Below, in pieces: positions 1 to 34,917 of a DNA stretch of 34,917 bases. How positions within the stretch are numbered: position 1 is the stretch's first letter; each line of letters starts with the position of its first letter. The notes beneath the pieces are model-generated. The model saw only the letters and a program-made list of their open reading frames with translations, ran no database searches and was not told where the DNA came from. Source of the stretch: a virus. The stretch spans positions 1-34,917 of the IMG/VR virus record IMGVR_UViG_3300030333_007769; one strand, 5' to 3'. A program made the translations under genes and the position numbers.

Positions 1-327
1 GTTGTTCTCCGCTTGTTTTCTTAGTTCAATATGTTCTATATTGGCTACTTCACTATAACGTTGGGAGAACTCTTGGAAGGAAAAGCTTCTATGTCTTAGA
101 ATTTGTGCGGCAATTGCTCTAGAAGTTTTAATTTCAACGGTCATGTCAACCATTTCGAATGGAGACCAATGACCATGTTTAATTAAAAATTTTAATAGAC
201 GAGGAGCAGTTTCTCTATTATGTTGGTTTTCAGGATTAGAAACTCTTGCACAATAAGCGATCAGCTCTTCAGAATTATTACATAGAAAACTATTTGGTTC
301 AGTAGTAGAAACTAATTTAACTTCCAT
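1..327 (-). CDS. thyX: ThyX flavin-dependent thymidylate synthase, C-terminus cut by window edge
   Basis: This gene makes dTMP from dUMP using FAD/NADPH and methylene-tetrahydrofolate, feeding phage DNA synthesis. Only the first 109 codons are inside the window. Translation of the minus strand shows HGHWSPFE near residue 45 and then RHRSFSFQEFSQRY, an exact match to the ThyX signature RHR-X7-S. The ATG is at 327 and has a TATAAT box 8 nt upstream. It is the last visible gene of the minus-strand run that starts with queE. The motif makes the identity firm; whether the missing C-terminal part is intact cannot be seen. Confidence 0.95.
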   Translation of the reverse strand, partial: MEVKLVSTTEPNSFLCNNSEELIAYCARVSNPENQHNRETAPRLLKFLIKHGHWSPFEMVDMTVEIKTSRAIAAQILRHRSFSFQEFSQRYSEVANIEHIELRKQAENN

Positions 328-335
328 ATAAAGAT

Positions 336-341
336 ATTATA
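336..341 (-). promoter_or_regulatory. TATAAT -10-like box upstream of thyX
   Basis: TATAAT reads on the minus strand, 8 nt before the thyX ATG. A start site at the usual distance would leave a leader of only 1-2 nt. No clear -35 was identified, so this is a motif-based call. Confidence 0.4.
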
Positions 342-362
342 TGAATATCCTGAAGTAATCAA

Positions 363-1175
363 TTATTTTTTAGTACCGGTGACTGATGCAACATCAGCAG
401 GTAACAATCCACTATCATCTCTTATCCACCTTTTAAGTGCCCCACTTTTAACAACTTCATCTAACGCAATTTCCATCGCTTTTTTAGGTGGAATTTCTTT
501 TCTAAGATTTAATACATATACATCTAATATAAGATTAGCGATATGGGCTGCAGATTTTATTGGTCTGTTTCGTTTGAAAACATATTCACCGAACGCGGAA
601 GCAATTTGAGGTATCACTGATCGGCTATCAGACCCATTCTGACCTAAACCATCACCAGATAATGTCTTTAATTCAAACGTAGGCATTTCGTTACTAACCC
701 TTACCCCAGGAATGGATAAAATATCTATTACTTTTTGATTTAAATTAATGTCATTTTCTCTAGGATAGACGTAAGTGTCTCTAAATCCTTTAACAGCTGC
801 TAAATCGGTAATACCATCATCACCTGATTTTCTACCTGCTACATAATCACGAAATGTCTCCATTTTGTTCTTTGCATCACTAATAGCACCTTTTTTGTTA
901 AAAGGATTTAAAAGGTAATTAGCAGCTTTACCGACACCTCTAGCTGCAGTTTTTACATTTCTAGCACCAGCTTTTAAATTATCTTTGTTTGTAGCATAGT
1001 CTACAGCTTTACCTATACCTGTGTTGATTTTACTACCTAATTTACTACCTAATGTAGGTTTTTTATCTTCATCGTCATCTGGACTAGATTTTTTAGGGAG
1101 TTTAGGAGGAAGCTCTTTCTTTTTTTCATCTAAACTTAAGTAACTCTCAAAAAGATGTTTATTGTCTTTGTCCAT
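363..1175 (-). CDS. Unknown protein, possible virion or packaged protein
   Basis: This 270-residue protein is not recognised. The N-terminus has the segment LFESYLSLDE, like the short leader peptides on several other proteins in this window. It is followed by a Lys/Pro/Asp-rich stretch (residues 17-40), a Gly/Lys-rich amphipathic stretch (about 40-95), and a more ordered C-terminal half ending in a helical region. There is no signal peptide or membrane segment. An ATTAAATA late-like box lies 6 nt before the ATG, which agrees with late expression. It sits between SOD and thyX. A packaged or internal virion role is inference from the leader and the promoter. Confidence 0.75.
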   Translation of the reverse strand: MDKDNKHLFESYLSLDEKKKELPPKLPKKSSPDDDEDKKPTLGSKLGSKINTGIGKAVDYATNKDNLKAGARNVKTAARGVGKAANYLLNPFNKKGAISDAKNKMETFRDYVAGRKSGDDGITDLAAVKGFRDTYVYPRENDINLNQKVIDILSIPGVRVSNEMPTFELKTLSGDGLGQNGSDSRSVIPQIASAFGEYVFKRNRPIKSAAHIANLILDVYVLNLRKEIPPKKAMEIALDEVVKSGALKRWIRDDSGLLPADVASVTGTKK

Positions 1176-1181
1176 TGCTAA

Positions 1182-1189
1182 TATTTAAT
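1182..1189 (-). promoter_or_regulatory. Late-promoter-like box (ATTAAATA) for the 270-aa gene
   Basis: ATTAAATA on the minus strand ends 6 nt before the ATG at 1175. It matches the NTAAATA pattern seen before many genes here, as in the T4 late consensus TATAAATA. It overlaps the stop codon of the upstream SOD gene. Confidence 0.45.
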
Positions 1190-1824
1190 CAATTACTTAT
1201 GAATAAACTATTACAGAAATCCCAATTAACTACTTTAAAGAATCGTTCCATAAATTTATCCTTATAGGGGCCATCATCAAGATAGAATGCATGCTCCCAC
1301 ATATCATTACCAAATACCGGTTGTCCATGACCATGCATAAGAGGGCTATCTTGATTAGGGGTTGTCAAAACTTCTAGTTTATCTTTCTTTTTAACTAACC
1401 AAACCCAACCACTACCATAAATGGAAGTACCCTTTTCAATAAATTCTTTTTTAAAGTTGCTAAATGATCCAAATGTTGATTTAATAGCTCTTCCTAACTC
1501 AACTTTCGTTGACAAAGTAGACCCACCGGGTGTCATAAATTTCCAATACAGAGAATGGTTATAATAACCACCAGCATTGTGATTTACTTTATCGTCGTAT
1601 TTTTTAATATTTTTTATTAATTCATGAATGGGTGGTTTAGGTCTATTACCTAATGCTTCATTTAAACCTTTTGTAAAATTACGATAATGTACATCGTAAT
1701 GAAACTTCATTGTCTGTTTACTAATATGTGGTTCTAGGTCTTTAAAATCATAACCAAGCTTATCCATATAATACTTGGCTGTATTTGCTTCTACTATTAA
1801 ATCTGCGTATTTTTCAAAATTCAT
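1189..1824 (-). CDS. Fe/Mn-family superoxide dismutase with N-terminal leader
   Basis: This enzyme converts superoxide to oxygen and hydrogen peroxide. Family motifs are in order: LEPHIS (metal ligand H33), NHNAGGYYNHSLYW (ligand H90), GSGWVWLV, NQDSPL, and DMWEHAFYLDD (ligands D174 and H178). All four metal ligands are therefore present. The GG near H90 and the Gln in NQDSPL resemble Mn-type enzymes; the metal itself cannot be read from sequence. About 210 residues is normal for the family. The first residues, MNFEKYADLIVEAN, precede the usual SOD start and look like a capsid-targeting leader with an IVE|A cut site. The start overlaps the stop of the upstream gene (ATGA), so the two are co-translated. 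Confidence 0.93.
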   Translation of the reverse strand: MNFEKYADLIVEANTAKYYMDKLGYDFKDLEPHISKQTMKFHYDVHYRNFTKGLNEALGNRPKPPIHELIKNIKKYDDKVNHNAGGYYNHSLYWKFMTPGGSTLSTKVELGRAIKSTFGSFSNFKKEFIEKGTSIYGSGWVWLVKKKDKLEVLTTPNQDSPLMHGHGQPVFGNDMWEHAFYLDDGPYKDKFMERFFKVVNWDFCNSLFISN

Positions 1825-2261
1825 TTCTTTTTACCGCCTTTCATGTTAGCACACCAGTGATACATTTTACCTTTTTCACCACCAGCTTTTGCTTTTTTTC
1901 TTAAAGAGGTAACCGAACCTTTACAGCTAGCTCCTGATTTTTTTACTCTACCGGGTCGACTTTTACCTTTTTTCTTTCCGTCAATAAAATTTTCGTTTAA
2001 TTTTTTTAATTGAATTTCCGTTTTATCTAAAACGTCGCCTTTCTTATAGGTAGGCCCATCATTAAGAACTTTATATCTTACAAACTTACCAATAGTATTG
2101 TCAGGTTCTTCTATAGCAAAAACCTTTAACACTTTTCCTTTGCTTTTGAAATGTTTACATTCAGGGTTGGTATTTAAACAAATATCACCTGGCTTTAATT
2201 CATTAGCATCTAAATCAGTCTTTTCTAAGATTTCATTTATCTTGTCATTAAAGAGACTCAT
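1821..2261 (-). CDS. Small basic phage protein with DUF5872-like C-terminus
   Basis: This is a 146-residue protein of unknown function. The C-terminal third is Lys/Gly-rich and carries SRPGRVKKSGASCKG, then SLRKKAK and KGKMYHWCANMKGG, a conserved signature I recognise from marine phage proteins (DUF5872-type). Two conserved Cys and a His could bind metal. The middle (about 20-90) resembles a small beta domain. The N-terminus MSLFNDKINEILEK resembles the leader peptides of its neighbours. It precedes SOD with an ATGA overlap and has CATAAATA 5 nt before its ATG, so late expression is likely. A nucleic-acid-binding internal protein is inference. Confidence 0.75.
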   Translation of the reverse strand: MSLFNDKINEILEKTDLDANELKPGDICLNTNPECKHFKSKGKVLKVFAIEEPDNTIGKFVRYKVLNDGPTYKKGDVLDKTEIQLKKLNENFIDGKKKGKSRPGRVKKSGASCKGSVTSLRKKAKAGGEKGKMYHWCANMKGGKKK

Positions 2262-2266
2262 GCATA

Positions 2267-2274
2267 TATTTATG
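2267..2274 (-). promoter_or_regulatory. Late-promoter-like box (CATAAATA) for the DUF5872-like gene and SOD
   Basis: CATAAATA on the minus strand ends exactly 5 nt before the ATG at 2261. By T4 geometry (box at -13 to -6), the transcript would begin at the A of the ATG. Confidence 0.55.
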
Positions 2275-3247
2275 CAATTTTATCATACCAATAGGATAAT
2301 AAATCTTTCATAGTTTGGTTTAAACTAATTTTAGGTTGCCAACCCGTAAGGTCTGTAATTGACTTACTATCACCGTGTTGATAATGAATATCGATAGGAC
2401 GGTAAAACGGTGGGTGAATTTTTCTTTCTACATCGTCTAGTTTTGAATGTTGAATAAGAATATCAGTATAAGCACCCATTTTATATGGTGTATCACCACA
2501 TACATTATATACCTGACCGTCTGAACCGTCAGCTAACATAAGGAGATAATACGCGTTTACACAGTCTCTTACATCAATTACAACTCTCACGGTATCTAGG
2601 TTACCAACTAAGAGAGTTTTATCTTGATAACCTTTCATCATTCGTGCTATTTGATAAGCATCCGATGATATAGAAAATGTTTTACCTCTTCTTGGTCCTG
2701 TATGTGAAAAGGCTCTAGTAATAAAACCTCGAATAGCTTTATTCTCAAATCTTTCTTGAAGATATAAATCTGTAGCTACTTTACTAGCTCCATAAGGATT
2801 AGCAGGAAGGAGCTTATCAGTTGTTTGAATTTTTCTACCATCTTTACCAACATTACCATATACTTCAGAAGTACTACAAAACATAAGTTTTGCATCAGGG
2901 TTATGAAGTTCAATTGCTTGAATGAGATTTGCAGACCCCATAACATTGTCTTCCATTGTACCAATTGGATTAGTAAAACTGGTTGGTGGGTGCGACTGAG
3001 CAGCTAAATGAAATACCCCATCAAATTTGTTTGCTTCGAAAACTTTAGAAATGGAAAGGTAGTTACGAAGATCACCATATACAAAATTAATCTTTTTAAA
3101 ATTATCGTCTGGTACTACATCAAGAATATCAGTTTCTCGTCCATTAGAGTGTCTAACTAAACCAAAAACTTCGTGACCATTATCAATAAGAAGATTAGCT
3201 AAATGAGGCCCTGCAAAGCCTGTAATGCCAGTAATAAGAAATTTCAT
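2270..3247 (-). CDS. Extended SDR sugar-nucleotide enzyme, GDP-mannose 4,6-dehydratase/reductase-like
   Basis: This 325-residue NAD(P)-dependent enzyme belongs to the NDP-sugar epimerase/dehydratase family. It has the Rossmann GITGFAG motif (7-13), FHLAAQSHPPTSF (79-91), the catalytic STSEVYG (125-131) and YGASK (Y152, K156). RAFSHTGPRRG (178-188) and VGNLDTVRVVIDVRD (214-228) are typical of GDP-mannose 4,6-dehydratase (Gmd) and GDP-4-keto-6-deoxymannose reductase (Rmd). Sequence alone does not separate the two. It would supply a deoxyhexose for glycans made with the other sugar genes here. The neighbouring DUF1796 gene starts 12 nt upstream, so the two probably form one transcript. Confidence 0.88.
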   Translation of the reverse strand: MKFLITGITGFAGPHLANLLIDNGHEVFGLVRHSNGRETDILDVVPDDNFKKINFVYGDLRNYLSISKVFEANKFDGVFHLAAQSHPPTSFTNPIGTMEDNVMGSANLIQAIELHNPDAKLMFCSTSEVYGNVGKDGRKIQTTDKLLPANPYGASKVATDLYLQERFENKAIRGFITRAFSHTGPRRGKTFSISSDAYQIARMMKGYQDKTLLVGNLDTVRVVIDVRDCVNAYYLLMLADGSDGQVYNVCGDTPYKMGAYTDILIQHSKLDDVERKIHPPFYRPIDIHYQHGDSKSITDLTGWQPKISLNQTMKDLLSYWYDKIA

Positions 3248-3259
3248 TAAAATATATTA

Positions 3260-4096
3260 TCACTCAACATCGATATTTCTACTTAGCTTTTTCTTTTCAA
3301 AGCCGTAAGGTAATTCAAAGTCTTGCACATCTTCAGATAACTTAATAAAGTTATTAACACAACTACACATTGCATTACCTTCCACTCTTACATCATTAGG
3401 TTTAACAATTACAGGTGTAATATTTTTATCTTTATAACCCAATTGTTCGACATATGTAAATTTTTTAGCTAATTCCATTTGATCAGCACCGGGTGGTAAG
3501 GTTAGTTGGTCATAACTAATGTTACCTTTTTCATCCCATTTCATATCTTTGAATTGAGTCATGTCCTGATACACATACAATATATGAAACTTATCATTAT
3601 TATATTGTTCTTTTATAATATCAGAGACTTCGGTTAATTTTTGAATATCGTGTTCTACTGGATTAGAATCAGATTGTGCAGAATGATCAGGCCATTTTGA
3701 CCAATACCAAACATATTTGTGTCTTACAAATAAAAGACGACGTTTATTTTCTTTTAAGAGTTTAACTAATCGCTTACTTCTTCTTGTATAGATTTCAGTA
3801 GTTGATTTTACATCAATCTCATTTGTTTCTTGGTCGTTTTCGTCGTTAAAATAAATTACGTGAGCAAAATTAACACCACTATCAGGGTAAAAATTTTCAA
3901 ACTCATTTTTAAAAATATTTGGTAGTACGTCAATATCTGTAATTTGCCAATCGAAAGGAAAGGACGATTTACGCATATAATTAAGAGCTTGACCTACACA
4001 ACATCTGTGCCCTATACTTACAAAATAATCAAACTCTTTATCAAATAGTGAATCTTCTGGAGCTTTGTGAAAATTAGGTACAATCCAATCTGACAT
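3260..4096 (-). CDS. DUF1796 family protein (putative papain-like cysteine peptidase)
   Basis: This 278-residue protein carries the DUF1796 hallmarks: FVSIGHRCCVGQALNYM (25-41), then SSFPFDW (44-50), and later RRLLFVRHKYVWYW. The family is predicted to have a papain-like fold with the Cys after IGH as nucleophile, but it often sits in polysaccharide and glycosyltransferase clusters and its biochemical role is not established. Here it lies between queE and a sugar-nucleotide SDR, again a glycan context. No signal peptide is seen. The family call is fairly secure; a peptidase activity is not. Confidence 0.75.
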   Translation of the reverse strand: MSDWIVPNFHKAPEDSLFDKEFDYFVSIGHRCCVGQALNYMRKSSFPFDWQITDIDVLPNIFKNEFENFYPDSGVNFAHVIYFNDENDQETNEIDVKSTTEIYTRRSKRLVKLLKENKRRLLFVRHKYVWYWSKWPDHSAQSDSNPVEHDIQKLTEVSDIIKEQYNNDKFHILYVYQDMTQFKDMKWDEKGNISYDQLTLPPGADQMELAKKFTYVEQLGYKDKNITPVIVKPNDVRVEGNAMCSCVNNFIKLSEDVQDFELPYGFEKKKLSRNIDVE

Positions 4097-4117
4097 ATAT
4101 AAATTTAATTTGTTATA

Positions 4118-4867
4118 TCAAACTTTCAATGCTTTATCCCATAGAAGTAAATGTAATCTTGGACTAAAATTGAAATGATAATCTTTAGCTATTTCAGCTA
4201 CTTCTTGAGCAACATGAATATGTTCATCACGACTACCAGCACAAGGCATCAACCAAACACGACCTGGTGGTATATCAAATTTATCGACATACTCAGTCAT
4301 AATTTCTTCCATATCACGCTCACTTTGTACAACGAACTTAAACCCAGAATTATGCATTGTATGCCAATCAAGAACTTCTTCTTTATATCTCCTATTTTTA
4401 GGATCACCATTTGATCTTAGTTTAGGTGAAGTTGTAAATGTTGCTTGGAAGTCTTTAACCCATCTATCTTCAGGATAGATTGTTGCATTTGTTTCAAAAT
4501 CTATACGAGGCGTCCAACCCCATTCTTGTTTCAAATAATCAATAAATTTTAGCAACTTAGCTTGCTGAATTAATGGTTCACCCCCAGTTAATTTAAGAAT
4601 AGCCCCATTCATCATATGGTCTTTATACCCATTGTCTTCCATCATACATTTAATGTGATAAAAAGACATCTTATTCTTTATACTCCATGAAACATAACTA
4701 TCACAACCATATGGTGCATCTTCGGACTTAAATCCAATACACGTAAGATTGCACATAGACATTCTCATAAATACTGATGGCATACCAACAAATTCACCTT
4801 CGCCTTCAATGGTGTAAAATACCATATCGTCGCTAAGAAAAATAGTTTCGTCCCGTAATTCAATCAT
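4118..4867 (-). CDS. queE: QueE, 7-carboxy-7-deazaguanine synthase (radical SAM)
   Basis: QueE rearranges 6-carboxytetrahydropterin to 7-carboxy-7-deazaguanine using SAM and a 4Fe-4S cluster. Seen motifs are YTIEGEGEFVGMPSVFMR (18-35), the cluster Cys C39, C43 and C55 ending in CDS, LTGGEP (93-98) for SAM binding, and FETNAT further on. The spacing is CX3CX11C rather than the radical SAM CX3CX2C. QueE enzymes are known for altered cluster loops, so this fits. Together with queD and folE2 it indicates a phage 7-deazaguanine pathway. A TATAAT box lies 6 nt upstream and the gene diverges from phoH. Confidence 0.92.
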   Translation of the reverse strand: MIELRDETIFLSDDMVFYTIEGEGEFVGMPSVFMRMSMCNLTCIGFKSEDAPYGCDSYVSWSIKNKMSFYHIKCMMEDNGYKDHMMNGAILKLTGGEPLIQQAKLLKFIDYLKQEWGWTPRIDFETNATIYPEDRWVKDFQATFTTSPKLRSNGDPKNRRYKEEVLDWHTMHNSGFKFVVQSERDMEEIMTEYVDKFDIPPGRVWLMPCAGSRDEHIHVAQEVAEIAKDYHFNFSPRLHLLLWDKALKV

Positions 4868-4873
4868 AATGAT

Positions 4874-4879
4874 ATTATA
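4874..4879 (-). promoter_or_regulatory. TATAAT box, queE promoter
   Basis: TATAAT on the minus strand is followed by ATCATT and the ATG. A start 7 nt after the box falls on the A of the ATG, predicting a leaderless mRNA. It faces away from the phoH late-type box in the 48-nt divergent gap. Confidence 0.5.
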
Positions 4880-4902
4880 TCATATTCAACTAACTCTTCA
4901 AG

Positions 4903-4910
4903 CATAAATA
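4903..4910 (+). promoter_or_regulatory. Late-promoter-like box (CATAAATA) for phoH
   Basis: CATAAATA ends 5 nt before the phoH ATG (CTGAT spacer). This equals the spacing at 10190, 14302, 14298 and 2267. Confidence 0.55.
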
Positions 4911-4915
4911 CTGAT

Positions 4916-5656
4916 ATGGCCAGAAAAAATTCGCGGTTGACCGCTATTTTCGAACCGGAATCACTTACTACTAGTGATTATGAACACAACAATTGGGAAT
5001 TGAACTTTAATATTAAAGCTAGGTTTAAATTTTCTGAAATTCATCAACGATTTTTACAAACATTAGTTGATGAAAAAACAAAGATGGTATTTGCGGATGG
5101 GTTTGCAGGTACAGCAAAAACTTATTTATCTGTTTACGGAGCATTAAGTTTGTTGGAAGCAAAAAGAGTGGATCAAATAATATATCTAAGAAGTGTTGTT
5201 GAATCTGCCTCTCAAAAAATCGGCCATTTACCTGGAGAGCTTGAACAAAAATTCCAACCTTATTCACTTCCAATGTTAGATAAGTTAGAAGAGTTAGTTA
5301 GTAAAACAACTTGTGATAAATTAATGAAGCAAGAATATATAAAATGTTTTCCAGTTAATTTTACAAGAGGTTTAACATTTCATAATTCTGTTGTTATAGT
5401 AGATGAAGCTCAAAATTTAACTAAACAAGAATTAACTACAATTTTAACTAGATGTGGAGAACAAACCAAATATGTCATTATTGGAGATACCAATCAAAGT
5501 GATATTAACGGTAAGTCTGGATTCAAACCTATCTTACAAGCGTTTGATACCGATAACAGTGTTGTTAACGGTATCCATACATTTAAGTTTGGTAAAAAAG
5601 ATATTGTAAGAAGTAAATTACTAAAACATATCGTTCAAGTGTTAGAATCTGTTTGA
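4916..5656 (+). CDS. phoH: PhoH-like P-loop ATPase
   Basis: This is a 246-residue protein of the PhoH/RecD-like P-loop ATPase family, very common in marine phages and of uncertain role. It has Walker A GFAGTAKT (62-69), where the usual GxxGTGKT has Ala in place of a Gly, the RSVVES segment (92-97), Walker B VVIVDEAQN (159-167) and the GDTNQ motif near residue 193. The family links to phosphate starvation in bacteria, but no Pho box is visible. It stands alone on the plus strand. Its last 22 nt overlap the facing gene, and its terminator lies inside that gene. Confidence 0.93.
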   Translation: MARKNSRLTAIFEPESLTTSDYEHNNWELNFNIKARFKFSEIHQRFLQTLVDEKTKMVFADGFAGTAKTYLSVYGALSLLEAKRVDQIIYLRSVVESASQKIGHLPGELEQKFQPYSLPMLDKLEELVSKTTCDKLMKQEYIKCFPVNFTRGLTFHNSVVIVDEAQNLTKQELTTILTRCGEQTKYVIIGDTNQSDINGKSGFKPILQAFDTDNSVVNGIHTFKFGKKDIVRSKLLKHIVQVLESV

Positions 5657-5841
5657 TTCTGCATCTTTAATAACTCTTTAATAGCCTCCTCAGGACTAAT
5701 CGATTTAACGTCATCCTGAGGAGGTATTTTTTCGCCTGGCTCGGGTTTCGATATTTCTGCCATTGTAGCAAAAACATCTTGTTGTAATTTATTTACACTC
5801 GAGTCTCGTTCAAGACTAATTCTTGGATCATTAGTATCCAT
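5635..5841 (-). CDS. Unknown 68-aa protein
   Basis: Small acidic protein, not recognised. It has charged residues throughout, a Pro/Glu-rich centre (PEPGEKIPPQ) and a predicted C-terminal helix. Its ATG shares one base with the queD stop (TAATG), so it is translationally coupled to queD. Its 3' end overlaps phoH by 22 nt, and its coding sequence contains the inverted repeat that forms the phoH terminator. It may be real because of the coupling; the function is unknown. Confidence 0.65.
   Translation of the reverse strand: MDTNDPRISLERDSSVNKLQQDVFATMAEISKPEPGEKIPPQDDVKSISPEEAIKELLKMQNQTDSNT
5685..5732 (+). terminator. Rho-independent terminator of phoH, inside the opposing gene
   Basis: An 11-bp perfect GC-rich stem, CCTCCTCAGGA at 5685-5695 pairing with TCCTGAGGAGG at 5714-5724, has an 18-nt loop and is followed by TATTTTTT. 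It begins 28 nt after the phoH stop codon and lies in the coding sequence of the minus-strand gene. Confidence 0.8.
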
Positions 5842-6527
5842 TACCCCCTAAGACTATCACCATTAGCAGTACTCCAAGAAGTACCGGCAAATGGATCACT
5901 AATACCCGAACTAACTTTATTACCTACCGGTGCAGCTTCTGGGTTAGGAGCAGGTGCAGGTTCTGGTGCAGGTTCTTCTTTTTTAAAGTCCTGTGGGTTT
6001 GGTTGAGTATCGCATGCTTCTGCGGCTACAAACTTATCAACATCTACCGAGGTTTCACATTCTTGAAAGATCGTAGTTTGTACTTGTTGATTGGTATATG
6101 TTGCACTATTATCTTCATGCTCCCAAACTTCTACTCTATCAACATAACAACGGTCATTTGTAGTTTCTTTTACATGAGTGTTAGCTACCTTAAAACAAAA
6201 CTCAGCAAACTTTTCGATACCAACACCATTTTCCATCACACGTAGATTACATGCACCAGCATCATGTAGTTCCTTAAATTTATCAATAAAAGGATCATCA
6301 CCTGCAAGAACTGTAGTGTGATCAAAATGAAGTTGAAGTTTTGCTTTTAAAGCTTTAAGACTACCAAAATCTACTACCCAATTATTTTTATCTAGTTCAG
6401 AGCCACTGAACCAAAATTTAGCTTTAAGACGATAACCGTGAATATACTTACAATGCGAGTCAGCATGTGGTTGGCGAAATGCACAGCTACCCAATTCAAT
6501 AACTTTTGTACTTTGAAACTTAGCCAT
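5841..6527 (-). CDS. queD: QueD, 6-carboxytetrahydropterin synthase with C-terminal tail
   Basis: QueD turns 7,8-dihydroneopterin triphosphate into 6-carboxy-5,6,7,8-tetrahydropterin. The core (about 1-145) shows CAFRQPHADSHC (H21, catalytic-type C26), IHGY (H30), LHFDHTTVL with D69/H70, and VMENG (E99). The usual second His of HGH is Tyr here, so zinc binding may differ. Residues about 175-228 form an added tail with a Glu/Pro/Ala-rich linker (PAPEPAPAPNPEAAP) and a Ser/Gly-rich end, absent from the roughly 120-residue bacterial enzyme. A TATAAT box lies 6 nt before the ATG, separating it from the genes upstream. Confidence 0.88.
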   Translation of the reverse strand: MAKFQSTKVIELGSCAFRQPHADSHCKYIHGYRLKAKFWFSGSELDKNNWVVDFGSLKALKAKLQLHFDHTTVLAGDDPFIDKFKELHDAGACNLRVMENGVGIEKFAEFCFKVANTHVKETTNDRCYVDRVEVWEHEDNSATYTNQQVQTTIFQECETSVDVDKFVAAEACDTQPNPQDFKKEEPAPEPAPAPNPEAAPVGNKVSSGISDPFAGTSWSTANGDSLRG

Positions 6528-6533
6528 AACCGT

Positions 6534-6539
6534 ATTATA
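6534..6539 (-). promoter_or_regulatory. TATAAT box, queD promoter
   Basis: TATAAT on the minus strand, then ACGGTT, then ATG. The 6-nt spacing is identical to that of queE and predicts a start at the ATG itself. The shared geometry suggests these two pathway genes are expressed in the same phase. Confidence 0.5.
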
Positions 6540-6552
6540 CGATATCAGCTAA

Positions 6553-6843
6553 TTAAGTCAATGATTTTTTATCAATAAACTTTTTAGCTACTTTATCCAT
6601 CTGAGACATTTGACGGATGGGTAACTGCATTTGTTGTGGATCCTCTTTAGCTTTTTTAGACATAATGGTCTTAAGAATATTAATTTCTTCGTTGTTTAAT
6701 TCATAAGGATTATCATTAATATAAACAGTAACTGTCTCTTCGTCACTGGCCATTACTGCGGGTTCACTATATTCGTTAATTATCTTTTCACCCGTGTACT
6801 TTTCTGTTTGAGAATCTAATAGCTTATTAGTTATATTATGCAT
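6553..6843 (-). CDS. Unknown 96-aa protein
   Basis: Not recognised. It is acidic in the first half and contains TVTVYINDNPYELNNEEI, which looks like a short beta-strand pair followed by a helix, then a Gln/Met-rich segment and a Lys-rich C-terminus. The start overlaps the previous gene by 8 nt, so it is probably translated from the same transcript. Confidence 0.65.
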   Translation of the reverse strand: MHNITNKLLDSQTEKYTGEKIINEYSEPAVMASDEETVTVYINDNPYELNNEEINILKTIMSKKAKEDPQQMQLPIRQMSQMDKVAKKFIDKKSLT

Positions 6844-7270
6844 TTTTTAGAACTTTCTTGTAAACATTTAAAATATCTTTATCTGAAAAACCGCCTTGTT
6901 TCAAATATAATTCTATATCATCAATATCGTCGGTATTCTTAATTTGTTCCATGACTTTGTTATCTAATTTTTCAGATAGTTTTTTTACAATAAAAGATTT
7001 AAACATTTTTATAGCTTTTGGTTTATTAGGTGTTATTACCGGTTGATTAACATCATATATACCAGGCATCGAACCGCCAGGCATTAACATTTTTAATACA
7101 GAAGGTAATCCCCCACCGCAAGCTTCATTAGTAAGTTCATGCAAAACAAACCCCTCATAACTCTCGCTTTCTTCAAAGCCTTTATTGAGAGTAGGGTCTA
7201 CTTTGAATCGAATATACTTCATACCCTTGCCTTTTAAACAGCCGGTTAATATATCGTCAAAGTTTTTCAT
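6836..7270 (-). CDS. Unknown 144-aa protein
   Basis: Not recognised. The N-terminus MKNFDDILTGCLKGKG is followed by a mixed region with EGFVLHELTNEACGGG and a Gly/Met/Pro-rich loop (MLMPGGSMPG), then a helical C-terminal half. It has no signal or membrane segment. A late-like ATTAAATA box ends 7 nt before its ATG. The downstream gene overlaps its end by 8 nt. A structural or packaged role is possible but weakly supported. Confidence 0.65.
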   Translation of the reverse strand: MKNFDDILTGCLKGKGMKYIRFKVDPTLNKGFEESESYEGFVLHELTNEACGGGLPSVLKMLMPGGSMPGIYDVNQPVITPNKPKAIKMFKSFIVKKLSEKLDNKVMEQIKNTDDIDDIELYLKQGGFSDKDILNVYKKVLKNA

Positions 7271-7277
7271 ATACTAA

Positions 7278-7285
7278 TATTTAAT
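7278..7285 (-). promoter_or_regulatory. Late-promoter-like box (ATTAAATA) before the 144-aa gene
   Basis: Minus-strand ATTAAATA lies 7 nt before the ATG at 7270, one or two bases further than the 5-6 nt seen elsewhere. AT-rich background makes it less certain. Confidence 0.3.
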
Positions 7286-8345
7286 AATTAATGACATCTA
7301 AAATTGTAGTGTAGAAAGGTTTCTTAGATTCTCCGTGACATACTGGCTGATCTTTCATTCCATGATTCCAATTATCAAACCACAATAAGTTATAATCATA
7401 TAATTGAGCTATAATACTATAAAAAGGCTCTTCAGTAAAAGGTGCTATTTCATGATCATCGGTAAATGCATTAAACAACTTCATATACATAGGGAATATA
7501 ACATCATCCAATTCATCAAAAGAACCTCCAAAAAATGTACCTACGGTCCAATTAGGATAACCAGCTTGGGGAGTACCCTCACCGTCAATACACTGTTGAA
7601 TATTAAATTTCATCTTATCAGGTGTTAATTCGCAAGGATATGTAATACCAAGTTTCCAACCTAACAAGTCATATAAAATTTTACTAGTTTTATTTCCGTA
7701 TTCATCCCAATCAAATTCTGCTAAACGGTCGTTATGTTGTGGTTGGGTTACAAAAAACCATTTTTTGTCGGTCATTATACGTTTTATACCTTCTGTAAAT
7801 TTAGGAGTAAAAATATTATTTTCATTTTCTGGATAAAAATGTGAATCAGGGTATTTTTCATTTAATTCTTGCGGGTAAACATATTCAGCTCCACCGTAAC
7901 ATAACGGTATTTTACACCACTCCGTTACACCAGCATCCATCCAAAAAACTTTATCACATCCCCATTCATTATCACGTGCTTGCTGACACCATTTTAATTT
8001 CCAATGACATAAAAGTTCGTTTCTTGGAGCATAAATTACATCTCTTTCAACACCTTTATCGTCTTCACGTTTATACCATATAAAATTATTTTTATATTCT
8101 AATATTTCATATGATCTTGGCCATTCAAACAAATCACAGCCTATGATTTTATATTCTTTAAAAAACGGTTTTACCATTTCATCTAAAAACTCGACCATAT
8201 GAGGCCAGCAATATAAATGCATTGGCATATCAAGTTTTGATAAATTTTTTAAAGAACCTACATACAGCCCTTCGTCATTATCTTTTCCACCGGCAACCCA
8301 ATCGGAATTGGCGTTATAAACACATGTAACTAAAATTGGTTTCAT
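7281..8345 (-). CDS. HtrL/YibB-like protein, putative glycosyltransferase (copy 1)
   Basis: This 354-residue protein opens with PILVTCVYNA, then YVGSLKNLSKLDMPMHLYC (28-46), NELLCHWKLKW (109-119) and VFWMDAGVTEW (133-143). An Asp in a (W/F)xDxG motif with this layout fits the HtrL/YibB family, which resembles GT-A glycosyltransferases. HFYPENENNIFTP follows and is nearly repeated in the gene at 25921-26937, its paralogue. It overlaps the upstream sulfotransferase gene by 4 nt (ATGA), which suggests joint work on a surface glycan. The acceptor and donor are unknown. Confidence 0.75.
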   Translation of the reverse strand: MKPILVTCVYNANSDWVAGGKDNDEGLYVGSLKNLSKLDMPMHLYCWPHMVEFLDEMVKPFFKEYKIIGCDLFEWPRSYEILEYKNNFIWYKREDDKGVERDVIYAPRNELLCHWKLKWCQQARDNEWGCDKVFWMDAGVTEWCKIPLCYGGAEYVYPQELNEKYPDSHFYPENENNIFTPKFTEGIKRIMTDKKWFFVTQPQHNDRLAEFDWDEYGNKTSKILYDLLGWKLGITYPCELTPDKMKFNIQQCIDGEGTPQAGYPNWTVGTFFGGSFDELDDVIFPMYMKLFNAFTDDHEIAPFTEEPFYSIIAQLYDYNLLWFDNWNHGMKDQPVCHGESKKPFYTTILDVINY

Positions 8346-8965
8346 AATTTATCGTAATGTAAAAATTCAAAGTCTTCGCTAAAGTAATCATTTAAGTAAT
8401 CCAACGTTTCTCTTTTGATCTCATTAATATGTAATGCTGAACCTTTGTTCGATTTGTTAATATGTGGTAAATCAGGAGAGAACGTAAAATCGTTTGCCAT
8501 TAAAGCAAACTCTTCTGCTAAATTTTCGAACTTTAATATATAATCATATTTTATATTATTATTAAAGTAACGTTTTTGTGGTAAATTGTGGTCTCGAGGT
8601 AATAAAGGGAACTGATGCCAAAACCAGTCGAAGCCGTCCGGGTCAAACTCTTTATGGGAACCTGCTTCATGCATGAAATAAGAAGATATCGCTCTTTCAT
8701 ATGGGTTTCTTATGACTGTAAATTTTTTACACTTATTATAATACTTAGGATATTTAGATTCAATTATATCTGGTGTATAATGTTGAGGAGCGTATATTTC
8801 TTCTTTACCTTCAATTTTATATTCACCATGTTCATAACAGACAACATTACTTTCTTTAATTAACGTTTTTTCCTTATCAATTATACCAAATTTCTGTTCA
8901 ATAGACGTTCCTCCTGTTTTTGGTATGTGTACAAAAAGCAAATCGTGCTCAGTAAAAAATGGCAT
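8342..8965 (-). CDS. Sulfotransferase-family protein
   Basis: The protein shows the two PAPS-binding motifs of the sulfotransferase 2 type: FVHIPKTGGTSIE (phosphosulfate loop, about 11-23) and TVIRNPYERAISSYF (3'-phosphate binding, about 83-97). I choose the ATG at 8965, giving 207 residues. A TTG 27 nt upstream also opens the frame, but the ATG leaves about 12 residues before HIPK, which is normal for the family, and a TTTAAATA box sits 5 nt before it. It heads an operon with the HtrL-like gene, so sulfation of a phage-made or host glycan is the likely role (inference). Confidence 0.85.
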   Translation of the reverse strand: MPFFTEHDLLFVHIPKTGGTSIEQKFGIIDKEKTLIKESNVVCYEHGEYKIEGKEEIYAPQHYTPDIIESKYPKYYNKCKKFTVIRNPYERAISSYFMHEAGSHKEFDPDGFDWFWHQFPLLPRDHNLPQKRYFNNNIKYDYILKFENLAEEFALMANDFTFSPDLPHINKSNKGSALHINEIKRETLDYLNDYFSEDFEFLHYDKL

Positions 8966-8970
8966 AAAGG

Positions 8971-8978
8971 TATTTAAA
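8971..8978 (-). promoter_or_regulatory. Late-promoter-like box (TTTAAATA) for the sulfotransferase gene
   Basis: TTTAAATA on the minus strand ends exactly 5 nt before the ATG at 8965, which helps decide the start. A TATAAT box further upstream, near 8984-8989, is a second possible promoter. Confidence 0.45.
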
Positions 8979-9016
8979 CAGTTGAAGTTCAAAGTAAAGA
9001 TTATATTATAAAGTCG

Positions 9017-10060
9017 ATGACTGATAAAAATACAAGTTACGAGTGGTTAGGTGAGGATGATGAACTCACCGGCGAAAAGGATGTTATTGCTCAAGAAATA
9101 ATGGGTGATGAATTCAGCAAAGGTTATTGCCCTCCTATTAGAGTTTATGATCGATCAGTAAAAGCTGATAAGAAGTATATTTCTTCTTTACCTGATCTAC
9201 AAAACGGACCATCAAGCTTAATTCAAGGAGCTGCAGTTCCTATTCAACAAGTAGGTATTCATAATTTTAAATTACCTCTCAATTATAAAAAGAGAAATGG
9301 TAAAACTATTGAGTTAGAAACCAGTGTTACTGGTAGTGTTAGCTTAGAGGCTCATAAAAAGGGTATTAATATGTCTCGTATTATGAGAAGTTTTTATGAT
9401 CATAAAGACGAGGTGTTTAGTATTGGTAAAATTAAAGACGTGTTAGAAACATACAGAAAGAATCTGAAATGTTTTGACTCTCGTATTATGTTAAAGATTT
9501 CTTATCCTATAAAACAAAAAAGTTTACGAAGTGGTTTAGAAGGTTATCAATATTATGATGTAGTCTTTGAAGGTGACTTAACTAAAGATGGTAAATTCAA
9601 GAAATATATTCATTTTGATTTTGTTTATTCATCTGCTTGTCCATGTAGTTTCGAGCTAAGTGAGCATGCTGAAAAATATCGTAATAGAGCAACAGTACCT
9701 CACAGTCAACGAAGTGTAGCACGTGTTAGTGTTAAGTTCGATGAAATGCTATGGGTAGAAGATCTTCAAGAATTATGTCTTCAAGCTCTTCAAACTGAAA
9801 CACAAGTTATGGTAAAGAGAGAAGATGAGCAAGCATTTGCAGAGAAGAATGGTTCTTATCTTAAGTTTGTAGAAGATGCTGTTCGACTTCTTTATGATAA
9901 GCTTACTAATGAATCACGTATTACAGACTTTAAGATCGTAGCATCTCATAACGAAAGTCTTCACAGCCATAATGCAGTATCAGTTATTGTAAAAGGTGTC
10001 GAAGGTGGCTTTACTGCAGGTGTACCTAGAGATGTATTCGAATCGACTGGATTAAGATAA
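9017..10060 (+). CDS. folE2: GTP cyclohydrolase FolE2 (type IB)
   Basis: FolE2 converts GTP to 7,8-dihydroneopterin triphosphate, the precursor used by QueD. Diagnostic features are SLPDLQNG (57-64), VSLEAHKKGINMSR (108-121), SACPCS (C208 and C210), PHSQRS (229-233) and ESLHSHNA (313-320), all typical of the GCYH-IB family rather than FolE. It is about 40 residues longer than common bacterial forms, with an acidic N-terminal extension (1-40). It is transcribed away from the sulfotransferase gene and separate from queD and queE. TATTAT lies 7 nt before the ATG. Confidence 0.93.
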   Translation: MTDKNTSYEWLGEDDELTGEKDVIAQEIMGDEFSKGYCPPIRVYDRSVKADKKYISSLPDLQNGPSSLIQGAAVPIQQVGIHNFKLPLNYKKRNGKTIELETSVTGSVSLEAHKKGINMSRIMRSFYDHKDEVFSIGKIKDVLETYRKNLKCFDSRIMLKISYPIKQKSLRSGLEGYQYYDVVFEGDLTKDGKFKKYIHFDFVYSSACPCSFELSEHAEKYRNRATVPHSQRSVARVSVKFDEMLWVEDLQELCLQALQTETQVMVKREDEQAFAEKNGSYLKFVEDAVRLLYDKLTNESRITDFKIVASHNESLHSHNAVSVIVKGVEGGFTAGVPRDVFESTGLR

Positions 10061-10079
10061 CTCTGAGTTAAATAGAATT

Positions 10080-10182
10080 ATGCCCAGATCAACACTGTTA
10101 AAGTCTCTGCAGTCATCATCATCTTGCGTTTAACGCATGTTGCATACCCCTTCGCAAGAAGGACAGACGTTGATCTGGGTAT
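10080..10182 (+). ncRNA. Candidate structured RNA between folE2 and the next gene
   Basis: A 14-bp outer helix pairs 10080-10093 with 10169-10182 (one G-U). Inside are hairpins 10094-10097/10110-10113, TGCGT/ACGCA at 10125-10129/10133-10137, and CCTTC-GCAA-GAAGG at 10149-10162, a stem closed by a GNRA tetraloop. GTCT (10103-10106), in the first hairpin loop, can pair with AGAC (10165-10168), giving a possible pseudoknot. There is no U-run, so it is not a simple terminator, and no tRNA T-loop or anticodon arm is seen. The class is unknown. The GNRA loop favours the plus strand. Confidence 0.5.
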
Positions 10183-10189
10183 TACCTTT

Positions 10190-10197
10190 TATAAATA
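10190..10197 (+). promoter_or_regulatory. Perfect T4-type late promoter box TATAAATA
   Basis: TATAAATA ends 5 nt before the GTG at 10203. T4 geometry would place +1 on the G of the GTG, a leaderless start. It follows the structured RNA by 7 nt. Confidence 0.65.
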
Positions 10198-10202
10198 ACT
10201 GC

Positions 10203-10778
10203 GTGGCTAAAAATAAAAAAGATGACAACAGTGATGAGTTGGGTTTTGAAAAAGCTATTTTAAAAGTTTGTAGTTTAAGGGAAAAAAATTTATTAGGGCC
10301 TGCTACTAAAGCAGCTGATGACCCAGAGACCGGTATTGTTATCAAACAAAAACCGGCTTTTTTTGTAATTAAAGATTGCGCAACAATTGCTAAAAGATAC
10401 ATGTTTATCATGTGTTATGGTTCCTTAACTGATCCAATTGGACAATTAAAAGGTAAGGTAAGTTTAGAAGACGTTGAAAATTTTGTTGCAAGAAGTAGAA
10501 ACAAATCAAATTATGAAACCCGTCAATTACTAAATTTAATTTTTGCAGATATTAACAGTTATATTCCTGGTCTAAGACAAGAAGGTGCAGATGAACTGGA
10601 TATTAACTTTGATACAATCGATGAAGAAAACGTATACGGTGATTACGAAGACTTAGGGAACGAAAGAATCAAAGAGATGGAAAAACAACAGGAAATACAA
10701 AAACATAAAATTGATCTTAATAATGATCAAGCTGTTGTTGATAAACTTGCTGAAGTGTTTGTGTTTGATGAAGATTAA
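10203..10778 (+). CDS. Unknown 191-aa protein, GTG start
   Basis: Not recognised. The frame is open upstream to 10137, but that stretch is the structured RNA; GTG at 10203 follows the late box by 5 nt and starts a Lys/Asp-rich N-terminus (VAKNKKDDNSDE). The body contains KPAFFVIKDCATIAKRYMF, a helical centre and a long acidic, Gln-rich C-terminal helix ending FVFDED. There is no signal peptide. The stop TAA overlaps the stop of the facing retropepsin gene in TTAA. Late expression is likely; a structural or regulatory role cannot be decided. Confidence 0.75.
   Translation: MAKNKKDDNSDELGFEKAILKVCSLREKNLLGPATKAADDPETGIVIKQKPAFFVIKDCATIAKRYMFIMCYGSLTDPIGQLKGKVSLEDVENFVARSRNKSNYETRQLLNLIFADINSYIPGLRQEGADELDINFDTIDEENVYGDYEDLGNERIKEMEKQQEIQKHKIDLNNDQAVVDKLAEVFVFDED
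10701..10730 (-). terminator. Weak candidate terminator for the retropepsin operon
   Basis: A 6-bp inverted repeat, TTGATC (10711-10716) and GATCAA (10725-10730), is followed on the minus strand by TTTTATGTTT. It is AT-rich and lies in the facing coding sequence, so this is a low-confidence call. Confidence 0.3.
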
Positions 10779-11212
10779 ACTTCTTCTTTATCTACATCAA
10801 TAAATTTATCAATCTTAGAAACAAAATCTTTACCTACTAAAATAGGGTATTCATTTTCAGATCGATCAGCTATAGAAAACGGAACATCTTTGTAGGTTTT
10901 ACCATCAAATACTATATCAAATAACACTACTGGTCTTTCTTCTTTATTACCAGAACCAATATGTATAACGATGGTGTCAACTACTTTCTTTTTTAGTCTT
11001 TTATCACCCACTGTATGTACAATTATATTATCACCCCTTTTACCCACCACGTTACCGTGTAATACATTATACGCACCATTACCGGAATCGACTTTGGCTC
11101 TAATTTCACCAAGGTCTTTTAAAGTCATTGGCTCTACTAAACCAATGACGTCGTTATCTGTAATTTCATTTAAGAAATAACTACGATATATGTTGTTAAA
11201 TGTTTTACTCAT
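10775..11212 (-). CDS. Retropepsin-like aspartic protease (RimB/PF05618 type)
   Basis: The domain has GEIRAKVDSGNGAYNVLHG (35-53), where DSG is the retropepsin active-site triad, and DRSENEYPILVGKDF (116-130), the C-terminal signature of the 'ATP-dependent zinc protease' family now known as retropepsin-like. At about 145 residues it fits one domain that would dimerise. I choose ATG 11212 rather than a start 45 nt upstream: it overlaps the upstream stop by 8 nt and gives the leader MSKTFNNIYRSYFLNE, like other proteins here. It is cotranscribed with the histone-like gene. A role in virion maturation is speculation. Confidence 0.8.
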   Translation of the reverse strand: MSKTFNNIYRSYFLNEITDNDVIGLVEPMTLKDLGEIRAKVDSGNGAYNVLHGNVVGKRGDNIIVHTVGDKRLKKKVVDTIVIHIGSGNKEERPVVLFDIVFDGKTYKDVPFSIADRSENEYPILVGKDFVSKIDKFIDVDKEEV

Positions 11213-11390
11213 TTGTTTTCCTGGATTCGAGAATAGCTTTCCTCTCATCTCTTGCAAGCTTAACGAGATCAGCTAAAGCTTTACGGGCTCGAGTTGAAGC
11301 CGACTTGTTCCCCTTTTCATGAAATAAATCATGATTTTTTACGTAATTTGCGACTAACTCTAATATTTCGTTTTTGTGTGAATCTGCCAT
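11205..11390 (-). CDS. Histone H1-like (Hc1-type) small protein
   Basis: This 61-residue protein is rich in Lys, Arg and Ala. LFHEKGNKSASTRARKAL (about 22-39) followed by DLVKLARDERKAI matches the Hc1-like histone pattern seen in many bacteria and marine phages. It probably binds DNA, but whether it condenses phage DNA or acts in the host is unknown. It is the first gene of a two-gene operon with the retropepsin. A GATAAATA box lies at 11415-11422, 24 nt before the start. Confidence 0.75.
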   Translation of the reverse strand: MADSHKNEILELVANYVKNHDLFHEKGNKSASTRARKALADLVKLARDERKAILESRKTNE

Positions 11391-11464
11391 AACAATAATT
11401 TATGTTTGTTTTAATATTTATCTAGATACGTTGATTATATTGGAAAATATTAAATAATAGACGT

Positions 11465-12166
11465 ATGAAGAAAACATTTTTTTCATGTCTATTGTTGGCT
11501 GCTCTTACCGTAACCGGTAATGCGCAGGTTAAAATTGATGCAGGTTACGCTACCGATTTTACTATAGCAGGTACAGCTCGAGCTGAAGACTCGGCTTACT
11601 TGGGTATTACAGGTGTTAAGAACATTGCTGAAGGGTTGAATGCTTATGGGTTCAACTATTTAGTACCTGGAAATTTTTCCAGTGCTGATGACAGTGCTCT
11701 TGATGCGTCCCAGAATCATGCAGGTTTAGGTTTAGCATATGACGTTAGTTCGTTAGGTGCTTTTTCCTTTACTTTGGATGGTCAGGCTGTATATCATGTA
11801 GTAAACGGACCACTTGGTGATTCTTTCCAGTATTCACTCGGTGCTACATTTGATAGTTTACCTGTACTAGGAGAAGTATCTGATTTAACAATTGCATATA
11901 TTGACGATGTTGACTTAGATATTAATGGTGTTCAAGTTGAACTTAGTCGTAAGTACAACGTATGGGATTCATTGTCGGTCACACCGGCGATCGGGCATTA
12001 TGCTATGAACGACTACGACGCTACATATGCTGGGGCTACACTTACATATGAAGCTAAGGACTGGAAACCTTACGTAAACTTAAGGTACTTGGATAATGAT
12101 GCAGATGGGTTGCTTGCCGTTGATAGCGATACCCAGGTTTCTGCTGGTATAAAGTTTAACTTTTAA
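11465..12166 (+). CDS. Outer-membrane beta-barrel (porin-like) protein
   Basis: This 233-residue protein begins with a clear signal peptide: MKK, a hydrophobic core (5-16) and a TGNA|Q cut after residue 20. The mature part has alternating hydrophobic strands with Gly and aromatic residues and ends in KFNF, the C-terminal Phe pattern recognised by the BAM machinery. It would sit in the host outer membrane. The exact family is not recognised. It has more G/C in third positions than its neighbours and its own bacterial-type terminator, both consistent with recent capture from a host. It may change nutrient uptake or block superinfection (inference). Confidence 0.8.
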   Translation: MKKTFFSCLLLAALTVTGNAQVKIDAGYATDFTIAGTARAEDSAYLGITGVKNIAEGLNAYGFNYLVPGNFSSADDSALDASQNHAGLGLAYDVSSLGAFSFTLDGQAVYHVVNGPLGDSFQYSLGATFDSLPVLGEVSDLTIAYIDDVDLDINGVQVELSRKYNVWDSLSVTPAIGHYAMNDYDATYAGATLTYEAKDWKPYVNLRYLDNDADGLLAVDSDTQVSAGIKFNF

Positions 12167-12185
12167 TCTAAGTTAAATTATCATG

Positions 12186-12214
12186 AAAGCTCGCTTAACG
12201 GCGGGCTTTTTTTT
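12186..12214 (+). terminator. Rho-independent terminator after the outer-membrane protein gene
   Basis: AAAGCTCGC (12186-12194) pairs with GCGGGCTTT (12201-12209) with one U-G, a 6-nt loop TTAACG, and a run of eight T. It ends at the stop codon of the facing zinc-ribbon gene. This is the cleanest terminator in the window. Confidence 0.85.
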
Positions 12215-12416
12215 ACATAAATTTTTTTATTTGCTTCTTGTAATGTTCAATTTCTTCTTTTGCTTCTTTATATTTTTCCAATAGTTTATCGTTTTTAGGA
12301 AACTTCATTACACAACCACATTTAGGACAAGCGGCTGCTGGGTTTTCCATAATAAAATCTATTGTAAGTTGAAGTCTTTGACCGCACGCTGGACAAGGTA
12401 GACCTGTTCCTATCAT
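12213..12416 (-). CDS. Small zinc-ribbon protein with coiled-coil tail
   Basis: The 67-residue protein has two Cys knuckles, CPACG (8-12) and CPKCG (30-34), which together make a zinc ribbon. From residue 45 a Lys/Glu-rich helix with heptad-like spacing suggests a coiled coil for dimerisation. The start overlaps the upstream DUF2589-like gene by 4 nt (ATGA), so the two proteins are made together. DNA or protein binding is possible; the function is not known. Confidence 0.75.
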   Translation of the reverse strand: MIGTGLPCPACGQRLQLTIDFIMENPAAACPKCGCVMKFPKNDKLLEKYKEAKEEIEHYKKQIKKFM

Positions 12417-12832
12417 AGGTTCATACTTTGTAATAGTTGGTCATTAATACGTTGCAAAGATTCGGGAGAACTTGATTGCTTAAAGGAGATCTTTATATGA
12501 GCAAACTCATCTGGATTGTCGTCTTTAGGTTTCTTAACATCCACAAGAACTTCACAGTCTTCACAGTCTTTTTTAGGTAATTCATAGTCATAGAGTCTTG
12601 CTTTAAACTCCATATCCAATGTATCTATATTAAGACTTTGGTGATTAACCATAGTAAAAGCTGGTACCTGACATTTTTTACCGTCAAGCACCAGCTCTAT
12701 AGTTTTCGGGGTACCATCCTCGTTAAAATAATCATTTAATCGTGTTAAATGATGTTGCTCTAATACTTTAGTCGACCTAATTATAGACGACTTGATAGTT
12801 TTGATTAGAGTCTGTAACGAGATAACGTTCAT
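12413..12832 (-). CDS. DUF2589-like protein, companion of the upstream DUF2589 gene
   Basis: The 139-residue protein resembles its upstream neighbour in two places: VPAFTMVNHQSLNIDTLDMEF here against VPLLPLIPLPALAVTTADIEF there, and IKISFKQSSSPESLQRIND here against VKVHAEQLPPTEGMLKLSD there. It therefore looks like a divergent paralogue. Two Cys pairs sit in DCEDC. GTG at 12835 is also in frame, but ATG 12832 has the late-like box CTTAAATA 6 nt before it. The function is unknown; a hetero-assembly with the neighbour is inference. Confidence 0.7.
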   Translation of the reverse strand: MNVISLQTLIKTIKSSIIRSTKVLEQHHLTRLNDYFNEDGTPKTIELVLDGKKCQVPAFTMVNHQSLNIDTLDMEFKARLYDYELPKKDCEDCEVLVDVKKPKDDNPDEFAHIKISFKQSSSPESLQRINDQLLQSMNL

Positions 12833-12838
12833 CACAAA

Positions 12839-12846
12839 TATTTAAG
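12839..12846 (-). promoter_or_regulatory. Late-promoter-like box (CTTAAATA)
   Basis: CTTAAATA on the minus strand lies 6 nt before ATG 12832, inside the 35-nt gap after the DUF2589 gene. It would give the companion gene and the zinc ribbon their own late transcript. Confidence 0.45.
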
Positions 12847-12867
12847 GTGACGAACCGCGAAAACAAC

Positions 12868-13488
12868 TTACCCTTGATGATCACCACCGCCACCATCATT
12901 ACCACTAGGGTTAACAATTGATGGTTCAATCATGGTAACCAATGCATCTGATAGTTTTAACATACCTTCAGTTGGTGGTAACTGCTCTGCATGTACTTTA
13001 ACGTCGTATTTAGCTGAGTTATCAGATTTACGTGTGTTTTCACTATGTGTAGCTACCTTTCCAGACATACTTGCGCTCGCTTTAAGACCCCACCATGAAT
13101 TATAACTAACTTCAGCTTTTGTATCAACTTCAGTGTCTCTTGAATCGGTGTGAGTAGTCTGCTCATCAACCTGCATGGTAAATTCAATGTCTGCTGTTGT
13201 AACTGCAAGAGCAGGTAATGGAATTAAAGGTAATAAAGGTACTTTACTCTTTAATGTTTGTAATTGTGGTTTAGGTTGACCGTCAACATTTACATATCTG
13301 TTAATTTCGACGTCAATGTTGTTTGGTTCTTTTGTTTTACCGTCTGCACCTACTTTAAAACCGATTTCATTGATGTACTGCCATGTTACATCATTTAATT
13401 TTGCTTGTCCTTTTGAAATACCGATGAGAGGTGATACAATTAGATCCTCGATCGGCAGACCTCTGAATTTATCTGCTACGCTAGCCAT
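12868..13488 (-). CDS. DUF2589 family protein
   Basis: This 206-residue protein shows the DUF2589 pattern: LPIEDLIVSPLIGISKGQAK (residues 11-30), WQYINEIGF, and the core VPLLPLIPLPALAVTTADIEF followed by charged strands. A Ser/Trp/Ala-rich segment (SWWGLKASASMSG) precedes KYDVKVHAEQ and a C-terminal helix. The end is Gly/His-rich (GNDGGGGDHQG). The family has no established function. A TATAAATA box 8 nt upstream suggests late expression. With the companion gene and the zinc ribbon it forms a compact three-gene set. Confidence 0.8.
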   Translation of the reverse strand: MASVADKFRGLPIEDLIVSPLIGISKGQAKLNDVTWQYINEIGFKVGADGKTKEPNNIDVEINRYVNVDGQPKPQLQTLKSKVPLLPLIPLPALAVTTADIEFTMQVDEQTTHTDSRDTEVDTKAEVSYNSWWGLKASASMSGKVATHSENTRKSDNSAKYDVKVHAEQLPPTEGMLKLSDALVTMIEPSIVNPSGNDGGGGDHQG

Positions 13489-13496
13489 ATCAAAAG

Positions 13497-13504
13497 TATT
13501 TATA
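13497..13504 (-). promoter_or_regulatory. Perfect late promoter box TATAAATA before the DUF2589 gene
   Basis: TATAAATA on the minus strand, then CTTTTGAT, then ATG. The 8-nt spacing would leave a leader of about 3 nt. Confidence 0.6.
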
Positions 13505-13532
13505 GCTAACCGATAAATTTATTATTTTTTTC

Positions 13533-13820
13533 TCACGGATCGCGAGGTTCTGTAGGTCTACGTGATTCTAACGGGGATCTTTTAGGTGTACCGTTAACGG
13601 GGAGTGGCCTACTCGGGGGTGTCGGTCTAGATATTTTAGGTGGTGAAGATTCTCTTCGTTTTTCTCTTTTTCTATAGTGATGGTGATGATGGTCATCATA
13701 AACATAAACTGTTCTAGTGTGATGATGATGAATATGACCACCACAACAACCGTCAGACTCTACTACTTCCCAACCGGTACAACCGGTTAACAATAAAAGT
13801 AATAAAGTAATTTTTTTCAT
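13533..13820 (-). CDS. His-rich, Pro-rich lipoprotein
   Basis: This 95-residue protein has a lipoprotein signal: MKKI, a run of six Leu and the lipobox LTGC (Cys14 lipidated). Two His clusters, HIHHHH (29-34) and HHHHH (44-48), give ten His in twenty residues, with a CC pair before them. A basic stretch and a Pro/Arg-rich tail follow. It probably sits in the outer membrane and could bind metal. The size and Pro-rich tail recall Rz1-type spanins, and some phage lipoproteins block superinfection; neither is proven. It overlaps the upstream small gene by 4 nt. Confidence 0.75.
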   Translation of the reverse strand: MKKITLLLLLLTGCTGWEVVESDGCCGGHIHHHHTRTVYVYDDHHHHHYRKREKRRESSPPKISRPTPPSRPLPVNGTPKRSPLESRRPTEPRDP

Positions 13821-13987
13821 TTAATTTTTTTAGCTTGATCTTTCATCTGCTTACGATATTTTGGGTCATTTTTCCATTTACTAGAAACTTTACCCTTTTT
13901 CTTAGCTTTATTAATATTATGCCAAAGACCTTTACTTGCTTCGTTAACAGATAACAACTCTTCAATTTTTTTATTAAAACTATTCAT
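13817..13987 (-). CDS. Small 56-aa basic phage protein with leader-like N-terminus
   Basis: A short open frame runs from ATG 13987 to TGA 13817. It reads MNSFNKKIEELLSVNEAS, then KGLWHNINKAKKKGK and a Lys-rich tail. GLWxNIxxxRxxGxK-type peptides are recurrent in marine phage small proteins. The N-terminal FNKKIEELLSVNE|A resembles the capsid-targeting-like leaders nearby. It lies 2 nt after the upstream gene and overlaps the lipoprotein start by ATGA, so it is part of that operon. A DNA-binding internal protein is possible. Confidence 0.7.
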   Translation of the reverse strand: MNSFNKKIEELLSVNEASKGLWHNINKAKKKGKVSSKWKNDPKYRKQMKDQAKKIK

Positions 13988-13989
13988 AA

Positions 13990-14292
13990 TTACCAATTTT
14001 TACAACTTAAGTATCTTGCTGTTCCGGGTTTTGCTGAAGAACATTTGTGTCTTGCTCTAAAACTCTTACGTCTTTTAGGGTTACTCTTCTTAATACGACG
14101 TTTTGGATCTCCGTAATGTATCCTTTTGTATCCCTTACCGGAAGGATTTTTAACACATTTCATATACTTCTTACTTTTTAAATAAGAACTCGCTTGTTTA
14201 GTAGTCTTAGTACATCTTGAACCTTTTTTCTCCATAATTTCAGATAATTCAAAATCATCCTTAATAAAATCAAATAATGTATCAAAATCCAT
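13990..14292 (-). CDS. Basic phage protein, late expressed, 100 aa
   Basis: The N-terminus MDFDTLFDFIKDDFELSE is acidic and amphipathic; the rest is strongly basic with HYGDPKRRIKKSNPKRRKSF (59-78) and RHKCSSAKPGTARYLSCKNW at the C-terminus. The GDPxxxIKKSNPxRRKSFRARH...C block is a signature I recognise from T4-like marine phage proteins of unknown function. An open frame extends upstream to 14448, but that runs across the divergent gene. I choose ATG 14292, which sits 5 nt after a perfect late box. Co-operonic with the 56-aa gene and the lipoprotein. Confidence 0.8.
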   Translation of the reverse strand: MDFDTLFDFIKDDFELSEIMEKKGSRCTKTTKQASSYLKSKKYMKCVKNPSGKGYKRIHYGDPKRRIKKSNPKRRKSFRARHKCSSAKPGTARYLSCKNW

Positions 14293-14297
14293 ACAAG

Positions 14298-14305
14298 TAT
14301 TTATA
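14298..14305 (-). promoter_or_regulatory. Late promoter box TATAAATA, minus-strand half of an overlapping divergent pair
   Basis: It is read from the palindrome TATTTATAAATA (14298-14309). It ends 5 nt before ATG 14292, so T4 geometry puts +1 at the A of the ATG. Confidence 0.7.
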
Positions 14306-14309
14306 AATA
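14302..14309 (+). promoter_or_regulatory. Late promoter box TATAAATA, plus-strand half of an overlapping divergent pair
   Basis: It shares 4 bp with the minus-strand box and ends 5 nt before ATG 14315. The arrangement is symmetric: two genes 22 bp apart, each with a perfect box at identical spacing. Confidence 0.7.
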
Positions 14310-14314
14310 TTGGT

Positions 14315-14773
14315 ATGAACAAAGACGAAAAAAGTTTGTCAAAATTATATGAGGCAACTTTATCACCTTTAAATGGTGTTGGGATGGGACCCGGTGCAGA
14401 AGATTCAGCTGGCGGGTTAGGTAGTCCAACAATGACAAAAATTAACATCGAAGATGAAGAAAAAAATTGCGATGCCGGTAGTGATGTTGATATGGCTAAA
14501 GCTGAGTTATATAAGTTAGCTGATTATGCGCCCAAGCTACAAGAAATGGTTGATAGTTATGACGATTTAGAAGGATGGGTACAAGCTAAAATTACAAAAG
14601 CAAGTGATTATGTGTCGGACGTTTACCATTATTTAAAATATGAACATTCAGACAAACAACCTGAAATTGCAGACGAGGTTGACGTAGACGTCGACGTTGT
14701 TGAAGTTGATGATGCACCTCCAGGTGAAGTTGACCCAGGTGATGCTATAAAAAGACTAATGGGTGGAATTTAA
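14315..14773 (+). CDS. Acidic phage protein with YVSDVYHYLKY-type domain
   Basis: The 152-residue protein begins with SLSKLYEATLSP, a leader-like segment with LYE|A. The centre carries ELYKLADYAPKLQEMV and EGWVQAKITKASDYVSDVYHY (about 92-111), a conserved block I know from T4-like marine phage proteins of unknown role. The C-terminus is Asp/Val-rich (DVDVDVVEVDD). It is transcribed divergently from the basic 100-aa protein, and the acidic/basic pair could interact (inference). Its stop overlaps the facing stop in TTAA, and a terminator lies 32 nt beyond. Confidence 0.8.
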   Translation: MNKDEKSLSKLYEATLSPLNGVGMGPGAEDSAGGLGSPTMTKINIEDEEKNCDAGSDVDMAKAELYKLADYAPKLQEMVDSYDDLEGWVQAKITKASDYVSDVYHYLKYEHSDKQPEIADEVDVDVDVVEVDDAPPGEVDPGDAIKRLMGGI

Positions 14774-15384
14774 GAAGGTAAATTACTTAAAGATTTAAAG
14801 ACATAATCTACGAGGCTATCATTGTCTCGTAGATTTTCTGGTATATAAGGCATCAAATTTTCTTTAGATAGGTTATCAATTACATCTCTAAACCTACTTG
14901 CACTAACTGCACCACCTTCATCACCAATTACATCAGCAACTTCGACGTCAACAGTTACACCTTCGGGTATATGTTTGGATAATCCATTATAACGTGCTTT
15001 ATCATCACCTTTACCACCAACACCCACAATTACATGATCACCGGGTTGGGTATTTTCTCTAATATAGTCGTAAACTTCAGTAACAGCATTACGTGCCGTG
15101 GTAACATCAACGTTACGTAATGTACCAATTTCTTCAATATACCTTCTTAAGATGTCTGCAGCTGTATCTGCTGGTATATACTTGCCACCCGGGGTATAAC
15201 GTCTAGATTTTTCGGAAGGTTCAGTAACGATAACATTCATAAAACTGTCTGGACCAGCTTTACGTTTAAAATTTTCAATAAGTTGTAAATGACCTAAATG
15301 AGGTGGTTTAAATGATCCAGGAAACAAGACAATAGTGCGTTTATTATTATTTTCTTTAAGAAAGAATTTTTTAAACGTTATCAT
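14770..15384 (-). CDS. Cytidylyltransferase-like nucleotidyltransferase (HxGH family) with leader
   Basis: The protein begins MITFKKFFLKEN, a leader-like peptide, then TIVLFPGSFKPPHLGHLQLI with the HxGH motif, and later VSASRFR, matching the (I/V)SAxxxR motif. This is the nucleotidylyltransferase alpha/beta phosphodiesterase superfamily (NMN adenylyltransferase, CTP:glycerol-phosphate and others); the substrate is not determined. I choose ATG 15384, 6 nt after GATAAATA, over a TTG 6 nt upstream. The start lies inside the end of the glycosyltransferase-like gene, and its stop overlaps the facing stop. Confidence 0.85.
   Translation of the reverse strand: MITFKKFFLKENNNKRTIVLFPGSFKPPHLGHLQLIENFKRKAGPDSFMNVIVTEPSEKSRRYTPGGKYIPADTAADILRRYIEEIGTLRNVDVTTARNAVTEVYDYIRENTQPGDHVIVGVGGKGDDKARYNGLSKHIPEGVTVDVEVADVIGDEGGAVSASRFRDVIDNLSKENLMPYIPENLRDNDSLVDYVFKSLSNLPS
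14805..14837 (+). terminator. Rho-independent terminator of the acidic-protein gene, inside the facing gene
   Basis: AATCTACGAG (14805-14814) pairs perfectly with CTCGTAGATT (14826-14835), loop of 11 nt, followed by TTTT (14834-14837). It lies 32 nt past the stop of the plus-strand gene. Confidence 0.65.
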
Positions 15385-16660
15385 TATCAATATTTATCCA
15401 TTTACTGTACTCTTTATGAAAATAATCCCCTAATTTACTGATTACCTCATTAACAAAATCTATTCTCATGTTACCAATATCATTATGTTTAATATATTGA
15501 GGTTTAGCCACGGTTTCAAAAATCGAATAGTCAGCTTCCATATCAAGTTCATCAATGAAGTCTTTTAATTTGTCGCCAAATAAAATATCAAAAATAAACA
15601 ACTCAACATTAGCAAATTTTTGTAATAATATAATGAAAAAATGATATTTTATAGTTTTGTAAAATTTATCTTCATTATTAAAATCATTTGACATATACTC
15701 ATCATAACCGTCTTCGATTTGTTGTTTTATTAGTTTGTTATTTGCATTTTCAAAAAGATCAGGTTGAACTTGAGTAACAGATCTAGTATTAAACATTGTA
15801 ATATTGTTTTGTTCAATTAGAAAATCATCTGCTCTAGTAACTTTTATACTAGGTAACCCATATATACCAAATTCAGCATCTCTAATAGTATTAAACACCA
15901 AACCATCCATTGAAATACCAATACCTTTGTTTTGAGTGCAAATTAAATCAAATAAATTTTCGTTACCATATTTTACATACTTAAATTTTAATTTACTGTT
16001 TTCTAAAGATTGTTTTACCGTATCTCTTATACTGGTACCCATATTACCATAGAAGATTAAATCGTCACTTTTTAAACCTAATTCAAACCTTTGTTGAAAC
16101 ATATCTGCTTTGTTTAGATCTTTTAAATAGTATAATTTAAAAAATGATTCACATGCAAAACCTTGTTTACAAAATGAAAACTGTTTAAAGAAGGATTTAT
16201 CGGGTTCTGTTGGTGGGGTAGGATAACCAATTGAATGATAAACAATATTTGAGTTGTATAACTCCCTATCTACCCAAAACCAATCAGGGTCGGTGTGTAT
16301 TTCTTTGTAATAAAAATTTTGTTCTTTTTGATTATAAATTTTTAATTTATCACCATAAAACCCCATTTCTTTTACTCGGGTTTCAAAGAATTTCTTTTTG
16401 TGAGGGAAATAACCGTTAACAAATGCTTCAGGTAAAATTATGGATTTAACATTATAGGTTTCTAAAGCTTTTATAAGCTCATCTTCATCAAATTCTTCAA
16501 TGCGACCACCTAAAAAAGGTTCTATATAACCACCCATTGAAAACAAATAAAGAATTGGTTCTTTATCAGTAAGAAGTACAATTAAATCGTAGTTAAAAAT
16601 TGTACAATCTGGGTTAGGACCTTCCCCCAATCGAGGGTGGCGACTAAAAACTGATGCCAT
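15371..16660 (-). CDS. Glycosyltransferase-like protein
   Basis: This 429-residue protein has alternating alpha/beta character. GIGISMDGLVFNTIRDAEF and GLPSIK, around residue 250, resemble the donor-binding region of GT-B glycosyltransferases of capsule and LPS clusters (G..SxxG...RD.E...G.P). No TM segment is seen. ATG 16660 is chosen over an upstream start because it lies 4 nt after the preceding stop. It sits within an operon of probable virion genes, which is odd for a metabolic enzyme and hints at virion or packaged-component glycosylation (inference). Confidence 0.6.
   Translation of the reverse strand: MASVFSRHPRLGEGPNPDCTIFNYDLIVLLTDKEPILYLFSMGGYIEPFLGGRIEEFDEDELIKALETYNVKSIILPEAFVNGYFPHKKKFFETRVKEMGFYGDKLKIYNQKEQNFYYKEIHTDPDWFWVDRELYNSNIVYHSIGYPTPPTEPDKSFFKQFSFCKQGFACESFFKLYYLKDLNKADMFQQRFELGLKSDDLIFYGNMGTSIRDTVKQSLENSKLKFKYVKYGNENLFDLICTQNKGIGISMDGLVFNTIRDAEFGIYGLPSIKVTRADDFLIEQNNITMFNTRSVTQVQPDLFENANNKLIKQQIEDGYDEYMSNDFNNEDKFYKTIKYHFFIILLQKFANVELFIFDILFGDKLKDFIDELDMEADYSIFETVAKPQYIKHNDIGNMRIDFVNEVISKLGDYFHKEYSKWINIDNDNV
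15391..15398 (-). promoter_or_regulatory. Late-promoter-like box (GATAAATA) for the nucleotidyltransferase gene
   Basis: GATAAATA on the minus strand, 6 nt before ATG 15384, lies within the 3' coding end of the upstream gene. It supports the ATG over the TTG start. Confidence 0.5.
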
Positions 16661-16664
16661 AAAG

Positions 16665-17978
16665 TTACTTAGCGTTTTTACCCCTAAATCCAGTACCACC
16701 TGGATCGTTCCAACTTCTTGGGTTACCTATATAGTTCGAAAAACTCATACCTTTACCGTTATTGGGCATTGGTGCAGATTGATCATCTTCATCCTCTTCA
16801 TTTTCAGGTCTGTTACTTGCTAACATACCACCCATTCCCGTGACAATAAAATCACCTGTAATTTTTAGTGAGTTAGGATTACCAAATTCATCTTTACCAT
16901 AATCAGTGTCAGTAATTACAATACCTTCATGTTCATCAGCATGGCCGTAATCATCGGTAGTGTAACTTCTTAAAATTTCTTGACCCAACTGTCTGACTAG
17001 ATGATATGTTACAGCACCATCTACAGCAGTTTGAATATCTTCTTCTTCGTAAATTTCGTTTAAAGGTTTATTTTCTTCTACAGAATTTAAAACATTTAAA
17101 TAAGTTTCTTTACTAACTGCGCCTCTTAACCTACCATCTTTCGTTTTAACTCTTTCAGTTTTAGGAATAATGCTATTAGTAGCCCATTCTTGCAACGGTT
17201 GAGTTACTGTTTCATTAGCACTATATTTAACTGAAAAAGGTTCCTGTAAGGAAGCTGTTAAATTAGGGGTAGCTTTTTGAGTTACATATATACCAGACAA
17301 AACTTCAAAGCCATATTTTTGTGCAACCATGTTAACTTTATCTCTAAATGATTGCATTGCTTTTTCGTCATAGTTAACAGGTCTAGAAGTTTCTTTTTTA
17401 TCGGGTTTAGGTTTTAACCCGGGTCTTGTTACATTACCCTTTCTATCTTTTTTTTCTACAAATTGATTTATACCATGAAATGCAATTATCTTTTTACCTT
17501 TATAATCTATTACATTTTCTCTTCCGTCAATATATTCTGTATTAATAAATTTAGTAGGGTCACTCCATAAACCTAATTTTTGAAGTTCATTTACAGTACT
17601 AGGAATAGATTGGTTCATTATTTCTAAAATAGTTTTACCTTTAGCTCTCATTCCATGACCTTCAGGAAATCTTTCACCTAATGTGTCGATTCTGATACCA
17701 TTTACATCAATAATTTTTTGAGACCCTCTATCTAAAGCAAATTCTCGCTTATAACTATTAGCATCTGACTTAACAAGTTTAAGACTTAAATTTACACCAT
17801 CAAGCTTAATGGTAGATTTACCTCTGTTAAGTTTTTCAACTGCACTGTACATAACATTGATAATGTCATGAATATTTTTAACGTCAGGTAAGTCAAAAGG
17901 GTGCATCATGTGACCAGCAGCACCACCTTCATTTACCACTGTTAAATACTTCTCAAAAATTAATGACTGTTCATTCAT
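16665..17978 (-). CDS. Nucleic-acid-ligase-like nucleotidyltransferase with leader peptide
   Basis: The 437-residue protein carries the ordered motifs of the ATP-dependent DNA/RNA ligase superfamily: STIKLDGVNLSLKL with motif I KxDG (K58), TEYIDG (147-152, motif III-like), IIAFHG, EGIV (351-354, motif IV) and LKITG (371-375, motif V-like). It begins IFEKYLTVVNEGGAAGHMMHPF, a leader-like peptide with a VNE|G site. It overlaps the upstream nuclease-like gene by 4 nt (ATGA). Ligase family members also include capping enzymes, so the exact substrate is open. Membership of the superfamily is likely. Confidence 0.7.
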   Translation of the reverse strand: MNEQSLIFEKYLTVVNEGGAAGHMMHPFDLPDVKNIHDIINVMYSAVEKLNRGKSTIKLDGVNLSLKLVKSDANSYKREFALDRGSQKIIDVNGIRIDTLGERFPEGHGMRAKGKTILEIMNQSIPSTVNELQKLGLWSDPTKFINTEYIDGRENVIDYKGKKIIAFHGINQFVEKKDRKGNVTRPGLKPKPDKKETSRPVNYDEKAMQSFRDKVNMVAQKYGFEVLSGIYVTQKATPNLTASLQEPFSVKYSANETVTQPLQEWATNSIIPKTERVKTKDGRLRGAVSKETYLNVLNSVEENKPLNEIYEEEDIQTAVDGAVTYHLVRQLGQEILRSYTTDDYGHADEHEGIVITDTDYGKDEFGNPNSLKITGDFIVTGMGGMLASNRPENEEDEDDQSAPMPNNGKGMSFSNYIGNPRSWNDPGGTGFRGKNAK

Positions 17979-19480
17979 ACGTTTAATTTAATTGCTACCC
18001 CTTTCGATCTGGAGTCAATACTAAGACCAATAGCTAATTTGTTTTCATCAACTAATCTTTTAACTACATTAAATGTGTAAACAAATCTGTCTTTGACTGA
18101 ATCGCCTTGAGGCATAAGTGGAAACCCGTTCATTGTATTATCGTTCATGAATAAAATAATTTTAAATCCTTCATGTTCTTTATACATTGAAATTTGTAAT
18201 GCACCGACAATAGCTCTTAAAAGATTATCATCTCTTCTTCTAGCTAATGATCTCATTGTGTCTAAATCTAAAATTTGATCAAGACCTTCTTTAAATTGTT
18301 TTTTATCAAATCTAGCTTCACTTGCTAATTCTAAAAACCCATCAATAATTTCTTCTTTTGATAATCCCCATTCATTTAAAAAGAAGTTTTTAATTGCAGG
18401 GTCTGTTGTACTTGATTCACTATCTTTACTTGCACCAACTACTTTATTTTCGTTTGCGTTAATGTAATCTCTTAATGAGTTAAAATATTTTGATACTCTG
18501 TTAATAACGGCATTGTAAGATCTTTTATCAATAATTTTAGGAAGAACTCTTACTAAATCATTTTTAAGCTGAAATTCTAAATCATTAGCATCTTTAAGTT
18601 TAACTTCACTATCATTATCAATTTCTTCAACAAAATCTAAAACTTCTCTTATACCATCTGAAGTACCTTCTTCGAATTTTTTGTCTACTGATTGTATTAC
18701 ATTGTTTAAGTAAGAAGATAATTCATTTCTATTTTTGGCAAGGTGTTTATATTTTTCTCTAATTTCACTTCCAGTAAATACATCATGACCTTTTAGATCT
18801 TTAAGCATTTTAGGTAACGTTTTTAACGCTGCAAATGCATTACCTGTTTTACCAGGACGACCACTTAAACCTTTTAACTCTACATCACCAAATCCTGGAA
18901 ATAATAAATCACCAACATCACCTTTAACAGCATTTGAAAACATTGTTATTGCAATTTCGCCTTTACCAACACCAACATTATTAAGTGTGGGATTAATTAA
19001 ACAAATATCTTGAACTGTTTCATGAGGACTAGAAAAAACAGTTTTTACTGCATCTTCAAGTGGGTCAATTATACTAAATGTTGTTTCGTTTTCAGCAGCA
19101 TTAATCATAGTTTCCAAAAACAGTGTTTTGGTTTTCTTTTGAGATGCAAATTCTTTTAACTCTTTATTATTAACATCAGAAGTATTTTCTACTGCTTCAT
19201 TAACAGGACCTAATATTTTTTGAATATATTCTTTTTCGTTGGTACCTTTCCAATCACATTTTTCTAAAATATCGTTTAGAATTTTTACTGTACCCTCACT
19301 ACTGTTTAATATTTTTCTTTTTAATTTAGCAGCTGTTTCATCGTCAATAGCACCAACTACTTTAGGTTGTTGATCACTTTCAGCTTTAAAAAACACCTGA
19401 ACTCGTTCGCGTAAAGGTGCAACTTTTTTACCAAGTGTATTTTCAGTGTATATATCGTGTAGTGAGGTATATTTGCTCAT
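17975..19480 (-). CDS. PD-(D/E)XK-like nuclease candidate
   Basis: The 501-residue protein contains VGVGKGEIAI (169-178) and GFGDVELKGLSGRPG (196-210). GKGE followed by D199-x-E201-x-K203 fits the PD-(D/E)XK nuclease fold, with E175 as a further acidic residue. The rest is mainly helical and unmatched. The N-terminus MSKYTSLHDIYTEN is leader-like. It lies 1 nt after the upstream gene and overlaps the ligase-like gene. A virion-packaged nuclease acting on host or rival DNA, or a recombination factor, is inference. The fold call rests on motif spacing. Confidence 0.65.
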   Translation of the reverse strand: MSKYTSLHDIYTENTLGKKVAPLRERVQVFFKAESDQQPKVVGAIDDETAAKLKRKILNSSEGTVKILNDILEKCDWKGTNEKEYIQKILGPVNEAVENTSDVNNKELKEFASQKKTKTLFLETMINAAENETTFSIIDPLEDAVKTVFSSPHETVQDICLINPTLNNVGVGKGEIAITMFSNAVKGDVGDLLFPGFGDVELKGLSGRPGKTGNAFAALKTLPKMLKDLKGHDVFTGSEIREKYKHLAKNRNELSSYLNNVIQSVDKKFEEGTSDGIREVLDFVEEIDNDSEVKLKDANDLEFQLKNDLVRVLPKIIDKRSYNAVINRVSKYFNSLRDYINANENKVVGASKDSESSTTDPAIKNFFLNEWGLSKEEIIDGFLELASEARFDKKQFKEGLDQILDLDTMRSLARRRDDNLLRAIVGALQISMYKEHEGFKIILFMNDNTMNGFPLMPQGDSVKDRFVYTFNVVKRLVDENKLAIGLSIDSRSKGVAIKLNV

Positions 19481-19481
19481 A

Positions 19482-19826
19482 TTAATATCCTATATCTGGG
19501 TCGTCTGAATAAGTGCCAATAAATCTTTTCAAATCTGAAAGTTTTTGACGACCATTCTTTTCATTAATTTCATCATCAGCAATATCATCGGGAATATCAT
19601 CAGGATTAGTATTAATAAATAAAGCTTTTTTAACTAAACGTATTAATTCAAGTTCACCTTCAGAAGTAAGTTTTTGAACTTCAGGTTCAGGTGCTGGTTC
19701 TTGAACCTGCATATCAACTTGAGACACTTCAACACCTTCTGGCGGTGGTTCAGATAACCCCGCAGTGTTTTCTAAAAGAGAACGTTTATTTTTAATTAAT
19801 TTGTAAAATTTGCTAGATATTTTCAT
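19482..19826 (-). CDS. Unknown 114-aa protein
   Basis: Not recognised. It begins MKISSKFYKLIKNKRSLLEN, a basic leader with an LLE|N site, followed by a Pro/Glu-rich disordered stretch (PEPPEG...PAPEPE) and an acidic C-terminal half with two predicted helices. The start overlaps the preceding stop (ATGA) and the next gene begins 1 nt after its stop. It may be a small internal virion protein. Confidence 0.65.
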   Translation of the reverse strand: MKISSKFYKLIKNKRSLLENTAGLSEPPPEGVEVSQVDMQVQEPAPEPEVQKLTSEGELELIRLVKKALFINTNPDDIPDDIADDEINEKNGRQKLSDLKRFIGTYSDDPDIGY

Positions 19827-20248
19827 AATTTTTCCTTTACTTGTCTGATAATATCATCAGTTGTGTCTTTATATTTTTTCAAACCAGCTTCTACTGCTCC
19901 TTGTCTTCTTTTCATTTCATGAGCAGCATTAGGGTTTCTTCTAGCTTCTCTTTCAATAGTGTCATCTAAATCAGCTTTAGCATTTTGTTGATCGTCAAAT
20001 TCTTCACCATCTTCTGCAGGTAATTTATTACCGTTTTGTATTAGATCGTCTATTGAAAAATAAACTCTTTGAACTGCTTTAAATAATTCAGGGTTTTCAT
20101 CAACTTGACTTGCTGCATACTGCTGAATACCTCTATCGTTAACAATATTGTGAACTAATTGAAGAATATCCTTACCAACGTCTAAAGATTCTTCATCTTG
20201 TGAAACGTAGTTAGAAAAACCTTCTTTAATAGCTTGTTCGAACTTCAT
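19823..20248 (-). CDS. Unknown 141-aa helical protein
   Basis: Not recognised. The N-terminus MKFEQAIKEGFSNY is leader-like with IKE|G. The body is rich in Asp, Glu, Gln and Lys and predicted to be mostly helical, with ERRARR/EREARRNPNAAHEM-type basic runs near the C-terminus. A GATAAATA late-like box lies 6 nt before the ATG, so it probably starts a late transcript covering the nuclease, ligase and downstream genes. Confidence 0.65.
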   Translation of the reverse strand: MKFEQAIKEGFSNYVSQDEESLDVGKDILQLVHNIVNDRGIQQYAASQVDENPELFKAVQRVYFSIDDLIQNGNKLPAEDGEEFDDQQNAKADLDDTIEREARRNPNAAHEMKRRQGAVEAGLKKYKDTTDDIIRQVKEKL

Positions 20249-20254
20249 ATAATA

Positions 20255-20262
20255 TATTTATC
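20255..20262 (-). promoter_or_regulatory. Late-promoter-like box (GATAAATA) for the nuclease-ligase operon
   Basis: GATAAATA on the minus strand lies 6 nt before ATG 20248 and overlaps the stop of the upstream gene. Confidence 0.5.
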
Positions 20263-20818
20263 TAAATGCAATATGTTTAGTTTTAATATCATTAAAGTAA
20301 TCTTTACTGAGAAAATTTAAACCATATAGTTTAGCATATTTCTTTACTTTTTCGAAAGTGTAATTTTCTACTTTAAACTTATTGATAGTGTTGACTATAC
20401 GATAAAGCGTGCCTTTTGCTCTTCCATCGTCAATTGTTAATAAATGACTAAAGAAATCCAAGCTTTTACTTGAAATAACTACTTTTATTGGTAGTACTGA
20501 TCTAATTTTAAGAAGAACCTTTGTTAAAAGTTTAAGATAAACAACTTCGTCAATATATTTTAACATTTCACTATCATTAAATTGTGTATTATTAAAATAG
20601 ACTATTATTTTATTGTTTGATTCGTAATTGTTTATAAAATCTACGGTTTCTTTTATGATATAATGTGTAATTAATCGCTTACTATCCGATCTTAACTCAG
20701 GTAAACTATCAATTAAATGTAAATCGTGAAGCTCATTCATCAGAGACTTTTCGAAACTTAAATGAATTGTTTGAAAGTCAATTAACGTAACGTTATACTG
20801 AGGTAATTCCAAGCTCAC
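20258..20818 (-). CDS. Unknown 186-aa protein, GTG start
   Basis: Not recognised. The frame opens at GTG 20818; the next Met is residue 27, so the true start could be internal. It is rich in Ile, Leu and Asn, with alternating strands and helices (VTLIDFQTIHLSF; KIIVYFNNTQF; KVVISSKSLDFFSHLL), suggesting an alpha/beta fold. No nuclease or kinase motif is evident, and no leader-like N-terminus is seen. It lies between the GIY-YIG gene and the 141-aa gene. Confidence 0.6.
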   Translation of the reverse strand: MSLELPQYNVTLIDFQTIHLSFEKSLMNELHDLHLIDSLPELRSDSKRLITHYIIKETVDFINNYESNNKIIVYFNNTQFNDSEMLKYIDEVVYLKLLTKVLLKIRSVLPIKVVISSKSLDFFSHLLTIDDGRAKGTLYRIVNTINKFKVENYTFEKVKKYAKLYGLNFLSKDYFNDIKTKHIAFR

Positions 20819-20848
20819 AAGGAAATTTTAACTGAACTGCAAACTAAT

Positions 20849-21268
20849 TCAACTCTTTTTTATTTTGCCGAGTCTTAAATTAATAATCCCGTTATAAAAT
20901 TTATCTTCATGTAATAGAACATCATTATCAAACTGTAATTTAGCTTCATAATATGCAAGTTCTGATTTAGAATTACAAAATCTGACAATTTCGAAAATAA
21001 ATTTATCTTTTCCGTACTCAATTAAATCATGATTAACTTTATCTGAAGAAGAAGTGTAAGTTTTCCAATCTGTTTCTTTTATAACATGTCTACGGCGTGA
21101 TTTACCTTTAAGAGGAGGAAGTTTAGCTACTTTCTGTGCCTGTTTTTTGCCGATATATTTCTTTCCGGTAACAGTATTTGTTATAACGTAGATGAAACCG
21201 AAGAAGTCCTCAGGTATATCATCTCTTTTCCCATTATAAGTCCAATGCCCTAAATTATCAACTGTCAT
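20849..21268 (-). CDS. GIY-YIG family endonuclease
   Basis: The 139-residue protein has the GIY-YIG signature with FIYVITNTVTG (25-35) and KKYIGKKQ (36-43), then DWKTYTSSSDKVNHDLIEYG and EIVRFCNSKSELAYYEAKLQF, with the conserved Glu of the last part acting as metal ligand. This resembles homing endonucleases and phage Seg-type enzymes. No intron is seen, so a free-standing enzyme is likely. Its start overlaps the upstream basic gene by 4 nt. It could act on rival phage DNA or on junctions. Confidence 0.75.
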   Translation of the reverse strand: MTVDNLGHWTYNGKRDDIPEDFFGFIYVITNTVTGKKYIGKKQAQKVAKLPPLKGKSRRRHVIKETDWKTYTSSSDKVNHDLIEYGKDKFIFEIVRFCNSKSELAYYEAKLQFDNDVLLHEDKFYNGIINLRLGKIKKS

Positions 21269-21492
21269 TTTTTACTTTTCTTTTTTGTGCTCTTCTTTTT
21301 CTTTTTCTTTTTTGAAGAGCTCATATTACGTCTTTGTACCCCGCCTAATACTTTTGGCATTCTGCTGTCTCCAGGAGCGTAATAATCACCAGAAAATTGA
21401 CTTGTTGTCCAACTACCTAATGCACCACCTGATCCAGCGACGTTACCGTCTTCATCAAGTAATTTCATAAATAGCTTTCGAAACATTGACAT
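21265..21492 (-). CDS. Small Lys-rich protein with leader-like N-terminus
   Basis: This 75-residue protein begins MSMFRKLFMKLLDEDG, a leader-like peptide, then a Gly/Ser-rich stretch with SGDYYAPGDSRMPK and LGGVQRRN, and ends in a Lys/Ser run (SSSKKKKKKKSTKKK). ATG 21492 is chosen, 6 nt after CTTAAATA; a second ATG at 21495 precedes it directly. A basic DNA-binding internal protein is likely. It heads the long minus-strand operon. Confidence 0.7.
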   Translation of the reverse strand: MSMFRKLFMKLLDEDGNVAGSGGALGSWTTSQFSGDYYAPGDSRMPKVLGGVQRRNMSSSKKKKKKKSTKKKSKK

Positions 21493-21498
21493 CATAAG

Positions 21499-21506
21499 TA
21501 TTTAAG
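21499..21506 (-). promoter_or_regulatory. Late-promoter-like box (CTTAAATA) at the head of the long minus-strand operon
   Basis: CTTAAATA on the minus strand lies 6 nt before ATG 21492. It faces the uvsY promoter in a 29-nt gap. Confidence 0.5.
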
Positions 21507-21507
21507 C

Positions 21508-21518
21508 TATACTATAAT
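21508..21518 (+). promoter_or_regulatory. TATACT/TATAAT -10-like sequence for uvsY
   Basis: TATACT (21508-21513) and an overlapping TATAAT (21513-21518) lie 8 and 3 nt before the uvsY ATG. The first fits a near-leaderless start. Confidence 0.4.
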
Positions 21519-21521
21519 TAA

Positions 21522-21920
21522 ATGAGTTCTATTATAGATCAATACAATGAAGAGTTAAAAAAGCATTTGGTTATAGATGAACTTAATATAAAAGATGTCC
21601 AATTAGGATTGCCTGGTAAAAAACATCTGTGGGTTGGTAGACTAATTCGTCACAAACAAGAAGTAAATGAATTAAAAACAAAAAAGCATAAATTAATTCA
21701 ACTTTTAACTAAACAAATTCAAGAACAAAGTAATGTAAGATTGTCTGTACCTGCTGCTGAAAAAGTTGCATGGAATATGGACCCCGTTAAAGAAATAAAT
21801 AACAGAATAAGTGACTTGGAACTTGTAATAGAATTTTTAGAAAAGGTAGAAAAAATATTTAACGGTATGAGTTTTGATATAAAAAATATTATTGAAATTC
21901 AAAAATTAGAAACATTATGA
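21522..21920 (+). CDS. uvsY: UvsY-like recombination mediator
   Basis: UvsY helps UvsX load on gp32-coated single-stranded DNA. The 132-residue length (T4 protein 137), the all-helical basic character, and segments such as LVIDELNIKDVQLGLPGKK and LWVGRLIRHKQEVNELK fit the T4-like UvsY family. The neighbours uvsW and gp55 are typical of the same recombination and late-transcription set. Its stop overlaps the next gene by ATGA. No exact signature motif exists, so the call rests on size, pattern and context. Confidence 0.75.
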   Translation: MSSIIDQYNEELKKHLVIDELNIKDVQLGLPGKKHLWVGRLIRHKQEVNELKTKKHKLIQLLTKQIQEQSNVRLSVPAAEKVAWNMDPVKEINNRISDLELVIEFLEKVEKIFNGMSFDIKNIIEIQKLETL

Positions 21921-22399
21921 TAGATATAAGATTAGTTATTTTTGATATAGACGGTGTTTTAACTGATGGTAAAGCTGTTTATGATGATATGGGTAAAGTT
22001 ATATCTAAAACATACAATCAAAAAGATATAACAGCTTTACGAAGATTTAAAAATGAGCTTAATATAAATGCTATATTATTTTCGGGTAGTTTAGATATAA
22101 ATCCTGCTTTTGCTAAAAGACGTAAATTCGATTTTTTTCATGTTAACATAAAAAAGGGTGAAAATAAAAACCAAAAATTAAACGATATATGTTTTACATA
22201 TAACACACCTTCTAGTCAAGTTGCATTTGTTGGTGATGATATTCAAGATTTAGAAATTATGAAAAATGTAGGTTTTGCTTTTTGTCCTCAAGATGCAATT
22301 GCTGAAATAAAAAATGTTTCTTGTATACTACCGGTTAACGGGGGTGATGGAGTTGCTGCACATTTATTTGAATATGTGAGTAATACACTTAAATCATAA
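21917..22399 (+). CDS. KdsC-like HAD phosphatase
   Basis: The 160-residue protein shows HAD motif I FDIDGVLTDG (9-18; D10, D12), a middle segment with FSGS, Lys in the KGENKNQKL region, and motif IV FVGDDIQDLEIM (104-115). It matches the KdsC (3-deoxy-manno-octulosonate 8-phosphate phosphatase) and sialic-acid-type phosphatases, which lack a cap domain and form tetramers. It precedes a nucleotidyltransferase and a glycosyltransferase with overlapping starts, so it may make a KDO-like or nonulosonic sugar. The exact substrate is not determined. Confidence 0.85.
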   Translation: MIDIRLVIFDIDGVLTDGKAVYDDMGKVISKTYNQKDITALRRFKNELNINAILFSGSLDINPAFAKRRKFDFFHVNIKKGENKNQKLNDICFTYNTPSSQVAFVGDDIQDLEIMKNVGFAFCPQDAIAEIKNVSCILPVNGGDGVAAHLFEYVSNTLKS

Positions 22400-23136
22400 T
22401 GATGAATCTTGTAATACCAATGGCAGGCAAAAGTTCTTCCTTTTCTAAGGAAGGTATTAACACCCCAAAACCGTATTTAAAAATTAATGGGTTGTCTATG
22501 GTACACCGAGCTTACCTATCACTCGACCTTGATGAACATATTAATAAAGCATATTTTATAGCTTTAGATGAACACAGAGAAACATATAAAGTAACACAAG
22601 AGATTGAAAAATTTTGTGATAAAGCAGTAACTATTTTCTTACCTGAAATTACTTCCGGACCAGCTGAAACTATTTCTAAATTAGAAGGTATTATACCTGA
22701 TAATGAACCAATGTTACAATCTAATGTTGATCAAGTTTTAGATTGGGAAAGTAGCCGGTTTATTGAATTTTTACACACTAATGAATTAGATGCAGCTTTA
22801 GTTACAATTAACACTGTTGATCCTCATTATAGTTTTGCAAGATATGATAAGAATAGAGTTGCTCTTAATGTAACCGAAAAACAAGTTATTAGTAATGAAG
22901 GTTTAATTGGTACACATTATTGGAAAAAAGCAAGTGACTATTTTCGGTCATATAAAGAAGCAAAAAAACAAGGGTTAACTTATAATGACGAAACTTATGT
23001 ATCACATACATTCAATCCTTTAATTCAAGAAGGTAAAATTGTAAGAGATTACAAATTAAAGCAACACGAAAAACAACATGTTATAGGTAGTCCTAAAGAC
23101 CTCGAAAGATTTTCATTGTTAATTAATTATGAGTGA
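22399..23136 (+). CDS. Sugar-phosphate nucleotidyltransferase-like protein
   Basis: This 245-residue protein has the N-terminal NTP_transferase motif VIPMAGKSSSF (5-15) and TPKPYLKING (22-31), as in the RmlA/GlmU/IspD group, and QSNVDQV, where D marks the metal-binding region. The start shares TAATG with the kdsC-like stop and its end overlaps the next gene by 8 nt. It probably activates a sugar phosphate for the following glycosyltransferase. The nucleotide and sugar cannot be told from sequence. Confidence 0.8.
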   Translation: MMNLVIPMAGKSSSFSKEGINTPKPYLKINGLSMVHRAYLSLDLDEHINKAYFIALDEHRETYKVTQEIEKFCDKAVTIFLPEITSGPAETISKLEGIIPDNEPMLQSNVDQVLDWESSRFIEFLHTNELDAALVTINTVDPHYSFARYDKNRVALNVTEKQVISNEGLIGTHYWKKASDYFRSYKEAKKQGLTYNDETYVSHTFNPLIQEGKIVRDYKLKQHEKQHVIGSPKDLERFSLLINYE

Positions 23137-23929
23137 TATTACATTAGTAATTTTATCGTCGGACCCATATCAACCAATTTTAAAAGTATGGGAAAAATAT
23201 TTCAACAAACATTGGCCTCAATGCCCCTACAAAGTATTATCACCTTGCAACCACAAACATTTTGAATCTGATACTATTGACTTTGTAGTTACTGGTATTG
23301 ACGCAAGAGAAGATGCAACGCATTTTAAACCAATGTTATTGCAAGTTTTAGATAAAGTTGATACAGAATATATTCTTTATATGGTAGAAGACCAAATTTT
23401 GGTTAATGATGTTATTGAGGAAAATTTTATTCATACTATTGATTATATGCGCCGTTTTGACATTTCAAAAGTAAGGTGTTTATCTATGCCGGGTCCTGAT
23501 GAAAGTTTGGAAGTTCAAAGCAGTTTTATGTGTAATAGAGATTTTGGTATTATTAGTAAAGATAATATGTATAGAAATTCATTACAAGCTGCTATTTGGA
23601 GAAAACGAGACTTTGTAGAATTATTAAATAGTAGACAAAATGATTTTTCTGGGTGGGAATTAGAAACTTCAGATGATTTTAGAGATTATTCTAAAAAATG
23701 GAATTACATTGCGTGTAAACAAGGTAAAGGCGGTACATTAATTTCAAGGGAAGAGGGTCAAGGTGACTCCCCGCTTTTACAGTATGTAGAATTAGTAAGG
23801 TGGGGTAAATTTGACAGACATTATATTGATTACTTTAGAGAAATTTTTGACAAAGATAATTTTTCAGTTGATACCCCGGAGTACGAAAAATTTGGTGCTG
23901 GTCTTTCTGCTGACGAATTACCAGCATAA
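23129..23929 (+). CDS. Glycosyltransferase-like protein of surface-glycan type
   Basis: The 266-residue protein contains VEDQIL (86-91) in a position where GT-A enzymes carry metal-binding acids, SLQAAIWRK (151-159) and GWELE (175-179). The SLQ..IW.....WE.E pattern recurs in LPS and capsule glycosyltransferases. It starts inside the preceding nucleotidyltransferase gene, completing a three-gene cassette. The next gene, uvsW, has its own TATAAT box 7 nt before its ATG. No membrane segment is seen. The call is moderately sure; donor and acceptor are unknown. Confidence 0.65.
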   Translation: MSDITLVILSSDPYQPILKVWEKYFNKHWPQCPYKVLSPCNHKHFESDTIDFVVTGIDAREDATHFKPMLLQVLDKVDTEYILYMVEDQILVNDVIEENFIHTIDYMRRFDISKVRCLSMPGPDESLEVQSSFMCNRDFGIISKDNMYRNSLQAAIWRKRDFVELLNSRQNDFSGWELETSDDFRDYSKKWNYIACKQGKGGTLISREEGQGDSPLLQYVELVRWGKFDRHYIDYFREIFDKDNFSVDTPEYEKFGAGLSADELPA

Positions 23930-23952
23930 CTTGAGTACTTAAGTTATTGTTA

Positions 23953-23958
23953 TATAAT
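23953..23958 (+). promoter_or_regulatory. TATAAT box, uvsW promoter
   Basis: TATAAT, then TTCTTTA, then ATG. The start site would fall 1 nt before the ATG. It gives uvsW a promoter separate from the sugar cassette. Confidence 0.45.
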
Positions 23959-23965
23959 TTCTTTA

Positions 23966-25408
23966 ATGGCTAAGTTTAATTACGATAGTAAAAAACGAAA
24001 AGCTACGATTAAGATTGATCAACTAGATTTAGTCAGGGAACATTTCTCTTATCCTAATGAAGGGGCAGTCTTTGCAAGACGTAGGGGAAATTGGTATGTT
24101 CCCCAACGTTCATATATAATCACACCCATGGGTAAGTATGATGTGGGTATGACGTTAGATATAGTTAGGTTTATTAAAAGAGAATTACCTAATGAACCTA
24201 TTGAGCTAGATAATACTATATTAGACGTAATTAAACCTAAAATTGAAGCAGAGAAAGTATCTCTAGCTTTGAACTTACGTGATTATCAAGAAGAAATTGT
24301 AGATGAATGTATGAAATTTGGTAGAGGTGTTGTTGTGCTTGCTACCGCAGGTGGTAAAACACTTACCATGGCTAATTTATTAGAACGCATTTATCAATCT
24401 GTTGATAATAAAGAGACTTGGAAAGCTCTAATTATAGTTCCTGATTTAGGTTTGGTTAATCAAACGTTCAAAGATTTAGAAGATTATAAAGTTAGTTTTA
24501 CTCACGGTAAATGGACTGGTAATAACCCAGTTAACATTGCAGACAATGTTATAATTGCTAACATGGGTATTTTACAAAGTGAAAAAAGTGATATTGACTT
24601 TATTAATTACGTTGATGTATTGATTATAGATGAAGTTCATAAAATAAGAGCTAAAAATAAAATTAATAAAATTGTATCTAAAATTAACACACCAAATAAA
24701 TTCGGCTTTACAGGTACCTTACCTGATAATGATGCTGATATGTGGAATATTTTTGGTAAAATAGGTCCAACCATTTATGAAAAGGGTAGTTATGAGTTAA
24801 GATTAGAACAGTATGTAAGTAATGCTTTAATTCAAATTGTAAAGTTGCATTACTTTAATAAACCTCGTTACTCATCTGAAATAAATGACCCCGGTGAACG
24901 TTATAGACAGGAATTTGAATTCTTATTTACTAATGAGTTTAGAAATAATATAATTAAAAAATTATCTACTGGAGTTAAAAAGAATACTCTTATCTTAGTA
25001 GATTATATAAGACATGGTGAAGAACTTTATAACGTATTAAGTCAAGATAAAAGTAAAAAAGTATATTTTATTCAAGGAGAAGTAGATGTCGAAGAACGTG
25101 ATAAAATTAAAAAGCTTATCGAAAGCAATGATAACATTATTTGTATTGCTATTAGTAAAATATTCAGTACTGGTATCAGTATTAATAATTTACATTATAT
25201 TATCTTTGCTTCTGGAGGTAAAGCAAAAATTAAAATTCTTCAATCAATCGGAAGGGGATTGAGGTTACATAAAAATAAAAAGAAACTTATTATTATAGAT
25301 ATTGCTGATCAATTACGATATAGTACCCAACATTCAGAAAAACGTATAGAATTATACCAGAAGGAAAATATACAAACAAAAGTTGTTGATTTTACCGAGA
25401 ACAGTTGA
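23966..25408 (+). CDS. uvsW: UvsW helicase
   Basis: UvsW is an SF2 helicase that unwinds D-loops, R-loops and stalled forks and drives the switch away from origin replication in T4. The protein has Walker A ATAGGKT (126-132), the DEVH box (222-225), GFTGTLPDN (motif III, about 252-260) and the motif VI-like SIGRGLRLHKNKK. The N-terminal 100 residues form the substrate-recognition domain typical of UvsW. The 480-residue length is close to the T4 protein. It precedes gp55, which shares a late role. Confidence 0.92.
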   Translation: MAKFNYDSKKRKATIKIDQLDLVREHFSYPNEGAVFARRRGNWYVPQRSYIITPMGKYDVGMTLDIVRFIKRELPNEPIELDNTILDVIKPKIEAEKVSLALNLRDYQEEIVDECMKFGRGVVVLATAGGKTLTMANLLERIYQSVDNKETWKALIIVPDLGLVNQTFKDLEDYKVSFTHGKWTGNNPVNIADNVIIANMGILQSEKSDIDFINYVDVLIIDEVHKIRAKNKINKIVSKINTPNKFGFTGTLPDNDADMWNIFGKIGPTIYEKGSYELRLEQYVSNALIQIVKLHYFNKPRYSSEINDPGERYRQEFEFLFTNEFRNNIIKKLSTGVKKNTLILVDYIRHGEELYNVLSQDKSKKVYFIQGEVDVEERDKIKKLIESNDNIICIAISKIFSTGISINNLHYIIFASGGKAKIKILQSIGRGLRLHKNKKKLIIIDIADQLRYSTQHSEKRIELYQKENIQTKVVDFTENS

Positions 25409-25441
25409 TTAGTACGTTCCGTATTTTAAAATCTTTATATA

Positions 25442-25924
25442 ATGCAAGCGAAAAAGCCTAAGAACGGCAAAAAACTAAAACCTAAAAGTAAAGAACATTA
25501 CGTAAATTCTAAAGAGTTTAAAGCAGCTATTGCAGAATATTATAAAACAGGCGTTTGTGCGGACGAATTAGGTGAAATGATTACTAAAATTGCGAACGGT
25601 TTAAGTTACGCTCCTAACTTTATAAATTATTCATATAAAGATGAAATGGTTGGTGATGCAGTAGTTAAAATGTTCACAGCTTTATTCAATAAAAAATTTG
25701 ATATTAATGCAGTAGATAGTAAGGGTAACAAATATAACCCATTTTCGTATTTTACTACTATTGCATTCCACGCATTTATTAATCGCATTAAAAAAGAAAA
25801 GAGACATTTTGACGCTGTTAATGAATATAAAGAGCGTGTTTATGAAGAGATGATTAACACAGGTGAGGCCGAACAAAAGATTTATGTCCGACCTCAATCT
25901 GAAGAAGATTTACACTACGATTAA
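25442..25924 (+). CDS. 55: gp55-like late sigma factor
   Basis: This 160-residue protein matches the gp55 family: a basic N-terminus, ITKIANGLSYAPNFINYSY, DEMVGDAVVKMFTALFNKKFD (residues about 67-88, sigma region 2-like), then NPFSYFTTIAFHAFINRIKKEKR. gp55 directs host RNA polymerase to TATAAATA-type late promoters, and many such boxes are found in this window. Its 3' end overlaps the stop of the facing HtrL-like gene (TTAA), and its terminator lies inside that gene. Confidence 0.9.
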   Translation: MQAKKPKNGKKLKPKSKEHYVNSKEFKAAIAEYYKTGVCADELGEMITKIANGLSYAPNFINYSYKDEMVGDAVVKMFTALFNKKFDINAVDSKGNKYNPFSYFTTIAFHAFINRIKKEKRHFDAVNEYKERVYEEMINTGEAEQKIYVRPQSEEDLHYD

Positions 25925-26937
25925 GCGTATTCTTTAATAATGTTCCAAACTTTATAAAATTGGATCTTCTTCTTTCGTTCTGCATTTTCGGCCCCGTAAC
26001 AAACAAAAGCGGGGTCGTTTTCCCCATCATGAGGCCAATCATCAAAGTGAATAGTAAAATGCTTTCTCTTTTTAAAGTATGCACTTAAAATAATTTCTTC
26101 GGTAAAGAAATCTGTTTCAGGTGGTTCAGTTGCTGCAAGTAGTTTTAAACCCCTTTCATAAAATTCAAACAAGTCATCAAACTCTTTAGGTTGTAACCCG
26201 ATCACACCTCCAACTAGTTGATACTTTATAGAAGTTTCAAGTTCATCAGGTAAACCGTATTCAGTTACTAACATCTCCTTTAATAGTTTTAAATGATGAC
26301 CACTGTACCATAAATTGCTATGTTTAAAATTAAACATACCATGTTCAGTAATAATTTTATCTAGACCCTTTCCAATTTCGGGTGTAAAAATGTTATCTTT
26401 ATTATGCGGGTAATAATGTTTTGGGCTAAAGAAATTATTAATCTCAACCCCACCTTTACTAAACGGTGTTAATGCCCAATGTGTAATGCCTGAATCAATC
26501 CATGCAAAGTTTTCAGTTTCAAAAGGGTTAAGTTCAGAAGCTTCTTTAGTAAAATAAATTTTTCTATGACACAAAATTTCACACCTTGCATGAAAGAACC
26601 CAGGTTCATCTGGATTAGTTTCTCTACGTTTTGCAACTTCTTGCTTTTGCCATTCAATTACTTTCTGTCTGTGGTTGTAAATTAAATCTTTATGTTCGAA
26701 GTCTCCTAACTCTCTTTTAATAATGGTATATTTGTTACCGGTTTCGAGTAAATCTAGATACTTCATAAATCTAGTTACTTTATTAATACCTCTTTCGTCA
26801 CAATAAATGACCATAGGTAAGCCGAAACTCCAAATGTTTTGTAAAGATGAAAAATAATACTGTTCTTGCCAACTACGCCCTCCAAGTTCACCTTCCCTAT
26901 CACTAAAATATATTCCTGTAACTAATGTAGTACTCAT
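25921..26937 (-). CDS. HtrL/YibB-like protein, putative glycosyltransferase (copy 2)
   Basis: This 338-residue paralogue of the gene at 7281-8345 shares TLVTGIYFS, YYFSSLQNI, CEILCHRKIYF (119-129), FAWIDSGITHW (144-154, D148 in the xDxG motif) and YYPHNKDNIFTP. The two differ enough to be old duplicates or separately acquired. It stands alone on the minus strand between gp55 and gp47, a likely insertion. Unusually for this window, ACAGGA lies 8-10 nt before the ATG, a possible ribosome binding site. Confidence 0.75.
   Translation of the reverse strand: MSTTLVTGIYFSDREGELGGRSWQEQYYFSSLQNIWSFGLPMVIYCDERGINKVTRFMKYLDLLETGNKYTIIKRELGDFEHKDLIYNHRQKVIEWQKQEVAKRRETNPDEPGFFHARCEILCHRKIYFTKEASELNPFETENFAWIDSGITHWALTPFSKGGVEINNFFSPKHYYPHNKDNIFTPEIGKGLDKIITEHGMFNFKHSNLWYSGHHLKLLKEMLVTEYGLPDELETSIKYQLVGGVIGLQPKEFDDLFEFYERGLKLLAATEPPETDFFTEEIILSAYFKKRKHFTIHFDDWPHDGENDPAFVCYGAENAERKKKIQFYKVWNIIKEYA
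25989..26021 (+). terminator. Rho-independent terminator of gp55, inside the facing gene
   Basis: CGGCCCCG (25989-25996) pairs with CGGGGTCG (26010-26017), 8 bp with one G-U, loop of 13 nt, then TTTT. It lies about 65 nt past the gp55 stop, within the minus-strand HtrL-like gene. Confidence 0.6.
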
Positions 26938-26951
26938 GGATTTTTTCCTGT

Positions 26952-26957
26952 TATAAT
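26952..26957 (+). promoter_or_regulatory. TATAAT box upstream of the gp47 block
   Basis: TATAAT is 14 nt before the GTG of gp47, in the divergent gap shared with the second HtrL-like gene. It may serve the whole plus-strand block. Confidence 0.4.
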
Positions 26958-26971
26958 ATATTATTAAAAAA

Positions 26972-28030
26972 GTGAAGGATCTCTACTTTAAACAATCTAA
27001 AATATGCTGTATATCCGATATTCATTTAGGTGTTCATCAGAATAATAGCAGTTGGCACAAAATTTTATTAGATTGGGCTAAATGGCTTGATAGCGAATTA
27101 CAGAAAAACAATATTCAAGATATAATGATTTGTGGGGATTTGTTTCATTACAGGGATGAAATAGCTGTAAACAGTCTTCACATAGCTAATGAATTTTTCG
27201 ATATTTTACAATCATATAATATTGTAATGATTACCGGTAATCATGATTGTTATTACAAAGATAACAGTTTAGTAAATTCATTGTCAATTCTTAAAGGTAG
27301 ACCCAATATTCGTATTATTGATAAACTCGAAAGTATTGAAATAGAAAATAATACCGTTACTTTTTGCCCATGGGGTACAAAAATTAATGATGTTGATCCT
27401 AGTGATTTAATTTTTGGTCACTTTGAGTTAGTCAACTTTAAGATGAATAATTTTAAAGTTTGCGATCATGGTGATACACCAGAAAGCCTTCTTAAAAGAA
27501 GCAAAAAAGTTATAACAGGTCATTTTCATCTTAGAGACCATCGTAAATTTGATAATGGTGAAATTCTTTATCTTGGTAACCCGTTTCAAATGGACTTTGG
27601 AGATGCTGGTAGTACTAAAGGTTGGTATGAATTAGATTTAAGCACTCTTCAAACCAAATTTTATACTAATAATATTTCACCCTTACATATAAAATTACCG
27701 TTAAGTGATCTTATTAAACATGACGGGTTAACACCCGAGTTAAAAAAATTAATTAAAGGTAATATTGTAAAATTAGTTGTAGATAAAAATGTAGAACCTG
27801 ATGATTTAGATACAATAGTTACAATGTTAAACACGTTAAAACCTTTTATGTTTAATGTTGATTACGACATAAATTACAATAAATTTTCACTAGACGATAA
27901 ACTTGATTATGAATATTCTGGGGTTGATTATGAAACTGCAATTTCAGAATTTGTTAATATGTTAGATATTAACAATAAGAAAGAGGTAGTTGATTATACA
28001 TTAGATCTATACAGATTATGCAAAATATAG
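26972..28030 (+). CDS. 47: gp47, recombination nuclease subunit (Mre11/SbcD type)
   Basis: gp47 is the nuclease partner of gp46; together they resect DNA ends for recombination-dependent replication. Motifs of the calcineurin-like phosphoesterase are all present: SDIHLG (15-20), GDLFHYRDE (55-63), TGNHDC (88-93), and GHFHLRDH (about 187), each with metal-binding His or Asp. The frame opens at GTG 26972. Its end overlaps the next gene by 13 nt. At 352 residues it is close to the T4 length of 339. Confidence 0.93.
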   Translation: MKDLYFKQSKICCISDIHLGVHQNNSSWHKILLDWAKWLDSELQKNNIQDIMICGDLFHYRDEIAVNSLHIANEFFDILQSYNIVMITGNHDCYYKDNSLVNSLSILKGRPNIRIIDKLESIEIENNTVTFCPWGTKINDVDPSDLIFGHFELVNFKMNNFKVCDHGDTPESLLKRSKKVITGHFHLRDHRKFDNGEILYLGNPFQMDFGDAGSTKGWYELDLSTLQTKFYTNNISPLHIKLPLSDLIKHDGLTPELKKLIKGNIVKLVVDKNVEPDDLDTIVTMLNTLKPFMFNVDYDINYNKFSLDDKLDYEYSGVDYETAISEFVNMLDINNKKEVVDYTLDLYRLCKI

Positions 28031-28779
28031 GTATCATTTTATATACACAGGGTAATAATTACAAGAACTTAACTAAGTGTTTAGAATCATTATCTGATTT
28101 TAAAGACAACATTATGGTTGTATGTGACGGCCAATTACCTCGTTTAGATATTATTAATGATTATAACTGCGTCGAGTTTAGAAAAACGGATCATTTTGCA
28201 GGTTGTGTTAATCACGGTCTTCGTCATTTTATTAAAACCGATGTTGAACACATTTTTATTATTAATGATAATATTATGGTATTAGACTCTGCTGTATTTG
28301 ATGAGTTTATAAAAGTTAATGACTATACCAATCTAGACTTTATTGTAGATGGTAACTCTGATAAAAAACGTCTTACTGTTGAACTAAAAGATGATTATAG
28401 TGTTATGTTAGTTTCAGAGTTTGACGGGTATATTTCTTATCTTAATAAAAACACTGTTAAAAAAGTAGGCTTTCTTGATGAGCGATACAGAACTACTTTT
28501 GAATTATTAGATTATTACAAACGGTCTGCTGATGCAGGGGTAACCACTCCTTTTGGATGGTTTGCAACAGTGGGTGGCATGGATGTAAACATTTATAAAC
28601 AAACTAATTCCCCAAATTTTGAACACAAACAATTTTCTAAAGACGGGGTAGAAGATAGAATTATTAGAGGAATGAAAGTTTTTAAACTTAAGTTTAAAGC
28701 CATGGTTAATGAATTAACTAATATCTTCTCTCAAAAAGATGTGGTCAATAAAATGAAAAATATCGCTAGTAGAAAATAG
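28018..28779 (+). CDS. Glycosyltransferase family 2-like protein, inserted between gp47 and gp46
   Basis: The 253-residue protein begins NIGIILYTQGNNYKNLTKCLESL, the usual start of a GT-A fold, with VVCDG in strand two. The usual DxD is replaced by INDN, so activity is uncertain. YISYLNKNTVKKVGFLDERY follows, as in GT2 enzymes. It overlaps gp47 by 13 nt and splits the conserved gp47-gp46 order. The next gene, gp46, has its own TATAAT box. A glycan role is inference. Confidence 0.65.
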   Translation: MQNIGIILYTQGNNYKNLTKCLESLSDFKDNIMVVCDGQLPRLDIINDYNCVEFRKTDHFAGCVNHGLRHFIKTDVEHIFIINDNIMVLDSAVFDEFIKVNDYTNLDFIVDGNSDKKRLTVELKDDYSVMLVSEFDGYISYLNKNTVKKVGFLDERYRTTFELLDYYKRSADAGVTTPFGWFATVGGMDVNIYKQTNSPNFEHKQFSKDGVEDRIIRGMKVFKLKFKAMVNELTNIFSQKDVVNKMKNIASRK

Positions 28780-28790
28780 TTGTAAACTAT

Positions 28791-28796
28791 TATAAT
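28791..28796 (+). promoter_or_regulatory. TATAAT box, gp46 promoter
   Basis: TATAAT is 8 nt before the gp46 ATG in the 25-nt gap after the inserted gene. It could restore gp46 expression separate from the insertion. Confidence 0.4.
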
Positions 28797-28804
28797 AGTA
28801 ATTA

Positions 28805-30607
28805 ATGAAGCGAGTTATTTTCAAATCTATTGAAATACAAAACTTCTTATCTGCTGGAACTGAACCTATTAAGGTTGATTTTAAGACCGGATTTCATGTA
28901 ATTACGGGTCTCAATAAAGATAAAGAAGATAGACGCAATGGTGTGGGTAAAAGTACTATTGCTGATTCTATTAACTTTGCAATCTATGGCAATACTCTTA
29001 GAGAATTAAAGAAAGAATTAATTCAAAATAATCTTACCAATCAAACATGTTCAGTAAAATTGGATTTAGATATAATTACCCCTAATTCTACTAACAATTA
29101 TTTTATACATAGAACATTATCACCTAACAAATGCTACATTTATAAAAATAGTGATGATATAACGTTAGATTCAATTATTAATACTAACGAATATATAAGA
29201 GAATTAATTAATTGTTCAGAAGATGTATTTCAAAATACCGTTATAATGACCTTAAACAATACTATACCTTTTATGGGTAAAAAGAAGGTCGAAAAACGAA
29301 AATTTATTGAAGGTATTTTTAATTTAGGTATTTTTAGTGAAATGATATCTAACTTACGTAGTGATTATAATGATACTAAAAAAGATTTTGATATAAAGTC
29401 TACAATTTTTACTGAAACAGAATCAACGGTAAAAAATTATAAATTACAACATACTAATATATTAAATGAACGTAAAGAAAAATTACAACGTTATAAAAAT
29501 CGTTCAGAAAATAATAAAAGAGAATTATTAGATATTAGAAGTAAAATAATCGATATAAGTACCGACTTAACAGATAATAATAACCAACTTATTAAACAAT
29601 TAGAAAGTAAAGGACCACTTTTACAATCTAAACGTGACAATTTACTTAGACAAGTTACTACTATTGACGTTGAAAATGATTCTTACCGTCAATCAATTAA
29701 TAAAATTAATGCAGATGAAGATGTGTGTCCTGTATGTTTGCATGAAATTACAAACAAAGACAGAGACCATGTAGAAGAAGAAAAAACCACAATTCAAAAG
29801 AAAATTGATAGTAATGTAGAATTAAAAAAGAAATATCAAGATAGTGTATTAAAGATCGATCAAGGCATTAAAAAAATACACAAAACTATTAATACTCTAA
29901 ATCAAAAAAATAGAGATATTGTTAATCAACTTAATGAACAAAAATTAATTAAAGAAAAAGCTAAACAATTAGTTGAATGGCAACAACAACTAAAAATTGA
30001 TATTAAAGAACTTAAAAGTACCGATACTGGTTTAGATAAAATTATAGAAGAAAGTGAAGCTAAATTAGCTGAAGTTCATAGTAAGCTTGAGACCACTAAA
30101 AAGAAAATTAACATGCTTGATGTAGTTAAGTATGTTGTTTCTGAAGAAGGTGTAAAATCATACATTGTTAAGAAAATGTTGAATATTTTTAATAGTAGAT
30201 TAGCTCATTATCTTCAAAAAATGGATAGTAATTGTGTTTGTTATTTTAATGAATATTTTGAAGAACAAATTATAAATGAAAAAGGAAAAATTTGCTCGTA
30301 CTTTAACTTTTCTGGAGCTGAGCGGAAAAATATTGATTTGGCTTGTTTATTTGCTTTTATGGATATAAGACGTCTTCAAGGTGACGTTACATACAACTTT
30401 AGTATGTATGACGAACTTTTTGATAGTAGTTTAGATGAACGTGGGGTTGAATTAGTTATTAATATTCTTAAAGAACGTGTTGAGCAGTATAAAGAGTGTG
30501 TAATGGTAATTAGTCACAGAAAAGAAAGCGTTAAAGCAGCACAAGGTGAAATTATTTTTCTAGAAAAAGATAACGGCATAACTAGAAGAGTTCAGTACAA
30601 CGAGTAA
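28805..30607 (+). CDS. 46: gp46, recombination nuclease subunit (Rad50/SbcC type)
   Basis: gp46 is the ATPase and DNA-bridging partner of gp47. The 600-residue protein has Walker A NGVGKST (45-51), a long coiled coil (about 190-430) with a zinc hook CPVC at the centre (about residue 306), the ABC signature FSGAERKNIDLA (about 500), and Walker B YDELFDSS. The length fits the T4 protein (560). It pairs functionally with the gp47 upstream, although a glycosyltransferase gene lies between them. Confidence 0.93.
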   Translation: MKRVIFKSIEIQNFLSAGTEPIKVDFKTGFHVITGLNKDKEDRRNGVGKSTIADSINFAIYGNTLRELKKELIQNNLTNQTCSVKLDLDIITPNSTNNYFIHRTLSPNKCYIYKNSDDITLDSIINTNEYIRELINCSEDVFQNTVIMTLNNTIPFMGKKKVEKRKFIEGIFNLGIFSEMISNLRSDYNDTKKDFDIKSTIFTETESTVKNYKLQHTNILNERKEKLQRYKNRSENNKRELLDIRSKIIDISTDLTDNNNQLIKQLESKGPLLQSKRDNLLRQVTTIDVENDSYRQSINKINADEDVCPVCLHEITNKDRDHVEEEKTTIQKKIDSNVELKKKYQDSVLKIDQGIKKIHKTINTLNQKNRDIVNQLNEQKLIKEKAKQLVEWQQQLKIDIKELKSTDTGLDKIIEESEAKLAEVHSKLETTKKKINMLDVVKYVVSEEGVKSYIVKKMLNIFNSRLAHYLQKMDSNCVCYFNEYFEEQIINEKGKICSYFNFSGAERKNIDLACLFAFMDIRRLQGDVTYNFSMYDELFDSSLDERGVELVINILKERVEQYKECVMVISHRKESVKAAQGEIIFLEKDNGITRRVQYNE

Positions 30608-30616
30608 ATAGATATA

Positions 30617-31846
30617 ATGTTTAATCCAGGACAACAGGGGTCTCCGTTTATGCCTAAAGACCAAGGCCGACCATTTGGTAACCCTTTTGGTAATATAGGC
30701 TTTACCCCTCCTCCCCCACCCACCGATATTTCAGATCCACGTAGAGCAAGTCAACTGCCTAGATTTTTGAATTATGTGGCTGATTATGGTGGGTGTGGTT
30801 TTTGGAGATGCATGTGGCCAGAATATTTGTTAAATGCAGATGGTAGGTGTGTTGTGCAAACGTCAACATTAATGGTAGCTGATCCAAATTTTTATAAACA
30901 TATTCAAGCTATAAAGTTTCAAAGACAAGCAGCACCTCATCAAAGAGAGTTTATTAAGTTTATTAAAAATCTTTCTAATGAACATAAGTTTAGAGTAATT
31001 TATGAAATTGATGATTTGCCTTTTAGGGAAGATATACCTGATTACAATAAACATAAATTTGCATTTACAAGTGATGAAATAAGAGAGTCGTTGCAAGAAA
31101 TTATGGAAACTTGCGGTAACATGTCAGTAACTTGTAAGTTTATGAAAGAGTATTTTCAGTCTAAACTTGACCCAGCTGTTAAGATTGATGTAATACCTAA
31201 TTTTATTCCCAAGTTTTGGATTGGTAATTATTACAATCGTCAAAAAATTGAGGAAGATTATGATAGAAATAAAAAACGACCACGTATTTGTTGGTCTGGT
31301 AGCGGGGCTCATATCGATGTTGATAACCGAATAAAAGGAAAAGACGATTTTTATCATATTAATGATGTAGTTAGAAAAACGGTTAATGATTTTAGATGGG
31401 TATTTTTTGGTGGTATATCAAAAGCATTAGCTGATTTGGTACATTCCGGTAAGGTCGAATTTATACCATGGGCACCATTATATAATTACCCTGAAAAATT
31501 ATATACTTCTAATATTAACATGTTTATTGCTCCATTGTGCAATAATAATTTCAATAAAGCTAAAAGTGATCTAAAATATATTGAAGCTTCTGCCTTAGGT
31601 TTACCTATTGCTTGTCAAGACATTTGTACATATGAAGATGCTCCGATAAAATTCAATACCGGAGATGAAATGATTGACAAAATTAAGGAAACTTTATCAG
31701 ATGAAAGACGGTTTATTAAAGAATCTGTAAACGGTAGAAATGTTGCCGAAGGTAGGTTTTTAGAAACCGAAAAGAATCTTTATCAATATTACGATAACTA
31801 CATGTATGATCAAGGTGATCCAAAACGCAAGTATTTAAAACCTTGA
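30617..31846 (+). CDS. Glycosyltransferase (GT4-like) with Pro/Gly-rich N-terminal extension
   Basis: The 409-residue protein starts with a low-complexity segment (about 1-45, Pro/Gly/Phe-rich, with NPFGNIGFTPPPPP) before a GT-B domain. FGGIS and FNKAKSDLKYIEASALGLPIACQD near the C-terminus match the donor-binding motif of GT4 family enzymes, where KxxEAxAxGxP is typical. It lies 9 nt after gp46 and 30 nt before gp43, again breaking up replication genes. The sugar is unknown. Confidence 0.78.
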   Translation: MFNPGQQGSPFMPKDQGRPFGNPFGNIGFTPPPPPTDISDPRRASQLPRFLNYVADYGGCGFWRCMWPEYLLNADGRCVVQTSTLMVADPNFYKHIQAIKFQRQAAPHQREFIKFIKNLSNEHKFRVIYEIDDLPFREDIPDYNKHKFAFTSDEIRESLQEIMETCGNMSVTCKFMKEYFQSKLDPAVKIDVIPNFIPKFWIGNYYNRQKIEEDYDRNKKRPRICWSGSGAHIDVDNRIKGKDDFYHINDVVRKTVNDFRWVFFGGISKALADLVHSGKVEFIPWAPLYNYPEKLYTSNINMFIAPLCNNNFNKAKSDLKYIEASALGLPIACQDICTYEDAPIKFNTGDEMIDKIKETLSDERRFIKESVNGRNVAEGRFLETEKNLYQYYDNYMYDQGDPKRKYLKP

Positions 31847-31864
31847 CGATTTACAGCTAGTTCA

Positions 31865-31870
31865 TATACT
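31865..31870 (+). promoter_or_regulatory. TATACT box, gp43 promoter
   Basis: TATACT, ATTTGA, ATG: 6-nt spacing as in queE and queD, giving a predicted start at the ATG. Confidence 0.5.
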
Positions 31871-31876
31871 ATTTGA

Positions 31877-34465
31877 ATGTATAGAAATGTAGTCTATGAA
31901 TCTTCTAAAGAGCAAATGCGTTTATTTACCTGGGACGAGGACGGTAAACGTATTGTTGTTACTCAAAGCTACAATCCCTACCTTTATATTGAACCTAAAG
32001 ACAATAGGCATAAAACTGCTGAGTCAATTTACAAGTCGCCATTACGTAAGTTAGTATTCAAACGTGATGCAGAACGTAGACAATTTATTCGACAAAATAA
32101 AATCAAACGTTTGTTTGAGAACTTACCAGCTAAACAACAGTTCTTGTTAGATAACTTTTGGCAAGTTAACGAAACTGAAGACTTTACTAAGAATGATATC
32201 AAAATGTTGTTGCTTGATATCGAGACTTACTCACCAGATAGCTTTCCTAACGTTGAAAATGCTAATCACCCGATCAATGTTATTACAGTTTATGATAATC
32301 TAGAGAAAAAGTTCTATTCATGGGGTACTAAAGAGTATACAGGTAAGGGTAGACCAGATTTGGTGTACAAATACTGTGTATCTGAACGTCAATTGTTCAA
32401 AGATTTTTTGGACTATCTTGAAAAAGACTATCCTGACATTTTAAGTGGTTGGAACTCTGAGTTCTTCGACATTCCGTACATTATTAAACGTTGTGAACGT
32501 ATAATGGGTGAAGAAGAAATGAAAAGACTATCACCAGTTGGTAATGTTCATTACAGATCTATTATGGGTCAGTTTGGTAGGCAACAAATTAAGTGGTTTA
32601 TTGAAGGTATTGCATTGCTTGACTACTTAGATGTGTATCGCAAGTTTGCTCCATTACGTGAGTCATACAAACTTGATGCAATTGGTGAACTTGAGTTGGG
32701 TGAACGTAAGGTTGACTACGGGGGTATGGATCTAGCAACGTTATCTGAAAAGGATTGGAACAAGTTTATTGATTACAACGTTCAGGACGTAAACCTACTA
32801 GTTAGGTTGGAAGAAAAACTGCAGTATATTGGGTTGGTACGAATGTTAGCTTATGTTGGTTGTACCACATTTGATGCAGCTATGGGTGCATTATCGGTAA
32901 TCAATGGTGCATTTTGTATTCGAGCTAGACATCGTAAGCAGATCATACCTACTTTTATTCGAGGGGAAGATACTGGTAAGAATCCAGGTGCATATGTTGG
33001 TGAACCTCAACAAGGGTTTCAAAACTATGTGTTATCATTTGATGCAAACAGTCTATACCCGAATGTGATGATCACACTTAACCTATCACCAGAAACTAAG
33101 ATAGGTAAAATTCTAGAAAAAACTGACGATATGGTTGTTATGGAACTAATCAATGGTAAAGTAAAAGAATTTACAATACCCGTGTTTAGTAAAATGATTA
33201 AGGACCATAAACTGACTATTAGTAAAGCTAACATTGTATTTCACCAGAAAGAAAAAGGTATCATACCAGAAATTGTAGATTATTATTATCAAAAACGTAA
33301 AGTGTTCAAAGATGAATATACGGACTTGAAGATTAAACATGCTGCTATGAAAAAGTCAGACCCCGACTATGACGAAATTGGGGTTCATGCTCAACGAGCT
33401 GGTACAAAACAATTAACAGTAAAAATTCTTATCAATTCTATATATGGATACTTCGGTAACAAAAATGCACCAATTGGTGATGATGATATTGCGTCGTCTG
33501 TTACATTAAGTGGCCAAGCAGTAATCAAACAGAGTAATGTAATTATCAGAAACTTTATTAAACTAAAGACGGGACTATCAGATGAAGATCTTAAGAAGAA
33601 AGACCCTATTATTTACAACGACACGGACTCATCATATGCCTCGATCGAGTTACTTATCAAACATTTGGGACTTACCTTTAAGAATGAAAAAGGTGAAGTA
33701 CATGAGGACATATATAAACTTGAAGATGAGTTGGTTGAATACCTGAATCAACAAATTATGATTTGGGGTAAGAAAACCTTTAATAGTAAAGATTGTAGAT
33801 TTGTATTCAAACGTGAGTGTATTGGTGAAGTGGGTGTGTTCTTACAGAAAAAACGTTATGTGATGAACATACTTGACGATGAAGGTGCTAAGATAAACAA
33901 GACGAAGTATACTGGGGTAGAAGTTGTTAGAACGACGTTACCGAATTCGTTGAAACCTCATATGAAAAACGTAATTGAGATTATGCTTAGTTCGCAAGAC
34001 TATCAACAAACTAATGAAGCAATGAAAGTTGTGTATGATAAGTTTAAAAGCTTACCTATTACTGATATTGCAAGTGTAATGGGGTTAAGAGGTTATGAGA
34101 AGTATGCTGGTCAGTGTGATGGTATGAAAACTGTTAAGGGTATGCCTATACATTGTAAAGCAAGCTATTTTTACAATCAATTGTTAAAGATGCATAAACT
34201 AGATAAAAAGTATGAAACTATAGGATCGGGGGATAAAGTTAGATTCTTTTATGTTAAGAAACCAAACAGGTATAATATTGATTCAATAGCATACAAGTAT
34301 GAATGGCCTGAAGAATTTGATGCATTCTTTAAAGCTGATTATGATAAAATTTATGAAAAACTGATCTTTGCTCCTATTGAAAGGTTTTACAATGCAGTTA
34401 ACTGGAAATGCTATTTACCTAATCAAGCAGTGCAATGTGATTTATTTAGTTTATTATCTGAGTAA
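31877..34465 (+). CDS. 43: gp43, family B DNA polymerase
   Basis: gp43 replicates the phage genome with 3'-5' proofreading. Motifs: Exo I LLLDIETYS (111-119), Exo II SGWNSEFFDIPYI (about 196-208), palm motif A DANSLYPNVM (about 388-397), fingers KILINSIYGYFGN (about 516), and palm motif C YNDTDSS (about 579-585). The length of 862 compares with 898 in T4. No intein or split is seen. The next gene starts on the last base of its stop (TAATG). Preceding and following genes act on sugars. Confidence 0.96.
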   Translation: MYRNVVYESSKEQMRLFTWDEDGKRIVVTQSYNPYLYIEPKDNRHKTAESIYKSPLRKLVFKRDAERRQFIRQNKIKRLFENLPAKQQFLLDNFWQVNETEDFTKNDIKMLLLDIETYSPDSFPNVENANHPINVITVYDNLEKKFYSWGTKEYTGKGRPDLVYKYCVSERQLFKDFLDYLEKDYPDILSGWNSEFFDIPYIIKRCERIMGEEEMKRLSPVGNVHYRSIMGQFGRQQIKWFIEGIALLDYLDVYRKFAPLRESYKLDAIGELELGERKVDYGGMDLATLSEKDWNKFIDYNVQDVNLLVRLEEKLQYIGLVRMLAYVGCTTFDAAMGALSVINGAFCIRARHRKQIIPTFIRGEDTGKNPGAYVGEPQQGFQNYVLSFDANSLYPNVMITLNLSPETKIGKILEKTDDMVVMELINGKVKEFTIPVFSKMIKDHKLTISKANIVFHQKEKGIIPEIVDYYYQKRKVFKDEYTDLKIKHAAMKKSDPDYDEIGVHAQRAGTKQLTVKILINSIYGYFGNKNAPIGDDDIASSVTLSGQAVIKQSNVIIRNFIKLKTGLSDEDLKKKDPIIYNDTDSSYASIELLIKHLGLTFKNEKGEVHEDIYKLEDELVEYLNQQIMIWGKKTFNSKDCRFVFKRECIGEVGVFLQKKRYVMNILDDEGAKINKTKYTGVEVVRTTLPNSLKPHMKNVIEIMLSSQDYQQTNEAMKVVYDKFKSLPITDIASVMGLRGYEKYAGQCDGMKTVKGMPIHCKASYFYNQLLKMHKLDKKYETIGSGDKVRFFYVKKPNRYNIDSIAYKYEWPEEFDAFFKADYDKIYEKLIFAPIERFYNAVNWKCYLPNQAVQCDLFSLLSE

Positions 34466-34722
34466 TGTTTTCTTATAAAGTTATAGAATTATTAGATAGT
34501 GTTGTTGAGGATATTAATGATATGGTCTATTATGCTGATCCTCAAAGACAAATGCTTGACTCTCGTGGAGTTCATATTAGACTGAAGAAAGTTCAAAAGG
34601 AACTAAAACTTATTTCATTAGACATCCTTATAAACAGTGATAAATTAATGAAAGAAGATATAGAAAAAAGCCTCAAAAAGCAAGCACGAAGATGTCAAGA
34701 AATAAAAAGAGAAAAGGAATAG
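34465..34722 (+). CDS. Unknown 85-aa helical protein
   Basis: Not recognised. Almost all helical, with Lys/Glu-rich C-terminal half ([27 protein letters not shown]). The start shares TAATG with gp43's stop, suggesting co-translation with the polymerase. Its last 31 nt overlap the rfbA start. It could be a small regulator or a polymerase-associated protein; there is no direct evidence. Confidence 0.65.
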
Positions 34723-34917
34723 TTCTTGCTGGTGGAAAAGGAACCAGACTTTCACCGCTAACTTTAGGTTGCTCAAAACCATTGTTACCGGTGTATGATA
34801 AACCTCTAATTTATTACCCTATTTCAATTTTACAAAGTTTTGGTATTGAAGATATTTTAATTATTGGTTCTGATCAACAAAACGTTTACAGGTACTTAAA
34901 AGCTACCAAACACCTCA
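34692..34917 (+). CDS. rfbA: RfbA-type glucose-1-phosphate thymidylyltransferase, C-terminus cut by window edge
   Basis: Joins dTTP and glucose-1-phosphate to make dTDP-glucose, the first step to dTDP-rhamnose. The visible 75 codons show [34 protein letters not shown] and [11 protein letters not shown], which are the N-terminal signature of RmlA/RfbA. The ATG at 34692 overlaps the preceding gene by 31 nt and the frame stays open to the window end. It suggests that a dTDP-sugar set continues beyond the window. Confidence 0.92.

Follow-up and report, generated by a model that had tools for sequence, protein, structure and literature searches.

We propose, with a probability that we put at about 85%, that the short N-terminal leaders shared by a set of proteins in a viral contig are T4-type capsid-targeting sequences (CTS), which draw enzymes into the head to be cut there and ejected with the DNA. 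The leader set spans positions 363 to 21492 of the window, by which we mean the whole stretch of DNA analysed (IMGVR_UViG_3300030333_007769, 34,917 nucleotides), and the eleven N-terminal peptides named in the initial annotation, which had likened them to T4 sequences, are all present letter for letter. That T4-like reading is supported by conservation of the leaders, by their match to the T4 residues, by gp21 in relatives, by a core gene in the distant relative G008, and by cyanophage proteomics. In T4, residues 4 and 7 of the leader serve targeting, and residues 8 and 10 serve processing (PMC9026906). The relevant features are listed below, with proteins denoted by their lower coordinate and an arrow marking the predicted cut.

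363-1175, leader at 1125..1175, minus strand: possible leader MDKDNKHLFESYLSLDE↓K, present in sequence only
1189..1824, minus strand: Fe/Mn superoxide dismutase (SOD) with leader (Pfam PF02777 7e-32, PF00081 7e-19)
1789..1824, minus strand: SOD leader MNFEKYADLIVE↓A, in the sequence and kept in relatives
2223..2261, minus strand: leader candidate MSLFNDKINEILE↓K of 1821, a basic protein upstream of SOD, conserved
7241..7270, minus strand: degenerate leader MKNFDDILTG of 6836-7270, recognised from relatives' leaders
10775..11212, minus strand: retropepsin-like protease (PF05618, Pfam 2e-7)
11165..11212, minus strand: retropepsin leader MSKTFNNIYRSYFLNE↓I, kept in all relatives
13940..13987, minus strand: possible leader MNSFNKKIEELLSVNE↓A of 13817-13996, from its sequence alone
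14315..14353, plus strand: leader MNKDEKSLSKLYE↓A of 14315-14773, kept in relatives
14770..15384, minus strand: nucleotidyltransferase (NTase), cytidylyltransferase/NMNAT-like (PF01467 2e-6, from residue 22)
15352..15384, minus strand: NTase leader MITFKKFFLKE↓N, kept in all diverged homologues
16665..17978, minus strand: RNA-ligase-like nucleotidyltransferase (KxDG..EGxV..K), by alignment
17928..17978, minus strand: ligase-like leader MNEQSLIFEKYLTVVNE↓GGAAGHMMHPFD, border conserved
17975..19480, minus strand: nuclease-like protein (GxGxGE..GD..ExKG), by alignment
19442..19480, minus strand: possible nuclease-like leader MSKYTSLHDIYTE↓N, weak
19770..19826, minus strand: leader MKISSKFYKLIKNKRSLLE↓N of 19482-19826, kept in relatives
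20222..20248, minus strand: leader MKFEQAIKE↓G of 19823-20248, kept in relatives
21451..21495, minus strand: leader MMSMFRKLFMKLLDE↓D of 21265-21495, kept in relatives

Alignment with relatives upholds the leaders of eight of the eleven families (SOD, NTase, ligase-like, retropepsin, 14315, 19482, 19823 and 21265), whereas that of the nuclease-like 17975 is not kept beyond close relatives. In these eight, diverged homologues still have a leader ending in hydrophobic-x-E where the mature domain starts, while the remaining N-terminus has changed, and conservation reaches down to 25% body identity. The same comparison reveals two additional leader bearers, 1821 and 6836, that had been overlooked. 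The (L/I)xE cut site is kept in the eight named families and in 1821, P3 being also V, F or Y; sites with F or Y at P3 fall outside the T4 L/I-x-E rule. Intermediate relatives also show the T4 pattern at residues 4 and 7 in their homologues of NTase, retropepsin and 21265. The leader forms a short extension before the folded domain, the catalytic domains of SOD and NTase beginning after it by Pfam (Sod_Fe_N at SOD residue 17), and in a leader-bearing 2H-phosphoesterase of G008 the match to Maribacter phage proteins starts no earlier than residue 19.

Within individual families, the SOD leader is kept in four of four genomes (ending LIVE↓A, LILE↓A, ELLE↓A and QLLE↓A), SOD homologues L078-L080 and L082 being without it, and 1821 keeps E[IL]LE in five of five relatives. 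The NTase leaders of relatives comprise FLKE↓Q, RTFKRYFLNE↓E, MKLFSQYFYNE↓Q, MKNFKQYFE↓Q and MLTYKLFLE↓Q, together with MKTFRQFLIE↓S and MKTFKQFFLGE↓Q, which in close and intermediate relatives are near copies of T4 MKTYQEFIAE↓A. Retropepsin leaders end in FLNE, IVQE, IINE or IVNE in close relatives and read MVTFKQFFYE↓Q, MVKFKQYFEE and MRRFGKLFIE↓Q in intermediate ones. Among the small proteins, 14315 has relatives with TELYE↓A, LLSE↓A, IVNE, VINE and MPVKNYKDF[VI]SE↓E, and 19482 has relatives with VLSE↓A, VLSE↓L, VLNE↓Q, VLQE↓Q, VLKE↓Q and EINE↓Q; 19823 shows MKF(D/E)xA(I/L)xE↓G in all relatives and has the top matrix score (see below) within the window. The 21265 leader is kept in all homologues but one; after it come a stretch that resembles the gp23 N-arm and a Lys-rich tail. 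Relatives of 6836 carry MK(D/N/S)FDxILxE↓C (MKDFDTILTE↓C, MKSFDIILAE↓C), the E being replaced by G in the window. The 17975 leader reads YTE or YSE in close relatives and has A, N or Q at the E position in four others, 13817, present in two genomes, has a single homologue, whose leader differs, and no homologue was found for 363-1175, a protein known from the window only; these three are unproven as leader bearers.

For retropepsin, NTase and 13817 the longest ORF opens with TTG, and the leader begins at an ATG 6 to 45 nt further in; relatives confirm these starts for the first two. NATAAATA lies 13-14 nt upstream of the starts of 1821 (13 nt), 14315 and 19823, with TATAAATA 13 nt upstream of the 14315 start, and was counted in favour of the capsid-targeting reading. 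Signal peptides were set aside, the leaders being without a hydrophobic core, and gene overlap was considered as a cause of the conserved N-termini and likewise set aside. As a separate observation, 11465 and 13533, which lie outside the eleven, resemble secreted proteins.

By family profile, 14770 is NMNAT/cytidylyltransferase-like, matching phrog_3041 (6e-6) and phrog_395 (1e-3), families that are both common to virion-detected cyanophage proteins. The ligase-like protein, for which neither Pfam nor PHROGs gave recognition and a PDB sequence search with its alignment found nothing credible, carries TIKLDGVN (motif I KxDG), HEGIVIT (EGxV) and KITG (K), with K58, D60 and G61 invariant in 25 sequences. 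Its homologues have E before GG at the leader border in 61 of 62 cases, and 31 of 35 distinct leaders fit the T4 pattern, as against 1.3 when shuffled. As the window protein itself gave a poor structure model, the homologue L018 was modelled; its top Foldseek rows are nearly all nucleic-acid ligases, yet weak (E >= 0.01), including a weak fold match to T4 Rnl1, and the leader is disordered in the ligase-like structure model. The NTase, ligase-like and nuclease-like domains adjoin one another and are fused in other phages. A tblastn search of the phage collection found no relatives of the nuclease-like and ligase-like proteins, and no DNA-level relatives of the window were present in the collection searched.

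The initial annotation had itself cautioned that such short peptides could be coincidental, and here the eleven stand above chance as a group, while most individual peptides do not. The enrichment of the loose signal [LIV]xE at residues 4-22 is mild within the window alone (20/46 ORFs versus 13.2 expected from internal stretches), and this simple count was rejected as sufficient evidence, with z = 2.5 only. Of 42 window N-termini, 3 show the strict T4-like pattern, [YF]xx-hydrophobic-hydrophobic-x-E, versus 0.45 expected; degeneracy exceeds that of T4 in most of the window's leaders, whose aromatic/hydrophobic pattern is looser. With a scoring matrix whose training set comprised T4, three intermediate relatives and distant marine phages but not the window's clade, 10 of 47 window ORFs fall below p = 0.05 (2.4 expected), and the eleven named proteins outscore the other 36 ORFs (Mann-Whitney p = 5e-5), a comparison that is not blind because the eleven had been chosen by eye using a similar pattern. 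Amphipathic N-termini ending in hydrophobic-x-E might simply be common in AT-rich phage proteins, and the mild [LIV]xE enrichment, the selection by eye and the three named proteins without support from relatives would fit such an account. Against it stand the conservation of leaders across relatives to 25% body identity, the ligase-like leaders set against their shuffled counterparts, and an enrichment of the pattern in every marine genome group as well as in detected virion proteins; for the eight conserved proteins coincidence is largely refuted, and overall we consider it very improbable.

Further support comes from the relatives' genomes. Among distant marine T4-like phages the T4-like pattern is found in 33 of 486 ORFs (7.1 expected, z 10.5), among intermediate relatives in 14 of 324 (4.6 expected), and in the pooled distant and intermediate genomes 43 matches lie in residues 1-10 versus about 5 per later ten. 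Since the window contig is a fragment that has no head genes, what is known of gp21 and its specificity comes entirely from relatives, whose DNA polymerase is 52-54% identical or less to that of the window phage. Both intermediate and distant relatives encode gp21, and in intermediate relatives gp23 carries VNE↓ANVAGG and VEE↓GNTAG at the position of T4 gp23 LTE↓A. In G008, a gene between portal and a gp21-gp22 fusion begins KTFEQFIFE↓N, and leaders of this type are common to many other, unrelated G008 proteins.

Published virion proteomes bear on the prediction that such proteins would be detected in virions, which holds for leader-bearing enzymes in the cultured cyanophages S-CREM2 and S-SCSM1, phages other than that of the window. 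In S-CREM2 the leader occurs in 6 of 28 virion-detected non-structural proteins versus 2 of 145 undetected ORFs (p = 2.4e-4), its bearers being a SAM hydrolase, an APH-like kinase, a cytidylyltransferase of the window NTase's family, a Cas9-like nuclease and two unknowns; all four enzymes classed by the authors as regulatory or nucleic-acid proteins bear it. The other 22 of the 28 are without a leader. Taken as a whole, the detected non-structural class is not told apart from the undetected proteins by matrix score (p 0.14); only the subset that fits the regex is. The S-SCSM1 virion NMNAT begins MKSFLQFLKE↓A, and phrog_395/3041 are families that cyanophage virion NTases have in common with the window NTase. 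Leaders go unmentioned in the proteomics papers, whose authors allow that virion enzymes may be contaminants or carry-over.

That concern also fits a further account, in which the N-terminal helix would be a docking tag for a replisome, a membrane or a multi-enzyme complex and virion detection would reflect carry-over of abundant proteins. The proximity and fusion of the NTase, ligase-like and nuclease-like domains make a shared docking role conceivable, but the tag obeys the T4 targeting and cleavage rule on unrelated proteins, is carried by a gene located at the place of gp67/68 and is seldom seen in undetected S-CREM2 proteins, and we regard docking as highly improbable. Somewhat better placed, though still unlikely, is prohead targeting of proteins that serve as core or structural components and are retained in the head without being injected, with a catalytic activity that matters for assembly or is irrelevant. 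The leader is indeed common to a core-protein gene and cargo, and some T4 core proteins are degraded inside the head (PMC9026906); such leaders nevertheless occur in T4 on Alt and IP proteins, which are ejected (PMC9026906), and nothing scaffold-like is seen in SOD, NTase or M15 peptidase, all of them ordinary enzymes.

Under the preferred capsid-targeting and ejection model, an amphipathic N-terminal tag would, upon late expression, pull each protein into the prohead core of a gp22-type scaffold, a gp21-type protease would release the mature enzyme within the head by cutting after hydrophobic-x-E, and ejection of the enzyme alongside the DNA would follow at the next infection. For the window phage itself we infer cleavage at E, packaging and injection, with a predicted cargo of Fe/Mn SOD, NMNAT-like nucleotidyltransferase, RNA-ligase-like nucleotidyltransferase, retropepsin-like protease and several small proteins, and the nuclease-like protein as a possible addition. 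Most plausibly, this cargo would act before phage gene expression, in oxidant removal and in NAD/RNA upkeep or repair. These data suggest that the virions of a marine T4 relative deliver a ready-made set of enzymes together with the genome on infection. A virion-packaged phage SOD would be, to our knowledge, unreported so far.

We give even odds to a broader version, in which the tag is a general mobile delivery signal of marine T4-like and huge phages, bringing in dozens of unrelated effectors per virion (an Acb1-like 2H enzyme, a Cas9-like nuclease and a SAM hydrolase, all defence-related, besides NAD/RNA enzymes and SOD), with some polyprotein cargo cut inside the head. The latter would apply to a fusion protein of phage G032, where an internal tag-like site between domains, ..YDEFITE↓A.., might let the prohead protease free separate enzymes; by inspection, its end resembles the nuclease-like protein, and a search for diverged relatives returned only itself and an identical copy. 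In the 462-kb phage LR756500, at least about 15 proteins bear the leader.

Like the gp21-cut CTS of T4 IPI, IPII, IPIII and Alt, the last a packaged enzyme (PMC9026906), the window leaders are N-terminal tags of about 10 residues with aromatic/hydrophobic positions 4 and 7 and an (L/I)xE site, but their spacing is less uniform, P3 can be F/Y/V, and the enzymes that bear them are numerous and unrelated (SOD, NTase, RNA-ligase-like, retropepsin). The virion enzymes of cyanophages S-SM1, S-CREM2 and S-SCSM1 (cytidylyltransferase/NMNAT, SAM hydrolase, APH-like kinase, Cas9-like nuclease) share the NTase families phrog_395/3041 and leaders in their sequences, and the window adds SOD, retropepsin and a separate ligase-like protein. 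In P1, an N-terminal signal likewise directs the ejected anti-restriction protein DarB into the head, but it exceeds 9 residues and the Dar proteins are without a common sequence (PMC9024508). Prohead proteases of SPN3US/phiKZ-type phages, a different group, also strip N-terminal propeptides from packaged head and ejection proteins, though these are far longer than T4 tags (several > 100 residues) (PMC5694885).

If the capsid-targeting reading is correct, the leader would be a sequence-only predictor of virion-preloaded proteins delivered immediately on infection, would provide a testable list with exact predicted N-termini, and would account for the recurrent NMNAT-like enzymes in cyanophage virion proteomes. 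Many marine T4-like proteins of unknown function, together with so-called auxiliary metabolic genes, would then become candidate injected effectors.

The window, which is the entire IMG/VR record of 34,917 bases, is a fragment of a T4-like phage, with a gp43 polymerase sharing about 31% identity with marine T4-like phages (e.g. P-HM2) and single-cell viruses, 52-54% with an intermediate group and 84-96% with close uncultured relatives. No head genes lie within this contig. A site resembling the T4 late promoter (NATAAATA) is found 13-16 nt upstream of the starts of ORFs 1821, 4916, 12868, 14315 and 19823, and only 14 sites of this type occur in the whole window. The eleven N-termini proposed in the initial annotation to share a leader ending in hydrophobic-x-E are all present exactly as given. 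Near the N-terminus, [LIV]xE occurs in 20 of 46 window ORFs against 13.2 expected, and the strict T4-like pattern in 3 of 42 N-termini against 0.45. When scored with a matrix whose training set excluded the close clade of the window, the eleven come out above the remaining ORFs (p = 5e-5), a comparison that is not blind because the eleven had been chosen by eye on a similar pattern. By themselves, these N-termini are weak proof.

Relatives, rather than the window alone, decide the question. Homologues of the ligase-like protein (16665) occur in about 60 marine contigs, where the mature part starts GGAAGHMMHPFD and is preceded by leaders such as MKIYTNFTEFLNE.., MNTLQTYKEFLLE.. or MKLLSFDSFINE..; E directly precedes GG in 61/62, P3 is hydrophobic in 62/62, and 31 of 35 distinct leaders match [YF]xx-h-h-x-E, where 2000 within-leader shuffles gave 1.3 matches on average and 8 at most. 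The nucleotidyltransferase (NTase, 14770) carries a hydrophobic-x-E leader in every relative (MLTFKDYFLKE/Q, MKTFKQFFLGE/Q, MKLFSQYFYNE/Q, MKNFKQYFE/Q, MLTYKLFLE/Q and MKTFRQFLIE/S, the slash marking the predicted cut), the last closely resembling T4 MKTYQEFIAE/A. In SOD the leader body varies (MSFEKYADLILE, MNYEYKIQELLE, MSYESKVYQLLE) around a constant LxE/ANT, and retropepsin homologues of the intermediate group start MVTFKQFFYE/Q, MVKFKQYFEE or MRRFGKLFIE/Q. The sites of 14315, 19482, 19823 and 21265 are likewise retained, and ORFs 1821 and 6836, outside the named eleven, behave in the same way. Both the tag and its conservation are directly visible for eight of the proteins originally grouped together. 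The leaders of the other three are unproven: the nuclease-like protein (17975) loses the leader E beyond close relatives, no homologue was found for 363, and the single homologue of 13817 has a different leader.

The leader is an extra segment ahead of the folded protein. Pfam domains start at residue 17 in SOD and 22 in the NTase, SODs from other viral contigs are without it, and residues 1-31 are disordered in the model of a ligase-like homologue (L018). In the distant relative G008, a 2H-phosphoesterase/Acb1-like protein carries the leader MKHIKDYLTWLFE/S, and its match to Maribacter phage proteins begins only at residue 19:

G008:155292-155858 (L113:15292-15858), Acb1/2H-phosphoesterase-like protein, Pfam Acb1 2.5e-6

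With its capsid-targeting-like leader, this protein may be a preloaded anti-CBASS enzyme.

Virion presence is established for homologues and analogues only. The S-CREM2 proteome paper gives coordinates for 52 phage virion proteins (PMC10665884), which we translated and compared at their N-termini with the remaining ORFs of genome OR473000. Of the 28 detected proteins not listed as structural, 6 carry leaders, versus 2 of 145 undetected ORFs (Fisher p = 2.4e-4). The six leader-bearing S-CREM2 virion proteins are:

SAM hydrolase, leader MKDFDSFLEE
APH-like kinase, leader MKRFDAFLTE/E
Cytidylyltransferase, leader MKNFSSFLTE/A
Cas9-like nuclease, OR473000 7704-10313, ..LRFASFMAE/A about 20 residues in
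ORF13, leader MKDLHSFLTE/Q
ORF136, leader MQTFSMFFSE/D

S-SCSM1 virions contain an NMNAT (PMC9602691), which starts MKSFLQFLKE/A, and Syn9 gp184 starts MKKFSAFLSE/A; phrog_395/3041 is common to these cyanophage NTases (virion NMNAT/cytidylyltransferase, Syn9 gp184) and the window NTase. A cytidylyltransferase is also among S-SM1 virion proteins (PMC3037559). Both the S-CREM2 and S-SCSM1 papers leave carry-over possible; neither uses the term 'capsid targeting' or, in the passages covered, mentions leaders (PMC10665884, PMC9602691). Apart from T4/giant-phage reviews, a literature search covering few subscription papers turned up none that connects 'capsid targeting sequence' and cyanophage proteomics. 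A VanY/M15 peptidase in a relative (G041:8262-8885) has the leader MISFKKFVKE/A; a D-Ala-D-Ala carboxypeptidase is also present in S-SCSM1 virions (PMC9602691).

Small proteins (window 21265-21495; homologues in relatives G041, G044 and G045) combine a leader-like start with a copy of the N-terminal residues of mature gp23 (NVAG..G..DxYAPGDxRxPK) and a Lys-rich tail, and S-CREM2 ORF160 (OR473000 128342-129235), a virion protein, has the same design. Their gp23 alignment is better than 1000/1000 shuffles in all six comparisons, and they are possibly capsid-arm mimics anchoring to the shell.

In the T4 tag, residues 4 and 7 govern targeting and 8 and 10 processing, and gp21 cleaves after L/I-x-E (PMC9026906). 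The window tag shows the sequence features tested and appears to work in the same mode, with gp21 known from relatives, not from the window contig. We found gp21 in 17/39 distant and 4/14 closer records, all fragments, and in 8/8 named phage records tested, one of them below the family cut-off. In intermediate relatives, gp23 has CVNE/ANVAGG or CVEE/GNTAG at the position of T4 LTE/A, and in two of them gp21 and gp22 start LLVE/T and ILKE/A. In G008, the gene flanked by portal and a gp21-gp22 fusion starts MKTYIKTFEQFIFE/N, and further G008 proteins have starts of the type MKxVKLFEQFVNE/S. The T4-like pattern is strongly enriched at N-termini of distant marine genomes (33/486 versus 7.1 expected) and of phage LR756500 (30/458 versus 7.9, over 400 kb of 462 kb). 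In this uncultured 462-kb phage (L243-L262), the start MKYIxxYEEFLxE recurs on about 15 proteins or more, most of them unrelated to one another. In distant marine records gp21 is part of ORFs of 467-791 aa, and in G008:64213-66063 it is fused with a gp22-like scaffold bearing repeated YLAE-type sites. T4 gene 61.1 (L101:18966-19130) starts MKTFKEFIKE/D, a strong capsid-targeting-like leader; we know of no report of its presence in virions.

For the window phage, we infer cleavage, packaging and injection: most likely, the tags would bring enzymes into the prohead, gp21 would then release them, and the freed enzymes would leave with the DNA at ejection. Among the candidate cargo, the identity of SOD is secure as judged from Pfam and the NTase is NMNAT/cytidylyltransferase-like by sequence. 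Members of the ligase-like family share the motifs KxDG, EGxV and K, and their fold weakly resembles that of T4 Rnl1 and further ligases. Fusions of an NTase with a ligase-like domain occur in L025, L041, L060 and Microcystis phage Mel-JY01, where NNNIIAE/GGLGGHM marks the border; PHROG family 455 covers a different ligase-like protein plus NTase. A single 946-aa ORF in another phage record (G032:20582-23410; L121:582-3410) has apparent ligase-like, NTase and nuclease-like domains, assigned by inspection, with a perfect T4-like site (YDEFITE/A) and VINE/G between domains, and may be a phage polyprotein cleaved by the prohead protease. Because their domains are fused in other phages, the three adjoining window genes (ligase-like, NTase and nuclease-like) are suggested to act jointly, and as cargo they would serve early NAD or RNA upkeep, or repair, ahead of phage expression.

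What the first reader, a model, noticed from the sequence alone, without database searches (positions are those of the whole stretch)
16665..19480. Coupled PD-(D/E)XK-like nuclease and ligase-like nucleotidyltransferase, both with leader peptides
The 17975-19480 gene carries GKGE and GDVELKG (D199, E201, K203) as a nuclease-like core; the 16665-17978 gene carries KxDG (K58), EGIV and LKITG as ligase-superfamily motifs. Their reading frames overlap by ATGA and both start with a capsid-targeting-like peptide. A cut-and-seal pair that might be packaged with DNA is not something I know as a described system. It could act on incoming DNA ends, on host nucleic acid, or on superinfecting DNA.
Basis: partly seen in the sequence, partly recalled or inferred. 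Interest (0 to 1): 0.72.

Follow-up and report, generated by a model that had tools for sequence, protein, structure and literature searches.

The report
Phage head-packaged ligase, nuclease and nucleotidyltransferase
A T4-like virus of bacteria carries side-by-side genes for a DNA-cutting-type enzyme and an RNA-ligase-type enzyme that look built to be packed into the virus head and delivered into the next host, nearly always with a third, cofactor-making-type enzyme, and this set is widespread in uncultured phages but seems not to have been described.

Summary
16665-17978 (LigA) is a divergent RNA-ligase-like covalent nucleotidyltransferase: at least 209 viral contigs encode relatives; K58, D60, G61 and E148 are invariant in 98/98; a low-confidence model ranks RNA ligases first, with K58 at the catalytic lysine. 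In 93 of 94 relatives [ILV]xE directly precedes GGxxGHMxHPF, the form of a T4 prohead-protease site. 17975-19480 has a PD-(D/E)XK-like core (E175, D191, E201, K203); its fold could not be modelled. That extended core recurs only in a nuclease-like family beside LigA in other phages. In relatives the slot after a LigA paralogue holds a nuclease-like protein of one of four sequence clusters, several sharing one leader, sometimes fused. Best explanation: a virion-delivered kit in which LigA seals or adenylylates ends, probably of RNA; the HIGH enzyme supplies a cofactor; the nuclease is exchangeable cargo. Packaging and all activities are inferred. I found no published description. New variant of a known kind (T4-type internal proteins), with probably a new ligase family.

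The parts
17975..19480 (-). Nuclease-like protein, 501 aa; PD-(D/E)XK-like core E175, D191, E201, K203 (about 18872-18958)
   Evidence: ORF; core invariant against type-I relatives; extended pattern 0/300,000 shuffles; no Pfam/PHROG/PDB family match; fold model failed
16665..17978 (-). LigA: RNA-ligase-like covalent nucleotidyltransferase, 437 aa; K58 at 17805-17807
   Evidence: relatives; 98/98 K58, D60, G61, E148; RNA ligases top 16 rows
17928..17978 (-). LigA leader, residues 1-17 (MNEQSLIFEKYLTVVNE), with predicted prohead-protease site before GG
   Evidence: [ILV]xE directly before GG in 93 of 94 relatives
17975..17978 (-). ATGA overlap joining nuclease stop and LigA start
14770..15390 (-). 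HIGH-type nucleotidyltransferase (GSFKPPHLGH) with leader ...FKKFFLKE; third member of the set
   Evidence: TIGR00125 36.6 bits, cut-off 27.7; PF01467 above cut-off; homologous to the domain fused to LigA in L110, E 8e-16
15371..16699 (-). Unknown protein (442 aa as listed; real start probably further in) between LigA and the HIGH enzyme; conserved only in the same clade
   Evidence: L002, L003 only; no significant Pfam or PHROG match
19482..20248 (-). Two small proteins (114 and 141 aa) directly upstream, conserved in the same clade; first has a leader-like N-terminus
21522..21920 (+). UvsY, marking the T4-type neighbourhood
   Evidence: phrog_231 E 2.2e-10
23966..25408 (+). UvsW-type helicase, which also borders the LigA cluster in relatives
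   Evidence: phrog_16 E 1e-69; relatives

Best explanation
The three minus-strand genes make a virion-delivered enzyme kit. Their N-terminal leaders take them into the prohead core and the prohead protease removes the leader after [ILV]xE, as for T4 internal proteins (inferred from the leaders). After injection, LigA activates itself with AMP on K58 and joins or adenylylates nucleic-acid ends, most likely of RNA cut by host defences (inferred from similarity to RNA ligases). The HIGH-type nucleotidyltransferase makes a dinucleotide cofactor, most simply NAD+ from NMN, that either feeds LigA or restores a pool emptied by host defences (inferred). The nuclease-like protein is exchangeable cargo that cuts host or competing DNA (inferred). 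Shown here: conserved catalytic residues, conserved cleavage-type site, near-universal pairing of LigA with the HIGH enzyme including fusions, recurrent pairing with nuclease-like genes of several families, and near-confinement to viruses.
For: LigA catalytic residues invariant in 98/98. VIA alignment: the 16 top rows are all RNA ligases, best Trl1 6n67 Z 5.9, rmsd 4.0, 106 aligned, T4 Rnl2 2hvr Z 5.8, 3.4, 101; first unrelated row 3.4; model residue 59 pairs with the residue after the catalytic lysine of Rnl2, Rnl1, REL1 and others (catalytic lysine numbers from general knowledge). [ILV]xE|GG in 93/94, also within fusions. HIGH signature fused (16) or within 3.5 kb (67) for 83 of 99 LigA; 5 of the other 8 non-truncated cases have it on inspection; background 2 of 795 ORFs, both the window enzyme's own orthologues. 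The HIGH domain of L025 best matches archaeal-type NMN adenylyltransferase among named enzymes. Nuclease-like genes follow or are fused to the LigA paralogue in 29 of 67; profile matches at the core c2-c3 P 2.5e-5, c3-c4 P 1.2e-4. One leader MAxTxGDIRARF on nuclease types with otherwise unrelated profiles, P 6e-5 to 6e-7. Location before terminase/portal in fused-type phages. One weak hit in 84,980 cellular genomes. T4 internal proteins: diverse cargo with conserved targeting sequence (PMC3012670, PMC9958956).
Against: The LigA model is poor (mean pLDDT 53), Z values under 8 are middling, and no Pfam, NCBIfam or PDB sequence match ties LigA to ligases. The window clade departs at two family positions (I57 for E, L82 for R). 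E-G-G before GHM could be structural rather than a cleavage site, since it is kept in fusions. The nuclease fold is unmodelled and profile comparison of the window nuclease with other types is not significant. NMN adenylyltransferase models score far below their cut-offs. No virion proteomics is available. 17 of 67 relatives have a short leader protein in place of the nuclease.
Confidence: 0.45

Rival explanations
1. Separate anti-defence cargos that merely share the same packaging locus: the HIGH enzyme rebuilds NAD+ against NADase defences, LigA repairs tRNA, and the nuclease attacks host or rival DNA, with no biochemical coupling.
For: T4 internal proteins are a diverse set with only the targeting sequence in common (PMC3012670). 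Phages rebuild NAD+ against depletion (PMC9503650, PMC12774641). The nuclease slot is variable.
Against: LigA and the HIGH enzyme are fused in both orders (HIGH-LigA in L059 and others, LigA-HIGH in L110), and the paralogue LigB is fused to the same kind of domain in 67 of 67, more than shared packaging would need.
Confidence: 0.25
2. An end-modification or capping system: the HIGH enzyme makes an activated nucleotide-X and LigA transfers it to DNA or RNA 5' ends of the phage, protecting them, while the nuclease trims or tests ends.
For: Ligase and capping enzymes share one superfamily and the HIGH family makes nucleotide-X cofactors (general knowledge); tight LigA-HIGH linkage.
Against: Structure rows are RNA ligases, not capping enzymes (absence there is not evidence); no triphosphatase-type partner was recognised next to LigA.
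Confidence: 0.12
3. DNA cut-and-seal pair: the nuclease opens and the ligase closes incoming phage DNA ends or superinfecting DNA.
For: Direct overlap of the reading frames in the window clade; PD-(D/E)XK enzymes usually act on DNA (general knowledge).
Against: LigA compares with RNA ligases rather than DNA ligases; the nuclease is missing or replaced in over half of relatives while LigA and the HIGH enzyme stay.
Confidence: 0.1
4. Ordinary intracellular enzymes; the leader similarity is chance or structural and nothing is packaged.
For: No virion data; EGG is invariant and could be part of the fold.
Against: The region before GG varies in length (7-59 aa in stand-alone proteins) and sequence but ends in [ILV]xE in 93 of 94; neighbouring genes carry the same kind of leader.
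Confidence: 0.08

Closest known systems
T4 RNA ligases Rnl1 (gp63) and Rnl2 (gp24.1), fungal tRNA ligase Trl1 adenylyltransferase domain
   Same: Motif I lysine in register; motif III glutamate, EGxV and K(L/I)TG as motifs IV/V; best structural rows
   Different: No detectable sequence similarity; leader with protease-type site; N-terminal GGxxGHMxHPFD signature; fused or linked to a HIGH enzyme
T4 internal proteins IPI-III and Alt (capsid-targeted, gp21-processed)
   Same: Short N-terminal leader ending in a Glu cleavage-type site, variable cargo (PMC9958956, PMC5694885)
   Different: Cargo here is ligase-type, HIGH-type and nuclease-type enzymes; virion presence not shown
Phage NAD+ salvage (NadV/NadM/NadR) and NARP pathways
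   Same: HIGH-type nucleotidyltransferase; archaeal NMN adenylyltransferase models are the best named-enzyme hits for one relative
   Different: Below all NMNAT cut-offs; no Nudix, kinase or NadV partner recognised here; fused to ligase-like domains
Polyvalent and DarA-type packaged proteins (PMC5512222)
   Same: Multi-domain proteins packaged and injected against the host
   Different: In the passages read, that survey reports no packaged RNA ligase-HIGH-nuclease set
PHROG cytidyltransferases phrog_395 / phrog_3041
   Same: The HIGH domain matches them
   Different: The ligase-like part has no PHROG family

Membership tests
Covalent nucleotidyltransferase / RNA ligase superfamily (LigA) | Motif I KxDG with nucleophilic lysine | tested here: met
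   K58, D60, G61 in 98 of 98
Covalent nucleotidyltransferase / RNA ligase superfamily (LigA) | Motifs III, IV and V | tested here: met
   E148 in 98/98; EG[ILV]V..K[LIF]TG in 95/99
Covalent nucleotidyltransferase / RNA ligase superfamily (LigA) | Nucleotidyltransferase fold | tested here: inconclusive
   Low-confidence model; top 16 rows RNA ligases, Z 5.9 to 3.4
Covalent nucleotidyltransferase / RNA ligase superfamily (LigA) | Recognition by a curated ligase family model | tested here: not met
   No ligase family for LigA in Pfam, NCBIfam or PHROGs; no ligase in PDB sequence search. Hence 'RNA-ligase-like', not filed in a named ligase family
Covalent nucleotidyltransferase / RNA ligase superfamily (LigA) | Forms enzyme-AMP and seals ends | not testable with these tools
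   Needs biochemistry
PD-(D/E)XK nuclease (window 17975-19480) | E ... D ... (D/E)xK core in order | tested here: met
   E175, D191, E201, K203
PD-(D/E)XK nuclease (window 17975-19480) | alpha-beta-beta-beta-alpha-beta fold | tested here: inconclusive
   Model pLDDT 32
PD-(D/E)XK nuclease (window 17975-19480) | Profile similarity to known members | tested here: inconclusive
   No Pfam, PADLOC or PDB match; profile link to slot nucleases not significant
T4-type capsid-targeted internal protein | Short N-terminal leader ending in a prohead-protease-type site | tested here: met
   LigA family: [ILV]xE before GG in 93/94; nuclease leader weak
T4-type capsid-targeted internal protein | Present and processed in the virion | not testable with these tools
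   Needs virion mass spectrometry
HIGH-type nucleotidyltransferase (14770-15390) | HxGH motif and curated family score | tested here: met
   GSFKPPHLGH; TIGR00125 36.6 vs 27.7, PF01467 28.4 vs 21
NMN adenylyltransferase | Score above equivalog cut-off | tested here: not met
   TIGR01527 11.8 bits (window) and 30 (L025) against 181.2

The most novel reading that the evidence does not exclude
A new family of virion-packaged RNA ligases works with its own cofactor-making enzyme, recycling NMN to NAD+ as AMP donor, as an injected kit that repairs host-cut RNA before any phage gene is expressed, with a swappable nuclease in the same cassette.
Probability: 0.2. Interest if true: 0.85.

Novelty: new variant of a known kind. 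Interest (0 to 1): 0.62.

Why it matters
RNA repair by phages is known as something made after infection begins. A ligase delivered in the virion could act before host anticodon nucleases or other defences win, and the constant pairing with a HIGH-type enzyme would link end sealing to cofactor supply. The exchangeable nuclease behind one shared leader is a readable record of which cargos T4-like phages load into their heads, and GGxxGHMxHPFD after a cleavage-type Glu is a family-wide marker for finding more.

Tried and rejected
Sequence libraries: no Pfam, PHROG, PADLOC or NCBIfam family for LigA or the nuclease. tblastn of both window proteins in 50,697 phage records: none; the window HIGH enzyme: none there either. 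PDB sequence searches with LigA, LigB and nuclease profiles: nothing credible. Structure prediction of the nuclease failed and used the last job. Unknown ORF 15371-16699 as a degenerate LigB: no similarity found. D199 as the catalytic Asp: rejected in favour of D191 by alignment. Nuclease homology by profile: not significant; only the extended pattern separates it from shuffles. Cluster 5 slot proteins (L069, L070) were left unassigned: no clear motif. Some LigB paralogues have lost the motif-I lysine (5 of 67) and most the aspartate, so LigB was not counted as an active ligase.

Full report
What is in the window. The window is a 34.9-kb fragment of a T4-like phage (UvsY 21522-21920 and a UvsW-type helicase 23966-25408; the viral record is G000). 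The two ORFs of the finding are at the stated places on the minus strand, 501 and 437 aa, and overlap by ATGA.

The ligase-like protein (LigA). The scan of 84,980 cellular genomes gave a single weak hit on a 4.5-kb contig. After merging, 99 distinct LigA proteins were held. K58, D60, G61 and E148, and also H23 and H26, are invariant in 98 of 98 that cover them, and EG[ILV]V...K[LIF]TG is found in 95 of 99. AlphaFold2 on the window protein gave a poor model (mean pLDDT 53). Foldseek's best PDB rows were nevertheless fungal tRNA ligase and T4 RNA ligase 1 at E about 0.1-0.6. In the second look by VIA-align the first 16 rows are all RNA ligases (Z 5.9 to 3.4; best 6n67 Z 5.9, rmsd 4.0, 106 aligned; fifteen of them Z 4.5 or more), the first unrelated rows have Z 3.4, and the aligned stretch starts one residue after K58 and one after the catalytic lysine of several of these ligases (lysine positions from general knowledge). 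Z under 8 is middling, so I treat the fold as likely, not shown. The window clade itself departs from the family at two usual positions (I57, L82).

The leader. Immediately before the GGxxGHMxHPF signature, 93 of 94 relatives have [ILV]-x-E. Preceding residues vary in length and sequence and often read MKxxxFxxFxxE, as do many neighbouring ORFs. T4 internal proteins carry 10-20-residue targeting leaders removed by the prohead protease (PMC5694885, PMC9958956); that T4's protease cuts after (I/L)xE is from general knowledge. The site is also kept where LigA is the C-terminal half of a fusion, which would fit cleavage of a polyprotein but could equally mean that EGG is structural.

The constant partner. 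The window has a HIGH-type nucleotidyltransferase at 14770-15390 (TIGR00125 above cut-off; PF01467) whose N-terminus MITFKKFFLKE is a leader of the same kind, conserved in L002 and L003. Among 99 LigA proteins a HIGH signature is fused in 16 and within 3.5 kb in 67; 8 contigs end too soon; of the remaining 8, five (the window itself, L091, L153, L154, L165) have one on inspection. Among 795 other ORFs only two have the signature, the window enzyme's own orthologues. Fusions exist in both orders: HIGH-LigA in Microcystis phage Mel-JY01 (sequence), L024, L040 and L059, and LigA-HIGH in L110, whose HIGH domain is homologous to the window's (E 8e-16). Most T4-like relatives carry instead LigA followed by LigB-HIGH, where LigB is a second, weaker ligase-like domain (Pfam RNA_ligase E 0.004, below cut-off, 3 of 21 members) that has lost the lysine in 5 of 67 and mostly the aspartate.

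The nuclease. The window protein has GKGE...GD...ELKG. A loose pattern appears in 2% of shuffles. After LigB-HIGH in relatives the next gene, or a fused C-terminal part, is nuclease-like in 29 of 67 distinct cases, in four sequence clusters (13, 6, 5 and 5 members). Three have GxGE-D-ExK cores in every member, with GxAE in L051; clusters 2-3 and 3-4 align at the core by profile (P 2.5e-5 and 1.2e-4). The fourth has GE...D...SSK. Four members are fused to LigB-HIGH (L018, L036, L054, L066). Across clusters with unrelated bodies one leader MAxTxGDIRARF recurs (P 6e-5 to 6e-7), so the leader is conserved and the cargo changes. The window nuclease is not linked to these by profile statistics, but an extended core pattern is shared only by it and cluster 4 among 1,587 ORFs and appears in 0 of 300,000 shuffles (ranges set after seeing both). 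Its structure model failed. In the window clade the order is nuclease, LigA, unknown ORF, HIGH enzyme, seen also in L002 and L003.

Mechanism. Shown: conservation, pairing, fusions, leader site, near-confinement to viruses. Inferred: packaging, injection, adenylylation, RNA as substrate, NAD+ or another dinucleotide as the HIGH product, DNA cutting. I rate the coupled kit at 0.45, uncoupled anti-defence cargos at 0.25, end modification at 0.12, a pure DNA cut-and-seal pair at 0.10.

Literature. Searches for packaged ligases, RNA repair with nucleotidyltransferases and capsid-targeted nucleases found papers on T4 internal proteins, phage RNA repair and NAD+ systems (PMC3012670, PMC7824862, PMC9503650, PMC5512222, PMC12774641) but, in what I read, no description of this set. 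The library holds open-licence papers only, so absence is not proof.

Noticed in passing
window 1189-1824 (-): Fe/Mn superoxide dismutase whose Pfam domain starts at residue 17, preceded by a leader-like peptide (MNFEKYADLIVEANTA, with I-V-E): a possible packaged SOD.
   Followed up: partly
window 4118-4867, 5841-6527, 9017-10060: QueE-like radical SAM protein, QueD-like PTPS and FolE2: part of a 7-deazaguanine pathway, suggesting modified DNA or queuosine supply.
   Followed up: partly
window 2270-3247, 8342-8992, 21917-23929: GDP-mannose 4,6-dehydratase, sulfotransferase, HAD phosphatase and nucleotidyl/glycosyltransferase-like genes: a sugar-handling set.
   Followed up: no
window 20849-21268 (-): SegE-type GIY-YIG endonuclease near UvsY, conserved in L001-L003.
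   Followed up: no
window 11465-12166 (+): Protein with a signal-peptide-like start and outer-membrane-barrel-like sequence in a phage.
   Followed up: no
LigB of L018, L036, L054, L051, L083: LigB paralogues with the motif-I lysine replaced by Q or N: likely inactive as ligases.
   Followed up: yes
L110:8004-10349 and L084:5584-8331: A ParB-like segment (DGHHRW) fused to the LigA-HIGH proteins.
   Followed up: no
phage records LR756501-LR756504, LR745206: LigB-like domains matching without the HIGH domain in 634-735 kb uncultured phage genomes.
   Followed up: no
L006:3603-5891, L008, L070 and others: Large ORFs before LigA with many repeated ES(V/I)xEA-type sites, like polyproteins of internal head proteins.
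   Followed up: no
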